A stretch of 64,000 bases of DNA from Chondrosia reniformis (lineage: Eukaryota; Porifera; Demospongiae; Chondrillida; Chondrillidae): positions 7,707,901 through 7,771,900 of the forward strand of contig OX359196.1 in NCBI GenBank assembly GCA_947172415.1, written 5' to 3'. Positions 1 to 64,000 of the stretch are shown piece by piece. The notes beneath the pieces are model-generated. The model was given only the letters and a program-made list of their open reading frames with translations, was not told the origin of the DNA and made no database searches. Each line of letters starts with the position of its first letter. Within the stretch, counting starts at the first letter, position 1. Made by a program: the position numbers and the translations under genes.

Positions 1-185
1 TGCTCAATAAACTTCTTATAATTTGGTGTATGTAATTAACCTCCATATACGTACAGTATACGTATGCAATAAATGTTTTGCACAGTTCAACATACCTGGT
101 GTTTCTGTATTTGGTAATGCTAATATTAAATAAGAATATTGGTTCCTTTACAGGAAATTGTCTTACAATGGAGTTATGTTCTTAC

Positions 186-2431
186 CTGGTTGCATGTAGC
201 TATACTCCATCACATCACTAGTATTACTCCCAGCTGAGTTCACAGCCATCACTGCAATGTTGTATGTTGTACCATTCACTAGTCCTGTCAAGTTGTAGTA
301 GGTCAGGTTACTGGCTGTGTTGGTTGTGTTGGAACCATACTGGATGATATAGTGTAGTTCTCCATTGGGTTCTCTTGGAGGCATCCAGTTCAGTTCAACA
401 CCATCTTTACACACTCTTGTGAATGTGAGATTTCTTGGTTTAGTTGGTACTGTATGTAAAGGAATAATGTTATATATTGAATATACACACTTTACTTGCT
501 TGTATTCTACCTAACATATTATGTACGATAGACGTCAAAAAAAGTTAACGTTTCGTTCGTTAAGACTAAGCCAGAACGGCGTACCGTTTTGTTTCGGCTT
601 AGTCTTCAATTCGTCCCAAAGCGTTTTAGATCGTCCTTATTATAGGCCTACGAAATGAATAAAAACGATCAATCGTCTATTGCTTGCGTTCCGACGTAAG
701 TTGTTAAACACGTGGATACTTGTGTACCTTATTTGTGAAATACTTGGACAATTGTACTATAATTAACACAAAGCGTTTCTCACGTACATGCGTTCCTACG
801 CAGTTCCGCATGCTTACGAAAGTACAGATGATCGTTTTTCGAAGACGATCGATCGTTGTGTATCGTCTTCACACCGTTTCCGTAGGAACAAAACGCCGTA
901 TAAACGAAACCAAACGTTAACTTTTTTTTTGACGTCTACCGTATATATACTATATAATCAGTTAACAATACTGCAGAACATACCACTTGAGTTAGCTCTA
1001 TAAGTAGTCTCATTTGGTGCTAAACTGATTTGTTGTCCACTAATAATCCAAACCTTTACCCTGTACAGTCCACCTGGTACTACTGACAGAGAAACCTGTC
1101 TACTAGTATCACTTCCACTAGTAGGTACTGCAATGTGTCCAACCTCAACTGGTACTCCTAGATCTAGACGATCATATCTTGTGACATATTTACGTTGACC
1201 ATTTCCACCACTCACTCTGAATGTAATAGGTTTCTGGTTCTTTTTTATTAATCTCACTTTAGGTATTGGTAAGATGTCTGTAAAATTTATATGCACACAT
1301 ATAAACAGTATTTGTGTTTATCTAATCATGTACTTACTATTTGATAGGTATATGTTGATGTAATGATTTATATCATTATCAGTACAATAGTAGTCATCAG
1401 TTGTATGTGATGTTCTATTAACAAAGAGTGTAGCTGTTAGACCATTTTCACTCTTATACACATCTTCAGTTGGTGATGTTGACACAGCAGGATCACCATT
1501 GATATACCATTTAGCATTACTACTATTGTATGATATACACTGTATCTTTCCTATCTCTTGGTCTCCTGCTATTTCTGTGATGTTAGTAATGACAGCTTCG
1601 TGATCAAGGATTCTGTTCTGACTAGTAACTATAAAACCTGATTCTGTAGTATGGAGGGATGGTACTTATCTTATACGTGTTACTACTGGTGTGATGACAA
1701 CTCACTTGGTGGTGCAGCAGTGAATGTAAATATAGCACTCTTATTGATACCACCAGCCAGTACAGTACAGGTATAGTCTCCTCCATCACTTTTAGAGATA
1801 AGAGGGATTTTCAAGATATGACTTTCAATATTACATGTTCCATGAGGGCAGGTCCATCTGTAGCTAGTTTGTACTCCATAAGGTATTCCAGTGACTGTAC
1901 AGACTAGAATAACAGTTGTCCCCAATTGTACAGTATCACCAGAATCCAGTGTTGTGTTGTGTGTGTATCCATCAATCAGTACTGATATATCCTCTAAAAA
2001 GTACATTATCAATATTAGTCAGTGAAAACATTTTACATGTGTATATTTAGTGAACTCTACATGTATTCTTCTGGGAGAAGATAGTGTTTAGATATCTAGT
2101 GGAGGTGAATGTACTTTCCCATAGCCATCAATTAAACATACATATAAAATGTGTACATATACATATAAAAACGAAGTTATGGAAAGATTATATTATTGTT
2201 TTAGACAAAAACTGACATTATTTTTATTGGTATCAATTGATTTTTTGTGACCATCTACGTACATGTCAATGAATACTTTCAGCAACTTTCAGACTGGGTG
2301 TAGATTTTAAGTTACCTACAGAATGTAACTCACTACAATAGCAACTCACTTTGAACTTCACTTTTTCCCTTTCCCATTTCTATGCTAACACTGAAAAGTG
2401 TCAGCTCTATTAAAAGAGTAGTCCACTTCAT
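186..2431 (-). CDS. Receptor A: Ig-Ig-FN3-FN3 membrane receptor, 3' end outside window
   Basis: Exons, 5' to 3' on the minus strand: 2431-2350 (signal peptide starting MKWTTLLIELTLFSVS), 1993-1706 (Ig1), 1664-1338 (Ig2), 1277-984 (FN3-like), 449-186 (FN3). All introns are phase 1 with GT-AG ends. Ig1 has the two canonical cysteines (ILVC and DYTC), the core Trp, and an additional CPHGTC pair. Ig2 has QC, KWY and DDYYC. The FN3 exon has the NW.PPREPNG strand and several N-glycosylation sequons. The transmembrane/tail exon expected after the donor at 185 lies left of the window, so this is the ectodomain of a type I receptor of unknown ligand. The intron before the last exon carries a transposon (526-941). 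Ig2 has no in-frame Met but is fully open. The domain calls are firm; the function is inferred from the family layout. Confidence 0.85.
526..941. mobile_element. MITE-like element, TA target duplication, in receptor A intron
   Basis: A 416-bp insertion with imperfect terminal inverted repeats of about 35 bp, beginning cgatagacgtcaaaaaaa and ending ttttgacgtctaccg, flanked by TA on both sides. The same intron in receptors B, D and E reads straight through (ttatgtatatatactcataatcag), which gives a paralogous empty site. There is no transposase ORF, so it is non-autonomous. TA duplication suggests Tc1/mariner-type mobilisation. Base composition is richer in CpG than its surroundings. Confidence 0.8.
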
Positions 2432-2960
2432 AATATGCTAAGAAGAGCCACACCACTCTGGTACTACTTGTCACAGACTCCTTATTAAACACTGTAAAGA
2501 TTACAAGAGGACTCTTACTAAAGCACTCCTTGTTACCTTTACAAAACTACTTTTAAACTACCACCACACTTCCTACAAGTCATGAGTCACTTCACAGAAG
2601 CTACTGCTATGTAATCATCTATTCTACAAGTACGTTCATATATATACTGAATGTTAACTTTCTGACGGGAAGCCTTATTAATACCATTGTGTTTACTTTG
2701 TGGTTACAATTCAAGAATTTGACATTGATCTCAGGAAGTTTATATGACAATTAATAAAGAGAAGAATGAATGGACTTACTGTATATGTACACTTCACATG
2801 TACACCCTATACGTACGTATATGTACATATGAATAATCTAAAACATCCTTTCCTACATACTACGTACATCTATTCTATGGTAAAAGGCCTATAGGGAACT
2901 AAACCTAGTGAGAGTCCTAACCTTAATCCTATATGTACACCTACATATGTATACATATAA

Positions 2961-3419
2961 GCAAATATTCACTGGAATGTATTACGCCAAACCAGCCAAG
3001 TGACCTCAGTCTAATCTTGGCTGGGGGCGAAGTCCTATTAAATTGTGAGTGAATATTTGCTTATCATCATAGTCTTTGCACAGGCCAAGTTCAATTAACT
3101 CCCCTAGATCATTGTGAGTGCTCAGTCTCACTTAGACTGTAGCCTTCACCTTCATTTATTATGAAACCACAAGTGTTTCATTTATGGTGGATTAATAAGT
3201 GAAGACAGTCATCCAAAATCACCATCATTGAAGTATACCACACTGATGAGCACAAATAAAGGAGAAACAGCTGTCTGTGGTTCTTTGATGAAGATTTCCA
3301 TCTTGAATGACTGGGAGGCTATCACTGGTTGCCAATTTAATATGACTTTGGTCCCCCAGCCAAGATTAGACTGCAGTCACTTGGCTGGTTTGGCATAATA
3401 TTTTCCAGTAATTATTTGC
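2961..3419. mobile_element. Foldback/MITE element with about 85-bp inverted repeats
   Basis: The left arm 2961-3045 (starting gcaaatattcactgga) is closely matched in reverse complement by 3332-3419 (ending tccagtaattatttgc). Both arms carry gccaaaccagccaagtga and the run taatcttggctggggg. The roughly 285-bp centre has no ORF of note. Sequence just outside the right arm is also present just inside the left arm junction (about 3047-3110 against 3407-3470), so the element may have duplicated or rearranged locally. Confidence 0.75.
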
Positions 3420-3820
3420 TTATCACCATAGCCTTGCACAGGTCAAGTGCAATTAACTCCCTTACTTCATCCCTTGTCCGAGCCCTGTGCAAATAATTCC
3501 CTCAGTTCACCTATTCGTATGTACGGCTAACATAACTGCACTCTAATGAGAACGATGGTACGTAATTGAGAAGTTTGATCTTCTTTAGTTTGTGCTGATG
3601 AGTAGCCATCTTGTGGTTGTTCATCAGATTATGTGTCAAGGTCTGGGAAAAGTGTTATTTTAGATTATTCACATATTATGGGAACCTTATTTTCAATTGT
3701 ACATACACAGTGCTGCATGATATTACAGACAGCATTAGTTAACCTCCTGATATTGTAAATTGAAGTGAATTTTTATTTAACAAACATTATATTAACTTTC
3801 ACTTCAAGTTCATCTACGTA

Positions 3821-4075
3821 TGTGTATTGTACGTGTGTATTGTACGTGTGTACTGTACGTGTGTACTGTGTGTGTACTGTACGTGTGTACTGTGTGTGTA
3901 CTGTACGTATGTACTGTACGTGTGTACTGTATGTGTGTACTGTACGTGTATACTGTACGTGTGTACTGTACGTGTGTACTGTACGTGTGTACTGTACGTG
4001 TGTACTGTACGTGTGTACTGTACGTGTGTACTGTACGTGTGTACTGTACGTGTGTACTGTACGTGTGAACTGTAT
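3821..4075. repeat. 13-bp microsatellite (actgtacgtgtgt)n
   Basis: About 18 copies of a 13-bp unit with a few variant copies at the left end. Because 13 is not a multiple of three and the unit lacks stops, long open frames appear on both strands; these are artefacts. Confidence 0.95.
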
Positions 4076-4545
4076 GTATGTACATATGTATACAGTATGT
4101 ACCAATATATAAATATAGCGACTCATTACTTTGTAGTAACATTCAACAAACAATGAATTTTAGAGCCCAGTCCTACTCTATATAGTACATAATCTTATTA
4201 CAGGATACGTATGTACGTTGATCACAAGTATCTTCATTAGCTGCCGAATCATTATGTATACATTTACGTACATACGTGTTAACTATGTACACTTATCCAT
4301 ATAATATGTACGTATATTACACAAATGAGTTGTGTTACCTAGGTTATATACGTATGTTTTCTACAATGCACCTTACCAGGCATCACATTTGTATGGCTAT
4401 AGGGATTGTGTAAATGTTCTTTAATTACGTATATTCATATTCAAAACCATAATAATAAACATTAAACAAATGTTTTATCACACTTATTATAAAAGTACCT
4501 TCCTCATGTGAATAGGACCGAGGTCTATATCAACAGTAGTTCTTT

Positions 4546-7403
4546 TCACTTCTTTGAAGCCTTCTTCTTCTTCTTAGTCTTATCTGGTTGAGCATAAAAT
4601 GCCTCACGATCACTGACTTCTGTTGGCAGCTTTGATTTCTTTTTCTTTTCCTTATTTGGCACAGTATAAAGATCTGAAGGATCAACTGGTTGACCATTAG
4701 TCTTCTTCTCTGAGATATCCTTTGAGATATCATCTTTTGACTTGCTCTTTTTATCTGTTTTATTCTCTTTATTCTTATCAACATCAGTATCATCATATAT
4801 GAAGTTTGAAGTACCATGTAGGTTTGGTTTGGTGCATGCGTCAGTTGTCATGTCTTTATCCACAGTATCATAGTGAAGTCCATCTTGAACATGTTGATCA
4901 TTGTTGTAATGTTGGTTGACAGGAGAGTCACGCTCTGCTCTGCTGTAATGAGGTGGTTCCTCAGTGTCTCCAGTGTTTGGTATCGTAATCTCTTCAGTGA
5001 CCACATAAGTGTAGTCAGGTTTGTCTTCCCCAAACTCTTCCTTGCTGGTTGAAGGTACCACATTGTTGTAGTAGACAGCGTTCCTTTTCCTCTTCTTTGC
5101 TCTAAAGTTGCACATTACTATGATGATGAGTGTGACCACTGCTATAATGACCAGTACTACCACTACAACCACTAGTGCCACTATCGCTAGTACCTGAGAG
5201 TCAAGAGGTGTGGAGGAGGGAGAATCTGTAGGTATGGTTGAGGATGTTGGAGATGTGGAGGAGGGAGAATCTGTAGGTATGGTTGAGGAGGTTGGAGATG
5301 TGAATAAAGGTGCAATATTCTTATGTATAGATACTGTATATGTAATATATACATAGATATTCCTTTAAGTTAACCTTCTTCTATTGTAGGAGACACTTTA
5401 CTATAATATTAAATCAGGTTAATGACTTCTTCTATACTAACCATTTTCTGACGACTGTACATGTGTATACTCCATCACATCACTAGTATTACTCCCAGCC
5501 GAGTTCACAGCCGTCACTGTAATGTTGTATGTTGTACCATTCACTAGTCCTGTCAAGTTGTAGTAGGTCAGGTTACTGGTTGTGTTGGTTGTGTTGGAAC
5601 CATACTGGATGATATAGTGTAGTTCTCCATTGGGTTCACTTGGTGGCATCCAGTTCAGTTCAACACCATCTTTACACACTCTTGTGAATGTGAGGTGTCT
5701 TGGTTTAGTTGGTACTGTATGTAAAGGTATAATGTTATGTATTGAATATACACACTTTACTTGCTTGTATTCTACCTAACATATTATGTATATATACTCA
5801 TAATCAGTTAACTATACTGCAATACATACCACTTGACTTAGCTCTATAAGTAGCCTCATTTGGTGCTAAACTGATATTTTGTTCATTAATAATCCAAACC
5901 TTTACCCTGTACAGTCCACCTGGTACTACTGGCAGAGAAACCTTTTTATTACCCGTATGGACTACTTTTATATGTCCAACCTCAACTGGTACTCCTAGAT
6001 CTAGACGATCATATCTTGTGACATATTTACCACTTCCACCACTTACTGTGAATGTAATAGTTTCCTGCTCCTCTCTCGATAAAGTTATTGTAGGTATTGG
6101 TAAGGTATCTGTAAAATATAGAAATTTTAATTTGCATGTAAACAACATGTGAATGTTTATTATGGACTTACTGTTGGATAAATATAAGTTGATGTTATGA
6201 GTTGTATTATTATCAGTACAATAGTAGTCATCACTTGTATTTGATGTTCTCTTAACAAAGAGTGAAGCTGTTGAACCATTTTCACTCATATACACATCTT
6301 CAGTTGGTGATGTTGATAGAATATATCCACGTCTATACCATCTAGCATTACCACCATTGTATGATCTACACTGTATTTCTCCTATCTCTTGGCCTCCTAC
6401 TATTTCTGTGATGTTAGTAATGACAGCTTCGTGATCAAGGATTCTGTTCTGACTAGTAACTATAAAACCTGATGCTGTAGTATGGAGGGATGGGACTTGT
6501 CTTATATGTGTTACTACTAGTGTTATGACAACTCACTTGGTTGTTCAGCAGTGAATGTAAATACAGCACTCTTATTGATACCATCAGCCAGTACAGTACA
6601 GGTATAGGTTCCTCCATCACTTGTAGAGATAAGAGGTATTTTCAAGATATGACTTCCAACATTACATGTTCCATGAGGGCAGGTCCATCTGTAGCTAGTT
6701 TGTACTCCATAAGGTATTCCAGTGACTGTACAGACTAGAATAACAGTTGTCCCCAATTGTACAGTATCACCAGAATCCAGTGTTGTGTTGTGAGCGTATC
6801 CATCAATTGTAACTATAGGGATTGATTAAATTGTATTTTGTTAATTTATTTAAGGTATGTATATCCCAAGCAGAAAATTAGTTTGTGTGTACAGATTTCT
6901 AGTACATATATATGTGTAAACATATATATGTAAAGTATACAAGTAAATAAAAAAACATTTACAAAAATGATGTTAGAAGTAGGAATGGCAGTGTTCACTA
7001 ATACACATCTGCAAAAAGTATCGAAACAAGACAGTGATTTTATGATAAGGCTAATCATATAGAAGTTGCATGTATACTGAAATTTAAGTAACTTAACCAT
7101 ACACTTCTGTATTTGGGTGCACCAAGCTGAAGTAGGAATGGAAATATTTATGACGATTTATAAATTTTACGTTTCCGCATAAGTTTGCATATTAGCGGTA
7201 GTCCATTCAATAAAAGAAGAAGAAAAAATGAATTTTGAAAATGGGCCTATTCCTGGTTAGCCGCGTTTTGAACGCTGTAGAGCATGTAGAGTGTCGAAAC
7301 ATGTTTTGACATTTGGAAAAACATGACTACTACACTCACCAGCCTCTTCTCCTGTGCTGACACTGAAGAGTACCAGTTCTGTTATTAGAACAGTTAGCTT
7401 CAT
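4546..7403 (-). CDS. Receptor B: Ig-Ig-FN3-FN3-TM receptor with tyrosine tail
   Basis: Exons: 7403-7340 (signal peptide, MKLTVLITELVLFSVSTGEEA), 6812-6537 (Ig1), 6495-6172 (Ig2), 6108-5830 (FN3-like), 5714-5442 (FN3), 5270-4546 (Ser/Thr/Pro stalk, helix and tail). Total 1941 nt, 646 residues. The stalk contains a 15-residue duplication. The helix is a Val/Ile-rich stretch starting at ALVVVVVVLVIIAVV, followed by RAKKRKR. The tail differs from C-F. It has YTYV, HYSRAE, GLHYDTV (fits the ITIM pattern L-x-Y-x-x-V), then the two family motifs DLYTVPNKEKKKK and FYAQPDKTKKKKK near the C-terminus. The likely role is ligand binding at the cell surface and phosphotyrosine/SH2 signalling inside (inferred). 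The Ig1-Ig2 intron is only 41 nt. Confidence 0.88.
5221..5310 (-). repeat. 45-bp tandem duplication in receptor B stalk
   Basis: Two copies of a 45-bp unit encode TDSPSSTSPTSSTIP. Each copy carries a cctacag that works as a phase-1 3' splice site, so the duplication also doubled the acceptor (exon starts at 5270 or about 5225). Choosing the inner one would shorten the stalk by 15 residues without a frameshift. Confidence 0.65.
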
Positions 7404-8366
7404 AGTATAAGAAGGACTATTTATAACCTCTCACAACTGGGAGGGACTCTGTATATAGTCACTCCACAAGACTACAGTCATCTTCTCTTCTAAGTAGATG
7501 ATATAGACAACTAGTATTTCTGTTCTGTAGGAAGCCAAGCAAGCGACCTTGTTTACAGTGTCTTTTAGGAATAACTTAATTAAGGAATAGCACATGTAAG
7601 TATGTTTTGGGAAAAATAACTCAAAACATCTGAAAAGCGACCTTAACACCTGCTATTAAAATCTACTGGCTTATGTCCCGTATGTGCACATAACAAATGC
7701 ATAGTCATTAATGTTATTATACTGTAATCATACAATTGTTCAAAGTTTGTTTATTCTCCACTCATTAACAACTGAATGCAGTATCTCATAGTCACATGAT
7801 GATCACATGATGATCACATGATGATGAAATATTTTCATTTTCAGCTGATGGGCTCATATCACTATTTGTTTTTCTGAAGTCTCTTGAGAATGAGCCTTTG
7901 TAGTTCCATCCTTGTGGTTACTCAGTTTCAGAATAATTATTTCTATGTACATCAGTAAAATTAATATTATTACGTACATATGTTGATTATTAATAGGACA
8001 GGCTTCAATTATAGTACGTAGTCATGTCGTTGTAATTTAGTCCTTTGAGTCAGCATTGTTTCTTCTAATTATTATCTTATATACATGTATGTACGTATGT
8101 AGCATGGACTGATTGGACTTGCCTGATGCATGATTATAATTATTTACTATTTGATTTATTCTTTTCTTTTTTCATGTCAATATCACTGTTACTGTTAGAG
8201 ATAAAACTGACCATAGCCATACTTTTAGTAATCACATCAAGGATACACATACAGTATATAACGTAATTATGTTTGTCAGCAGAAGTACTGTACATGCATG
8301 TATGGTTTAAACTTGAGCTTTCATCACACAAAACACCAATTTTTAGGAGTAATTGTCTTTCTATAA
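7404..8366. other. Intergenic region between receptors B and C
   Basis: No coding exon seen. About 6950-7680 (which includes the B signal-peptide exon) is homologous to 13380-14108, and 7680-8366 is homologous to 15437-16085. It is therefore one copy of a repeated gene-to-gene spacer. A short run of gatcacatgat repeats sits at about 7797-7825. Confidence 0.6.
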
Positions 8367-11300
8367 TCATTTATTCACAGTTGAATAGAGCAGCTCAGGA
8401 TCAAATAGTGGAATTTGAGGAACTTCTTCTTCTTCTTCACTGTCTGCTGATGGTTCATACTGGAGGACATCTTCCTTCTCATGTTCTTCCTTCTCTTGTT
8501 CTTCTGAAGTCTCTTTTTTATCTTTCTTCTTAGTCTTATCTGGTTGAGCATACAACTGATCTGAGTTGTCAACTTCTTGTAATTTCTTTTTCTTAATCTT
8601 ATTAGGCATTGCATAAAGATCTGAAGGATCTATAGAAGGAACTTCATCTTTAGGGTCACTCTTGGATGAGCTACTTGCTGTGTTCTTTTCTTTCCTCTTT
8701 TTCATATCAACATCTTCATACATTGGATTAGCAAACTGCTCAATGTCATTCCTCTTGTCTGGTTTAGTGTCAATATCATCATAGACAGAGAAGGAGGTTG
8801 TTGTGTGAGCTATGTGTTGTTGAGCTGCCTTGACTTGTGGCTCATCATCATAGTCTCCTGTGGGTCCTCCTGAAGATGTGTTCCTTGTATGAGTAGTAGT
8901 AGTAGTATAGTGTGGTGTCTTTCCAGTGTTGTTCCTCTTCCTTCTTGTACTGACACACAAGATGAGTACTACTATTGTAATGATGATAATCACTAGTAGT
9001 AGTACTGCAGCTGCTGCTCCAGATATAGCTGATATGGATTTGTCATCTGTCAAGTGATTAGATGGAGATGGGGAGTGACTGGTTTCTGTAGTAATTAAAA
9101 CAATTTATAAATTATAACTGTGCACAGATATTTGTTTTAGGCAAATTGTAAATAAATTAAATAGCATACCTTCTTCAGTGACTGATTTTGGAGTAGATTC
9201 TGATGTATCTATGGTACTATTGTAAATATTACTTTCTGGGGTTTCAGCTGTATACAGTATACCCCTATAAAAAGGCTTATTTTAATCTGTTAAGGAACAT
9301 ACCAGTCACAGGTACGTATGTCTAATTAAGACTTGTTTAGTCTGATTAATATTTTGAAGGTGTCAAACAGGTATAAATTACAACTGTAACAAGTATGTTG
9401 CAGTTGTACTACACCCCAATCTCCTACAACTGTTTTCCTAATAGACAGGTCTGTAGCATGTAACACTTTTTATAAGGATATTATGTAACACTTTTTATAA
9501 GGATATTATGTAGCACAGCACAGCTGTGTGATTATACGTATACATACGTACGTATGTACGTATATATGTATTAATATTTAATGTTTATATATATTATTGA
9601 TATTACTCACCTGGTGACAAATATGTTACTGTTGGTGTGACTGTGTATATAGTAGAAGAAAATAAGATTATTATGAATATATGTATGTACAAACTAATAA
9701 GACGTAGTTCTTATAATAGCTATTTCCTATAGCAAAATATTGTAACCTTATATACAGTATTGTACTTGATGTTATATAAAGTGAAGTCTGTTAATATGTG
9801 CTATGTAAAAATATATAAATTTAGTGTACAAAAGTATATTATCCTGAGATTTTATTGTTATGATATTTCATAGATGCATCATTTGTGTTGCTCTACAACT
9901 GACCATTTTCTGACTGTGGATACTCCATCACATCACTAGTACTATTCCCAGCTGAGTTCACAGCCATCACTGTAATGTTGTATGTTGTACCATTCACTAG
10001 TCCTGTCAAGTTGTAGTAGGTCAGGTTACTGGCTGTGTTGGTTGTGTTGGAACCATACCGGATGATATAGTGTAGTTCTCCATTGGGTTCTCTTGGAGGT
10101 ATCCAGTTCAGTTCAACACCATCTTTACACACTCTTGTGATTGTGAGGTGTCTTGGTTTAGTTGGTACTGTATGCAAAGGAATAATGTAATATATTGAAT
10201 ATACACACTTTACTTACTTGTACCTAACATATATATACTCATAATCAGTTAACAATACTGCAGTACATACCACTTGACTTAGCTCTATAAGTAGTCTCAT
10301 TTGGTGCTGAACTGATATGTTGTCCACTAATAATCCAAACCTTTACCCTGTAGAGTCCACCTGGTACTACTGACAGAGAAACCTTTTTATTAGTATCACT
10401 TCCACTAGTTAATACTGCAACATATCCAACCTCAACTGGTACTGCTAGATCTAGACGATCATATCTTGTGACATATTTACGTTGACCAGTTCCACCACTA
10501 ATGTTTATTATAAGAGTCTTTTTTCCTAAACGCATCATCATCATATTAGGTATTGGTAAGGTATCTGTAAAATTATATGTAAAATTGTATTATATTATAA
10601 TTTTATACAATCATTGTTTATCTAGTTATTTAACCTGTAAACCTGTATTTGTAATCATGGACTTACTATTTGATAAGTATAAGTTGATGTAATGTCTTCC
10701 TCCATATGTACTGTTACTACAGTAGAAGTCATCACCTGTTTTTGATGTTCTCTTAACAAAAAGTGTAGCTGTTGGACCATTTTTACTGTACACATCTCCA
10801 TGTGATGTTGATAAGCCAGATCCAGGTCTAACCCATGTAGCATCACCACCATTGTATGATCTACACTGTATCTTTCCTATCGCTTGGTCTCCTGCTATTT
10901 CTGTGATGTTAGTAATGACAGCTTCATGATCAAGGATTCTGTTCTGACTAGTAACTATAAAACCTGATGCTGTTGTATGGAGGGATGGGACTTGTCTTAT
11001 ACGGTACGCACAGAAAATTATGGTACCGTATACGTGTATAGTACCGTATGGTATTGACAAAAGTAACACGCTAGGGTACTTTTAAGGGACTTAGGGTAGT
11101 ACTCGGTATACCGATATTCGATATACTCGATATTAAGTGTTAGCGAGCCTCTCTGGCTTCGTTTGGATACGATTTCGTTTTTGTGGGAATCGTTAATAAT
11201 AAGTGGCATCAATAATCGATACAAAATAATTTTCGCTTATTTTATATGCTAGCCTATGTATCGATCGAAAGTTACATTAAAAGCTTTATATTACAATTGA

Positions 11301-12256
11301 CTTGTTAACACTTTGTGCCTGTTAACAAGTCAGTATTTATACATTGGTAACTACTTGCGAACGTCTGAAATGTCCAAATACTCGGAGTATAAAGGTTTGA
11401 GAATAGTAGCCCTTTGGCAAGAAGGAAATAAAGCGCCTACAATGTGAAAAGAAGGTTAGATCGCTTGGTGTATTATCGGTTCACGTCAACGAGTTAGCAC
11501 CTTGCGCTTGACAAATTCCGATCGATTCTACCGGTACTTTTAGGTCTAGGTATTTACGATCGAAAATCGTGTCTACCGGTACTTATTTTTTAATACTGGT
11601 AGTTCTAAACTACTCCTTAGGAATGTAAATTTCCGTGCGTACCGTATATGTGTTACTACTAGTGTTATGACAACTCACTTGGTGGTTCAGCAGTGAATGT
11701 AAATACAGCACTCTTATTGATACCATCAGCCAGTACAGTACAGGTATAGTTTCCTCCATCACTTGTAGAGATAAGAGGGATTTTCAAGATATGAATTCCA
11801 CTATTACATGTTCCATGAGGGCAGGTCCATCTGTAGCTAGTTTGTACTCCATAAGGTATTCCAGTGACTGTACAGACTAGAATAACAGTTGTCCCCAGTT
11901 GTACAGTATCACCATAATCCAGTGTTGTGTTGTGAGTGTATCCATCAATATGTACCAATGGGTCTGCCACATATTTAACAAATTTGGCTGTTACAGAGTT
12001 AAAGACATGTAAGAAAAGATGAGTGTATAGTCCTTTCTTAAGTGAGCAGATACAACCTACATAACCATAACTACTGATATTAAAATGTTTTTCTATTAGT
12101 ACATATATACTGTACATACATATATACATTTATGAACCTCAAACTATAACTGGAATATAGTCTATAAAGAAGGTAACATTCACAGTGACATACATACGTA
12201 CCTGTTGATATGTGTACTGTGATCAATGAGATCAGTACAACTGCAAACACCGTCAT
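8367..12256 (-). CDS. Receptor C: Ig-Ig-FN3-FN3-TM receptor with ITIM-like tail
   Basis: Exons: 12256-12202 (signal peptide MTVFAVVLISLITVHIST), 11987-11679 (Ig1), 10990-10667 (Ig2), 10564-10271 (FN3-like), 10167-9904 (FN3), 9640-9611 and 9247-9170 (Thr/Pro stalk), 9085-8367 (helix and tail). Total 2073 nt, 690 residues. The helix is an Ala/Leu/Ile/Val run ending LILCV, then STRRKRN. Tail tyrosines in order: SVYDDI, NPMYEDV, DLYAMPNK, QLYAQPDK, LQYEPS and LLYSTV. SVYDDI and LLYSTV fit the ITIM pattern. Lys-rich blocks follow the YAxP motifs and an acidic block precedes the end. AATAAA overlaps the last two codons before the TGA. The FN3 donor is the weaker GTCAGT. The Ig1-Ig2 intron holds a 643-bp transposon. 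An in-frame upstream GTG exists, but ATG 12256 gives a clean signal peptide. Confidence 0.88.
11002..11644. mobile_element. 643-bp inverted-repeat element in the Ig1-Ig2 intron of receptor C
   Basis: The termini are cggtacgcacagaaaatta and its near-perfect inverse taaatttccgtgcgtaccg, flanked by TA on both sides. The corresponding introns of A, B, D and E are 41 nt and contain the unoccupied site cttatatgtgtta. The interior has no long ORF with recognisable transposase motifs. It is a non-autonomous, probably Tc1/mariner-type element. Splice sites of the host intron are untouched. Confidence 0.85.
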
Positions 12257-12375
12257 TCTATAGGACACTCAACTCATCTACATAAATAGTATGTAAGTAA
12301 ACTTTCCACTTTCAGAGATGTCTATGCTCAACTATAGCTAAACATACATACAGTCAGACCACTGTGTACTTAGCA

Positions 12376-12383
12376 TTTTTATA
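12376..12383 (-). promoter_or_regulatory. Candidate TATA box of receptor C
   Basis: TATAAAAA 120 bp upstream of the start codon, within a block (AAGCAGCTATAAAAA) that also occurs at nearly the same distance upstream of receptors D and F. Confidence 0.5.
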
Positions 12384-13769
12384 GCTGCTTCTAATTGTAG
12401 ATATCCTTACAGAATCCATAGTAATAATATGTTTACTTGACTAACTATGTTTACCTCCCATGTTTCCTGTTAAAGGCTAAACTTTCACTTAATTGTATAA
12501 TGTATTTTCATTGTATAAAGTATCAGACATGTTTATTTCTTATTGTGATAAACAATAAATATATATGTGCATTCTGGTATATTCTGTATGTTGGAAGGTT
12601 ATTTGAGCCAGTTTGAGTAAATTTATTTAGCCACCATAAACATGTATGTGAATATATTCTAAGCATGGGCTTCTATAGATATAATTACAAATAAAGTATG
12701 TACATATATATACAGTTACTGTATGTTACAATAGCTACTATTACAAGGGATTTATGATACATACGTATTCAATACATACTGACGCATAAGGCTATTAGTA
12801 CTTACATGTACCTCATATGATTCCTAAGCCTCTTATTGATGCCATCCAAGTCTATAGGGAAATGGAGCTTATATTAAAATCCCCTAGTATGTACGTACTT
12901 GCTGACAATGCAACCTGTATGAATGGCTTGCTGCCTCTCTAGATCAGGTGCTTCACTGAGGTCCCAAACTTTCAGTCTAAATACTTCTATCTGGTTTAGA
13001 ATTGCAGTGGGTCTCATGGGTGACCAGATAAGTATAAATACGTAAAACCATTGTACAAGCTGTGAGTTTGTAATAGATGTTATACAAACGTAATGTACAT
13101 ACGTATGTATGCATACATGTACTGTATATAAAGAACATCCTTTTGTAAATTGAAAGAAAGTTCCCCATTTAGAATTCTCTAAATCAGTTCTTCCTTTAGG
13201 CATTAACAATTATAGTGTTTCAATGTACTTAATTTTATTAAAGTGTTTACATCTTTCTCCTCTTTCCTCTTAACTTCCTACTAGTTTAAAGTGAATTAGG
13301 ATATGCTAAATACACACAGGTACACACATAGCCCTTAATATATGTACGTATGTCTGGTAATTGAAAAGTTGAGCATTAGCTAAACAAGTATTAACATTTA
13401 CAAAAATGATGTTAGAAGTAGGAATGGCATTGTTCACTAATACGTACGTCTGCAAAAAGTATTGAAACAAGACAGTGATTATATAATCATGCAGAAGTTG
13501 CTTATATACTGAAATTTAAGTAACTTAACCATACACTTCTGTGTTTGGGCGCCCCAAGCTGAGGTAGGAATGGAAATATTTATGATGATTTATAACTTTT
13601 ACGTTTCCGCATAAGTTTGCATATTAGTGGTAGTCCATTCAATAAAAGAAGAAAAAAATGAATTTTGGAAATGAGCCTATTCCTGGTTAGCCGCTTTTTG
13701 AACATTGTAGAGCATGTAGAGTGTCGAAACTTGTTTTGGCATTTGGAAAAGCGTGACTACTACACTCAC

Positions 13770-13822
13770 TGTAATTTGTTTCCTCTTCTCCTTTGCTGAC
13801 ACTAAAGAACAGTTAGCTTCAT
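13770..13822 (-). pseudogene. Orphan, broken signal-peptide exon
   Basis: Homologous to the receptor B first exon. It starts ATGAAGCTAACTGTTCTT and then hits TAG as the seventh codon after an internal deletion of about 18 bp, and it still ends with a consensus gtgagt donor. No Ig exon follows before the next gene. It is the remnant of a deleted receptor gene. Confidence 0.75.
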
Positions 13823-14108
13823 ATTATAAGAAGGACAGAGTACTATTTATAACCTCTCACAACCAGGAGGGACTCTGTATATAGTCACTCCACAAGACTA
13901 CAGTCGTCTTCTCTTCTAAGTAGATGATATAGACAACAACTAGTATTTCTGCTCTGTAGGAAGCCAAGCAAGCGACCATGTTTACAGTTTCTTTTTAAGA
14001 ATAATTTAATTTAGGAATAGCACTTTTAAGTATGTTTTGGGAAGCATATCTCAAAACATCTGAAAAGCGACCTTAACACCTGCTATTAAAATCTACTGGC
14101 TTATGTCC

Positions 14109-14163
14109 CCTGTGTGGCTAAGTCCAAATGACAAGTCATTTTCAGAGCTTGTCATAATTCATA

Positions 14164-14194
<31 letters not shown>

Positions 14195-15430
14195 TATTGA
14201 TTTAAGTGCACCGTGTGACATGCACACTAGGGCTACTTGGCCCCATGTAGCACTATACGATATAATACATCATAAGGAGTTATGTATATATACACTCCCT
14301 TGCATGCCCCTTCAATGTAGTAAAACCCCTCATAGATACATAAACGTAGTCTCATTCATGCTTGTTTGCTTCCTCTAACTGCACAGGGTCTCAATCTAGG
14401 CTGACTGTACACCCTCTCAATTTTCCAAAAATCATGTTTCCACATAGCTTCTAGTTCCACCAAAATCTTTTCCTCACCAGACACTTCAACCCACCAGATA
14501 TCTTTCCTTCTCTTTTTTTAAAGTTTCTTACAAAGTTTAACTTTTCAGCATTAGCACACCAAGCAATAACATGTTTCTCAATTTGCCTAACATGCAGCGA
14601 CTTCCTCAAACCCCAAATTTTCCTTAAGTACTTCCTTGTATTTTGCCGGTCTTCCACTTTGCAGGTATCATACGAATTTACCTCACCGTTAGCAAACTTT
14701 GATTGTGAATTTCCACTCTTATTCTTCTCCAACCTTTGGAATTCGCCTGCCAACTTTGTAGCTGACCCTCTGGGATATTTCTCGGCAATACTCTGTTTTA
14801 GTTGGCACTCTAATTTTATCAAATCAGCCTCTCTATCGGTAATTAGCTTTTCTATCTCCTCAATTCTCGCTTTAAGAGTGGTTATTGCTTCTTCCTTGTC
14901 CTTCGGGATAGTCTCTATCTCTTCCCTTAACTTGATATCCTGCTGTTCTCTGACTACTTGGTTGCGAAAAACGCCTTGCATGCGAGTCAGTAAAGTCATC
15001 ACACAGAAAAAACATAGGAAAGGTACACCATCTGCGGCGACTACCACTTGAGCAATTTTATAGCACGAAGGGTGTGACCAATTTCCGCAGTCCTGACATT
15101 GGACCCAGTCTCTTCTGTCCTTTGCAGCAGACTCCCTGTTCTTCCCACATATACACCTAATAACATCTGCTTTGTTAGTTGTCTTCGCCAACAAGCCCTT
15201 ATTTCCTTTGTCCTTTTCCAGTATCGTCGAGCGTTTCCCTAGCTGTCGAACTGGTGTTAAAAACTCTTTTGTTGGACTTGTTCCCAAGACTTTACCATTT
15301 TTAGTCACTTTTGTTGGCATTTTTAGAAGACCTCAATACTCGCTCTTTCACAGACAGGTCGCTTGGATACGATACCATACGATACATATTTATGTACGTA
15401 TATACAGTAGGTTTTTATTCTCTCACAACT
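14109..15430 (-). mobile_element. Non-LTR retrotransposon fragment carrying a PHD-finger ORF
   Basis: The sequence interrupts a spacer that is continuous in the B-C interval (cttatgtcccgtatgtgcacataacaaat), so it is an insertion of about 1.3 kb. Read on the minus strand, it has an ORF followed by about 250 bp of 3' sequence ending in AATAAA and an (AAT)n tract (14161-14195). That tail is typical of CR1/L2/RTE-like elements. No reverse transcriptase is present, so it is an internally deleted or non-autonomous copy. The exact ends are approximate. Confidence 0.55.
14451..15320 (-). CDS. PHD zinc finger plus coiled-coil protein, probably retroelement ORF1
   Basis: A 289-residue uninterrupted frame. 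Cys56, Cys58, Cys75, Cys78, His83, Cys86, Cys103 and Cys106 match the C4HC3 spacing of a PHD finger, including the Trp two residues before the conserved His (NWSHPSC). A Lys/Glu-rich coiled coil follows at about 125-180 and the C-terminal third is basic. PHD plus coiled-coil ORF1 proteins are known from several invertebrate non-LTR elements. Codon use and CpG content differ from the receptor genes around it. The alternative is a domesticated host gene, because the frame is intact although the element lacks a polymerase. Confidence 0.6.
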   Translation of the reverse strand: MPTKVTKNGKVLGTSPTKEFLTPVRQLGKRSTILEKDKGNKGLLAKTTNKADVIRCICGKNRESAAKDRRDWVQCQDCGNWSHPSCYKIAQVVVAADGVPFLCFFCVMTLLTRMQGVFRNQVVREQQDIKLREEIETIPKDKEEAITTLKARIEEIEKLITDREADLIKLECQLKQSIAEKYPRGSATKLAGEFQRLEKNKSGNSQSKFANGEVNSYDTCKVEDRQNTRKYLRKIWGLRKSLHVRQIEKHVIAWCANAEKLNFVRNFKKREGKISGGLKCLVRKRFWWN

Positions 15431-16085
15431 GTTTATAGAATACACATAACAAATATGTACATAGTCATTAATGTTATTGTACTGTAATCATACAATTGTT
15501 CAGTTTGTTTATTCTCCACTCATTTACAACTGAATGCAGTATCTCATAATCACATGATTATCACATGATGATGAAACATTTTCATTTTCAGCTGATGGGC
15601 TCATATTTGTTTTTCTGAAGTCTCTTGAGAAGGGCCTTTGCAGTTCCATCCTTGTGGTTACTCAGTTTCAGAATAATTATTTCTACATCAGTAAAATTAA
15701 TATTATTATGTTGATTATTAATAGGACAGGCTTCAATTATTATATGTACGTAGTTATACCATTGTAATTTAGTCCTTTGAGTCAGCATTGTTTCTTTTAA
15801 TTATTAACTTATATACATGTACGTAGCATGGACTGATTGGACTTGCCTGATGCATAATTACAGTTATTTGCAATTTGATTTATTCTTTTCTTTTTTCATG
15901 TCAATATCTGTTACTGTTAGAGATATAACTGACGATAGCCATACTTTTAGTAATCACATCAGGGGTACACATATATATACGTAGTATATAACGTAATTAT
16001 GTTTGTCAGCAGAAGTACATGCATGTATGGTTTAACTTGTGCTTTCATCACACCAAACACCAATTTTAGGAGTAATTGTCTTTAA

Positions 16086-19000
16086 TCATTTATTCACAGT
16101 TGAATAGAGCAACTCAGGATCAAATAGTGGAATTTGAGGAACTTCATCTTCTTCACTGTCTGCTGATGGTTCATACTGGAGGACATCTTCCTTCTCTTGT
16201 TCTTCTGAAGTCTCTTTTTTACCTTTCTTCTTAGTCTTATCTGGTTGAGCATACAACTGATCTGAGTTATCAACTTCTTGTAATTTCTTTTTCTTAATCT
16301 TATTAGGCATTGCATAAAGATCAGAAGGATCTATAGAAGGAACTTCATCTTTAGGGTCACTCTTGGATGAGCTATATGCTGTTTTCTTTCCTTTCCTCTT
16401 TTTCATATCTTCATACATTGGATCAGCAAACTGCTCAATGTCATTCCTTTTGTCTGGTTTAGTGTCAATATCATCATAGACAGAGAAGGAGGTTGTTGTG
16501 TGAGCTGTGTGTTGTTGAGCTGCCTTGACTTGTGGCTCATCATCATAGTCTCCTGTGGGTCCTCCTGAAGAAGTGTTCCTTGTATGAGTTGTAGTAGTAT
16601 AGTGTGGTGTCTTTCCAGTGTTGTTCCTCTTCCTTCTTGTACTGACACACAAGATGAGTACTACTATTGTAATGATGATAATCACTAGAAGTACTACTGC
16701 ACCAGCTGCTCCAGATATAGCTGATATGGATATGTCTTGTGAATTGTCATCTGTTGAGTGATTAGATGGAGGTTGGCTGGTTTCTGTAGTCATAAAAACA
16801 ATTTTTTTTCACAAATTGTTACTTGTTTTGGGCAAATTACAAATACGTAAATTATATAGCATACCTTCTTCTGTGACTGATTTTGGAGTAGATTCTGATG
16901 TATTCATGGTACTATTGTAAACATTACTTTCTGGAGTTTTAGCTGTATAAAAAAGGCTTATTATTTTTGTCTTGTAAGGAACAGGCCAGTCACAGGTACT
17001 GTATGTCTAATTAAGACTTGTTTAATACTTTGAAGGTGTCAAAACAGGTATGAATTATATATACGTATACCAATACCTGTATCTTGCCTGTTTTACAACT
17101 GTAACAAGTATGTTGCAGTTGTACTACACCCCAAAACTGTTTTCCTAATAGACACAGCATGTAACACATTTTATAGGGATGTAGCAATTAAGACATGGAT
17201 TAGCTTAAATACTTAGTTCTTATAATAGCTATTTCCTATAGCAAAATATCATAACCTTATATACAGTATTGTACTGAGTAGACCTTTATTTATTGATGTT
17301 ATATAAAGTGAAGTCTGTTGATATGTGTAAAAATATATAAATTTAGTGTACAAAAGTATATTATCCTGAGATTTATTGTTATGATATTTCATAGATGCAT
17401 CATTTGTGTTGCTCTACAACTAACCATTTTCTGACTGTGTATACTCCATCACATCACTAGTATTATTCCCAGCTGAGTTCACGGCTATCACTGTAATGTT
17501 GTATGTTGTACCATTCACTAGTCCTGTCAAGTTGTAGTAGGTCAGGTTACTGGCTGTGTTGGTTGTGTTGGAACCATACTGGATGATATAGTGTAGTTCT
17601 CCATTGGGTTCTCTTGGAGGCATCCAGTTCAGTTCAACACCATCTTTACACACTCTTGTGATTGTGAGGTTTCTTGGTTTAGTTGGTACTGTATGTAAAG
17701 GAATAATGTTATATATTGAATATACACACTTTACTTGCTTGTATTCTACCTAACATATTATGTATGTATACTCATAATCAGTTAACAATACTGCAGTACA
17801 TACCACTTGACTTGGCTCTATAAGTAGCCTCATTTGGTGCTGAACTGATATGTTGTTCATTAATAATCCAAACCTTTACCCTGTACAGTCCACCTGGTAC
17901 TACTGACAGAGAAACCTTTTGATTACTGTCTTCCACCAATCTATGTCCAATCTCAACTGGTACTTCTAGATCTAGACGATCATATCTTGTGACATATTTA
18001 CCTTGACCAGTTCCACCACTAAGTTTCATTCTAAGAGTCTTTTTTCCTAAATGCACCATCATCATACTAGGTGTTGGTAAGATATCTGTAAAATCATATG
18101 TATACTAACATATACAATGACAGTATTTGTATGTTTATCTAATCATGGACTTACTATTTGATAAGTATAAGTTGATGTAATGTCTTCCTCCATATGTACT
18201 GTTACTACAGTAGAAGTCATCACTTGTATTTGATATTCTCTTAACAAAGAGTGTAGCTGTTAAACCATTTTCACTATACACATCTCCAGTTGGTGATGTT
18301 GGTATAGTGTCTCCAGGTCTAACCCATGTAGCATTACCACCATTGTATGATCTACACTGTATCTCTCCTATCTCTTGGCCTCCTGCTATTTCTGTGATGT
18401 CAGTAATGACAGCTTCATCATCAAGGATTCTGTTCTGACTAGTAACTATAAAACCTGATGCTGTAGTATGGAGGGATGGGACTTGTCTTATATGTGTTAC
18501 TGCTAGTGTTATGACAACTCACTTGGTGGTTCAGCAGTGAATGTAAATACAGCACTCTTAGTGATACCATCAGCCAGTACAGTACAGGTATAGTTTCCTC
18601 CATCACTTGTAGAGATAAGAGGGATTTTCAAGATATGACTTCCACTATTACATGTTCCATGAGGGCAGGTCCATCTGTAGCTAGTTTGTACTCCATAAGG
18701 TATTCCAGTGACTGTACAGACTAGAATAACAGTTGTCCCCAGTTGTACAGTATCACTAGAATCCAGTGTTGTGTTGTGGATGTATCCATCAATATGTACC
18801 AGTGGGTCTGCCACATATTCAACAAATTTGGCTGTAAAGATGAGAGAGATATAACATTACAGTACAGGTATAGATATAACATTATGTACAGTACATACGT
18901 ACATTTAGAGACCATTATCAGCAGAAAGGGAGAACAGGTTCTACCAGACCTACATATATTGATTCAGCTTATATAATTTCTCCTTAATACCTAGGATAGT

Positions 19001-19445
19001 GCCTATATATCACATCTGTCTATCTGTCTAGTAATATATTCTCAAAGGGAGAAGGAACTAGTGTAGTCCTTTCTTAAGTGAACAGATACAATCCTTTTCC
19101 ATGTACGTAACTTCTGATATTTTCTATTAATATATACTGTACATACACATATACATATATACATGGTCTTACATACGTACGTATGTTCCCAAAAGATCAC
19201 TCTTGGCAAAGTTATATTATTGCTAGTATTAGCAGTGTGTGTTTCCATAGGAATATAACCACAGTAAATAGCCTCCTTACTTTGTTAGAGGTTTGATTTA
19301 AAGCAGAAATCTAAAGATGTTTTATGAACCTCAAACTATATCTTGAATATAGTCTATAAAGAAGGTAACATTCACAGTGACATACAGTACCTGTTGATAT
19401 GTGTACTGTGATCAACGAGAGCAGTACAATTGCAAACAACGTCAT
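16086..19445 (-). CDS. Receptor D: Ig-Ig-FN3-FN3-TM receptor with ITIM-like tail
   Basis: Exons: 19445-19391 (signal peptide MTLFAIVLLSLITVHIST), 18831-18523 (Ig1), 18481-18155 (Ig2), 18085-17804 (FN3-like), 17688-17425 (FN3), 16942-16865 (stalk), 16783-16086 (helix and tail). Total 2013 nt, 670 residues. It is the closest relative of receptor C. It shares the WVRPG and SNSTYGGRHY version of Ig2 and the tail ending LLYSTVNK. It lacks the 30-nt stalk exon of C, because the corresponding intron segment is deleted. In the tail DPMYEDM has lost the Val of the C/E/F version. AATAAA overlaps the last codons. The intron upstream of Ig1 also holds a conserved signal-exon flank shared with C. Confidence 0.88.
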
Positions 19446-19562
19446 TTCTATGGGACACTCAACTCAACTAAATAGTATGTAAGCAAACTTTCCACTTTCA
19501 GAGATGTGTATAGTCAACTATAGCTAAACATACATACTGTCAGACCAATATGTACTTAGTCC

Positions 19563-19570
19563 TTTTTATA
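19563..19570 (-). promoter_or_regulatory. Candidate TATA box of receptor D
   Basis: TATAAAAA 118 bp upstream of the start codon, in the context AAGCAGCTATAAAAAGGAC shared with receptor C and, with small changes, F. Confidence 0.5.
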
Positions 19571-20319
19571 GCTGCTTCTAATTGTAGATATCCTTGCAGA
19601 ATCCATAGTAGTAATATGTTTACTTGACTAACTGTGTTTGCCTCTTATGTTTCCTGTTAAAGGCTAAACTTTCACTTTAATTGTATAATGTATTTTCATT
19701 GTATAAAGTATCAGACATGTTTATTTCTTATTGTGATAAACAGAAAATATATATGTGCATATATTCTAATATTCTTTTTGCAAAGGGAAATATGGTTATT
19801 TGAGGATTGATTTAACCACCATATGTGTACTAGAATTAACAGTTTATACATGTATGTGAATATATATGCTAAGTATAGGCTTCTATAGATATAATTACAA
19901 GTGTGTACATGTATATATTGTATGTTACAATAGCTACTATTGCAAGGGACTTATGGTACTCTACATATTCAATACATACCGACACATAAGGCTATTAGTT
20001 TGTACTTACGTACATGTTTCATACGTATGACTCCTAGGCCTCTTATTGATGCCATCCAAGTCTATAGGGAAATGGAGCTTATATTAAAATCCACTAGTAC
20101 GTACTTGCTGACAGTGCAACCTGTATGAATGGCTTGCCGCCTCTCTAGATCAGGTGCTTCAGGTCCCAAACTTACAGTCTAAATACTTCTTTCTAGTTTA
20201 GAATTGCAGTAGGTCTCATGGGCGACCAGATAAGTATGAATATGTAAAACCATTGTAAAAGCTGTGAGTTTGTAATAGATGTTATACAAACGTAATGTAG
20301 ATATATACGTACATATATG

Positions 20320-20779
20320 GCCAAGGATTCACAGAAGATCAAGATAAAGAAAAAGAAAAAGACAAAGACTCCCAGGATCACTAATGAAGGGTGGAATTCC
20401 CAGAAACGGCTGTCTGACCCAGTGGAGAAGAAGATGAAATAAGGGAAAAGAAGGAAGAAAAGACTCCTGTATCTTCATCCAAAGTTCTCTTCGGGTTTAG
20501 TTCCCCTATAGGCTCTTTTACTGAATAGGCATAGCATGTAGGAAAATTGTATCTTAGATTTTTCATATGTATGCATACATGAAAAATCTAAGATACCATT
20601 TTCCTACATGCTATATGAGAGCTTTGGATGAGGATACAGGAGTCTTTTCTTCCTTCTTTTCCCTTATTTCATCTTCTTCTCCACTGGGTCAGACAGCCGT
20701 TTCTGGGAATTCCACCCTTCATCAGTGATCCTGGGAGTCTTTATCTTTTCTTTATCTTGATCTTCTGTGAATCCTTGGC
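20320..20779. mobile_element. Foldback element with about 200-bp arms
   Basis: The left arm begins gccaaggattcacagaagat and the right arm ends with its inverse, around a centre near 20575 (aaaaatctaagata inverted around catatgtatgcatac). The right arm lacks about 45 bp present in the left. The paralogous spacer upstream of receptor C lacks the insertion. A possible 3-bp duplication (atg) flanks it. Diverged pieces of the same family occur at 37850-38030, 48180-48380 and 51410-51480. Confidence 0.75.
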
Positions 20780-21371
20780 ATGTACTGTACGTATATAAAG
20801 AATATCCTATTGTAAATTGAAAGAAAGTTCCCCATTTAGAATTCTCTAAACCAGTTCTTCCTTTAGGCATTAACAATTATAGTGTTTTAATGTACTTAAT
20901 GTTATTAAAGTGTTTACATCTTTCTCCTCTTTCCTCTTAACTTCCTACTAGTTTAAAGTGAAGTGGGATATGCTAAATACACACAGGTACACACATTGCC
21001 CTTAATAGTCATATAAATATGTATGTCTGGTAATTGAAAAGTTGAGCATTAGCTACACAAGTATTAACAGAAGTAGAACATTTTGACCCGGAGGTCTTCA
21101 TCAGCAATGAATTATCAATTATGTACATGTATAAATTATATATTATCAAATGAAAGAGTATGCATACAGTATGTAAATATGCTGTTAATTAATTACACAC
21201 TGTTACTGTTGGAGATACGTATGTTCATATATCCACACATTTAGCAATCACAGTGAGTGTGCATATACAGTAAACTAAACATGTTTGACAGCAGTAGTTG
21301 AATTATTGGAGTTTATATTCTCTTCACACCAAACATCAATTTAAAGGAGTTGGAAATACTGGCTCTGTGGA

Positions 21372-24300
21372 TCATTTATTCACAGCTGAATAGTGCATCT
21401 CAGTATCAAGTGATGGAACTGAAGGAACTTCATCTTCTTCACTGTCTGCTGATGGTTCATACTGGAGGACATCTTCCTTCTCTTGTTCTTCATTCTCTTG
21501 TTTTTCCTTCTCTTGTTCTTCCTTCTCTTGTTCTTCTGAAGTCTCTTTTTTACCTTTCTTCTTAGTCTTATCTGGTTGAGCATACAACTGATCTGAGTTG
21601 TCAACTTCTTGTAATTTCTTTGATTTCTTTTTCTTAATCTTGTTAGGCATTGCATAAAGATCAGAAGGATCTATAGAAGGAACTTCATCTTTACCTTTAC
21701 CATTCTTTGAAGCTTTCTTTTCTTTCCCCTTTTTCATATCAACATCTTCATACATTGGATCAGCAAACTGCTCAATGTCATTCCTTTTGTCTGGTTTAGT
21801 GTCAATATCATCATAGACAGAGAAGGAGGTTGTTGTGTGAGCTGTGTGTTGTTGAGCTGCCTTGACTTGTGGCTCATCATCATAGTCTCCTGTGGGTCCT
21901 CCTGAAGATGTGTTCCTTGTATGAGTAGTAGTAGTATAGTGTGTTGTCTTTCTAGTGTTGTTCCTCTTCCTTCTTGTACTGACACACAAGATGAGTACTA
22001 CTATTGTAATGATGATAATCATTAGTAGTACTACTGCACCAGCTGCTCCAGATATAGCCGATATAGGTATGTCTTGTGAATTGTCAGCTGTTGAGTGATT
22101 AGACGGAGATGGAGTTTGGCTGGTTTCTATAGTGATTATGATAAATAAGATTTGGTAAATTGGTACTACGGATGTTTGTGCCTTTTGTTTTAATATACAT
22201 GCCTTCTTCTGTGACTGTATTTGGAGTGACTTCTGATTTATCTAAAGTACAGCTGCAAACAGTAGTAGCTCCTGGAGTAGCAGCTATATAATATGTAGCA
22301 ATTAAGGCATGGATTACGTAGATTTTATAAGACTTTTATTTCATTACAGAATAAGCATAGCATGTGGTAACGAGTGTATTTACTTGATTTGTTTTTTGCA
22401 TTTATCTTATATGCAATATATAGTTAATATATGTACATATGTGTTGCGGTTGTAATATATGTACTTGTGTATATACATGTGTATGTAGTATATAGTTACT
22501 TACGTGTTGGTCTTGGTGTTGTTGAAGTACATGTACCTAATTAAGAATGGATCTAAAGATTCTGGCATATGTACGTATATATCTAATCTTGAACCCACTA
22601 TTTGATGATGTATTGTGTGTATACTCCATCACATCACTAGTATTACTCCCAGCTGAGTTCACAGCCATCACTGTAATGTTGTATGTTGTACCATTCACTA
22701 GTCCTGTCAAGTTGTAGTAGGTCAGGTTACTGGTTGTGTTGGTTGTGTTGGAACCATACTGGATGATATAGTGTAGTTCTCCATTGGGTTCTCTTGGAGG
22801 TATCCAGTTCAGTTCAACACCATCTTTACACACTCTTGTGATTGTGAGGTGTCTTGGTTTAGTTGGTACTGTATGTAAAGGAATAATGTTATATATTGAA
22901 TATACACACTTTACTTGCATGTATTCTACCTAACATATTATGTATGTATACTCATAATCAGTTAACAATACTGCAGTACATACCACTTGACTTAGCTCTA
23001 TAAGTAGCCTCATTTGGTGCTGAACTGATATGTTGTCCACTAATAATCCAAACCTTTACCCTGTACAGTCCACCTGATACTACTGACAGTGAAACCTTTT
23101 TATTACTGTCTTCTACATGTCCAACCTCAACTGGTACTCCTAGATCTAGACGATCATATCTTGTGACATATTTATGTTCACCAGTTCCACCACTAATTTT
23201 GATTCTAAGAGTCTTTTTTCCTAAATGCATCATCATCATACTAGGTATTGGTAAGGTATCTGTAAAATATGCAAATATAATTTACACATAAACAACATGT
23301 GTATGTTTATTCTAAGTAACTATGGACTTACTGTTGGATAAATATAAGTTGATATAATGATTTATATCATTATCAGTACAGTAGTAGTCATCACTTGTAT
23401 TTGATGTTCTATTAACAAAGAGTGTAGCTGTTGGACCATTTTCACTCTTATACACGTCTTCAGTTGGTGATGTTGATATGTGAGGACCTCCATTGATATA
23501 CCATTTAGTATTACCACCATTGTATGATCTACACTGTATCTCTCCTATCTCTTGGTCTCCTGCTATTTCTGTGATGTTAGTAATGACAGCTTCATGATCA
23601 AGAATTCTGTTCTGACTAGTAACTATAAAACCTGATACTGTAGTATGGAGGGATGGGACTTGTCTTATATGTGTTACTACTAGTGTTATGACAACTCACT
23701 TGGTGGTGCAGCAGTGAATGTAAATACAGCACTCTTATTGATACCATCAGCCAGTACAGTACAGGTATAGTTTCCTCCATCACTTGTAGAGTTAAGAGGG
23801 ATTTTCAAGATATGAATTTCAATATTACATGTTCCATTAGGGCAGGTCCATCTGTAACTAGTTTCTACTCCATAAGGTATTCCAGTGAATGTACAGACTA
23901 GAATAACAGTTGTCCCCAGTTGTACAGTATCACCAGAATCCAGTATTCCTTGTGAAGAGTTGTTTACTCTATGCCCATCTATTATAACTACGTATGACAA
24001 TGGATATGGTATGTACGTATGTAAAAGTCATTCTTAGCCTATGATCCACAGAATGTACATTTGTACACTTCTCTACTTTGCAGCACAGCATATTATGTAG
24101 CTACGTTTTAACTTACAGTACAAGTTGTTGTGTACGTAACTGTTTTTATTACATTTGTGTAGTAAAGTATGTACGTACATATCTTTTCTAAGGAAAGCAC
24201 ATACACATATACAGTGTATCAAATAATAGAAAGGGTCAAAAACATACTTTTAATGTGTGTTATAATATTCATTATAACTGGTCTGCATGGAGAAGGAACT

Positions 24301-24683
24301 AGTGTAGTCCTTTACATTTTGTTTACTCTATATCCATAACTATGAGAATGGATATGGTACTGTATGTGTTAACATTACGCTGGTTATTACATAATGTTGA
24401 TTTGATCCACAGAATGCACTTCTGTATTAGCTGATTGTTGTCTTACAGTACTATAATATACGTATACATGTACATGTTCATATATTTTCTAAGGAAAGCA
24501 CATCCAATACATGTACATACATAAAAGGATCAATACCAGTTGATGTGTGTTTGTCTGAATATAATGATGTAAGCTTTACATGACACATACAGTGAGTGGA
24601 GAAGTTAACTCACTTTTAGCTGTAACTCCTCCTCCTATACTGACAAGTAGTAATAGTTCTGTTAGCAGACTAGCCAACAACAT
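21372..24683 (-). CDS. Receptor E: Ig-Ig-FN3-FN3-TM receptor
   Basis: Exons: 24683-24614 (signal peptide MLLASLLTELLLLVS), 23987-23700 (Ig1), 23658-23332 (Ig2), 23259-22984 (FN3-like), 22868-22599 (FN3), 22536-22504 and 22283-22203 (Thr/Pro stalk), 22126-21372 (helix and tail). Total 2100 nt, 699 residues. The exon ending at 22203 uses a GC donor (GCATGT) where paralogues have GTATGC. The second stalk exon contains CSC, a cysteine pair not found in C or D, which might allow dimerisation. Ig2 is the WYINGG / TDNDINHY version shared with A. The tail has an expanded Glu/Gln/Lys block and ends MHYSAVNK instead of LLYSTVNK. The small first stalk exon is the least certain. Confidence 0.85.
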
Positions 24684-25029
24684 TGTTATAAGAAGATACT
24701 ACACACTGCAGAGCTCACTTACTATAGTAATGAGACACTAATTAGTCCGTCTGCAACTGCTCTTCAGAGTTTGGCGGACTATTATATACAGCTCTACCTT
24801 TCCTTTATACACATTTAGAAGCCATATACATGTACTGCAACCTATACCTATAATAGGGCCCTTTGTGTGGTCACATGTCAATTATGAGTATATGTGATAT
24901 CCTAAGTGTATTCAGTATGGAGTGATTCAAGCTAATTTTTAGGCATGTATAGTTTTCTCTAAGCAATTGTTAGAGACTGTCAATTTGAATCCCCAAAACT
25001 AATGCTGTTGTTTAGATTTGCCAGAATTG

Positions 25030-26236
25030 AAGTTAGAGTTATATACATTTGCACTGTGTATTTTGTAATTACCATACTTAGTATTTTAACACACTATTAC
25101 ATTAATGTGTACAGTATACATGATAAAGAAAAATATATACGTATACATACATGTAGGTACACATACGTACATAAGTGTATATTGCATATATCAAAATGTA
25201 ATGATATGTTAAAGTTACATACACATGTATACTACACTGTATATTGTATATTTATATATTTACAGTATGTAGCAATACAACTACAGTATTTTCAACATGT
25301 AATTTATATGTATCTAATGTCCATACATACATACATATATAGATAATTAACTATTTATACATGTGTGCTAATGCACCTTTGTGAAAATCAGCATATTGTG
25401 TTTGATTACTTAATCTCCACACTCTAAAGTTGAAAATATTCATGTACTGAACATATTATTAAGAATTGCACTGAATAACACCTAAAAGTTTCAATTAGTT
25501 GAAATTAATGCTAAGAATAACATATAGTACGTACATTCTTGTGTATTCATCACAAATGCAACAAATATGCTGTATCATAATAATTATTATAGTGCTTCTT
25601 GAAAACTTTTTTCTTCCTATAAAAGACATATTAATTATCACAACCACCTACCTTAGCTACCCACCTACTTACAGGCCCACCACTATAGACTCATATCTCC
25701 TTCAACTTAAAATGCAATCAATAATGAAGATTTTATACAAACCGGTTGTGCAATAGCATACATACATACACACTGTACTATGATAGGTTGTAGGTATATA
25801 GTTCTGTACCTGCACGTGTGTTAACTTAAGTGTACCCTAGTCTAGTATGCAGCTGTAAACATGTCTACTGATTGTGGTGGTACTGGAGGAGCACAGTCCT
25901 CAACACCTTTGTCGGCTGATGGCTTTCCATTTGTACTTGAAGCACTTTTTTTCTGCTTCTTATTCTTCTTCTCTGGTTGAGCATAAAGAAACTCAGGATC
26001 AATCACTTCTTCTTTTTTGTCTGACTTCTTTGATTTCTTCTTTTTCTTCTCTGGTTGTGCATACAGAAATTCTGGATAAACTGGTTCTTCTTTTTTGTCC
26101 AATTTCTTTGATTTCTTGGTCTTCTTATCTGGCTGTGCATAAAAAAGTTCAGGGTCAACTGGTTCTTGTGATTTCTTTTTCTTTTTGGATTTGTCAGGCA
26201 TGGCATAGAGCTCAGTGGAGTCAACTGATGGATGCT
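25030..26236. repeat. Segmental duplication, copy 1 (partner 31275-32655)
   Basis: The non-coding stretch and the 3' part of the tail exon are nearly identical to 31275-32655, for example 25499-25756 against 31696-31953. The copies differ mainly by indels and by the number of tail repeats (three here, seven in the partner). A third, older copy of the non-coding part is visible at about 30830-31260. Confidence 0.85.
25842..26236 (-). pseudogene. Truncated FYAQ-type tail exon (F2), no membrane segment
   Basis: It encodes ELYAMPDKSKKKKK, FYAQPDKK, two LYAQPEKK motifs and the end QSVDMFTAAY, matching the G tail exon. Homology begins at gcagagcatcc; upstream sequence is unrelated. The frame is intact to the stop and, by chance or not, an AG lies at 26237-26238 giving a phase-1 start at 26236 (395 nt, fits 2+131x3). 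It has no helix, so it is most likely a dead fragment. A spliced product from receptor F would be a secreted, lysine-rich form. Confidence 0.65.
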
Positions 26237-27526
26237 CTGCGTGTTGAGTGTTGCACTTACAAGTAGTCCTGGGTTTTCCACTACTGCAATCTCATTTGCA
26301 CTTGGTTTGTTCCTCTTTATGTACCTCACAGTTCAGTGCTTTCTGTAAGCCTCCCTTTCTTGGGCTGGGGGAATCTTCATTTGATTCTGACTCACTTTAT
26401 AATATCCTAACAAGCACCTCATCTATGTATTTTAATATAGTTATTACTCTATATTATGAATTTAAAGCTATATAAAAGGATTCTAACATTGATAGACATG
26501 GTTTGGTGGATTGTATGGCACACAATCCCTCCAAATTCTGGGCTGGTTTGATTGATATTGATTAATTGCACTTTGAACCATATACAGTGAACAGTATTTA
26601 CCATCTTTCATTTCACACATACACATATATACATACATTATTGCTCATGTTGTGTTAATATTGGAATAACCTTCAGAACCATCATTTTCCATTCTCCGTT
26701 CCCCGTTCCTCATTCCCTTCCTGTCATTCCTGGTTTTATGGGGTCCCTGGCCAACCATGTCTATAGGGAAATGGAGCTTTATATTAAAATCATATGTACC
26801 TTCTATAATGGCTTGCCACCTCTCTAGATCAGGTGCTTCAACTTTCACTTTAAATACTTCTTTCTGGTTTAGAATTAGGTCTCATGGATGACCAGATAAG
26901 TGATATTGTATTTTATATGTAAACATGTGTACATATGTACGTACGTACGTATATACACAGGCATTTACTATACATATAAAGAAAATCCTATTGTAAATTG
27001 TAGAATTCTCTAAACTAACCAGTTCTTCCTTTAGGAATTAACAATTATAGTGTTTCAATATGTACATACTTCATTTTATTAAAGTGTTTACATATTTCTC
27101 CTCTTTCCTCTTAACTTCCTACTAGTTTAAAGTGAATTAGGATATGCTTAATACTCATATAAATACAGTATGTACGTATGTCTGGTAATTGAAAAAGTTG
27201 AGCATTAGCTACAAACAGAAATTGAACATTGTGACCCAGAGGTCTTCATCAGCAATGAATTACCAATTGTATGTACGTATGTATCAAATGAAAGGATATG
27301 TACACATACAGTATGTACCGTGTAAGTATGCTGTTAATTAATTACACACTGTTACAGTTGAAGATAAGCGTACGTATGTACATTCATATATCCACACATT
27401 TAGTAATCATAGTGAGTATACATATAAACTAAACATGTTTGACAAGCAGTAGTTGAATTATTGGAGTTTGTATTCTCTTCACACTAAACACCAATTGAAA
27501 GGAGTTGGAAATACTGGCTCTGTGAA

Positions 27527-30500
27527 TCATTTATTCACAGCTGAATAGTGTGTCTCAGTATCAAGTGATGGAACTGGAGGAACTTCATCTTCTTCACTAT
27601 CTGCTGATGGTTCATACTGGAGGACATCTTCCTTCTCTTGTTCTTCTGAAGTCTCTTTTTTACCTTTCTTCTTAGTCTTATCTGGTTGAGCATACAACTG
27701 ATCTGAGTTGTCAACTTCTTGTAATTTCTTTGATTTCTTTTTCTTAATCTTGTTAGGCATTGTATAAAGATCTGAAGGATCTATAGAAGGAACATCATCA
27801 CCTTTACCATTCTTTGAAGCTTTCTTTTCTTTTCCCTTTTTCATATCAACATCTTCATACATTGGATCAGCAAACTGCTCAATGTCATTCCTCTTGTCTG
27901 GTTTACTGTCAATATCATCATAGACAGAGAAGGAGGTTGTTGTGTGAGCTGTGTGTTGTTGAGCTGCCTTGACTTGTGGCTCATCATCATAGTCTCCTGT
28001 GGGTCCTCCTGAAGATGTGTTCCTTGTATGAGTAGTAGTAGTATAGTGTGGTGTCTTTCCAGTGTTGTTCCTCTTCCTTCTTGTACTGACACACAAGATG
28101 AGTACTACTACTGTAATGATGATAATCATTAGTAGTATTACTGCACCAGCTGCTCCAGATATAGCTGATATAAGTATTTCATTTAAATCATCTGAATTGT
28201 TACCTGTGTTTTAAATAAATAAATAAATAAATTATGTATATTTCTCTTAATCTTCTACACACTAACAGGAAACATTTGATGAAAAATGCATATACTCCAT
28301 CACATCACTATTATTATTCCCAGCTGAGTTCACAGCCATCACTGTAATGTTGTATGTTGTATCATTCACTAGTCCTGTCAAGTTGTAGTAGGTCAGGTTT
28401 CTGGTTGTGTTGATTGTGTTGGAACCATACTGGATGATATAATGTAGTTCTCCATTGGGTTCTCTTGGAGGCATCCAGTTCAGTTCAACACCATCTTTAC
28501 ACACTCTTGTGATTGTGAGGTGTCTTGGTTTAGTTGGTACTGTATGTAAAGGAATAATGTTATATATTGAATATACACACTTTACTTGCTTGTATTCTAT
28601 GGCAACTATGACAATAAATGTGTTTGGATAGAGCAAACATTTGTATGCAATTTTGTTACCTGTGCTATATGTACTTAGTAGATATATATTTAACTGTACT
28701 GTATATTTACATCTCAAAACCTTCTCTTTTCAGATATTGTGTATTACCTTACCTGTACCTTGATGAATACATCCTATGTATATGTTTGTAAGTATATACC
28801 TACGTACATACTTGTAATTAACCTTTTTCAGGAGCTTTATATTCCATTGTATAAGGTGCTGATCTGATATTACTCCCTTCTATTATCCATGCTTGTATCC
28901 TGTACTTAGCTCCTGGTACTGCTGTGGAGTTTTTGTTGCTATCTGAAAATAATTTTCCTCTTTTATCATAACGCTGATAATTCAATTCAACAGTTACTTT
29001 CATATCAAGACGCTCATATTTTACAATATAGCCAGCCTTCCTACCGGCTAGCAACGAGGCTATATTTGACAAATGGACCCTGAGAAGATTTTGGTTGCTT
29101 GTCACTGTCAGATTGCTAGGAGAAGGTCCTTCACTTGTAGCTAATTTAGATAATTAACAAATAGACAAATTATTGGTGTGCCTAATATTTTGTACATAAG
29201 CTTATATTTTAAGAAGTAACTAAATTTCATAAAAAGTACTCGGATTGTAATACACAATTGGTTTATTGTGCACTCCTGATTTAGATTTGATTATCATACA
29301 GTAGAACCAAAAGGAATGCCAATTTTTATACTTTATACGTACTTATATTACATATTACTAAGAATGATTGTTTTTAGTATAACAGTTTAATGACTTAACT
29401 CACTTGTACTCTTGATGTACAGGTACAAATGTAGGTTTACAGAATCAAGTGCACAGTAATATTTACTGTTGTTGAAATTGACCTTATCCCTGATAACTAT
29501 TGTAGTATAATTGTTACATCTTATTTGGTGTACTGTAGACATTTGAATATCTTGATTCATGCATGGACATCTACATTCATAAATCCATTTACTTAATCCT
29601 TCTACAAAATGCAGTTGTAGATGTGTGCTTCTGCTGAATTTTGTACAGTTTATCATCAGCGGTCCCTCATCTCCTCCTATATCTTGTGTATCAGTGATGA
29701 GAGAGTTTGGTAGAATGAGGTTGTTATTACTAGAGAGGAAGTGTCCTCCTGTAAATTGTTACATAAAACAGAGGAGAATTGCAATTTACGTATGATCAAT
29801 AATGTTACATACGTATAGTGATGCTGCAATTAGATACAATTTAAGTACCTTCGACTTGCAGTCTATAAGTTGTATTAATATCATTAATACCAGTAGTCAC
29901 TTCACAAGTGTACTCTCCCTCATCATTACTTGAGATGACATTGATGACCAGAGTGTCATTATAAGTCTTTCTATTAGGATTTCTCCCTTTTCCAATACTA
30001 CATGGTCCGTTAGGGCAGGTCCATCTGTAGCTAGTTTGTACTCCATAAGGAATTCCAGTGACTGTACAGACTAGAATAACAGTTGTCCCCAGTTGTACAG
30101 TATCTCCAATATCCAGTGTTCCTTCTGGTGTGTATCCATCAATATGTACTAATGGTTCTGCCACATATTCAGCAGATTTGACTATGAAGCAATATACAAG
30201 AAAAGTATGACAAGGATATATGCATTTAGAGATGCCTATACATGTTAAGGAATTGACATTGTTTAAGAGCCCTTTGTGTCTTCATTTCCAATTTACCATG
30301 CATATGGTACATCTCTAAGGGTCCTGTTTACATAAGGTGTCCTCTACTACTAAAAGAGTTTACAAATATAACAATAATAGTGTGAGAGGTTCTAGTTTAA
30401 AATTAGCTAGGTGTAACATACAGTACAGTAGCACACTGATGATTCACAGATATTTCATGAACTTCAAACTGGAATGTAATCTGTGATAGAGGGTGATTTT

Positions 30501-30574
30501 TACTGTGACATACCTGTTGAAATGAATATTGAGATCAATGAGAGCAATACAATAATTGCAGATATTGGAAACAT
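27527..30574 (-). CDS. Receptor F: Ig-Ig-FN3-FN3-TM receptor, divergent ectodomain
   Basis: Exons: 30574-30514 (signal peptide MFPISAIIVLLSLISIFIST), 30181-29849 (Ig1), 29748-29404 (Ig2), 29140-28823 (FN3-like), 28539-28267 (FN3), 28203-27527 (helix and tail). Total 2007 nt, 668 residues. The FN3 and tail exons are close to those of C-E, while Ig2 and the FN3-like exon are strongly diverged (Ig2 has SKWIYECRCPC and KYYC; FN3-like has YERLDMKVTVEL). It has no separate stalk exon, so the helix follows FN3 after about 12 residues. The tail ends THYSAVNK, which fits the ITSM pattern T-x-Y-x-x-V. The Ig1 exon ends at an atypical donor (GTACTT). AATAAA overlaps the last codons. The mixture of young and old exons suggests exon exchange. 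Confidence 0.85.
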
Positions 30575-32038
30575 TGTTATTATAGTACTCAACACTCAAC
30601 TCTACTGAAGAAGACTGTTTAACAAATATCTCACTTTTAGAGATACCTATGTGTAGTCAGCCATTGCAAAGGGAATAAGACCAAATTTGCTAGTTGTCCT
30701 TTTTATAGCAGCTTCAAATTGTATGCAGAATATTGTCTAATTGTATTTACCTCTTGTGGTTTACTGTCAAAGGATGTATTTTCACTTTAAGTATACAAAA
30801 CACATACGTATATGCATTTATGAAATCTGCATATATGTGTTTTGATCACTTAATCTCCACACTCTGAAACTGCCAATATTATTATTTTAACATATACATG
30901 TGCTGAACATGTTAAGAATTGCCTGAATAACACTTAAAACTTTCAATTTGTTGAGTTTGTGTTTGTATTTGTTCATCACAATCACACCAAATGTGCTGTA
31001 TCATTTTGGTATTTAATGTAAGTGCTTCTTGAAAACATATTATAAACTATTGTTCTTCCTATAATTATCACAACTACCTACCTAGCCACCTATCTCCCAT
31101 CTGCTGTACCTACCCCCTTTCCTATGTATATACAGGCCTGCCACTAAGAAGGATATAAACTTATCATACTCATATCTCCTTCAACTTAAGAAGTGAATAT
31201 TTCATACAAATGGGTTGTGCAAAAACATGCATACGTACGTACACACTGTACTATGATAAGCTGTATGTTACATTTGCATTTTGTTTACATATGTATTTTG
31301 TAATTACCACACTTAGTATTTTAACACACTATTACATTAATATATACAGTACGTACGTATACATGATAAAGAAAAATATATATTCATACATATACAGTAC
31401 GTACGTACATACGTACGTAAGTGTATATTGCATGTAATGATATGTTAAAGTGAATATTGTATATTTATATACGTATGTAGCAATATAACTACAGTATTTT
31501 CAACATGTACTTCATTATCTAATGTCCATACATAAATATAAGATAATTAACTATTTATACATGTGTGCTAATGCACCTTTGTGAAAATCAGCATATTGTG
31601 TTTGATTACTTAATCTCCACACTCTAAAGTTGAAAATATTTATGTACTGAACATATTATTAAGAATTGCACTGAATAACACCTAAAAGTTTCAATTTGTT
31701 GAAATTAATGCTGAGAATAACATATAGTACGTACGTACTTGTGTATTCATCACAAATGCAACAAATATGCTGTATCATAATAATTATAGTGCTTCTTGAA
31801 AACTTTTTTCTTCCTATAAAAGACATATTAATTATCACAACCACCTACCTTAGCTACCCACCTACTTACAGGCCCACCACAATAGACTCATATCTCCTTC
31901 AACTTAAAATGCAATCAATAATGAAGATTTTATACAAACCGGTTGTGCAATAGCATACATACATACACACTGTACTATGATAAGCTGTAGGTATATAATT
32001 CTGTACCTGCACGTGTGTTAGCTTAAGTGTACCCTAGT
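30575..32038. other. Spacer between receptor F and tail exon G
   Basis: 30575-30830 is the receptor F promoter side. About 30830-31260 is an old copy, and 31275-32038 the younger copy, of the sequence downstream of the FYAQ tail exon. No exon recognised. Confidence 0.6.
30700..30707 (-). promoter_or_regulatory. Candidate TATA box of receptor F
   Basis: TATAAAAA 126 bp upstream of the start codon, in a block (GCTATAAAAAGGAC) shared with receptor D and nearly with C. Confidence 0.5.
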
Positions 32039-32655
32039 CTAGTATGCAGCTGTAAACATGTCTACTGATTGTGGTGGTACTGGAGGAGCACAGTCCTCAA
32101 CACCTTCGCCGGCTGATGGCTTTCCATTTGTACTTGAAGCACTTTTTTTCTGCTTCTTATTCTTCTTCTCTGGTTGAGCATAAAGAAACTCTGGATCAAT
32201 CACTTCTTCATTTTTGTCTGATTTCTTTGATTTTTTGCTTTTCTTCTCCACTTGAGCATAAAAAAGTTCTGGATCAACTGGTTCTTCTTTTTTCTCTGAT
32301 TTCTTTGATTTTTTGCTTTTCTTCTCCACTTGAGCATAAAAAAGTTCTGGATCAACTGGTTCTTTTTTCTCTGATTTCTTTGATTTTTTGCTTTTCTTCT
32401 CCACTTGAGCATAAAAAAGTTCTGGATCAACTGGTTCTTCTTTTTGCTCTGATTTCTTTGATTTCTTGGTCTTCTTCTCCACTTGAGCATAAAAAAGTTC
32501 AGGGTCAACTGGTTCTTCTTTTTTCTCTGATTTCTTTGATTTCTTGGTCTTCTTATCTGGCTGTGCATAAAAAAGTTCAGGGTCAACTGGTTCTTGTGAT
32601 TTCTTTTTCTTTTTGGATTTGTCAGGCATGGCATAGAGCTCAGTGGGGTCGACTG
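31275..32655. repeat. Segmental duplication, copy 2 (partner 25030-26236)
   Basis: Near-identical partner of the block downstream of receptor F. This copy keeps the full tail exon G and the larger number of tyrosine repeats. Confidence 0.85.
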
Positions 32656-33009
32656 AAGGATGCTCTGCCCTCCCCTTTGCCGTCTCCTTTGAAGGATCTT
32701 TCATGCCTTTCTTTCCTTTCTTCTTGTCAGCATCAGCACAATCATACATTGTGTCCAGAAATGCCTCACTATCTAGATTTGTTGTAGCACCCACTGATGG
32801 CCTTGTTGAGTGTATGTTTTCATTGGGAGTCATTTCAAAGTTAGCCCCTCCATGTTCACCTGTCTGTGCTGAGCTGCGTAGCTGTTGTTGGACGTTGATC
32901 CGTCGTTTTGTCCGGCAAATGCAGACAATTACCAAAGTAATGACAGTGACAAGCAGTAGGATGACTACACCTCCAGCAGCTGCTATTCCAGCAATTAAGT
33001 TAACTGTGT
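32039..33009 (-). CDS. Tail exon G: transmembrane helix plus seven tyrosine repeats
   Basis: One open exon of 971 nt (2+323x3), starting at a TTAG acceptor in phase 1 as in all family tail exons. Order: short linker DTVNLIAG, Ala/Gly/Val/Leu helix, CICRTKRR stop-transfer, DTMYDCAD, then LYAMPDKSKKKKK and six (F/L)YAQ(P/V)(D/E)KK repeats of about 26 residues, and QSVDMFTAAY at the end. The repeats are rich in Lys/Glu. No Ig exon lies between it and the tail exon of receptor H; only an FN3 relic is seen (34311-34377). It could be an alternative last exon for receptor H (spliced product about 828 residues without the H stalk exon) or the surviving end of a gene whose ectodomain was lost. The preserved frame over repeats favours use. 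Confidence 0.65.
32200..32600 (-). repeat. 78-bp coding tandem repeat in tail exon G
   Basis: Five to six near-identical units of about 78 bp (one is 75 bp), each encoding one PVDPELFYAQ block followed by VEKKSKKSKK or a close variant. The duplicate at 25842-26236 has three YAQ units, so copy number has changed since the duplication. Confidence 0.9.
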
Positions 33010-34955
33010 CTAATACATGAAGTATTGAATAACAAGTATACAGTACATACAGTTTTTCTGTTATATGTAGTTACATATACGTACATATAATCTAAGTATT
33101 CTTGTTTGTTTGTGATTTTGTCACAGTCATTTTGGCTTTAAAATTAAGTCCTAACTAGATCTTAATCTGGTACCTGTATCATATAAACTGTTTGTAACTG
33201 GGCTTCTGAACAGCACCTATTAATAGTGATTTGATCTGATGTGACCATCTTACTCTTGAAGCTTTATATTAGGTGTTCCCTACCTTAGTTCTATTATATA
33301 GTATATAGTCTATTGTACTCTATAGGTAGTGTATTTAGAAATGTGTGGAGGGCAGCTTCACTCTGGGACTAGCCATACTTGTATTAATTGACCATATTGG
33401 TAAAGTGTTTATTAATTAATTTACTGTAGATGCTCATCTCTAGCCAGTCTGCTTAAGTATAACTAGAAATGTTATGCTGTTAGGTTACCTTCCATGATGT
33501 TTCTACGGGTACCTCTTCTCTCAGTATTTCAAAGTATTTAAAGAGCTTATCCTCAAGCAACTCCACACATTAGGAAACCTCAAAACTAACAAGAAAATAG
33601 CTCCTTTTGTTTTGAAACAGGAAGGACCTATTGCTGTTTGTATGTCTTCCTCTTGTACACTCTAATGCCAAGTTTTAAGTTTTTCCTTCACTGTTTGTTT
33701 AAAATTAGTTTTAGTTGTACCAAGGAAGGTGTAATGACTTTCACATTCACCAAATCTTTTTCTGTTTGGCAATTCTGTACATAACATTGTCCGTTGTTTG
33801 GCCAAATTAACTATTTTTCAATAAAAACATTGTTTAACTCTCAATCGAGAAGAATTCCTATCACTCTAGTATAACTGGGCCTAGTGACTACTGTTTCAGC
33901 TAGCCCTAGTCAAGGTAGGAGAGATATATAGATGGTTGAAATATAATTTGTTTGTATTTAATAATTGAAATTTAAATAATATTTAATGTTGTTTTTATAT
34001 ATGGTAATAGCTTCTACATATGTTATGTTAACTACATTTTCATAACTGTAATTATTACAGTTGTACTTATATAGATATAGTACAGTGTGTACTTATTGAG
34101 TGTTCTGTTTTCCAACTGTTATGTAGTGTTTATACATATACTAGTGCAAAGTACAATGTATTATGTTAACCATTTGTATGTATGTTATACAGTAAAAGCA
34201 AGATTTCACAGTCATGCTAACTGACCTCTAAATAATATCTAATGAACCAATAAAGTGTCATCATTATCTGCTAGTTACTAACACTCTTACCAGTTGACAT
34301 TACCTTTTTGTCTACATCATCACGTTGCTAGTATTATTCCTGACTGGGTACACAGCCATCACTATGTTACTGTTAATTCACACTCACGCTATCACTGACA
34401 GTTCACTTCAACTTTTATGTCAAATGTTAACAAATAAACTTCCAGGATATGTTTGTAAGTGTTTTTGTCTTTAGTTATTCTTTTAAAGGTATTTGTAAAG
34501 TTACCACAAATACTGAAAATGGTCTTACAGTACATGGTGTGTCTTTATTAGACTTTCAAATGATATACACAGAGATATAGCTAGTTTTGTACTGTAACTA
34601 AACCACAAATCATCTATAAAACTAACAATGCACACATTACACTTAATTTGCACCCACATACGTATGCCTTGTTAGTTACATACGTATGTCCTTTGTGTTT
34701 CCATTTATCCACAAGTGTCTCAAATAATTTCTGAATCTTGAAGAGATGTACATACGTATGTACATTAATGAAGATTTCATAGCCATGCTTATATATAACA
34801 TCTTATATAATGTGCACAATATATACAGTACAGTAAAGAAGTACATACATAGGTTGCATATAAAAGAGTTGATCCTTAACAAGCCCATAAGCTGTAACAT
34901 ATAAGTGTATGGTTATTGCAGAGTACATATATATATACCACGTGTGGTGTACATG
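33010..34955. other. Spacer between tail exon G and receptor H
   Basis: No open coding exon. It holds the FN3 relic at 34311-34377. The rest is AT-rich sequence without recognisable domains. Confidence 0.55.
34311..34377 (-). pseudogene. Decayed FN3 exon fragment
   Basis: The stretch tctacatcatcacgttgcta, gtattattcc and cacagccatcactat aligns in order with the 3' part of the canonical FN3 exon of receptors C-E (catcacatcactagtattattccc ... cacagccatcact, split here by small changes). It is too short and altered to code. It is the remnant of the ectodomain that once belonged to tail exon G. Confidence 0.6.
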
Positions 34956-37900
34956 TCACTTCTTTGGTTTATTTGGTAGTGCGTAAATGTGTTCTTCATT
35001 TGACAATGTTGGTTCTTCATCAATCTCGTTGTACTGATTCTCAGTAGCTATCGCCTCCTCTGATAGATTAATTCTTCCAGCATTGCTATTTACATGACTA
35101 CGTTCATCAATCTCGTTGTACTGATTCTCAGTAGCTATCACCTCCTCTGATAGATTAATTCTTCCTCCATTGCTATTTACATGATTACGTTCATCAATCT
35201 CATTGTACAGTGACTCATTTGTAATCTCTTTCTCCGAGGGACCAGGTCTTCTATCTCTACTGCTCACTTCTTTAACCTCCTCGTACTGAGCATCACTGTC
35301 GTCGTCATTACAAGACTCCAGCACAGCATTTCTTCCTCTATCGTGTGATCTAACACTGTTCTGGGGAGGAACTTGAGGAGGAGCTGGGGGAGGAACTTGA
35401 GGAGGAGCTGGGGTAGGGGCTTGAGGAGGTACTGAGGGAGGGGCTTGAGGAGGTACTGAGGGAGGGGCTTGAGGAGGTACTGGGGGAGGGACCTTAGGAG
35501 GTACTGGGGGAGGGGCTTGAGGAGGTGTTGAGTGAGGACCATGGGGAGGGACTGGGAGAGGAGCTCGAGAAGGAGCTGAGGGAGTGCCTTGAGGAGGAGC
35601 TGGGTGAGGGACTAGAGGAGGAGCTGGGGGAGGGACTTGAGGAGGAGCTGGGGGAGGGACTTGAGGAGGAGCTGGGTGAGGGACTAGAGGAGGAGCTGAG
35701 GGAGGGACTTGAGGAGTAGCTGGCGAAGGGGCTTGAGGAGGTTCTGGGGGAGGGGCTTGAGGAGGTTCTGGGGGTCTCCTCTTTGGACTAAGGACTGGTA
35801 TCTGCTCTTCAATCACATTGCACTCTCTGTTTGGTTGACCAGTACTATCTCTAGAGGGCCTTCTGTCTGTTTTGTCAGCACCTTCAAGCAGGAGGCTCTC
35901 ATGTGACCTACCTTCCTTAATGGTTGCTAAAGAGGCAGACTTGTCACTGTCATTGACATTTGCCAACTGGTAGCTCCTCCCCTTCTTCTCCTCTTCATTC
36001 AAGTAGTCATCAGTGGTATTCTCTTTGAAATATAACTTCTTTTGTTTGGCCAGGTGGCGTCTACCACACATAACAAAGACTACAAGGGTTACTATGATAA
36101 CCACTAGGAGGAGTACAACACCATAGACTACCACAAGACCAATAATAAGACCCATTTCCAAGTTAATTCCAACACTGCTTTCTGTCACTAAATGGGAATG
36201 ATTTAGAAAGTAATTACACATGTACTTCCAAATGAAATATTACAATGACAATGTGTTACAGTGCAAAGATACCAGTATAATTTTGTGTCTTTTTAAATTG
36301 CCAATCACCTGTTTATACTATTAGTTATCTCTCAATGTAAAATAATGGATTCATTAGAGAACAAAGAAATGTCTCTTTATCTCTTTACTTCTCAAGTTAT
36401 TAGCTATCTTATCTCTATGAATTAGCTACAATCTATATTCAATGAAAAGTGAGTAACAACAATTGTACAGCCACGTTGTAGTAAAATAGATCTGTACGTA
36501 TACAGAAAATCATGTGGAACTAGAATGAGAAGTACATTATATGTAACACAGTATTGCTACGTAAATATCATGTAATGACCCCTTGTACGTACTAGTCTTA
36601 CTGTCTCCTAATGAGACTGTATTTGGCGTATACTGTAATGGGATTGCTAGTGGTCCCAAATACTCAGTGATATTGCTACAGTATGTACATACCTCCTGGT
36701 GTTGGTGGCGTTGTGACAATACTGCTGTCACTTCCTGTTGTTAAGCTACTCTTTACAGTCTGTGTTGTAACAGGTACTGTTGCATCACTAGCAGGTACTG
36801 TTGCATCACTAGCAGATACTGTTGCATCACCAATGGACACACTAGAGTCATCTACTCCAATCAAGTCACATTCAAACAATGTAGCATTTACATCTAAAAT
36901 AGCAAATACATTTATAGTTGATGGAGATATGTACAGTAAACCTTCATATGAGCTGCTATATGCTATACCACATCAATCAATTATATGCAGATACAGTAAT
37001 ATACTTGAAGATCTTACTTTCAGCAATCATTGCGTTGTGCGTATAATGTAATAGTCCTTCACCACTTTTTCCTGCTTCATTTAAAGCACTGACAGAAAAG
37101 GCATACGTAGTACCATGTTCTAATCCAGTAATGTTGAAATAGTTTATATTACTACAAAATGTTTTCCTTCCGGGATACACTTTAACAATCATTTCGAATA
37201 TATCTCCATTGGGTTCTCTTGGAGGTATCCAGTTCAGTTCAACACCATCTGGAAACACTCTTGAGACTTTAAGGTCTCTCGGAAGAGAAGGAACTACATA
37301 AGGCACATATATAATTGCTATATATGTAGATGGCCCTTCAAACTTAGCACTTTAAATCTTCTCTAATAGTGTAAACAAGTTTTTCAAGTTTAAAAAACTT
37401 GAACTACTTGCTGGTTCTTCGATGTCTGTTAACCAATTCCAGTCATTGTTTAATTGCTGTCAATTTCAAGGCCATATCTCGTAGAAAACGTTTTTGCACA
37501 AGCTTTATGTTACATAGTATTAGTAAAGGTGGTTTCTAAATACTTTTCATTGGTTCAACATTGGCACCCCGAAATTCCTGACTATATATTCGAATCCTGT
37601 TAGGTCCTCGTATAATTAGAGGCTCTACTATATTGAAGTTACTACATATACATTACCTACCTCCAAAGAAACGTTACTATCGACCTAAGGGTTCATCATA
37701 TGTTAAGTGTCCTGTGTAGAGTCTGATATAACCCTGCAACCTAAAATTATATTTCTTTAACTACGTAAGACTTTAACCCATTAGCAATTTACATTCTGGT
37801 GCTTATTCATATTATATAAAACCCCAAAAAGGGGACCTATACAGCTAAGGATCTAAAGACCTCCCAGAAAGATTTTTTAAGGGTCACTGATGAAGGTGGT

Positions 37901-40023
37901 ATTCCTAGAAAAACAGCTGTCTGGCCCAGTGGAACAAAAGAATAAATAGAAAACTCTTGTCTCCTCGTTTAAGGTTCTCACTAGGAAAAGTGGATGTAGT
38001 ATGTAGAAAAATGGTGTTTTAGATACAACACTCTGCCTGCAGCACCTCAATGGATCATTACTTTCACATACATACCTGCTTCTTCTACTTGTAATGTATC
38101 TTTAGCTGGTGTTGGAGTAAACCTCTCATCAGATGAGAACCACACTGTAATATCATAAGTGGCTCCTGGAATGGCTGTTGGTCCAGTAATTATACCTTCA
38201 GTGCTTCGATGAATGGCATTCACTTCAACTGGAATGGAGAGATCAGTACGTCTGAAAAGAGCAATAAAAAGCCCATAAGGTGCTCCATCGAAGCTTGCCA
38301 TGGTAACATCAATCTTTCCTCTGTCATTCACCATAATACTTGTAATAGTTGGTTTGGGGAGGATATTATCAGCTGTAAACAAAACACTTGAACTATCACA
38401 ATATGATGCATTTACTATACACACAAATATCACTTTCAGACACTTGTTACGTTGTGGGTAAAGTTACTACTAGAGTTTGTTCATTTATATATACACTTAG
38501 TACAGTATACATTGTAAACAGTATAGGTACGTAGCATTGTCTGGCATACCTGTATGAGAGAGGTAGAGATAAAAGTAATGAGAACTTGTTATATCAATGA
38601 GAGGATCCTCTCTACAGTACAGTTCACTGTTTCTAAATGTAGTCAAGTTTGAAGTGTTCACAGTCAATATCTCTGTTTTTCCAATCATCTCAACTGAGAA
38701 GTGATTTATTGGATGCTGACTAAATCTTTCATAAGCATTAGTGGCTTTGTAGTAGAATACCGCATTCCCTATAACCACACTGCAGTTCAGTACCAATTGT
38801 TCATCACTTCCCATAAATTGTCTCACATCAGTGATGACAGAGTGAAGAGGAACAAGATTGTCAGTTGTGTGGACCACTTTGGCTTCTGTATATAAATACA
38901 ATAGGAAATACAGTCATTACTATTTTACACAAATACTAGTTCAATAAATGCCTGTCTACAAGCTGTTGCAACATACACTAAATCATACTGGACAATAGAG
39001 ATAGCAAGGACTATATTTGGATAAAATGTGTGTTTTGAATAGCTAGCATGAATTTTACAATTAACAAGTAACACAGTATGTCAAACTGGACTTAGAAGTG
39101 TAATTGATCATGAGAAGGTCACTGAAATGTAACAGTAATACAGTAATTGCAACAGTAATATGTACATTTATGTAAATAGCGTGTAGCTGCATGTCATGGG
39201 CTCCAAAAATGTATTTAGTCTATTCAGGTGTGGTGGTGTTTATGTCTCTACTTGTTATATAACTATATTTGTACCACACATGCACACATGTCAGACGAGT
39301 GTGTCATCAGTGACTTACCTCTGGCAATGTTTTGTCTGTATGAAGTAGAGTAGTTTGTCCTACCTACTCCTCCTGCAGTGACAGTACATTCATATTCTCC
39401 TTCATCATCAAAACTTATTATATTTAAAACCAAAGTGTAGCTTTTGTGAATACGTCTTGGGTTTCTCCCTTTTCCAATATTACATGGTCCATTAGGGCAG
39501 ACCCATCTGTAGCTAGTTTGTACTCCATAAGGTATTCCAGTGACTCTACAGACTAGAATAACAGTTGTCCCCAGTTGTACAGTATCTCCAATATCCAGTG
39601 TTCCTTCTGGGGTGTATCCATCAATATGTACTAATGGTTCTGCCACATATTCAGCAGATTTGACTATGAAGCAATAGTACAAGAAAGAGATAAGAGAGGC
39701 TGCACATTATTAGAATATTAGCCTGTTAATAATCAGTCTTTCTACAAGCATTATCCAAATACACATTAGTAATATTAGTAGATAAAGGATAGAAATAAAA
39801 ATGGACTGATTAAACCCAAAATACTGTACGTAAGTACTACATTAATGGAGGCTGGTGTGAATAAAGATACATTTGTCCTATAAACTTCTGTCCTGTATAC
39901 GGAATTGAAACTAAAAAACCCCACAGTTACAGTTCATTTTACTAAGCTATTTAAATACTTACCTAAATATCCAGTAGAGAAAAGTATTATACTACAGATC
40001 AAACTCCTTAGCATAAGGTCCAT
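34956..40023 (-). CDS. Receptor H: divergent Ig-Ig-FN3-FN3-TM receptor with proline-rich tail
   Basis: Exons: 40023-39963 (signal peptide MDLMLRSLICSIILFSTGYL), 39663-39319 (Ig1), 38885-38550 (Ig2), 38372-38076 (FN3-like), 37293-37018 (FN3), 36893-36693 (stalk), 36187-34956 (helix and tail). Total 2748 nt, 915 residues. The stalk has repeated DATVxAS units. After the helix (Val/Leu-rich, ending FVMCGRR) the tail has GRSYQLANV, a long run of 8-residue PPxPPQxP repeats (SH3/WW/EVH1-type ligand), AQYEEV, SLYNEI and two NQYNEIDE motifs in a repeated block, and ends HIYALPNKPKK, the family motif. SLYNEI fits the ITIM pattern. This tail could recruit SH3 as well as SH2 proteins. Ig1 is close to that of F; the other ectodomain exons are old. 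Confidence 0.85.
35360..35785 (-). repeat. 24-bp coding minisatellite, proline-rich region of receptor H
   Basis: About 17 units related to ggaggagctgggggagggac encode 8-residue PPAPPQVP-type blocks. It stays in frame throughout. The antisense open frames here are shadows. Confidence 0.9.
37319..38046. other. Long intron of receptor H with a dispersed-repeat fragment
   Basis: The intron between the FN3-like and FN3 exons. 37850-38030 resembles one arm of the 20320-20779 foldback element (cactgatgaaggtggtattc; aacagctgtctggcccagtgg split across small changes). The rest shows nothing recognisable. Confidence 0.55.
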
Positions 40024-41704
40024 CTTCTTCACTTTCTCTTAAACTCCAGTTATGCCTTTAATTGTACTTCCTCTGGGTCTTCCTATTATATAAAGGTGGC
40101 TTCAAGCTGTATATGGAATGCACACAATGAAAAGCTTTATGGGTTCCTCATATCTCAAAGACACACTTACATATGCTTACATAAGTGGTATACAGTCTAA
40201 GTATTAACATTAGCATTCATCTCAGGTGTGGAATTACTGATGTCAGGGTAAAACATTCCAGGGGTAATTTGTCATGTGAGCTGGGGAGTGGGATGAAGCC
40301 AGGACACAATATTAGGTTATCTTGTATTACTACTGCATCACTACACGGGGATCCTACCACTTGAGGTGTGTAATTGTGTGCATATCTGCAAATGGCATCC
40401 AATTTATTACAAATAGCAGTTGTAGATATGTAACAACAGTATCCTCACTATGATCAAAGAGCAGTGTTTATGTAGGAGCATAATTACTGCAGACAAATGG
40501 TAACATTATTATATGAGATGATTTGTTTTCTCAATGATGGACTCATTCTTGATAATGAGACAATATAAGTTCCATTAACCTCAAAGTTCATTTAAGCTTA
40601 TTATATACACAAAGGAATCATATAGTTAGCAGATGGTATGTTTGTATTGTGTATGAACCTGACATACTACATTGGCATATAAGCATGTACTGACCACTAG
40701 AGACAAATATGTCACTAATTTTATATGTACATACCTATACATATATAGAAAGTGATTAATACCTAGTTGAGAGCGTGATAAGACTGTTAAGATTTCTATA
40801 CCTACGTACATAACAATGCATACCTAGATATACACCATTAACCTTATGGCCGACACATACTAGAACCTGTATACAAGGATAGTGAGTTATGCAATATATC
40901 AAAAGTCTTTTACTAAAGGGCCATATATTATTACGACGTGCCATACAAGTGCTTGAACTCTGAGTGAAGAGCCAAAGCCCATTTAAAGGATTATCTTATC
41001 GGAAGTCTATTAATTTAAAGGTTTCGAATCCTCAGAGCGCTCCATGTTAGAGACTCTAGCTGACGTGAAATGCGTCTTATTAAATACCTTTAAAACTTTA
41101 AAAGGGATCACTTGACTGAGATGATATATCTTAAAAGCCCTCTTATTTTTATCTCAACATTTTCGAAAGCGTTTTCGATAAAAAACGATTTACTGTATTT
41201 CTTTCTTCTCTAAATTGTACCGTCCTATCCATTACTAGAGGCGAATGTCTTGGAGTAGACAAACCTTATAATTTCTGCTCGTATCCTGAGGAGGGAAGCC
41301 TTCCAATTGTTACCGATCGCGAGCTACACTCATTTTGCAATCGTAAATTCGTAATACTTATCTCATAATGAGATGCAGGGTAGGGAGGGTCGACCTGTGG
41401 TTATTATATGTACTAGATATACATACATACTTGCATTAATATCACTGTACCAACAACCAGACACGCCCCATGTAGCACTGTACAGAATATTTACAGGTAC
41501 ATTGTTGCTGGCCCATTTTAAATCTCGGCTCTTAATGATTGTTATTAATGTCGACATGTCCTGTTTAAACTATACCAACGTATATAAGCTTAAAACACTG
41601 TTTCCATAATCATGCTAGCGTTACTAGTACAAAATAGCAGCTGTGCATCAAACAGTTAATGAATGCATACTTCTTTCACACATTTGATGTTACACTTTTT
41701 CAAG
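40024..41704. other. Spacer between receptor H and tail exon I2
   Basis: No coding exon recognised. A TATATAA-like site lies about 65 bp upstream of the receptor H start. Around 40970-41350 the sequence contains more CpG and resembles unique, non-repeated DNA of unknown role. Confidence 0.45.
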
Positions 41705-42504
41705 TCAAGTTTTTGTGACTATTTCATCTTCTATATTTGGTGAAGTACTGAGGATGTTGAGGTATAAACCTTCACTGGTATTATGTAATCCTGCTTTACT
41801 GTTGTGTAATCCATTTATTAAATCAGCAGCACTAGTAGTACTGTCTCCTTGTTTCTCATAAGTATCTGGAGAGGAAGTGATTTTAGCAGTCATTTCATCA
41901 TTTGGAGCTGTGTCAACTGTTGTTCCCTTTTTGCCCTTATTAGGCACAGTATAGACCACTTCCTTTCCTTCTGGGTCCAGGACTGTCTTGGTTAAGTTTG
42001 CCTGATCCTGACTGTCTCCAGGTGCATGTGGATCTTCAGTTGATGGTTCACTTATATTAGCATAGTCAGTACTTGTGCTAGTGTTTCCGTTGACCTTTCT
42101 GACCTCTGTATATTCACTTATGACTATTGTCACAGGTTCCTCCTTGTTGACTTTTGCATCCTGCTGATGCAATCCTATTCTGAATGTTTTGCTGGCATCT
42201 ATAGCATCATACATCGGATCCGAAGAAGATTCTTTTCTAGTTTCTGCTACATTCTCTGCAGTAATATCTGCTTTTTCCAAATTGGCTGCATTCTTTTGCG
42301 TTACATATTCATTTCCTACAGCAGCTGGGGTCTCATTGTTGTCTACATAGAAATATGCTGACTGTTCATGTTCTGCCCTTCTCGTGGCTCTCTTCCTTCT
42401 CAGACAGAGGCACACACAGCAACATATGCAACAGGCAGAGATAAGAAGTATCAGTGCTCCCCCTCCAATAGAGCTCCCAGCAACTACTGCTAAGCATGAC
42501 ACAT
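41705..42504 (-). CDS. Tail exon I2: second transmembrane/tyrosine tail downstream of receptor I
   Basis: An 800-nt open exon (2+266x3) with a TTTGTAG acceptor in phase 1. It encodes SCLAVVAGSSIGGG, a helix rich in Cys (ISACCICCCVCLCL), RRKRATRR, then the tail. Tyrosines include YFYVDN, DPMYDAI (shared with C-G as DPMYED), SEYTEV, TDYANI, VVYTVPNKGKKG (family motif) and GLYLNI. SEYTEV and TDYANI are 12 residues apart, giving a near-ITAM (Yxx-Val, x12, Yxx-Ile). The juxtamembrane Cys cluster is a candidate palmitoylation site. Only 490 bp separate it from the end of receptor I, with no ectodomain, so it is probably an alternative last exon of receptor I (spliced product about 714 residues). 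Confidence 0.7.
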
Positions 42505-42996
42505 CTACAAAGCACAAAACAGCTAAAGATGCACCAGAGCAGTTACAAAGGCATGGATATTTTACCTCCTTAAGCTAATACCTTTCTGAATAGCTACATA
42601 TGTACGCATATGTACTATTTGCCTCTGAGTCAGTATACGTATGCCTACATTCAGATACTTAGGGAAGAACTAATTTTCTCACCAGTGAGGAATAATTGTT
42701 GACACGGCATCGTCAGTATTTCTAATTCTTCAAGCTTATTTCGCCGAACACTTTAGCTGAAATGTTTTCTCATATTATGCTAGGGTTTCTAATAGTTATG
42801 GCGAAGTATAACTTTGAAGGATGTCACGTTTCGGTTTAAAAATACTTCATTCATGCTATTCACATGTATATGTATGTATTTGAAAAGTGAAATTTAGAAT
42901 GTTTTCAATACATGCTTCTGAGGAATCATAAAGTATTCAAAAGTACATTAATCTGAAGTATTTACTGAGTTATGGAGTTTAATTTCAGTTGTGCTA
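42505..42996. other. Gap between the two tails of receptor I
   Basis: AT-rich sequence with no exon or repeat recognised. If tail I2 is used, this is the end of the intron that skips the first tail. Confidence 0.5.
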
Positions 42997-45922
42997 TTAA
43001 CAGTCCTTAGATTTTGGTGTTTTTATAGGCTTTGTATAAATGTGCTCTAATTGTTGCGTAAAACCTGTCTTATTGATTTCCTTGTTGCGTGTCAATGTTT
43101 TAGACTTCATAGATTTAGCATAATTGTTCTGTGTTTCTCTTTCATAATTTGAGGGAAGTGTATTGAATGCCTTGTTTTCCAAAGCTGCATCAATCTCCAG
43201 TAGTAGGGAGCTGGTGGAGGTACTTCCACTTCTGTTGTCTTGTGTTAGCTTCCTCGGTTCTATAATACTGTACCCTCCAACTTCATCCTCCAAGTCATTC
43301 TGACATTTCAGTTCTGTCCCACTCTTGTATTCTAATTGAGGAGCACTATCTGTTCTCATAGGCTTGAAAAGGACCTTTGCTTTGAACTCTTCTCTTCCTT
43401 CAGGTGGAGCACGAGATACAGAAGATTCATTCTCTTGGTTCATCTCTGCTTGATCAGAAAAAGGAGAGACAAGGATATTGTTGCTATCACTGATGGAAGA
43501 ACTTGATGACATCTCAGTATGGCTGGCTGTGGTATCACTCAGTGGAGGAGAGAGGGCTGTTAATAGATCTGATTGGCTGTTGGTATCCTTTGATGTTGCT
43601 GGTGCTGGGACCTTCCCCTTTGGAGCTCTCTCATTAGCATGCTTGTGGTTCCACTTCATGTACAGTGTCTCAGCCATTGTGGGCAACCTATCTGTAGGCT
43701 CTGTGGTTACCCAGTACGGATCTATTATCTTGATGCTGCGGTTGCTACGGTTTAGAGTCAGACTTCTCCTTATATGGGAAAACCTACTAATGGTTGTGCT
43801 ATCATCTCCACTAGTTGCATCCTTTGCTCTCCTTCTTCTTCTTCTTGTCCAAAGAACACAGATAATGACAGCTGATAATGAAATTAGTACAGCCACTACT
43901 CCTACGCTTACTCCCACAGCCCAGAAGATGACCATAAGGTCTCCCCCACTTGAATGTTGTGTTTCAGCAGTGCCTGTATGTACATATATACATATACGTA
44001 CATTAGATATTACAATGATATGCATTATAATTACATAGTACATATTTATATGTGAGGCTATATATACCTTCTTGTATAGATTCACTTGTAGTGGGTGTGT
44101 TAAGCCTCTTTGGGGTGTGGACATACTGCAGTATTTGGCTGTAGCTCCTTTTTGGTAATACTGTCTCTAGGAAGATAGTGTAAGCGTGGTCCTCCTTCAG
44201 TCTGGTCAGGTTTTGATGTGTCTGGGTGCTACTGGCCCTGATCTTGGGAAGTTGCACTGACTGGTTTAGGTTGATGTACAGGAATTCATACGTCACCTCT
44301 CCATTGGGTTCTCTTGGAGGTATCCAGTTCAGTTCAACACCATCTTGAAACACTCTTGTGATTGTGAGGTTTCTTGGCGGAGAGGGAGGACCTAAAATTA
44401 ATAGTATTTATGTCATTACTGTCAATATTGTAATATATAAAAATTTAATTCAAACTAGATACACTTTTGAGTATTTAAAATGTTTCAGTTAATCCGCTCA
44501 AGTAAATTGATAATCAAAGTGAAAGAATAGAGGTATATTTAGATTATTATAAGAAGGGAGAGCTACCCATGTGATGTATATGTCACATGATACATGACCT
44601 TTGTCACATGATACACGGCCTTTGCCACATGATTCACAATCTACTATGAATTGCACAGGTTGAAAGCAAAAACTTACTATCTGTCAAAGCTACAAAGGTA
44701 CCCTCTTTTGGCTGAGAGCAAATGTATCCCTCACTGAGTGTCCACATTTTAACTTTATAAGTGGCCCCTGGGACAACATTTAGCAGAAATGTTGTCTCCT
44801 GTTCACTCTCAAGGTTTGCCATATGTCCAATCTCAAATGGCATTCCCAGATCCAATCTGTCATATTGAAGTATGAACTTGATTGACTTGAGATCCAAAGC
44901 AGATGGTACCCCAAATGCTATGTCTGCAAATCCTTGTATCTCAATAGTTCTCTCCAGAATGGCAACACGTAGAAAATCAGGATTTTGAATAAACACTGTA
45001 CAATTGAATTATATTACATTCTAATTATATGAATTATTTGTAATACAACTACTGTATTACACTTACTGTTATTCATATATAAATGTACACTGGCCCTGTA
45101 TGTTTGGTCATGTCTGTCCAAGCAGTAGTAGAGAGCATTTTCCACTTTTTTCTTCACCACCAAAGTAGCTGTTTCCCCCAGTTTCCTCTGATGTACATCA
45201 GCTTCCGGATTTTCTGTTATGGTCCTGCCATCTCTCATCCATTCTGCATTACCTGTCGACGATGTGCAGTTAATTATACCTTCCTCACTTGCAGATCCGC
45301 CAATTTCATGTTTGCTTCTAACTACCATTTCAGAATGATAGATGTTGTTGTGTCCATGAAGTACAATGCCTAAGAAATTGAAACCATACCATGTGAATTT
45401 ATTAAAATTGTTAAATTTGTTTTTCTGAGCTACTGTTTGATTATGAACCTTTAGCTGCTGTTTTTAATAAGAAACTTGTTTGCAGTAATTGTACGTCCTT
45501 CCCTTTCACTTCACAAGTGTACTCTCCCTCATCATTACTTGAGATGACATTGATGACCAGAGTGTCATTATAAGTCTTTCTGTTTGGATTTCTCCCTTTT
45601 CCAATATTACATGTTCCATGAGGGCAGGTCCATCTGTAGCTAGTTTGTACTCCATAAGGTATTCCAGTGACTCTACAGGCTAGAATAACAGTTGTCCCCA
45701 GTTGTACAGTATCACCAGAATCCAGTGTTGTGTTGTGTGTGTATCCATCAATCAGCACTGCAGCATCACCTGTAGTTAGAGGGGAGTAGACTGTCAAGCA
45801 TTAAAAGACTACAAAACTGTATCTGAGGTTTGCAGCTGAGGGGTATCCTGCAACTTTAGCTTACTTGTCAGTAAGACTGACTCTATCATGAGACAGTAGA
45901 CAAATACAAACTTTAATATCAT
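42997..45922 (-). CDS. Receptor I: divergent Ig-Ig-FN3-FN3-TM receptor
   Basis: Exons: 45922-45865 (signal peptide MILKFVFVYCLMIESVLLT), 45790-45449 (Ig1), 45369-45067 (Ig2), 44995-44678 (FN3-like), 44391-44068 (FN3), 43973-42997 (helix and tail). Total 2322 nt, 773 residues. Ig1 is a mosaic: its first half matches A-D, its second half matches F. Ig2 (AEWMRDGR, ALYYC) and both FN3 exons are old, except the GVELNWIPPREPNG patch. The helix (FWAVGVSVGVVAVLISLSAV) is followed by an Arg run. The tail is long and Ser-rich with TLYMKW, LEYKSG, GGYSII and ends HIYTKPIKTPKSKDC, a variant of the family motif. The Ig1 donor (GTTCAT) is weak. A second tail exon lies downstream (41705-42504). Confidence 0.83.
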
Positions 45923-46485
45923 CTTTGTGGCTGTTCTGTAATTTTGCTAGTTGACTTTACTTTAGCATCTGAACTGTGTTTTAATTGGATAAGCATTTAT
46001 AGGCACTGAACCAGTTCCTTATATGCTGTAATAGATACATTTGATTACCTGGACTACCAGTTACTGCTTTATTGGAATGATGTGTTTTCACCCCAGAAGT
46101 CACAGACATGTCTGGTAACCTAGGATGGTTCTGTAATGTAAACATCTTGTGATGAAAAACTGAAGTGTATGCATACTGAATTTTAATTAAATGTGTCAGA
46201 AACATTAGTCAGTTTGAAGTAGTCCTAACAATTATACATAGATATCAAATTACACCACTAATGATTTACATATAATATTCTTGGTCATTTATGTTGCCAA
46301 TTAATTACTTGAATTTAATTAAACTTTTGAATCTCAAATCTTGCCAATCCTCTCCGATCAGCAAGTCAATACATTCAATTCGTACTAAATTGCAAATGAA
46401 TTGTGGTCATACATAAATCATTTAGTGTGCAGTGTGCATAATGTGTGTCCAGACACTACACTGTACTTCTGTCCTGATTGTGTAG
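45923..46485. other. Region between receptor I and the Furry exons
   Basis: The two genes are transcribed away from each other here. No upstream Furry exon could be found. The sequence is AT-rich without recognisable elements; a promoter for receptor I is expected at its left end. Confidence 0.5.
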
Positions 46486-49400
46486 GGTCTTACTACAACT
46501 AGTGGCACTTACAAACAAGCACTCAATCTGCTGTCCAGGATTACTCCATTCTCAACCAAAGCCATCTTTGATCCAACACGACATGCAGGTACGTATGTTC
46601 ACAGCAAATGAACACTCCTGAAGCATACACATACACAGAATGTCTAATATACATACATATGGACCAACAGAAACTGGTTACATGTCAATAGATATACGAC
46701 CAGTTTTACTTGCATGTTTGAGTTATACTAGTGCAATATACGTACTAGTGAGATATACTAGTCAGTTAGATGTACTAGTCAGTTAGATGTACTAGTCAGT
46801 TAGATATACTAGTCAGTTATACTAGTGAGATATACTAGTCAGTTATACTATATAGTGAGATATACTAGTCAGTTAGATGTACTAGTCAGTTAGATATACT
46901 AGTCAGTTATACTAGTGAGATATACTAGTCAGTTATACTAGTGAGATATACTAGTCAGTTATACTATATAGTGAGATATACTAGTCAGTTAGATGTACTA
47001 GTCAGTTATACTAGTGAGATATACTAGTCAGTTAGATGTACTAGTCAGTTAGATATACTAGTCAGTTATACTAGTGAGATATACTAGTCAGTTATACTAG
47101 TGAGATATACTATCTTTGTATGTTTGCTCAAGGTTTGCCATTGAATATTACAAGTCTACTCCCAATGTTGATGCTTCACTTTCAAAATCCAAATGACTTC
47201 TGTATCACCTGTGCAAAGACCATAGCAAAGGTAAGAATTAATAGTATTAAATATTTCTGTAGATATGTATGTAAATAGTAACTTATAGATTAATAAACTT
47301 TTGTCTTACTCTATTTAAGAGTTTTTCAATTGTTCCTGTTAGCCTTTCAATTTATATAATAATATTATGGTTTCAATGTTCATTGTTGTGCATAGCCAAC
47401 AATATATCACTTATAACTACCATAATAATTGAAGTATTAAGCTATGAGATCCACTAAGACAGGTATGTACTTGTGATTACGGTATGGTTTCTATCACTGG
47501 CAGCCTTCCTAATGCTCCTAGAGAATGTCTTTTATGTGTATACAGCACCCGGTTTGCAGATTATTGTTAGGTTTATTGTTGAAAAAAATTCTGTTTTTAA
47601 TAAACTTAAAAGTTCTGCAGTTTAATGAGAAGGAAATGAAACAGTATAATGCTTTGACACTGTATATGTAAGCTATGCTTTCAATGACCTAATCATTGTT
47701 ACCCAGTATTCTAGTATTCTATTGGCCAATACTGATGTCACTCCTTACAATATATCATAATCATCCAACCAGGGTCATTATCAAACCTATATACTGGATA
47801 CTTTATGGTAGTCCATCACTACACACACAGTAGAAGGTACTCTCTTTAATACCTCGTACATCTCAAAGGTTGTTCATATGTGTATAGGTATGTGTCGAAT
47901 TACCAAGCAATGACATCCGTTCCAAGCTCTCCAACATGGCCGCCATGTTTGATCTGTACCACAAGAGAGATGGTCGCTACAACAAGAGCCCAGAGATGTG
48001 GGCGTCAGGACTGTGTCGCTATCTGAATGATGCCTATCCGTCACTGGCAGCAGACATACTCAAACTGCTAGTTGAGGTCAGTAACCATAGTAACCATGTG
48101 TGCAATCCTTTATTAACTGGTAACAAGATATTACACAAGTGTATGTTAGAAGGACTGTTATTAAGTGGTTATGGCATCCTTGCAGAGAACCAAGAGAATT
48201 CGAAGGCTCTTGTATTCTCATCCAAAGCTCTCACTAGGTTTAGTTCCCTATAGGCCAATTACTGTATAGGCATAGCATAAAATTAAAAATAATTACTTCT
48301 CTACTGTGAACACAACAAGTACCCCTGATCATTTCAATGATGTTGTGTGTATAGGAAATGGTGCTTTAGACTATTCTTGTATGTAAGAGAGTAATTCTTT
48401 AGTACATATTAAAGAGTTGCCGTGGATACATGTTTTGTGTGTGTGGTAGATGCTTGAGAGAGGTCCGAGTGACTATCACAGACCAGTCATGAGGCTCATT
48501 CAGTCATACTGGAAACTCCAGGACAGTCTGGACACAGAAATGATTAACATCAGCAGACACATACTAGCAGTTGTGTGTCACCATATTAAGGTATATATAC
48601 ACGTATACTATACAATACATACAGTAATTTAAGGTATTACATATTGCATAGTACCATATATATACAGTACATACATGCCTGCCTGTGTCTACACGTATAT
48701 ACACACAATATCATATTATAGCTGTAGATACGTAATTTGTTCTTATATGATACTGGTAATATTTCATTTTTAATTTATTCTGTTGTATATAGTCTCCATT
48801 GTGGAGGGAAGCCGTAGACATTTTAAAACTCTCAGTCTGTAACTCTGCCAGTATCATAGCTCCTGCCACCTCCTCAAAAAACACACCAATGCACAACACA
48901 GATATTGGCACCCAGACCCTCCCCGGACCCACCTTGGCCTTCTCTATGACACTGGCCAAGGGATCAGCGGACATGGAACTGACAAAGGATACAACCACTT
49001 CTTCAACTTGGAAGAGACCCCAAGTGTCCCAGAGAAGGACAAGGGAGAGGTTTAACCATCTCTTATCAGCATTCGGTCCTGGCCCTGAACTACCTTCTCC
49101 CTCAATAGTAAGTTCCTGTACTCCCTCACTCACTGTTATATAGTCAGTAGTGACAACATTCATAAAATTACTTTGATGAATCTAGTACAACCTCTCATAC
49201 TTGTTCCTCATCACTCCTCCTTCACCTCCCTCATCACTCCTCCTTCACCTCCCTCATCACTCCTCCTTCACCTCCCTCATCACTCCTCCTTAACCTCCCT
49301 CATCACTCCTCCTTCATCTCACTCCTCCTTCACCTCCCTCCTTGCTCCTCCTTCACGTCCCTCATCACTCCTCCTTCACCTCCCTCCTCGCTCCTCCTTC

Positions 49401-52400
49401 ACCTCCCTCCTCACTCCTCCATATGCTTCTCTCTCAGGACCTGGAGGACTTGTACAGTGATGATGAATATTTTCCCGACAGCTCTCCCACTGCTTCATTA
49501 GAGGAGAGGATGTCAGCTCTTATAGAAGTCTCACAACAGAGAGAAGAGGAGGTGAGGAAAGTTATACCAGTACTTGTATAACTTGACCAATATGTATTAC
49601 TACAGCTACATATTATATATAGATTGTAATTAGTGTTTTAATGTTTATGTATAAATGCCATATAAATGCCAAATATAATATATAGAAATAGATACACTGT
49701 TTTGTGGATTGCAAACGATTGAGTTGTGAGTGCTAAGTTCTTGTTTGTGAAGGAGTTAATGGACTTTATAGATGATCAGTACAACTTCCTCGATGACTTG
49801 GATGAGATTGAAGAGAGCTCATCCAATGAAGAGGAGAAGTACCAGCAGACATCAAGAAGAAGTGTGTCTCTTGAATCTCTGGAGGACAAAGATAAGTCAG
49901 TAGCATACGTGTGTACATACAGCATGCACACATAAGTGATATGTCTCCCTATAGACCTTTTACTCTAAAGTAGATATAGCGTGTTGAAACTACTGTGTTA
50001 GATGTATTTACTGAGTCTCTATTAATACATTGTGCTGTAGGCGTGACCTTCATACTACTATCAGTGTGCCTGCCCTCACCACTGATGAACTGCCAGAGAG
50101 CAAAGACGGGGCCAAGGTTCCAGAAGTATTGGATGAAGTGGAAGAGATCTCCCCACCTCCAGTTGATGCTGGATCAGCAAAAGAGGAAGAGGAAGCTAAG
50201 GAGAGGTACGTACCCTCAACATTATTAGGACTAACCCTATTTATTTATTTATTATTTATTTAATGTGGGAAAGCCTTTAGGCTACTATTCTAGGCACCCA
50301 CACTAGCACATACACGTATGTACTGCACACAAGGATACTTACAGTAGGTGTGGTCAGCTCGGTATTGTTGATATTAAGGGTGCTACTCTACTGACAAACA
50401 AATGGTCCTTTCTGGTTTATTGTGTATGCTTAGTGATCAAGACATGCCTGCTGAAACTGAGGAGCCCCTCCCACCTGTTGCCACACCCACTATAGTGGGT
50501 ACAGAATTTAGTAATATTTCCAGTGATGATGTTGAAGAGCTGTGGAGAGATCATGTAACAGTGTTGCTTAGAGACAAGAATGTCAAACTTGCAGTTAACA
50601 CTGTCTTTATTGTCAACAAATTGTTCATGGTAGGTTTCACTCTTTTATATATGGATTATAATGATTAATTCATTACAGAATGTGAATATATATTTTTCCT
50701 ATTCTATTTCTAATACATTTTTGTGTAAAGTTTAGTCAACAGAACATATCTTGTTTGTGGATGTAGAGTTTCAGCATTGCACTGTTCACTAATATGTTGG
50801 CATTGTGTAGGTGTTGCGTCAGAGGTTTGTGAACCTCACTCGTGAAGCCTGTAACTATCTGAGTGACCACTATCAGAACATCACACAACCTCTGCTAGGA
50901 GGTCTGGAGATCCTTTGTAACAAATTTGAGCATCCACTGATATACATTGATGTGGAACTGGTGAGTTTACATTAACCAACTTTGCCTCTGTGTGTCGGTG
51001 TGTGATAATATATTTCACTCATCTCTGCTTGCCAGATGTCTTCTTCAAGGATATTGGATCAGCATCTCTTTCATGTAATGGAAATTACCAATAATCTCAC
51101 TTCATATTTGGAAAAGAGAAAGAATGTTCTCGAGGTAATAGCACATGTGGATGCATGCATGTAGATGTACATACATACGTACCTTGATACCTTAGATTGT
51201 GTGTCTTAGGTACGTATATACGTATGTACTGAAGTATGGTAATATTGTGTCTGTAAAAATGTCAGGCTTTGTTTCTTTGGAATATTGCAGTGTCTATCTC
51301 AATACAAGGACCAGTTGAGGCAGCAGTCTTGTGAACCAAAGGAAGGAAGAGACAGGCTTGTATGTACAAACATTTTACCAATAATGAGGGAAAGTAATAA
51401 CACATGTTTAGATTTGGTTCCCTATAAGCTTTTTAATTTATTACAGAGTAGGCATAGCATGTGGGAAAATGGTTAAATTATTCATGTACTACTAAACTTT
51501 GGTGATTCCCTTTCCTCTTCTGCAGGAACCATGCCATCACCACACATCCTCCAGTACTAGCTCACAGAAGATGGAAACAGGAACAGATGTTAGTCCATCC
51601 CACAGTTCATAATATTCTAAGCTAATTATGATCATTATCTAAATGGGAAAGTATTCTTCCTAAATGTCTCTCATCCAGGCTTTAAAGCTCTGCTGGGCAG
51701 TCTATAGATTTCACTTCCAGTATCTTGTCACTTTGGGATCATACGTGAAGCTGCTGGAAGTGTTCTACTCTGCCACATCTGCTGAAACAGTAAGATCCTT
51801 CCTGCCCACTACACTGCCACCTCTCCACCTATCCACTCCTACCCTCTTATCCTCCACCTTCCATCCCACTACACTGCCACCTCTCCACCTATCTACTCCT
51901 ACCCTCTTATCCTCCACCTTCCATCCCACTACACTGCCACCTCTCCACCTATCCACTCCTACCCTCTTATCCTCCACCTTCCATCCCACTACACTGCCAT
52001 CTCTCCACCTATCCACTCCTACCCTCTTATCCTCCACCTTCCATCCCACTACACTGCCACCTCTCCTCCTATCCACTCCTACCCTCTTATCCTCCACCTT
52101 CCATCCCACTACACTGCCACCTCTCCACCTATCCACTCCTACCCTCTTATCCTCCAGCTTCCATCCCACTACACTGCCACCCCTCACCTATCCACTCCTA
52201 CCCTCTTATCCTCCAGCTTCCATCCCACTACACTGCCACCCCTCACCTATCCACTCCTACCCTCTTATCCTCCAGCTTCCATCCCACTACACTGCCACCC
52301 CTCACCTCTCCACTCCTACCCTCTTATCATACATTTAACAACTTTCTTGTTCTGTATAGGGCACTGACTTGTCTACTGAGTTATCAGAAGTGCATCAAGG

Positions 52401-53802
52401 ATTGAGAACTGCTGTAACTAAGTGGCAGAAGGATCCTCCCTCAAAGGATCTGGAGTTAGCAAAAGATCAAGTGCCAATCCAGCAATCAGTAGCCATAAAC
52501 CAACTTCTTGACCTTATTGAGAAGAAGCAATTCTTTGAGGTTGTGAATGAGTTGCATGTCTATAGACGTATTTGGAGGGGAAGTGTCTTTGGATCAACCA
52601 ATGACCATGACTTGCCTGCCTTATTCTACTTGTATGCTCGTTACTTAGCAGAGAAGCAAGAAGGACCTGGTAAGCCTAATATAGATACAAACCTTTGATA
52701 AAGTGGAATTTGATTTATTTTATTATCAAACTATCAGTTTCCCTTGTGCCAACATGTAGGCATTGTTTGTGTGACTGCTGTCTCCAGCAACCTCTCTGGT
52801 GTACATGGAAACTTGACCAGGGAGAACATCACTCTGCATGAACTAGTTAAAGAAGAAGAAGAGAAATTGCAAGAAGAATTGGAATCTTTGTCTGTACCAG
52901 AGGAGCGAAGTAGAGAAGGATCAGAAGAGACGGATGGTGGAAAGGATCAGAGAGATACTTCTAGATCCAGAGAGAGTAGCATTTCAAAGAGAGCCACATC
53001 AGGTAAATCACAATCTGTTCCCATTGAAATATTAGCCAGCAGTGAGCCAGTATTAGGAGGATCTGAGGAGGTGATAAGAAGGAAGGAACACTCTCCTTTC
53101 ATAGGCAGCCAGCCTAACTTACAATTATTGGAAGGTGATTCACCTGAACAACCAATAAAGAGTGGTAGTAACACCAAAGCTACAAATAGTGAATTAGAGG
53201 ACAGCCAGGAAGAGCTGTTGGTTTTAGAAAGTGGCATTCCTGATGATGAAAATGATAATGAGGATGACATTTCTAGAGAGTTAGATGAAGCTGTTGATTT
53301 TGAATGTGACAGAGGTGATGATGGTAATGGAGGTGTTGAAGGTAATGAAGGTGATGAAGATGACAGAGGTGGTGAAGGCAATGAATGTTCTGATGGTGAT
53401 GGAGGTGGTGGAGGTGATGGAGATGGTATTGAACTGGATGAAGTGTCACAAAGAAGAGATGATGAAAAGGTGACCCTAATAGACCAGATGCTAGTTCAGG
53501 AACAAAGTGGTGAAGTAAAAGACAACGGAGAAGCCAAAGATAAAGTTACAAAAGATAAGGAGTTTGTCACAAAGGAAGCATATACTTTAGAGGAAGGTGA
53601 CAAAACAAATGAAGAGGTTTCTGAGCAAGCAGAAGCCGTAGCACACCTTGACAATGATTCCAAGTCAGCTTCCAGCACTGATGAGTCCTTGTCAGTCATT
53701 GCAATAGATGATGTTGACACCCATGAAGGATCAATGGAGTTTCTGGATGACCGAGATTCAGATTCTAGCTTTCCAGATGATCTTATTCCAAACCAACTTT
53801 GA
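46486..53802 (+). CDS. fry: Furry (FRY/FRYL) homologue, C-terminal third only
   Basis: Sixteen exons: 46486-46588, 47133-47230, 47888-48076, 48450-48590, 48793-49107, 49438-49551, 49753-49895, 50041-50205, 50434-50629, 50811-50960, 51036-51134, 51291-51359, 51526-51588, 51679-51789, 52360-52669, 52760-53802. The summed 3309 nt keep one frame through phases 0, 1 and 2. Furry is a very large scaffold that binds and activates NDR/LATS-type kinases in cell polarity and mitosis. Diagnostic matches from knowledge of the family: SPLWREAVDILKL, LPGPTLAFS, WKRPQVSQRRTRER, the block VNELHVYRRIW...VFGS, and SSNLSGVHGNLTRENITLHEL. The last exon adds a non-conserved acidic, Gly/Asp-rich extension of about 290 residues. 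Exon 7's 5' end could also be 49738. The first exon listed has no Met, and about two thirds of a normal Furry is missing upstream. Confidence 0.9.
46725..47115. repeat. Minisatellite in the first Furry intron
   Basis: Alternating units of about 16 bp (tactagtcagttagat) and shorter variants (tatactagtgagata), about 25 in all, arranged in longer repeated blocks. It lies entirely within the intron 46589-47132. Confidence 0.92.
47231..47887. other. Furry intron 2
   Basis: A 657-bp AT-rich intron; nothing recognised in it. Confidence 0.6.
48077..48449. other. Furry intron 3 with dispersed-repeat fragment
   Basis: Contains a diverged piece (about 48180-48380: tcatccaaagctctcactag, gtttagttccctataggcca) of the family seen in the 20320-20779 foldback element. 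Confidence 0.6.
49190..49432. repeat. CT-rich minisatellite in Furry intron 5
   Basis: About ten copies of a unit near tcactcctccttcacctccc lie just upstream of the acceptor at 49437 and merge with its polypyrimidine tract. The open frames through it are artefacts of a repeat without stops. Confidence 0.88.
51805..52335. repeat. 60-bp minisatellite in Furry intron 14
   Basis: About nine copies of a unit beginning ctgccacctctccacctatc and ending accttccatcccactaca. The last three copies carry shared variants (ccagcttcc, cccctcacc). As the unit is a multiple of three without stops, it opens long frames on both strands. The intron ends with a normal tctgtatag acceptor at 52359. Confidence 0.92.
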
Positions 53803-53919
53803 ATTTAAATAGTATGTTAATTTCCAAAACATTATACAAATGTGTATATATAACAGTACATATTGTATATCATTGTATTGATCTTTTTCATAATCAGCAA
53901 TATTAAAAAATTGTGCTTA

Positions 53920-56900
53920 ATTAAATTACTGATATACAAAGTTAATGTATGGTGAGAGATAGGGCAAATTTTGGTGGATATCAAAATTTGCAAAACTCGT
54001 TGGAAACCTTTCATACATGTCTATGAATGCTGACAAAAAGTTTCAGCTTCATATCTTCCCATTTTATAAAGTTACAGCACTAAATGTACATTAAATTACT
54101 GGTATGAGAAGTTAATGTATGGTGAGAGATAGGGCAAATTTTGGTGGATATCAAAATTTGCAAAACTCATTGGAAACTTTCATACATGTCTGTGGATGCT
54201 GACAAAAAGTTTCAGCTCCATATCTTAATATGTTAGAAAGATACAGCACTAAATGTACATTAAATTACTGGTTAAGAAGTTAATGTACGTATGGTGAGAG
54301 ATAGGGCAAATATGAGTGAACATCAAAATTTGTAAAACTCTTTGGATATGCTGTATGTATGTCTGTGAATGCTGACAACAAGTTTCAGCTTCACATCTTT
54401 CCAATTGACAGAGTTACAGCACTAAATGTACATTAGATTCTGTTATACAAATTTAACGTATGGTGAGAGATAGGGCAAAAATGAGTGAACATCAAAATTT
54501 GTAAAACTCTTTGGATATGCTATATGTATGTCTGTGAATGCTAACACCAAGTTTCAGCTTCACATCTTTCCAATTGACAGAGTTACAGCACTAAATGTAC
54601 ATTAGATTCTTGTATACAAATTTAATGTATGGTGAGAGATAGGGCAAATATGAGTGAACATCAAAATTTGTAAAACTCTTTGGATATGCTTTAAGGATGT
54701 CTGTGAATGCTGACAACAAGTTTCAGCTCCACATCTTTCCAATTGACAGAGTTACAGCACTAAATGTACATTAGATTCTTGTATAGAAATTTAATGTACG
54801 GGAGTTTCGTAATAATATAAATGGCCGACCTAGAGAAGGGAATATTGAAAATACGTTACTTTTATATGTATATTTGAATGACGAGAACGCTTTTAAAGAT
54901 TTTAATGCACTTGGATATTCACTCTGTAATACTTGATTGTTTTGAAGTAGTATCTGTCCATATTATAATATATGGATGTCGCTAAAGTGAAAAATCGCCA
55001 ATCGACTGCTAAAGAAACTCCAAAGGAAAAAAATTGGACCATACCGAACGCTACCATCCACGACGCTCAGAGGCCGGGATCGGTGGTAACGCTCTGCCGA
55101 GTTGAGCTTTGGGTGTCACTTGCGTGAGAAGAACCAGTTCTTCTCGATATGGCCGACTCATATGAATCCTAAGATATCAGATGCCAATCCCACATTACGT
55201 GGAACCCCCCCGAAATCCGGATTATTGGTGAGCACGTCTCTATGGCACCAACCGATTAGGAGACAGCTTCAGAGTCTAAGCGCTACCAACCTCTATGGGA
55301 ACCGCAACCACCATAGAGATGTGTCCAGGTAGGCCTACTATTATAAGGTTTTATCTTCTATTTAAATAAAGTAATTGCCTATGAAAACGCTTGTGGTTGG
55401 CGAATCTTCAATACTTTAGAATAGGGTATTTTTCGATCTGCAGTAACTCGGGTATCCTTTTTTGAAATTTTACAAAACTAGCAGGATATACTGTATAGTT
55501 ATATGTGCATACAGCCAAGAGGTTTCAGCTTCATATCTTTCCAATTGACAGAGTTACGGCACTAAATGTAGATTAGATTCTTGTATACAAATTTAATGTA
55601 TGGTGAGATATAGGGCAAATATGAGTGAACATCAAAATTTGCAAAACTCTTTGGATATGTTTTATGGGTGTCTGTGAATGCTGACAGCAAGTTTCAGCTT
55701 CACATCTTTCCAATTGACAGAGTTACAGCACTAAATGTACAGTAGATTCTGCTATACAAATTTAATGTACATATGGTGAGAGATAGGACAAATATGAGTG
55801 AACATCAAAATTTGTAAAACTCTTTGGATATGCTTTATGTATGTCTGTGAAAGCTAACATCAAGTTTCAGCTTCACATCTTTCCAATTGACAGAGTTACA
55901 GCACTAAATGTACATTAAATTCTGCTATACGTACAAATTTAATGTATGGTGAGAGATAGGGCAAATATGAGTGAACATCAAAATTTTTAAAACTCTTTGG
56001 ATATGCTTTATGTATGTCTGTGAATGCTGACAGCAAGTTTCAGCTTCACATCTTTCCAATTGACAGAGTTACAGCACTAAATGTACATTAGATTCTTGTA
56101 TACAAATTTAATGTATGGTGAGAGATAGGGCAAATATGAGTGAACATCAAAATTTGTAAAACTCTTTGGATATGCTTTAAGGATGTCTGTGAATGCTGAC
56201 AGTAAGTTTCAGCTTCACATCTCTCCAATTGACAGAGTTACAGCACTAAATGTACATTAGATTCTACTATACAAATTAAAAGTATGGTGAGAGATAGGGC
56301 AAATATGAGTGAACATCAAAATTTGTAAAACTCTTTGGATATGCTTTATGTATGTCTGTGAAAGCTAACATCAAGTTTCAGCTTCAAATCTTTCCAATTG
56401 ACAGAGTTACAGCACTAAATGTACACTAGATTCTTGTATACAAATTTAATGTATGGTGAGAGATAGGGCAAATATGAGTGAACATCAAAATTTGTAAAAC
56501 TCTTTGGATATGTTTTATGGATGTCTGTGAATGCTGACAGCAAGTTTCAGCTTCACATCTTTCCAATTGACAGAGTTACAGCACTAAATGTACATTAGAT
56601 TCTGTTATACAAATTTAATGTATGGTGAGAGATAGGGCAAATATGAGTGAACATCAAAATTTGTAAAACTCTTTGGATATGCTTTATGTATGTCTGTGAA
56701 AGCTAACATCAAGTTTCAGCTTCACATCTTTCCAATTGACAGAGTTACAGCACTAAATGTACATTAAATTCTGCTATATGTACAAATTTAATGTATGGTG
56801 AGAGATAGGGCAAATATGAGTGAACATCAAAATTTGTAAAACTCTTTGGATATGCTTTATGTATGTCTGTGAATGCTAACACCAAGTTTCAGCTTCACAT

Positions 56901-59900
56901 CTTTCCAATTGACAGAGTTACAGCACTAAATGTACATTAGATTCTTGTATACAAATTTAATGTATGGTGAGAGATAGGGCAAATATGAGTGAACATCAAA
57001 ATTTGTAAAACTCTTTGGATATGCTTTATGTATGTCTGTGAAAGCTAACATCAAGTTTCAGCTTCACATCTTTCCAATTGACAGAGTTACAGCACTAAAT
57101 GTACATTAGATTCTTGTATACAAATTTAATGTATGGTGAGAGATAGGGCAAATATGAGTGAACATCAAAATTTGTAAAACTCTTTGGATATGCTTTATGT
57201 ATGTCTGTGAATGCTAACACCAAGTTTCAGCTTCACATCTTTCCAATTGACAGAGTTACAGCACTAAATGTACATTAGATTCTTGTATACAAATTTAATG
57301 TATGGTGAGAGATAGGGCAAATATGAGTGAACACCAAAATTTGTAAAACTCTTTGGATATGCTTTATGTATGTCTGTGAATGCTGACAGCAAGGTTCAGC
57401 TTCACATCTCTCCAATTGACAGAGTTACAGCACTAAATGTACATTAGATTCTTGTATACAAATTTAATGTATGGTGAGAGATAGGACAAATATGAGTGCA
57501 CATCAAAATTTGTAAAACTCTTTGGATATGCTTTAAGGATGTCTGTGAATGCTAACACCAAGTTTCAGCTTCACATCTTTCCAATTGACAGAGTTACAGC
57601 ACTAAATGTACATTAGATTCTGTTATACAAATTTAATGTATGGTGAGAGATAGGGCAAATATGAGTGAACATCAAAATTTGTAAAACTCTTTGGATATGC
57701 TTTATGTATGTCTGTGAAAGCTAACATCAAGTTTCAGCTTCACATCTTTCCAATTGACAGAGTTACAGCACTAAATGTACATTAAATTCTGCTATATGTA
57801 CAAATTTAATGTATGGTGAGAGATAGGGCAAATATGAGTGAACATCAAAATTTGTAAAACTCTTTGGATATGCTTTATGTATGTCTGTGAATGCTAACAC
57901 CAAGTTTCAGCTTCACATCTTTCCAATTGACAGAGTTACAGCACTAAATGTACATTAGATTCTTGTATACAAATTTAATGTATGGTGAGAGATAGGGCAA
58001 ATATGAGTGAACATCAAAATTTGTAAAACTCTTTGGATATGCTTTAAGGATGTCTGTGAATGCTGACAGTAAGTTTCAGCTTCACATCTCTCCAATTGAC
58101 AGAGTTACAGCACTAAATGTACATTAGATTCTACTATACAAATTAAAAGTATGGTGAGAGATAGGGCAAATTTGAGTGAACATCAAAATTTGTAAAACTC
58201 TTTGGATATGCTTTATTTATGTCTGTGAATGCTGACAAGTTTCAGCTTCACATCTTTCCAATTGACAGAGTTATTGAACTAAATGTACAATAGATTCTTG
58301 CATACAAATTTAATGTACGTATGGTGAGAGATAGGGCAAATATGAGTGAACATCAAAATTTGTAAAACTCTTTGGATATGCTTTAAGGATGTCTGTGAAT
58401 GCTGACAAGAAGGTTCAGCTTCACATCTCTCCAATTGACAGAGTTACAGCACTAAATGTACATTAGATTCTGCTATACAAATTTAATATATGTATGGTGA
58501 GAGATAGGGCAAATATGAGTGATCATCAAAATTTGTAAAACTCTTTGGATATGCTTTATGTATGTCTGTGAATGCTGACAACAAGTTTCAGCTTCACATC
58601 TTTCTAATTGACAGAGTTACAGCACTAAATGTACATTAGATTCTTGTATACAAATTTAATGTATGGTGAGAGATAGGGCAAATATGAGTGAACATCAAAA
58701 TTTGTAAAACTCTTTGGATATGCTTTAAGGATGTCTGTGAATGCTGACAAGAAGGTTCAGCTTCACATCTCTCCAATTGACAGATCGAGTTACAGCACTA
58801 AATGTACATTAGATTCTTGTATACAAATTTAATATATGTATGGTGAGAGATAGGGCAAATATGAGTGATCATCAAAATTTGTAAAACTCTTTGGATATGC
58901 TTTATGTATGTCTGTGAATGCTGACAACAAGTTTCAGCTCCACATCTTTCTAATTGACAGAGTTACAGCACTAAATGTACATTAGATTCTTGTATACAAA
59001 TTTAATGTATGGTGAGAGATAGGGCAAATATGAGTGAACATCAAAATTTGTAAAACTCTTTGGATATGCTTTAAGGATGTCTGTGAATGCTGACAAGAAG
59101 GTTCAGCTTCACATCTCTCCAATTGACAGAGTTACAGCACTAAATGTACATTAGATTCTGCTATACAAATTTAATATATGTATGGTGAGAGATAGGGCAA
59201 ATATGAGTGATCATCAAAATTTGTAAAACTCTTTGGATATGCTTTATGTATGTCTGTGAATGCTGACAACAAGTTTCAGCTTCACATCTTTCTAATTGAC
59301 AGAGTTACAGCACTAAATGTACATTAGATTCTTGTATACAAATTTAATGTATGGTGAGAGATAGGGCAAATATGAGTGAACATTAAAATTTGTAAAACTC
59401 TTTGGATATGCTTTAAGGATGTCTGTGAATGCTGACAAGAAGGCTCAGCTTCACATCTCTCCAATTGACAGATCGAGTTACAGCACTAAATGTACATTAG
59501 ATTCTTGTATACAAATTTAATATATGTATGGTGAGAGATAGGGCAAATATGAGTGATCATCAAAATTTGTAAAACTCTTTGGATATGCTTTATGTATGTC
59601 TGTGAATGCTGACAACAAGTTTCAGCTCCACATCTTTCTAATTGACAGAGTTACAGCACTAAATGTACATTAGATTCTTGTATACAAATTTAATGTATGG
59701 TGAGAGATAGGGCAAATATGAGTGAACATCAAAATTTGTAAAACTCTTTGGATATGCTTTAAGGATGTCTGTGAATGCTGACAACAAGTTTCAGCTCCAC
59801 ATCTTTCCAATTGACAGAGTTACAGCACTAAATGTACATTAGATTCTGCTATACAAATTTAATAAATGTATGGTGAGAGATAGGGCAAATATGAGAGAAC

Positions 59901-62900
59901 ATCAAAATTTGTAAAACTCTTTGGATATGCTTTATGTATGTCTGTGAATGCTGACAGCAAGGTTCAGCTTCACATCTCTCCAATTGACAGAGTTACAGCA
60001 CTAAATGTATATTAGATTCTTGTATACAAATTTAATGTATGGTGAGAGATAGGACAAATATGAGTGCACATCAAAATTTGTAAAACTCTTTGGATATGCT
60101 TTAAGGATGTCTGTGAATGCTAACACCAAGTTTCAGCTTCACATCTTTCCAATTGACAGAGTTACAGCACTAAATGTACATTAGATTCTGTTATACAAAT
60201 TTAATGTATGGTGAGAGATAGGGCAAATATGAGTGAACATCAAAATTTGTAAAACTCTTTGGATATGCTTTATGTATGTCTGTGAAAGCTAACATCAAGT
60301 TTCAGCTTCACATCTTTCCAATTGACAGAGTTACAGCACTAAATGTACATTAGATTCTTGTATACAAATTTAATGTATGGTGAGAGATAGGGCAAATATG
60401 AGTGAACATCAAAATTTGTAAAACTCTTTGGATATGCTTTAAGGATGTCTGTGAATGCTGACAGTAAGTTTCAGCTTCACATCTCTCCAATTGACAGAGT
60501 TACAGCACTAAATGTACATTAGATTCTACTATACAAATTAAAAGTATGGTGAGAGATAGGGCAAATTTGAGTGAACATCAAAATTTGTAAAACTCTTTGG
60601 ATATGCTTTATTTATGTCTGTGAATGCTGACAACAAGTTTCAGCTTCACATCTTTCCAATTGACAGAGTTATTGAACTAAATGTACAATAGATTCTTGCA
60701 TACAAATTTAATGTACGTATGGTGAGAGATAGGGCAAATATGAGTGAACATCAAAATTTGTAAAACTCTTTGGATATGCTTTAAGGATGTCTGTGAATGC
60801 TGACAAGAAGGTTCAGCTTCACATCTCTCCAATTGACAGAGTTACAGCACTAAATGTACATTAGATTCTGCTATACAAATTTAATATATGTATGGTGAGA
60901 GATAGGGCAAATATGAGTGATCATCAAAATTTGTAAAACTCTTTGGATATGCTTTATGTATGTCTGTGAATGCTGACAACAAGTTTCAGCTTCACATCTT
61001 TCTAATTGACAGAGTTACAGCACTAAATGTACATTAGATTCTTGTATACAAATTTAATGTATGGTGAGAGATAGGGCAAATATGAGTGAACATCAAAATT
61101 TGTAAAACTCTTTGGATATGCTTTAAGGATGTCTGTGAATGCTGACAAGAAGGTTCAGCTTCACATCTCTCCAATTGACAGATCGAGTTACAGCACTAAA
61201 TGTACATTAGATTCTTGTATACAAATTTAATATATGTATGGTGAGAGATAGGGCAAATATGAGTGATCATCAAAATTTGTAAAACTCTTTGGATATGCTT
61301 TATGTATGTCTGTGAATGCTGACAACAAGTTTCAGCTCCACATCTTTCTAATTGACAGAGTTACAGCACTAAATGTACATTAGATTCTTGTATACAAATT
61401 TAATGTATGGTGAGAGATAGGGCAAATATGAGTGAACATCAAAATTTGTAAAACTCTTTGGATATGCTTTAAGGATAGCTGTGAATGCTGACAACAAGTT
61501 TCAGCTCCACATCTTTCCAATTGACAGAGTTACAGCACTAAATGTACATTAGATTCTGCTATACAAATTAAAAGTATGGTGAGAGATAGGGCAAATATGA
61601 GAGAACATCAAAATTTGTAAAACTCTTTGGATATGCTTTATGTATGTCTGTGAATGCTGACAGCAAGGTTCAGCTTCACATCTCTCCAATTGACAGAGTT
61701 ACAGCACTAAATGTACATTAGATTCTTGTATACAAATTTAATGTATGGTGAGAGATAGGGCAAATATGAGTGCACATCAAAATTTGTAAAACTCTTTGGA
61801 TATGCTTTAAGGATGTCTGTGAATGCTAACACCAAGTTTCAGCTTCACATCTTTCCAATTGACAGAGTTACAGCACTAAATGTACATTAGATTCTGTTAT
61901 ACAAATTTAATGTATGGTGAGAGATAGGGCAAATATGAGTGAACATCAAAATTTGTAAAACTCTTTGGATATGCTTTATGTATGTCTGTGAAAGCTAACA
62001 TCAAGTTTCAGCTTCACATCTTTCCAATTGACAGAGTTACAGCACTAAATGTACATCAAATTCTGCTATATGTACAAATTTAATGTATGGTGAGAGATAG
62101 GGCAAATATGAGTGAACATCAAAATTTGTAAAACTCTTTGGATATGCTTTATGTATGTCTGTGAATGCTAACACCAAGTTTCAGCTTCACATCTTTCCAA
62201 TTGACAGAGTTACAGCACTAAATGTACATTAGATTCTTGTATACAAATTTAATGTATGGTGAGAGATAGGGCAAATATGAGTGAACATCAAAATTTGTAA
62301 AACTCTTTGGATATGCTTTAAGGATGTCTGTGAATGCTGACAGTAAGTTTCAGCTTCACATCTCTCCAATTGACAGAGTTACAGCACTAAATGTACATTA
62401 GATTCTACTATACAAATTAAAAGTATGGTGAGAGATAGGGCAAATTTGAGTGAACATCAAAATTTGTAAAACTCTTTGGATATGCTTTATTTATGTCTGT
62501 GAATGCTGACAACAAGTTTCAGCTTCACATCTTTCCAATTGACAGAGTTATTGAACTAAATGTACAATAGATTCTTGCATTCAAATTTAATGTATGGTGA
62601 GATATAGGGCAAATATGAGTGAACATCAAAATTTGCAAAACTCTTTGGATATGTTTTATGGGTGTCTGTGAATGCTGACAGCAAGTTTCAGCTTCACATC
62701 TTTCCAATTGACAGAGTTACAGCACTAAATGTACAGTAGATTCTGCTATACAAATTTAATGTACATATGGTGAGAGATAGGACAAATATGAGTGAACATC
62801 AAAATTTGTAGAACTCTTTGGATATGCTTTAAGGATGTCTGTGAATGCTGACAAGAAGGTTCAGCTTCACATCTCTCCAATTGACAGAGTTACAGCACTA

Positions 62901-64000
62901 AATGTACATTAGATTCTTGTATACAAATTTAATATATGTACGTATGGTGAGAGATAGGGCAAATATGAGTGATCATCAAAATTTGTAAAACTCTTTGGAT
63001 ATGCTTTATGTATGTCTGTGAATGCTGACAACAAGTTTCAGCTTCACATCTTTCTAATTGACAGAGTTACAGCACTAAATGTACATTAGATTCTTGTATA
63101 CAAATTTAATGTATGGTGAGAGATAGGGCAAATATGAGTGAACATCAAAATTTGTAAAACTCTTTGGATATGCTTTAAGGATGTCTGTGAATGCTGACAA
63201 GAAGGTTCAGCTTCACATCTCTCCAATTGACAGATCGAGTTACAGCACTAAATGTACATTAGATTCTTGTATACAAATTTAATATATGTATGGTGAGAGA
63301 TAGGGCAAATATGAGTGATCATCAAAATTTGTAAAACTCTTTGGATATGCTTTATGTATGTCTGTGAATGCTGACAACAAGTTTCAGCTCCACATCTTTC
63401 TAATTGACAGAGTTACAGCACTAAATGTACATTAGATTCTTGTATACAAATTTAATGTATGGTGAGAGATAGGGCAAATATGAGTGAACATCAAAATTTG
63501 TAAAACTCTTTGGATATGCTTTAAGGATAGCTGTGAATGCTGACAACAAGTTTCAGCTCCACATCTTTCCAATTGACAGAGTTACAGCACTAAATGTACA
63601 TTAGATTCTGCTATACAAATTTAATAAATGTATGGTGAGAGATAGGGCAAATATGAGTGAACATCAAAATTTGTAAAACTCTTTGGATATGCTTTATGTA
63701 TGTCTGTGAATGCTGACAGCAAGGTTCAGCTTCACATCTTTCCAATTGACAGAGTTATAGCACTAAATGTACATTAGATTCTGCTATACGTACAAATTTA
63801 ATGTATGGTGAGAGATAGGGCAAATATGAGTGAACATCAAAATTTGTAAAACTCTTTGGATATGCTTTATGTATGTCTGTGAATGCTAACACCAAGTTTC
63901 AGCTTCACATCTTTCCAATTGACAGAGTTACAGCACTAAATGTACATTAGATTCTTGTATACAAATTTAATGTATGGTGAGAGATAGGGCAAATATGAGT
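53920..64000. repeat. Tandem satellite, monomer about 170 bp
   Basis: Starts about 120 bp after the Furry stop codon and runs off the right edge. Marker ggtgagagatagggcaaat recurs every 169-172 bp (for example 53951, 54121, 54293, 54462, 54631). Roughly 55 monomers. The first three are the most diverged; the rest are very similar. Variant monomers recur at multiples of the monomer length, showing higher-order duplication. No coding potential of note. Confidence 0.95.
54800..55490. other. Unique CpG-containing island inside the satellite
   Basis: The satellite stops after taatgtacg near 54800 and resumes near 55450 with a partial monomer. The interior has many CpG dinucleotides, unlike the flanks. 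Two short overlapping plus-strand frames are seen: one from ATG 54972 (46 codons, MDVAKVKNRQSTAKETPKEK...) and one open from about 55090 to 55332, in a different frame. Possible donors gtgaga (about 55123) and gtgagc (about 55228) exist. No family is recognised. It could be a first exon/promoter, a decayed gene, or an inserted element. Confidence 0.5.

Follow-up and report, generated by a model that had tools for sequence, protein, structure and literature searches.

Receptor genes at the chromosome 8 locus

The window, the whole stretch of 64,000 nucleotides that was analysed, forms part of chromosome 8 (C8) of Chondrosia reniformis and contains eight minus-strand receptors, lettered B to I from left to right. 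The exon plan proposed in the first-pass annotation, namely signal peptide (SP), Ig1, Ig2, FN3-like (FNL), FN3, an optional stalk and a TM/tail exon, with phase-1 joins, was found throughout B to I in exon models that are open. The seven complete predicted models (C–I) have open frames, AG/GT splice sites and phase-1 joins, and that of receptor B is open up to the window edge, its tail being located beyond it at C8:7706677-7707531. The receptor F model is open either without a stalk or with a stalk ending at 22203, in which case a GC donor is required, and Ig1 of receptor I depends on a weak GT donor. The features are as follows, all on the minus strand.

186..2431 (-), receptor B (tail left of the window): SP 2431-2350, Ig1 1993-1706, Ig2 1643-1338, FNL 1277-984, FN3 449-186
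4546..7403 (-), receptor C: SP 7403-7340, Ig1 6812-6537, Ig2 6474-6172, FNL 6108-5830, FN3 5714-5442, TM/tail 5333-4546
8367..12256 (-), receptor D: SP 12256-12202, Ig1 11987-11679, Ig2 10969-10667, FNL 10564-10271, FN3 10167-9904, stalks 9640-9611 and 9247-9170, TM/tail 9085-8367
16086..19445 (-), receptor E: SP 19445-19391, Ig1 18831-18523, Ig2 18460-18155, FNL 18085-17804, FN3 17688-17425, stalk 16942-16865, TM/tail 16783-16086
21372..24683 (-), receptor F: SP 24683-24614, Ig1 23987-23700, Ig2 23637-23332, FNL 23259-22984, FN3 22868-22599, possible stalk 22283-22203 (GC donor), TM/tail 22126-21372
25842..26291 (-), G2, partial copy of H2 without the membrane segment
27527..30574 (-), receptor G, a mosaic gene: SP 30574-30514, old Ig1 30181-29849, Ig2 29748-29404, FNL 29140-28823; recent FN3 28539-28267, TM/tail 28203-27527
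32039..33009 (-), H2, extra TM/tail exon 3' of the H tail: FYAQ(P/V) repeats and a phase-1 acceptor at 33009, own ectodomain not found
34956..40023 (-), receptor H (old): SP 40023-39963, Ig1 39663-39319, Ig2 38885-38550, FNL 38372-38076, FN3 37293-37018, stalk 36893-36693, TM/tail 36187-34956
41705..42504 (-), I2, extra TM/tail exon 3' of the I tail, with its phase-1 acceptor at 42504, own ectodomain not found
42997..45922 (-), receptor I (old): SP 45922-45865, Ig1 45790-45449 (weak donor), Ig2 45369-45067, FNL 44995-44678, FN3 44391-44086, TM/tail 43973-42997

Exons I2 and H2 are possible alternative tails, and G2 is likely to be a relic. The cluster continues to the left of the window with four further ectodomains (receptors R1–R4, C8:7684.3-7697.9 kb), giving 12 ectodomains in approximately 69 kb. 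All eight receptors counted previously are present in a cluster that is larger than supposed, and the description of a tandem, duplicating Ig/FN3 family is both borne out and extended. Relatives of the Ig1 exon are distributed across 10 contigs. Although the FN3 exon of R4 holds stops and, like G2, looks damaged, a decaying array was rejected on the strength of the seven complete open models in the window. The assembly represents one primary haplotype, from which haplotypic duplications had been taken out according to the assembly paper; an assembly artefact and haplotypic duplicates were rejected since the recent paralogues (R2, R3 and B–F) differ from one another, with dS of approximately 0.02-0.26 per exon and tails that differ too.

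In a Pfam scan limited to receptors E, G, H and I, the FN3 exon matched fn3 in all four, and Ig1 matched an Ig family above the cut-off in G, H and I and below it in E. Pfam gave no match for Ig2 of F and H or for FNL of F. FNL is nonetheless predicted to fold into the seven strands of an FN3 domain, with a pLDDT of 87 and TM-scores reaching ∼0.8 against solved FN3 domains. Ig2 is predicted to form an Ig-like sandwich, with a best pLDDT of 83, others of 62-74 and TM-scores of ∼0.4-0.6; given these lower values, its Ig label is held more weakly. One protein-database search returned only a single weak match, to a partial protein from a cyanobacterial MAG, and Rfam returned nothing at gathering scores.

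Kinship with LAR-type receptor tyrosine phosphatases

LAR-type (type IIa) receptor tyrosine phosphatases begin with a region homologous to the Ig-Ig-FN3-FN3 ectodomain, and those encoded in the same genome match it in the same domain order. Window exons gave collinear tblastn matches to a gene in the phosphatase-less half of an array on C13 (L030; best E-values of 2e-11 for Ig1, 1e-8 for FNL and 3e-16 for FN3). Profile-profile comparison with five aligned sequences, three from C13 and one each from C4 and C11, of which three in total come from phosphatase-bearing loci, gave E-values of 1.6e-8 for FNL and 1.2e-5 for Ig2, the homology of Ig2 to the phosphatase kin being moderate (hhalign probability 81%). 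At one locus each on C13, C4 and C11, unspliced open frames are ordered Ig, Ig, FN3, FN3, TM and phosphatase, with additional FN3 before the TM on C13 and C11. The C13 phosphatase piece has PTPRS/LAR as its top PDB match (2.9e-38); the C13 ectodomain is matched best by titin in the PDB and next by PTPRF, and it is therefore chiefly the phosphatase part that supports the LAR-type label. The C13 array comprises 44 Ig1-like exons, 25 TM exons without phosphatase and at least 17 phosphatase exons (150 of 162 candidates scored).

The tail exons of the window receptors read through to stop codons without a phosphatase domain, Pfam identified none across the entire E and G receptors, and a PF00102 search (150 of 531 candidates scored) placed none at the window locus among the matches listed. 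Scanning for the phosphatase signature with a regular expression also drew a blank; however, it did so even in the C13 gene known to carry the signature, because an intron splits the motif, and the scan therefore constitutes no evidence. With tandem phosphatase domains absent, the window genes are thus ectodomain kin only, as opposed to LAR-type members. They share with PTPRF, PTPRS and PTPRD an exterior of Ig then FN3 domains, and their ectodomain homologues in this genome bear phosphatase domains, the one on C13 matching PTPRS/LAR best. They differ in having no phosphatase, docking-motif tails, only two FN3 domains and a clustered arrangement in number. LAR-type phosphatases are ancient, and parsimony together with this antiquity, rather than a rooted tree, suggests that the ancestor was a phosphatase whose tail was replaced.

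Mosaic genes and homogenised exon segments

Closely related ectodomains sit on deeply diverged or unrelated tails. Between B/C and D–G, for example, the tails have a dS of 1.9-2.4 as against 0.03-0.15 for the FN3 exons, and either tail swapping or ectodomain homogenisation fits. The range of ages described previously, from near-identical to very old, stands for the old receptors H and I. The closest pair, however, is D/E, which at 90% identity over 609 ungapped positions is not near-identical, and 'age' varies from exon to exon inside one gene. The letters of the first-pass annotation need not coincide with those used here. Among recent paralogues pN/pS is 0.7-1.3 in the ectodomain versus 0.4-0.8 in the tails. 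Individual ectodomain values are 0.99 (Ig1), 0.71 (Ig2), 1.32 (FNL) and 0.94 (FN3), while those for tails are 0.49 (B/C) and 0.43 (R2-R4), both with bootstrap values below 1, and 0.77 (D-G), with an interval that includes 1. Positive selection was rejected as an explanation, since the FNL bootstrap interval (0.95-1.95) renders that value not significant and the Ig1, Ig2 and FN3 values are compatible with relaxation.

In two short exon segments, otherwise saturated paralogues, including ones on different chromosomes, are nearly identical at synonymous sites.

45606..45749 (-), block 1 in the Ig1 exon of receptor I: 98% identical to that of B, the remainder of the I ectodomain being largely saturated
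Block 1, other copies: B 1830-1973, C 6661-6804, D 11803-11946, E 18647-18790, F 23824-23947, G 29999-30140, H 39479-39622
44298..44377 (-), block 2 in the FN3 exon of receptor I: 96% identical over 80 bp to that of F; H copy 37203-37282 (89%)

At codons for the same amino acid, 18 of 25 pairs show a codon identity of 82-100% inside block 1 versus 38-57% outside it; for the remaining seven (G or C14 versus each other or B, E or F) the values are 84-100% and 71-77%. Constraint at the protein level was rejected as the sole cause, synonymous codon identity being higher inside the block. A run test was conducted with 15 genes, in which 80 of 105 pairs were tested and 25 dropped (>85% codon identity or <40 sites). 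Forty of the 54 non-control pairs gave P ≤0.0075, and the 14 that were not significant involve G or C14 versus recent genes and each other, where the single-run test has low power. None of the 26 control pairs that include a C13 gene was significant (lowest P 0.11), and the C13p-B pair showed no excess of codon identity in block 1 (10/23 inside versus 35/68 outside).

Near-identity of silent sites in saturated paralogues, absent from the C13 controls, points to interlocus gene conversion as the probable cause of this homogenisation. The blocks occupy about the same position across many gene pairs, as might be expected of a selected nucleotide-level element such as a splicing enhancer, RNA structure or recombination signal. 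This explanation appears improbable, however, since homologous C13 receptors lack both the excess and significant runs, and tract ends differ between pairs: R1-R4 are 97% identical over Ig1 +9..118, I and B are 97% identical over +31..192 of I, and C14 and F are 96% identical from base 27 to 250 of FN3.

Tails with docking motifs and the possible role of the receptors

ITIM-like motifs ([ILVS]xYxx[ILV]) are present in seven of the eight receptors B-I, the exception being I and the tail of B being read off the window. The eight tails hold 11 such motifs versus 1.6 in shuffles. With one tail per lineage (seven tails), nine ITIM-like motifs compare with 1.8 in shuffles (reached in 0 of 2000), and 13 YxxP motifs with 5.0 (reached in 1 of 2000), although the motifs are short and the tails related, such that enrichment does not demonstrate use. 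Examples include SVYDDI, LHYDTV, LLYSTV and SLYNEI, the last accompanying a proline-rich part in the TM/tail of receptor H, and, for YxxP, YAMP and YAQP. No ITIM-like motif was found in the tail of I or the short tails of R2-R4, and none of 14 tails contains an ITAM (Yxx[IL]x6-12Yxx[IL]). The genome also encodes an SHP-2-type SH2 piece (PTPN11 match, E 1.7e-63), with two SHP-2-type genes in tandem on C3. The earlier description of SH2-binding-type tails is backed by both observations, and by motif the window genes are putative ITIM-type receptors that may recruit SHP-type phosphatases.

The likeness to the LRC/KIR region drawn in the first-pass annotation, in layout as opposed to sequence, is fair, but receptor tyrosine phosphatases of this genome are among the more distant relatives by sequence. 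KIR/LILR genes form a tandem cluster in which related, Ig-only ectodomains occur on different tails with ITIM-like motifs. The Chondrosia cluster shares the arrangement, the varied tails and the motifs; it has FN3 domains, and so lacks the Ig-only ectodomain. Activating KIR pair via a charged membrane residue, whereas the membrane segments of the short-tailed R2-R4 have none, and charged-membrane pairing of that kind was rejected. Sponge aggregation factors are allorecognition candidates, and with Geodia Ig-type adhesion molecules provide a sponge cell-surface recognition context, the likeness being by context alone. A paper on these factors is cited in PMC12065747. The Hydractinia Alr family of the allorecognition complex comprises 41 genes, and PMC12065747 and PMC11999971 describe its Ig receptors as clustered and as bearing ITIM/ITAM motifs; compared by description, clustering and ITIM motifs are shared, whereas the Chondrosia receptors have FN3 domains and no ITAM in 14 tails. 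Botryllus FcoR, as described in PMC12065747, are type I Ig receptors encoded at one locus; their tails bear ITIM or Yxx[ILV] motifs, which in some of them are swapped by splicing. The ITIM-type tails are shared and the possible alternative tail exons of Chondrosia recall that swap, whereas FcoR have V-type Ig, sushi and C2 Ig domains and known polymorphism in place of Ig plus FN3.

The receptors most likely sense contact through an ectodomain like that of a phosphatase receptor and signal in an inhibitory or adaptor-type manner, and duplication, recombination and conversion would have diversified them. Crk/Nck-type adaptors prefer YxxP sites. The locus would represent one cluster of a large family of single-pass sponge receptors with a phosphotyrosine-docking tail at the inner end. 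Once the receptors meet a ligand carried by another cell, a microbe or the matrix, a Src-type kinase would phosphorylate the ITIM-like and YxxP sites, which would recruit SHP-2-type phosphatases and Crk/Nck-type adaptors, respectively, and the receptors would thereby dampen or steer the contact response. Diversity would arise as genes duplicate in tandem, recombine at phase-1 introns and undergo interlocus gene conversion, with conversion keeping short parts of the outermost Ig and last FN3 alike as the remainder diverges. Taken as a whole, this combination of LAR-kin ectodomains, docking tails, contact signalling and those three processes is probably correct.

Ordinary adhesion or guidance receptors for tissue building, in a cluster grown by neutral tandem duplication and conversion, represent an appreciable though lesser possibility: LAR-type adhesion phosphatases are among the relatives of the ectodomain, relaxed constraint can produce ratios near 1, the R4 FN3 exon is disrupted and G2 is likely a relic. 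Against this, two tail groups are constrained (B/C and R2-R4), the interval for D-G includes 1, and the seven complete models are open. A role in sensing microbes or symbionts, with the family enlarged as other innate receptor families of sponges are, would suit a bacteria-rich host, and the abstract of the genome paper calls the metagenome representative of a high-microbial-abundance sponge. Sponges also expand the SRCR and NLR immune families, but the ectodomain shows nothing microbe-specific, and such a role seems rather doubtful.

A self-recognition or immune role, as suggested in the first-pass annotation, is a plausible hypothesis. A true allorecognition complex like that of Hydractinia, highly polymorphic and governing fusion or rejection through an ITIM-type 'self' brake, seems unlikely. 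The Alr and FcoR precedents (PMC12065747 and PMC11999971), conversion with tandem duplication, and the higher pN/pS of ectodomains than tails among recent paralogues are consistent with it, but the Ig1 relatives occur on 10 contigs instead of at a single locus, and half of the outermost Ig is homogenised rather than hypervariable, contrary to expectation for an allotype-determining domain. Graft or fusion studies naming C. reniformis were absent from the matches listed. A long shot is a two-sided phosphotyrosine code, in which one ectodomain family is carried on active tandem phosphatases (C13) or docking tails (the window and other clusters), shared or homophilic ligands join eraser and substrate at contacts, and conversion keeps a common outer-Ig interface while other domains diversify, amounting to independent ITIM-type self-recognition in Porifera.

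Among the matches listed from the open-access literature, the titles and abstract starts describe no sponge cluster of ITIM-type Ig receptors and no such phosphatase array. Clustered ITIM-type Ig receptors are a known kind, and the Chondrosia cluster would add a form from a phylum for which the matches listed hold none. The logic of duplicated receptors with a phosphatase-like outside and an inhibitory-type inside may be wider among animals than the known cases. If true, convergence would reach another early-branching phylum, and such receptors might have arisen from a phosphatase receptor in which a docking end took the place of the catalytic one.

Gene models and extent of the cluster

The exon plan that the first-pass annotation had proposed for eight receptors, here named B to I from left to right, was borne out: exons encoding a signal peptide, Ig1, Ig2, an FN3-like domain (FNL) and FN3 were found on the minus strand in all eight, joined in phase 1 with usable splice sites. 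Within the genome of 117,379,552 bases in 15 contigs the window lies on C8 (7707901-7771900), and it contains the TM/tail exons of C to I, each of which reads as a single open chain (655-916 codons). Stalk exons are present in D, E and H, and perhaps in F. The tail of B falls outside the window, to the left, together with four further ectodomains, R1-R4; R2-R4 end in a short tail, preceded by an extra Ig exon in R2 and R3, and the FN3 exon of R4 contains stops. No further family exon was found at 7587.9-7684 kb or 7754-7812 kb of C8 (search at E 1e-3), and C8 carries other relatives at around 7.563 and 7.84-7.87 Mb. Other features of the window were as follows.

3759-4156 and 51664-52405: repeat arrays giving open frames in several phases
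14451-15332 (-): PHD-finger open frame located between receptors D and E, perhaps part of a mobile element
47888-53802 (+): open frames forming the right border of the cluster
52360-52698 (+): open frame matching the Furry C-terminal family, Fry_C

A Pfam scan of receptors E, G, H and I identified fn3 in the FN3 exon and Ig in Ig1 of all four, the Ig match of E being below cut-off. The Ig2 domains of F and H and the FNL domain of F had no Pfam match. The predicted structure of FNL is that of an FN3 domain, and its homologue on C13 is called fn3 by Pfam (9.4e-12). Less securely than for FNL, the predicted structure of Ig2 suggests an Ig-like sandwich.

Related ectodomains and receptor phosphatases

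A query with one Ig1 domain gave 91 matches on 10 contigs (129/129 candidates scored).

Ig1 matches per contig
C13: 46
C8: 23
C10: 8
C14: 6
C1 and C4: 2 each
C2, C3, C9 and C11: 1 each

Of the C13 matches, 44 fall within an array spanning 1.63-2.35 Mb, which a gap at 1.96-2.18 Mb divides into two groups. Domains of the window and of this array share about 36-42% identity with the Ig1 query and mostly 47-58% where FN3 matches are full-length. Relatives of the long D-G tail occur on C1, C8, C10 and C14, and those of the short R2-R4 tail on C1, C3, C8, C10 and C13. The latter recurs in clusters at C10:841-904 kb, C8:465-528 kb and C1:5.90-5.94 Mb.

A Pfam phosphatase search (best 150 of 531 candidates scored) placed catalytic exons inside the C13 array. 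The open frames of one such gene, L039, encode in order Ig1, Ig2, FNL, FN3, FN3, TM and two phosphatase domains, the first containing the WPD loop and the CSAGVGRTG sequence and the second seen only in part. Relatives on C4 and C11 follow the same order, the further FN3 frame being absent in C4 and represented by several in C11. The solved structures closest to the C13 phosphatase piece are PTPRS and LAR, while the C13 ectodomain retrieved titin first and PTPRF second. The L039 catalytic exon query (best 150 of 162 candidates scored) found 17 places in the array, all at 1.65-1.96 Mb, and outside it one C4 place at 100% and weaker matches on C3, C4, C6, C7, C9 and C11. Of the places found with a phosphatase-less TM exon query, 25 are on C13 (19 at 2.18-2.35 Mb, the other 6 at 1.62-1.95 Mb) and the remaining 2 on C9. 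Two adjoining genes of the 2.18-2.35 Mb half read Ig, Ig, FN3, FN3, FN3, the second also having a TM exon and a short piece containing NPAY and VVYEKC. These gene readings, taken with those of the window, indicate that related outsides are joined to a phosphatase, to a short tail or, among the window genes, to a docking tail. Dozens of phosphatase-domain exons, with FN3 exons in the same regions, were also observed at C6:0.61-1.26, 3.07-3.14 and 6.6-7.0 Mb; these are additional large expansions, perhaps of receptor phosphatases.

Mosaic genes and homogenised blocks

Ectodomain exons among R2, R3 and B-F differ by dS of about 0.02-0.26. The tails fall into classes, with dS of 0.22 for B/C, 0.06-0.14 within D-G and 1.9-2.4 between the two, the short tails of R2-R4 being a third class. 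Receptor G is a chimera: its FN3 (dS 0.05-0.15 to recent genes) and its tail (dS 0.06-0.14 to D-F) are of recent origin, whereas its Ig2 and FNL are older (0.9-1.95). Either exchange of tails or homogenisation of ectodomains could have given rise to the mosaic genes.

Compared with B-F, receptor I is at or near saturation in Ig2, FNL and most of its FN3. Yet its Ig1 exon matches R2, R3 and B-F at 94-97% identity over a stretch of 131-162 bp (block 1), and its FN3 exon has 80 bp at 91-98% identity to the same genes (block 2). The Ig1 stretch of H and R1 is 84-91% identical to these genes, and that of R1 matches R4 at 97% over 110 bp; the FN3 stretch is weaker in H, where identity is 65-69% across some 250 bp but 89% within the 80-bp core, and in R1 (72-82%). 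At least 86% identity to the Ig1 block was found in 30/32 matches, on C1, C8, C10, C13 and C14, some covering only part of it. Protein constraint was removed by comparing, in 25 pairs, only codons with an identical amino acid. For I-E, 43/43 such codons are identical in block 1 versus 40/98 outside (P 2e-13), with 37/39 versus 32/81 for H-I and 36/39 versus 29/73 for R1-I. Two of the 25 pairs missed P 0.02 in block 1 (G-F 0.11, C14-F 0.022), and 4/25 missed P 0.05 in block 2 (C14 versus G, B, E and F). No excess was found in C13-array receptors with a similar protein motif (control receptor C13p versus B, 10/23 in the block and 35/68 outside). The closest partner among the genes compared differs between the two halves of one exon of I: it is B for the first half (dS 0.08), with C14 close behind (0.08), and G for the second (0.41). 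Since tract ends vary and exons are mosaic, the sequences fit an origin of the blocks by interlocus, partly interchromosomal, gene conversion.

Pooled over seven recent ectodomains, a paralogue comparison that is a rough guide given conversion, pN/pS was 0.99 for Ig1, 0.71 for Ig2, 1.32 (0.95-1.95) for FNL and 0.94 for FN3. These ectodomain ratios give no sign of strong purifying selection, and nor do they prove diversifying selection. Tail values were 0.77 for D-G (interval 0.52-1.22), 0.49 for B/C and 0.43 for R2-R4.

Tail motifs and candidate effectors

In 14 tails (B-I, R2-R4, one C14 gene and the extra TM/tail exons I2 and H2, which lie 3' of the tails of I and H), 19 ITIM-like sites were counted versus 2.7 in shuffles, and 24 YxxP motifs, which are preferred by Crk/Nck, versus 8.1; no ITAM was found in these tails. 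Restricting the comparison to a single tail from each lineage (7 tails) gave 9 versus 1.8 and 13 versus 5.0, respectively.

I2 and H2 are open TM/tail frames with phase-1 acceptors, and no separate ectodomain was found for either. H2 and its partial copy G2 are 93% identical over a 0.9-kb segment that covers their ends and continues 3' of them (window 32390-31501 versus 26187-25293); this is a duplicated unit of tail and spacer, one copy of which lacks the membrane part. The extra exons are of interest because tail motifs of Botryllus FcoR can be swapped by splicing (PMC12065747), an arrangement to which I2 and H2 may be a parallel.

Candidate effectors were sought by combining SH2 and phosphatase family matches. 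Two tandem SHP-2-type genes at 9.105-9.117 Mb of C3 (L042 and L043; C3:9104501-9117500) have open frames for SH2, SH2 and phosphatase, in that order. In one of them the SH2 piece scores better with SHP-2 (PTPN11; 1.7e-63) than with SHP-1 (1.1e-43). It seems somewhat probable that the receptors of this cluster are contact receptors, with a possible role in self-recognition, microbe handling or tissue adhesion, that use SH2-type docking and are mostly inhibitory or adaptor-like.
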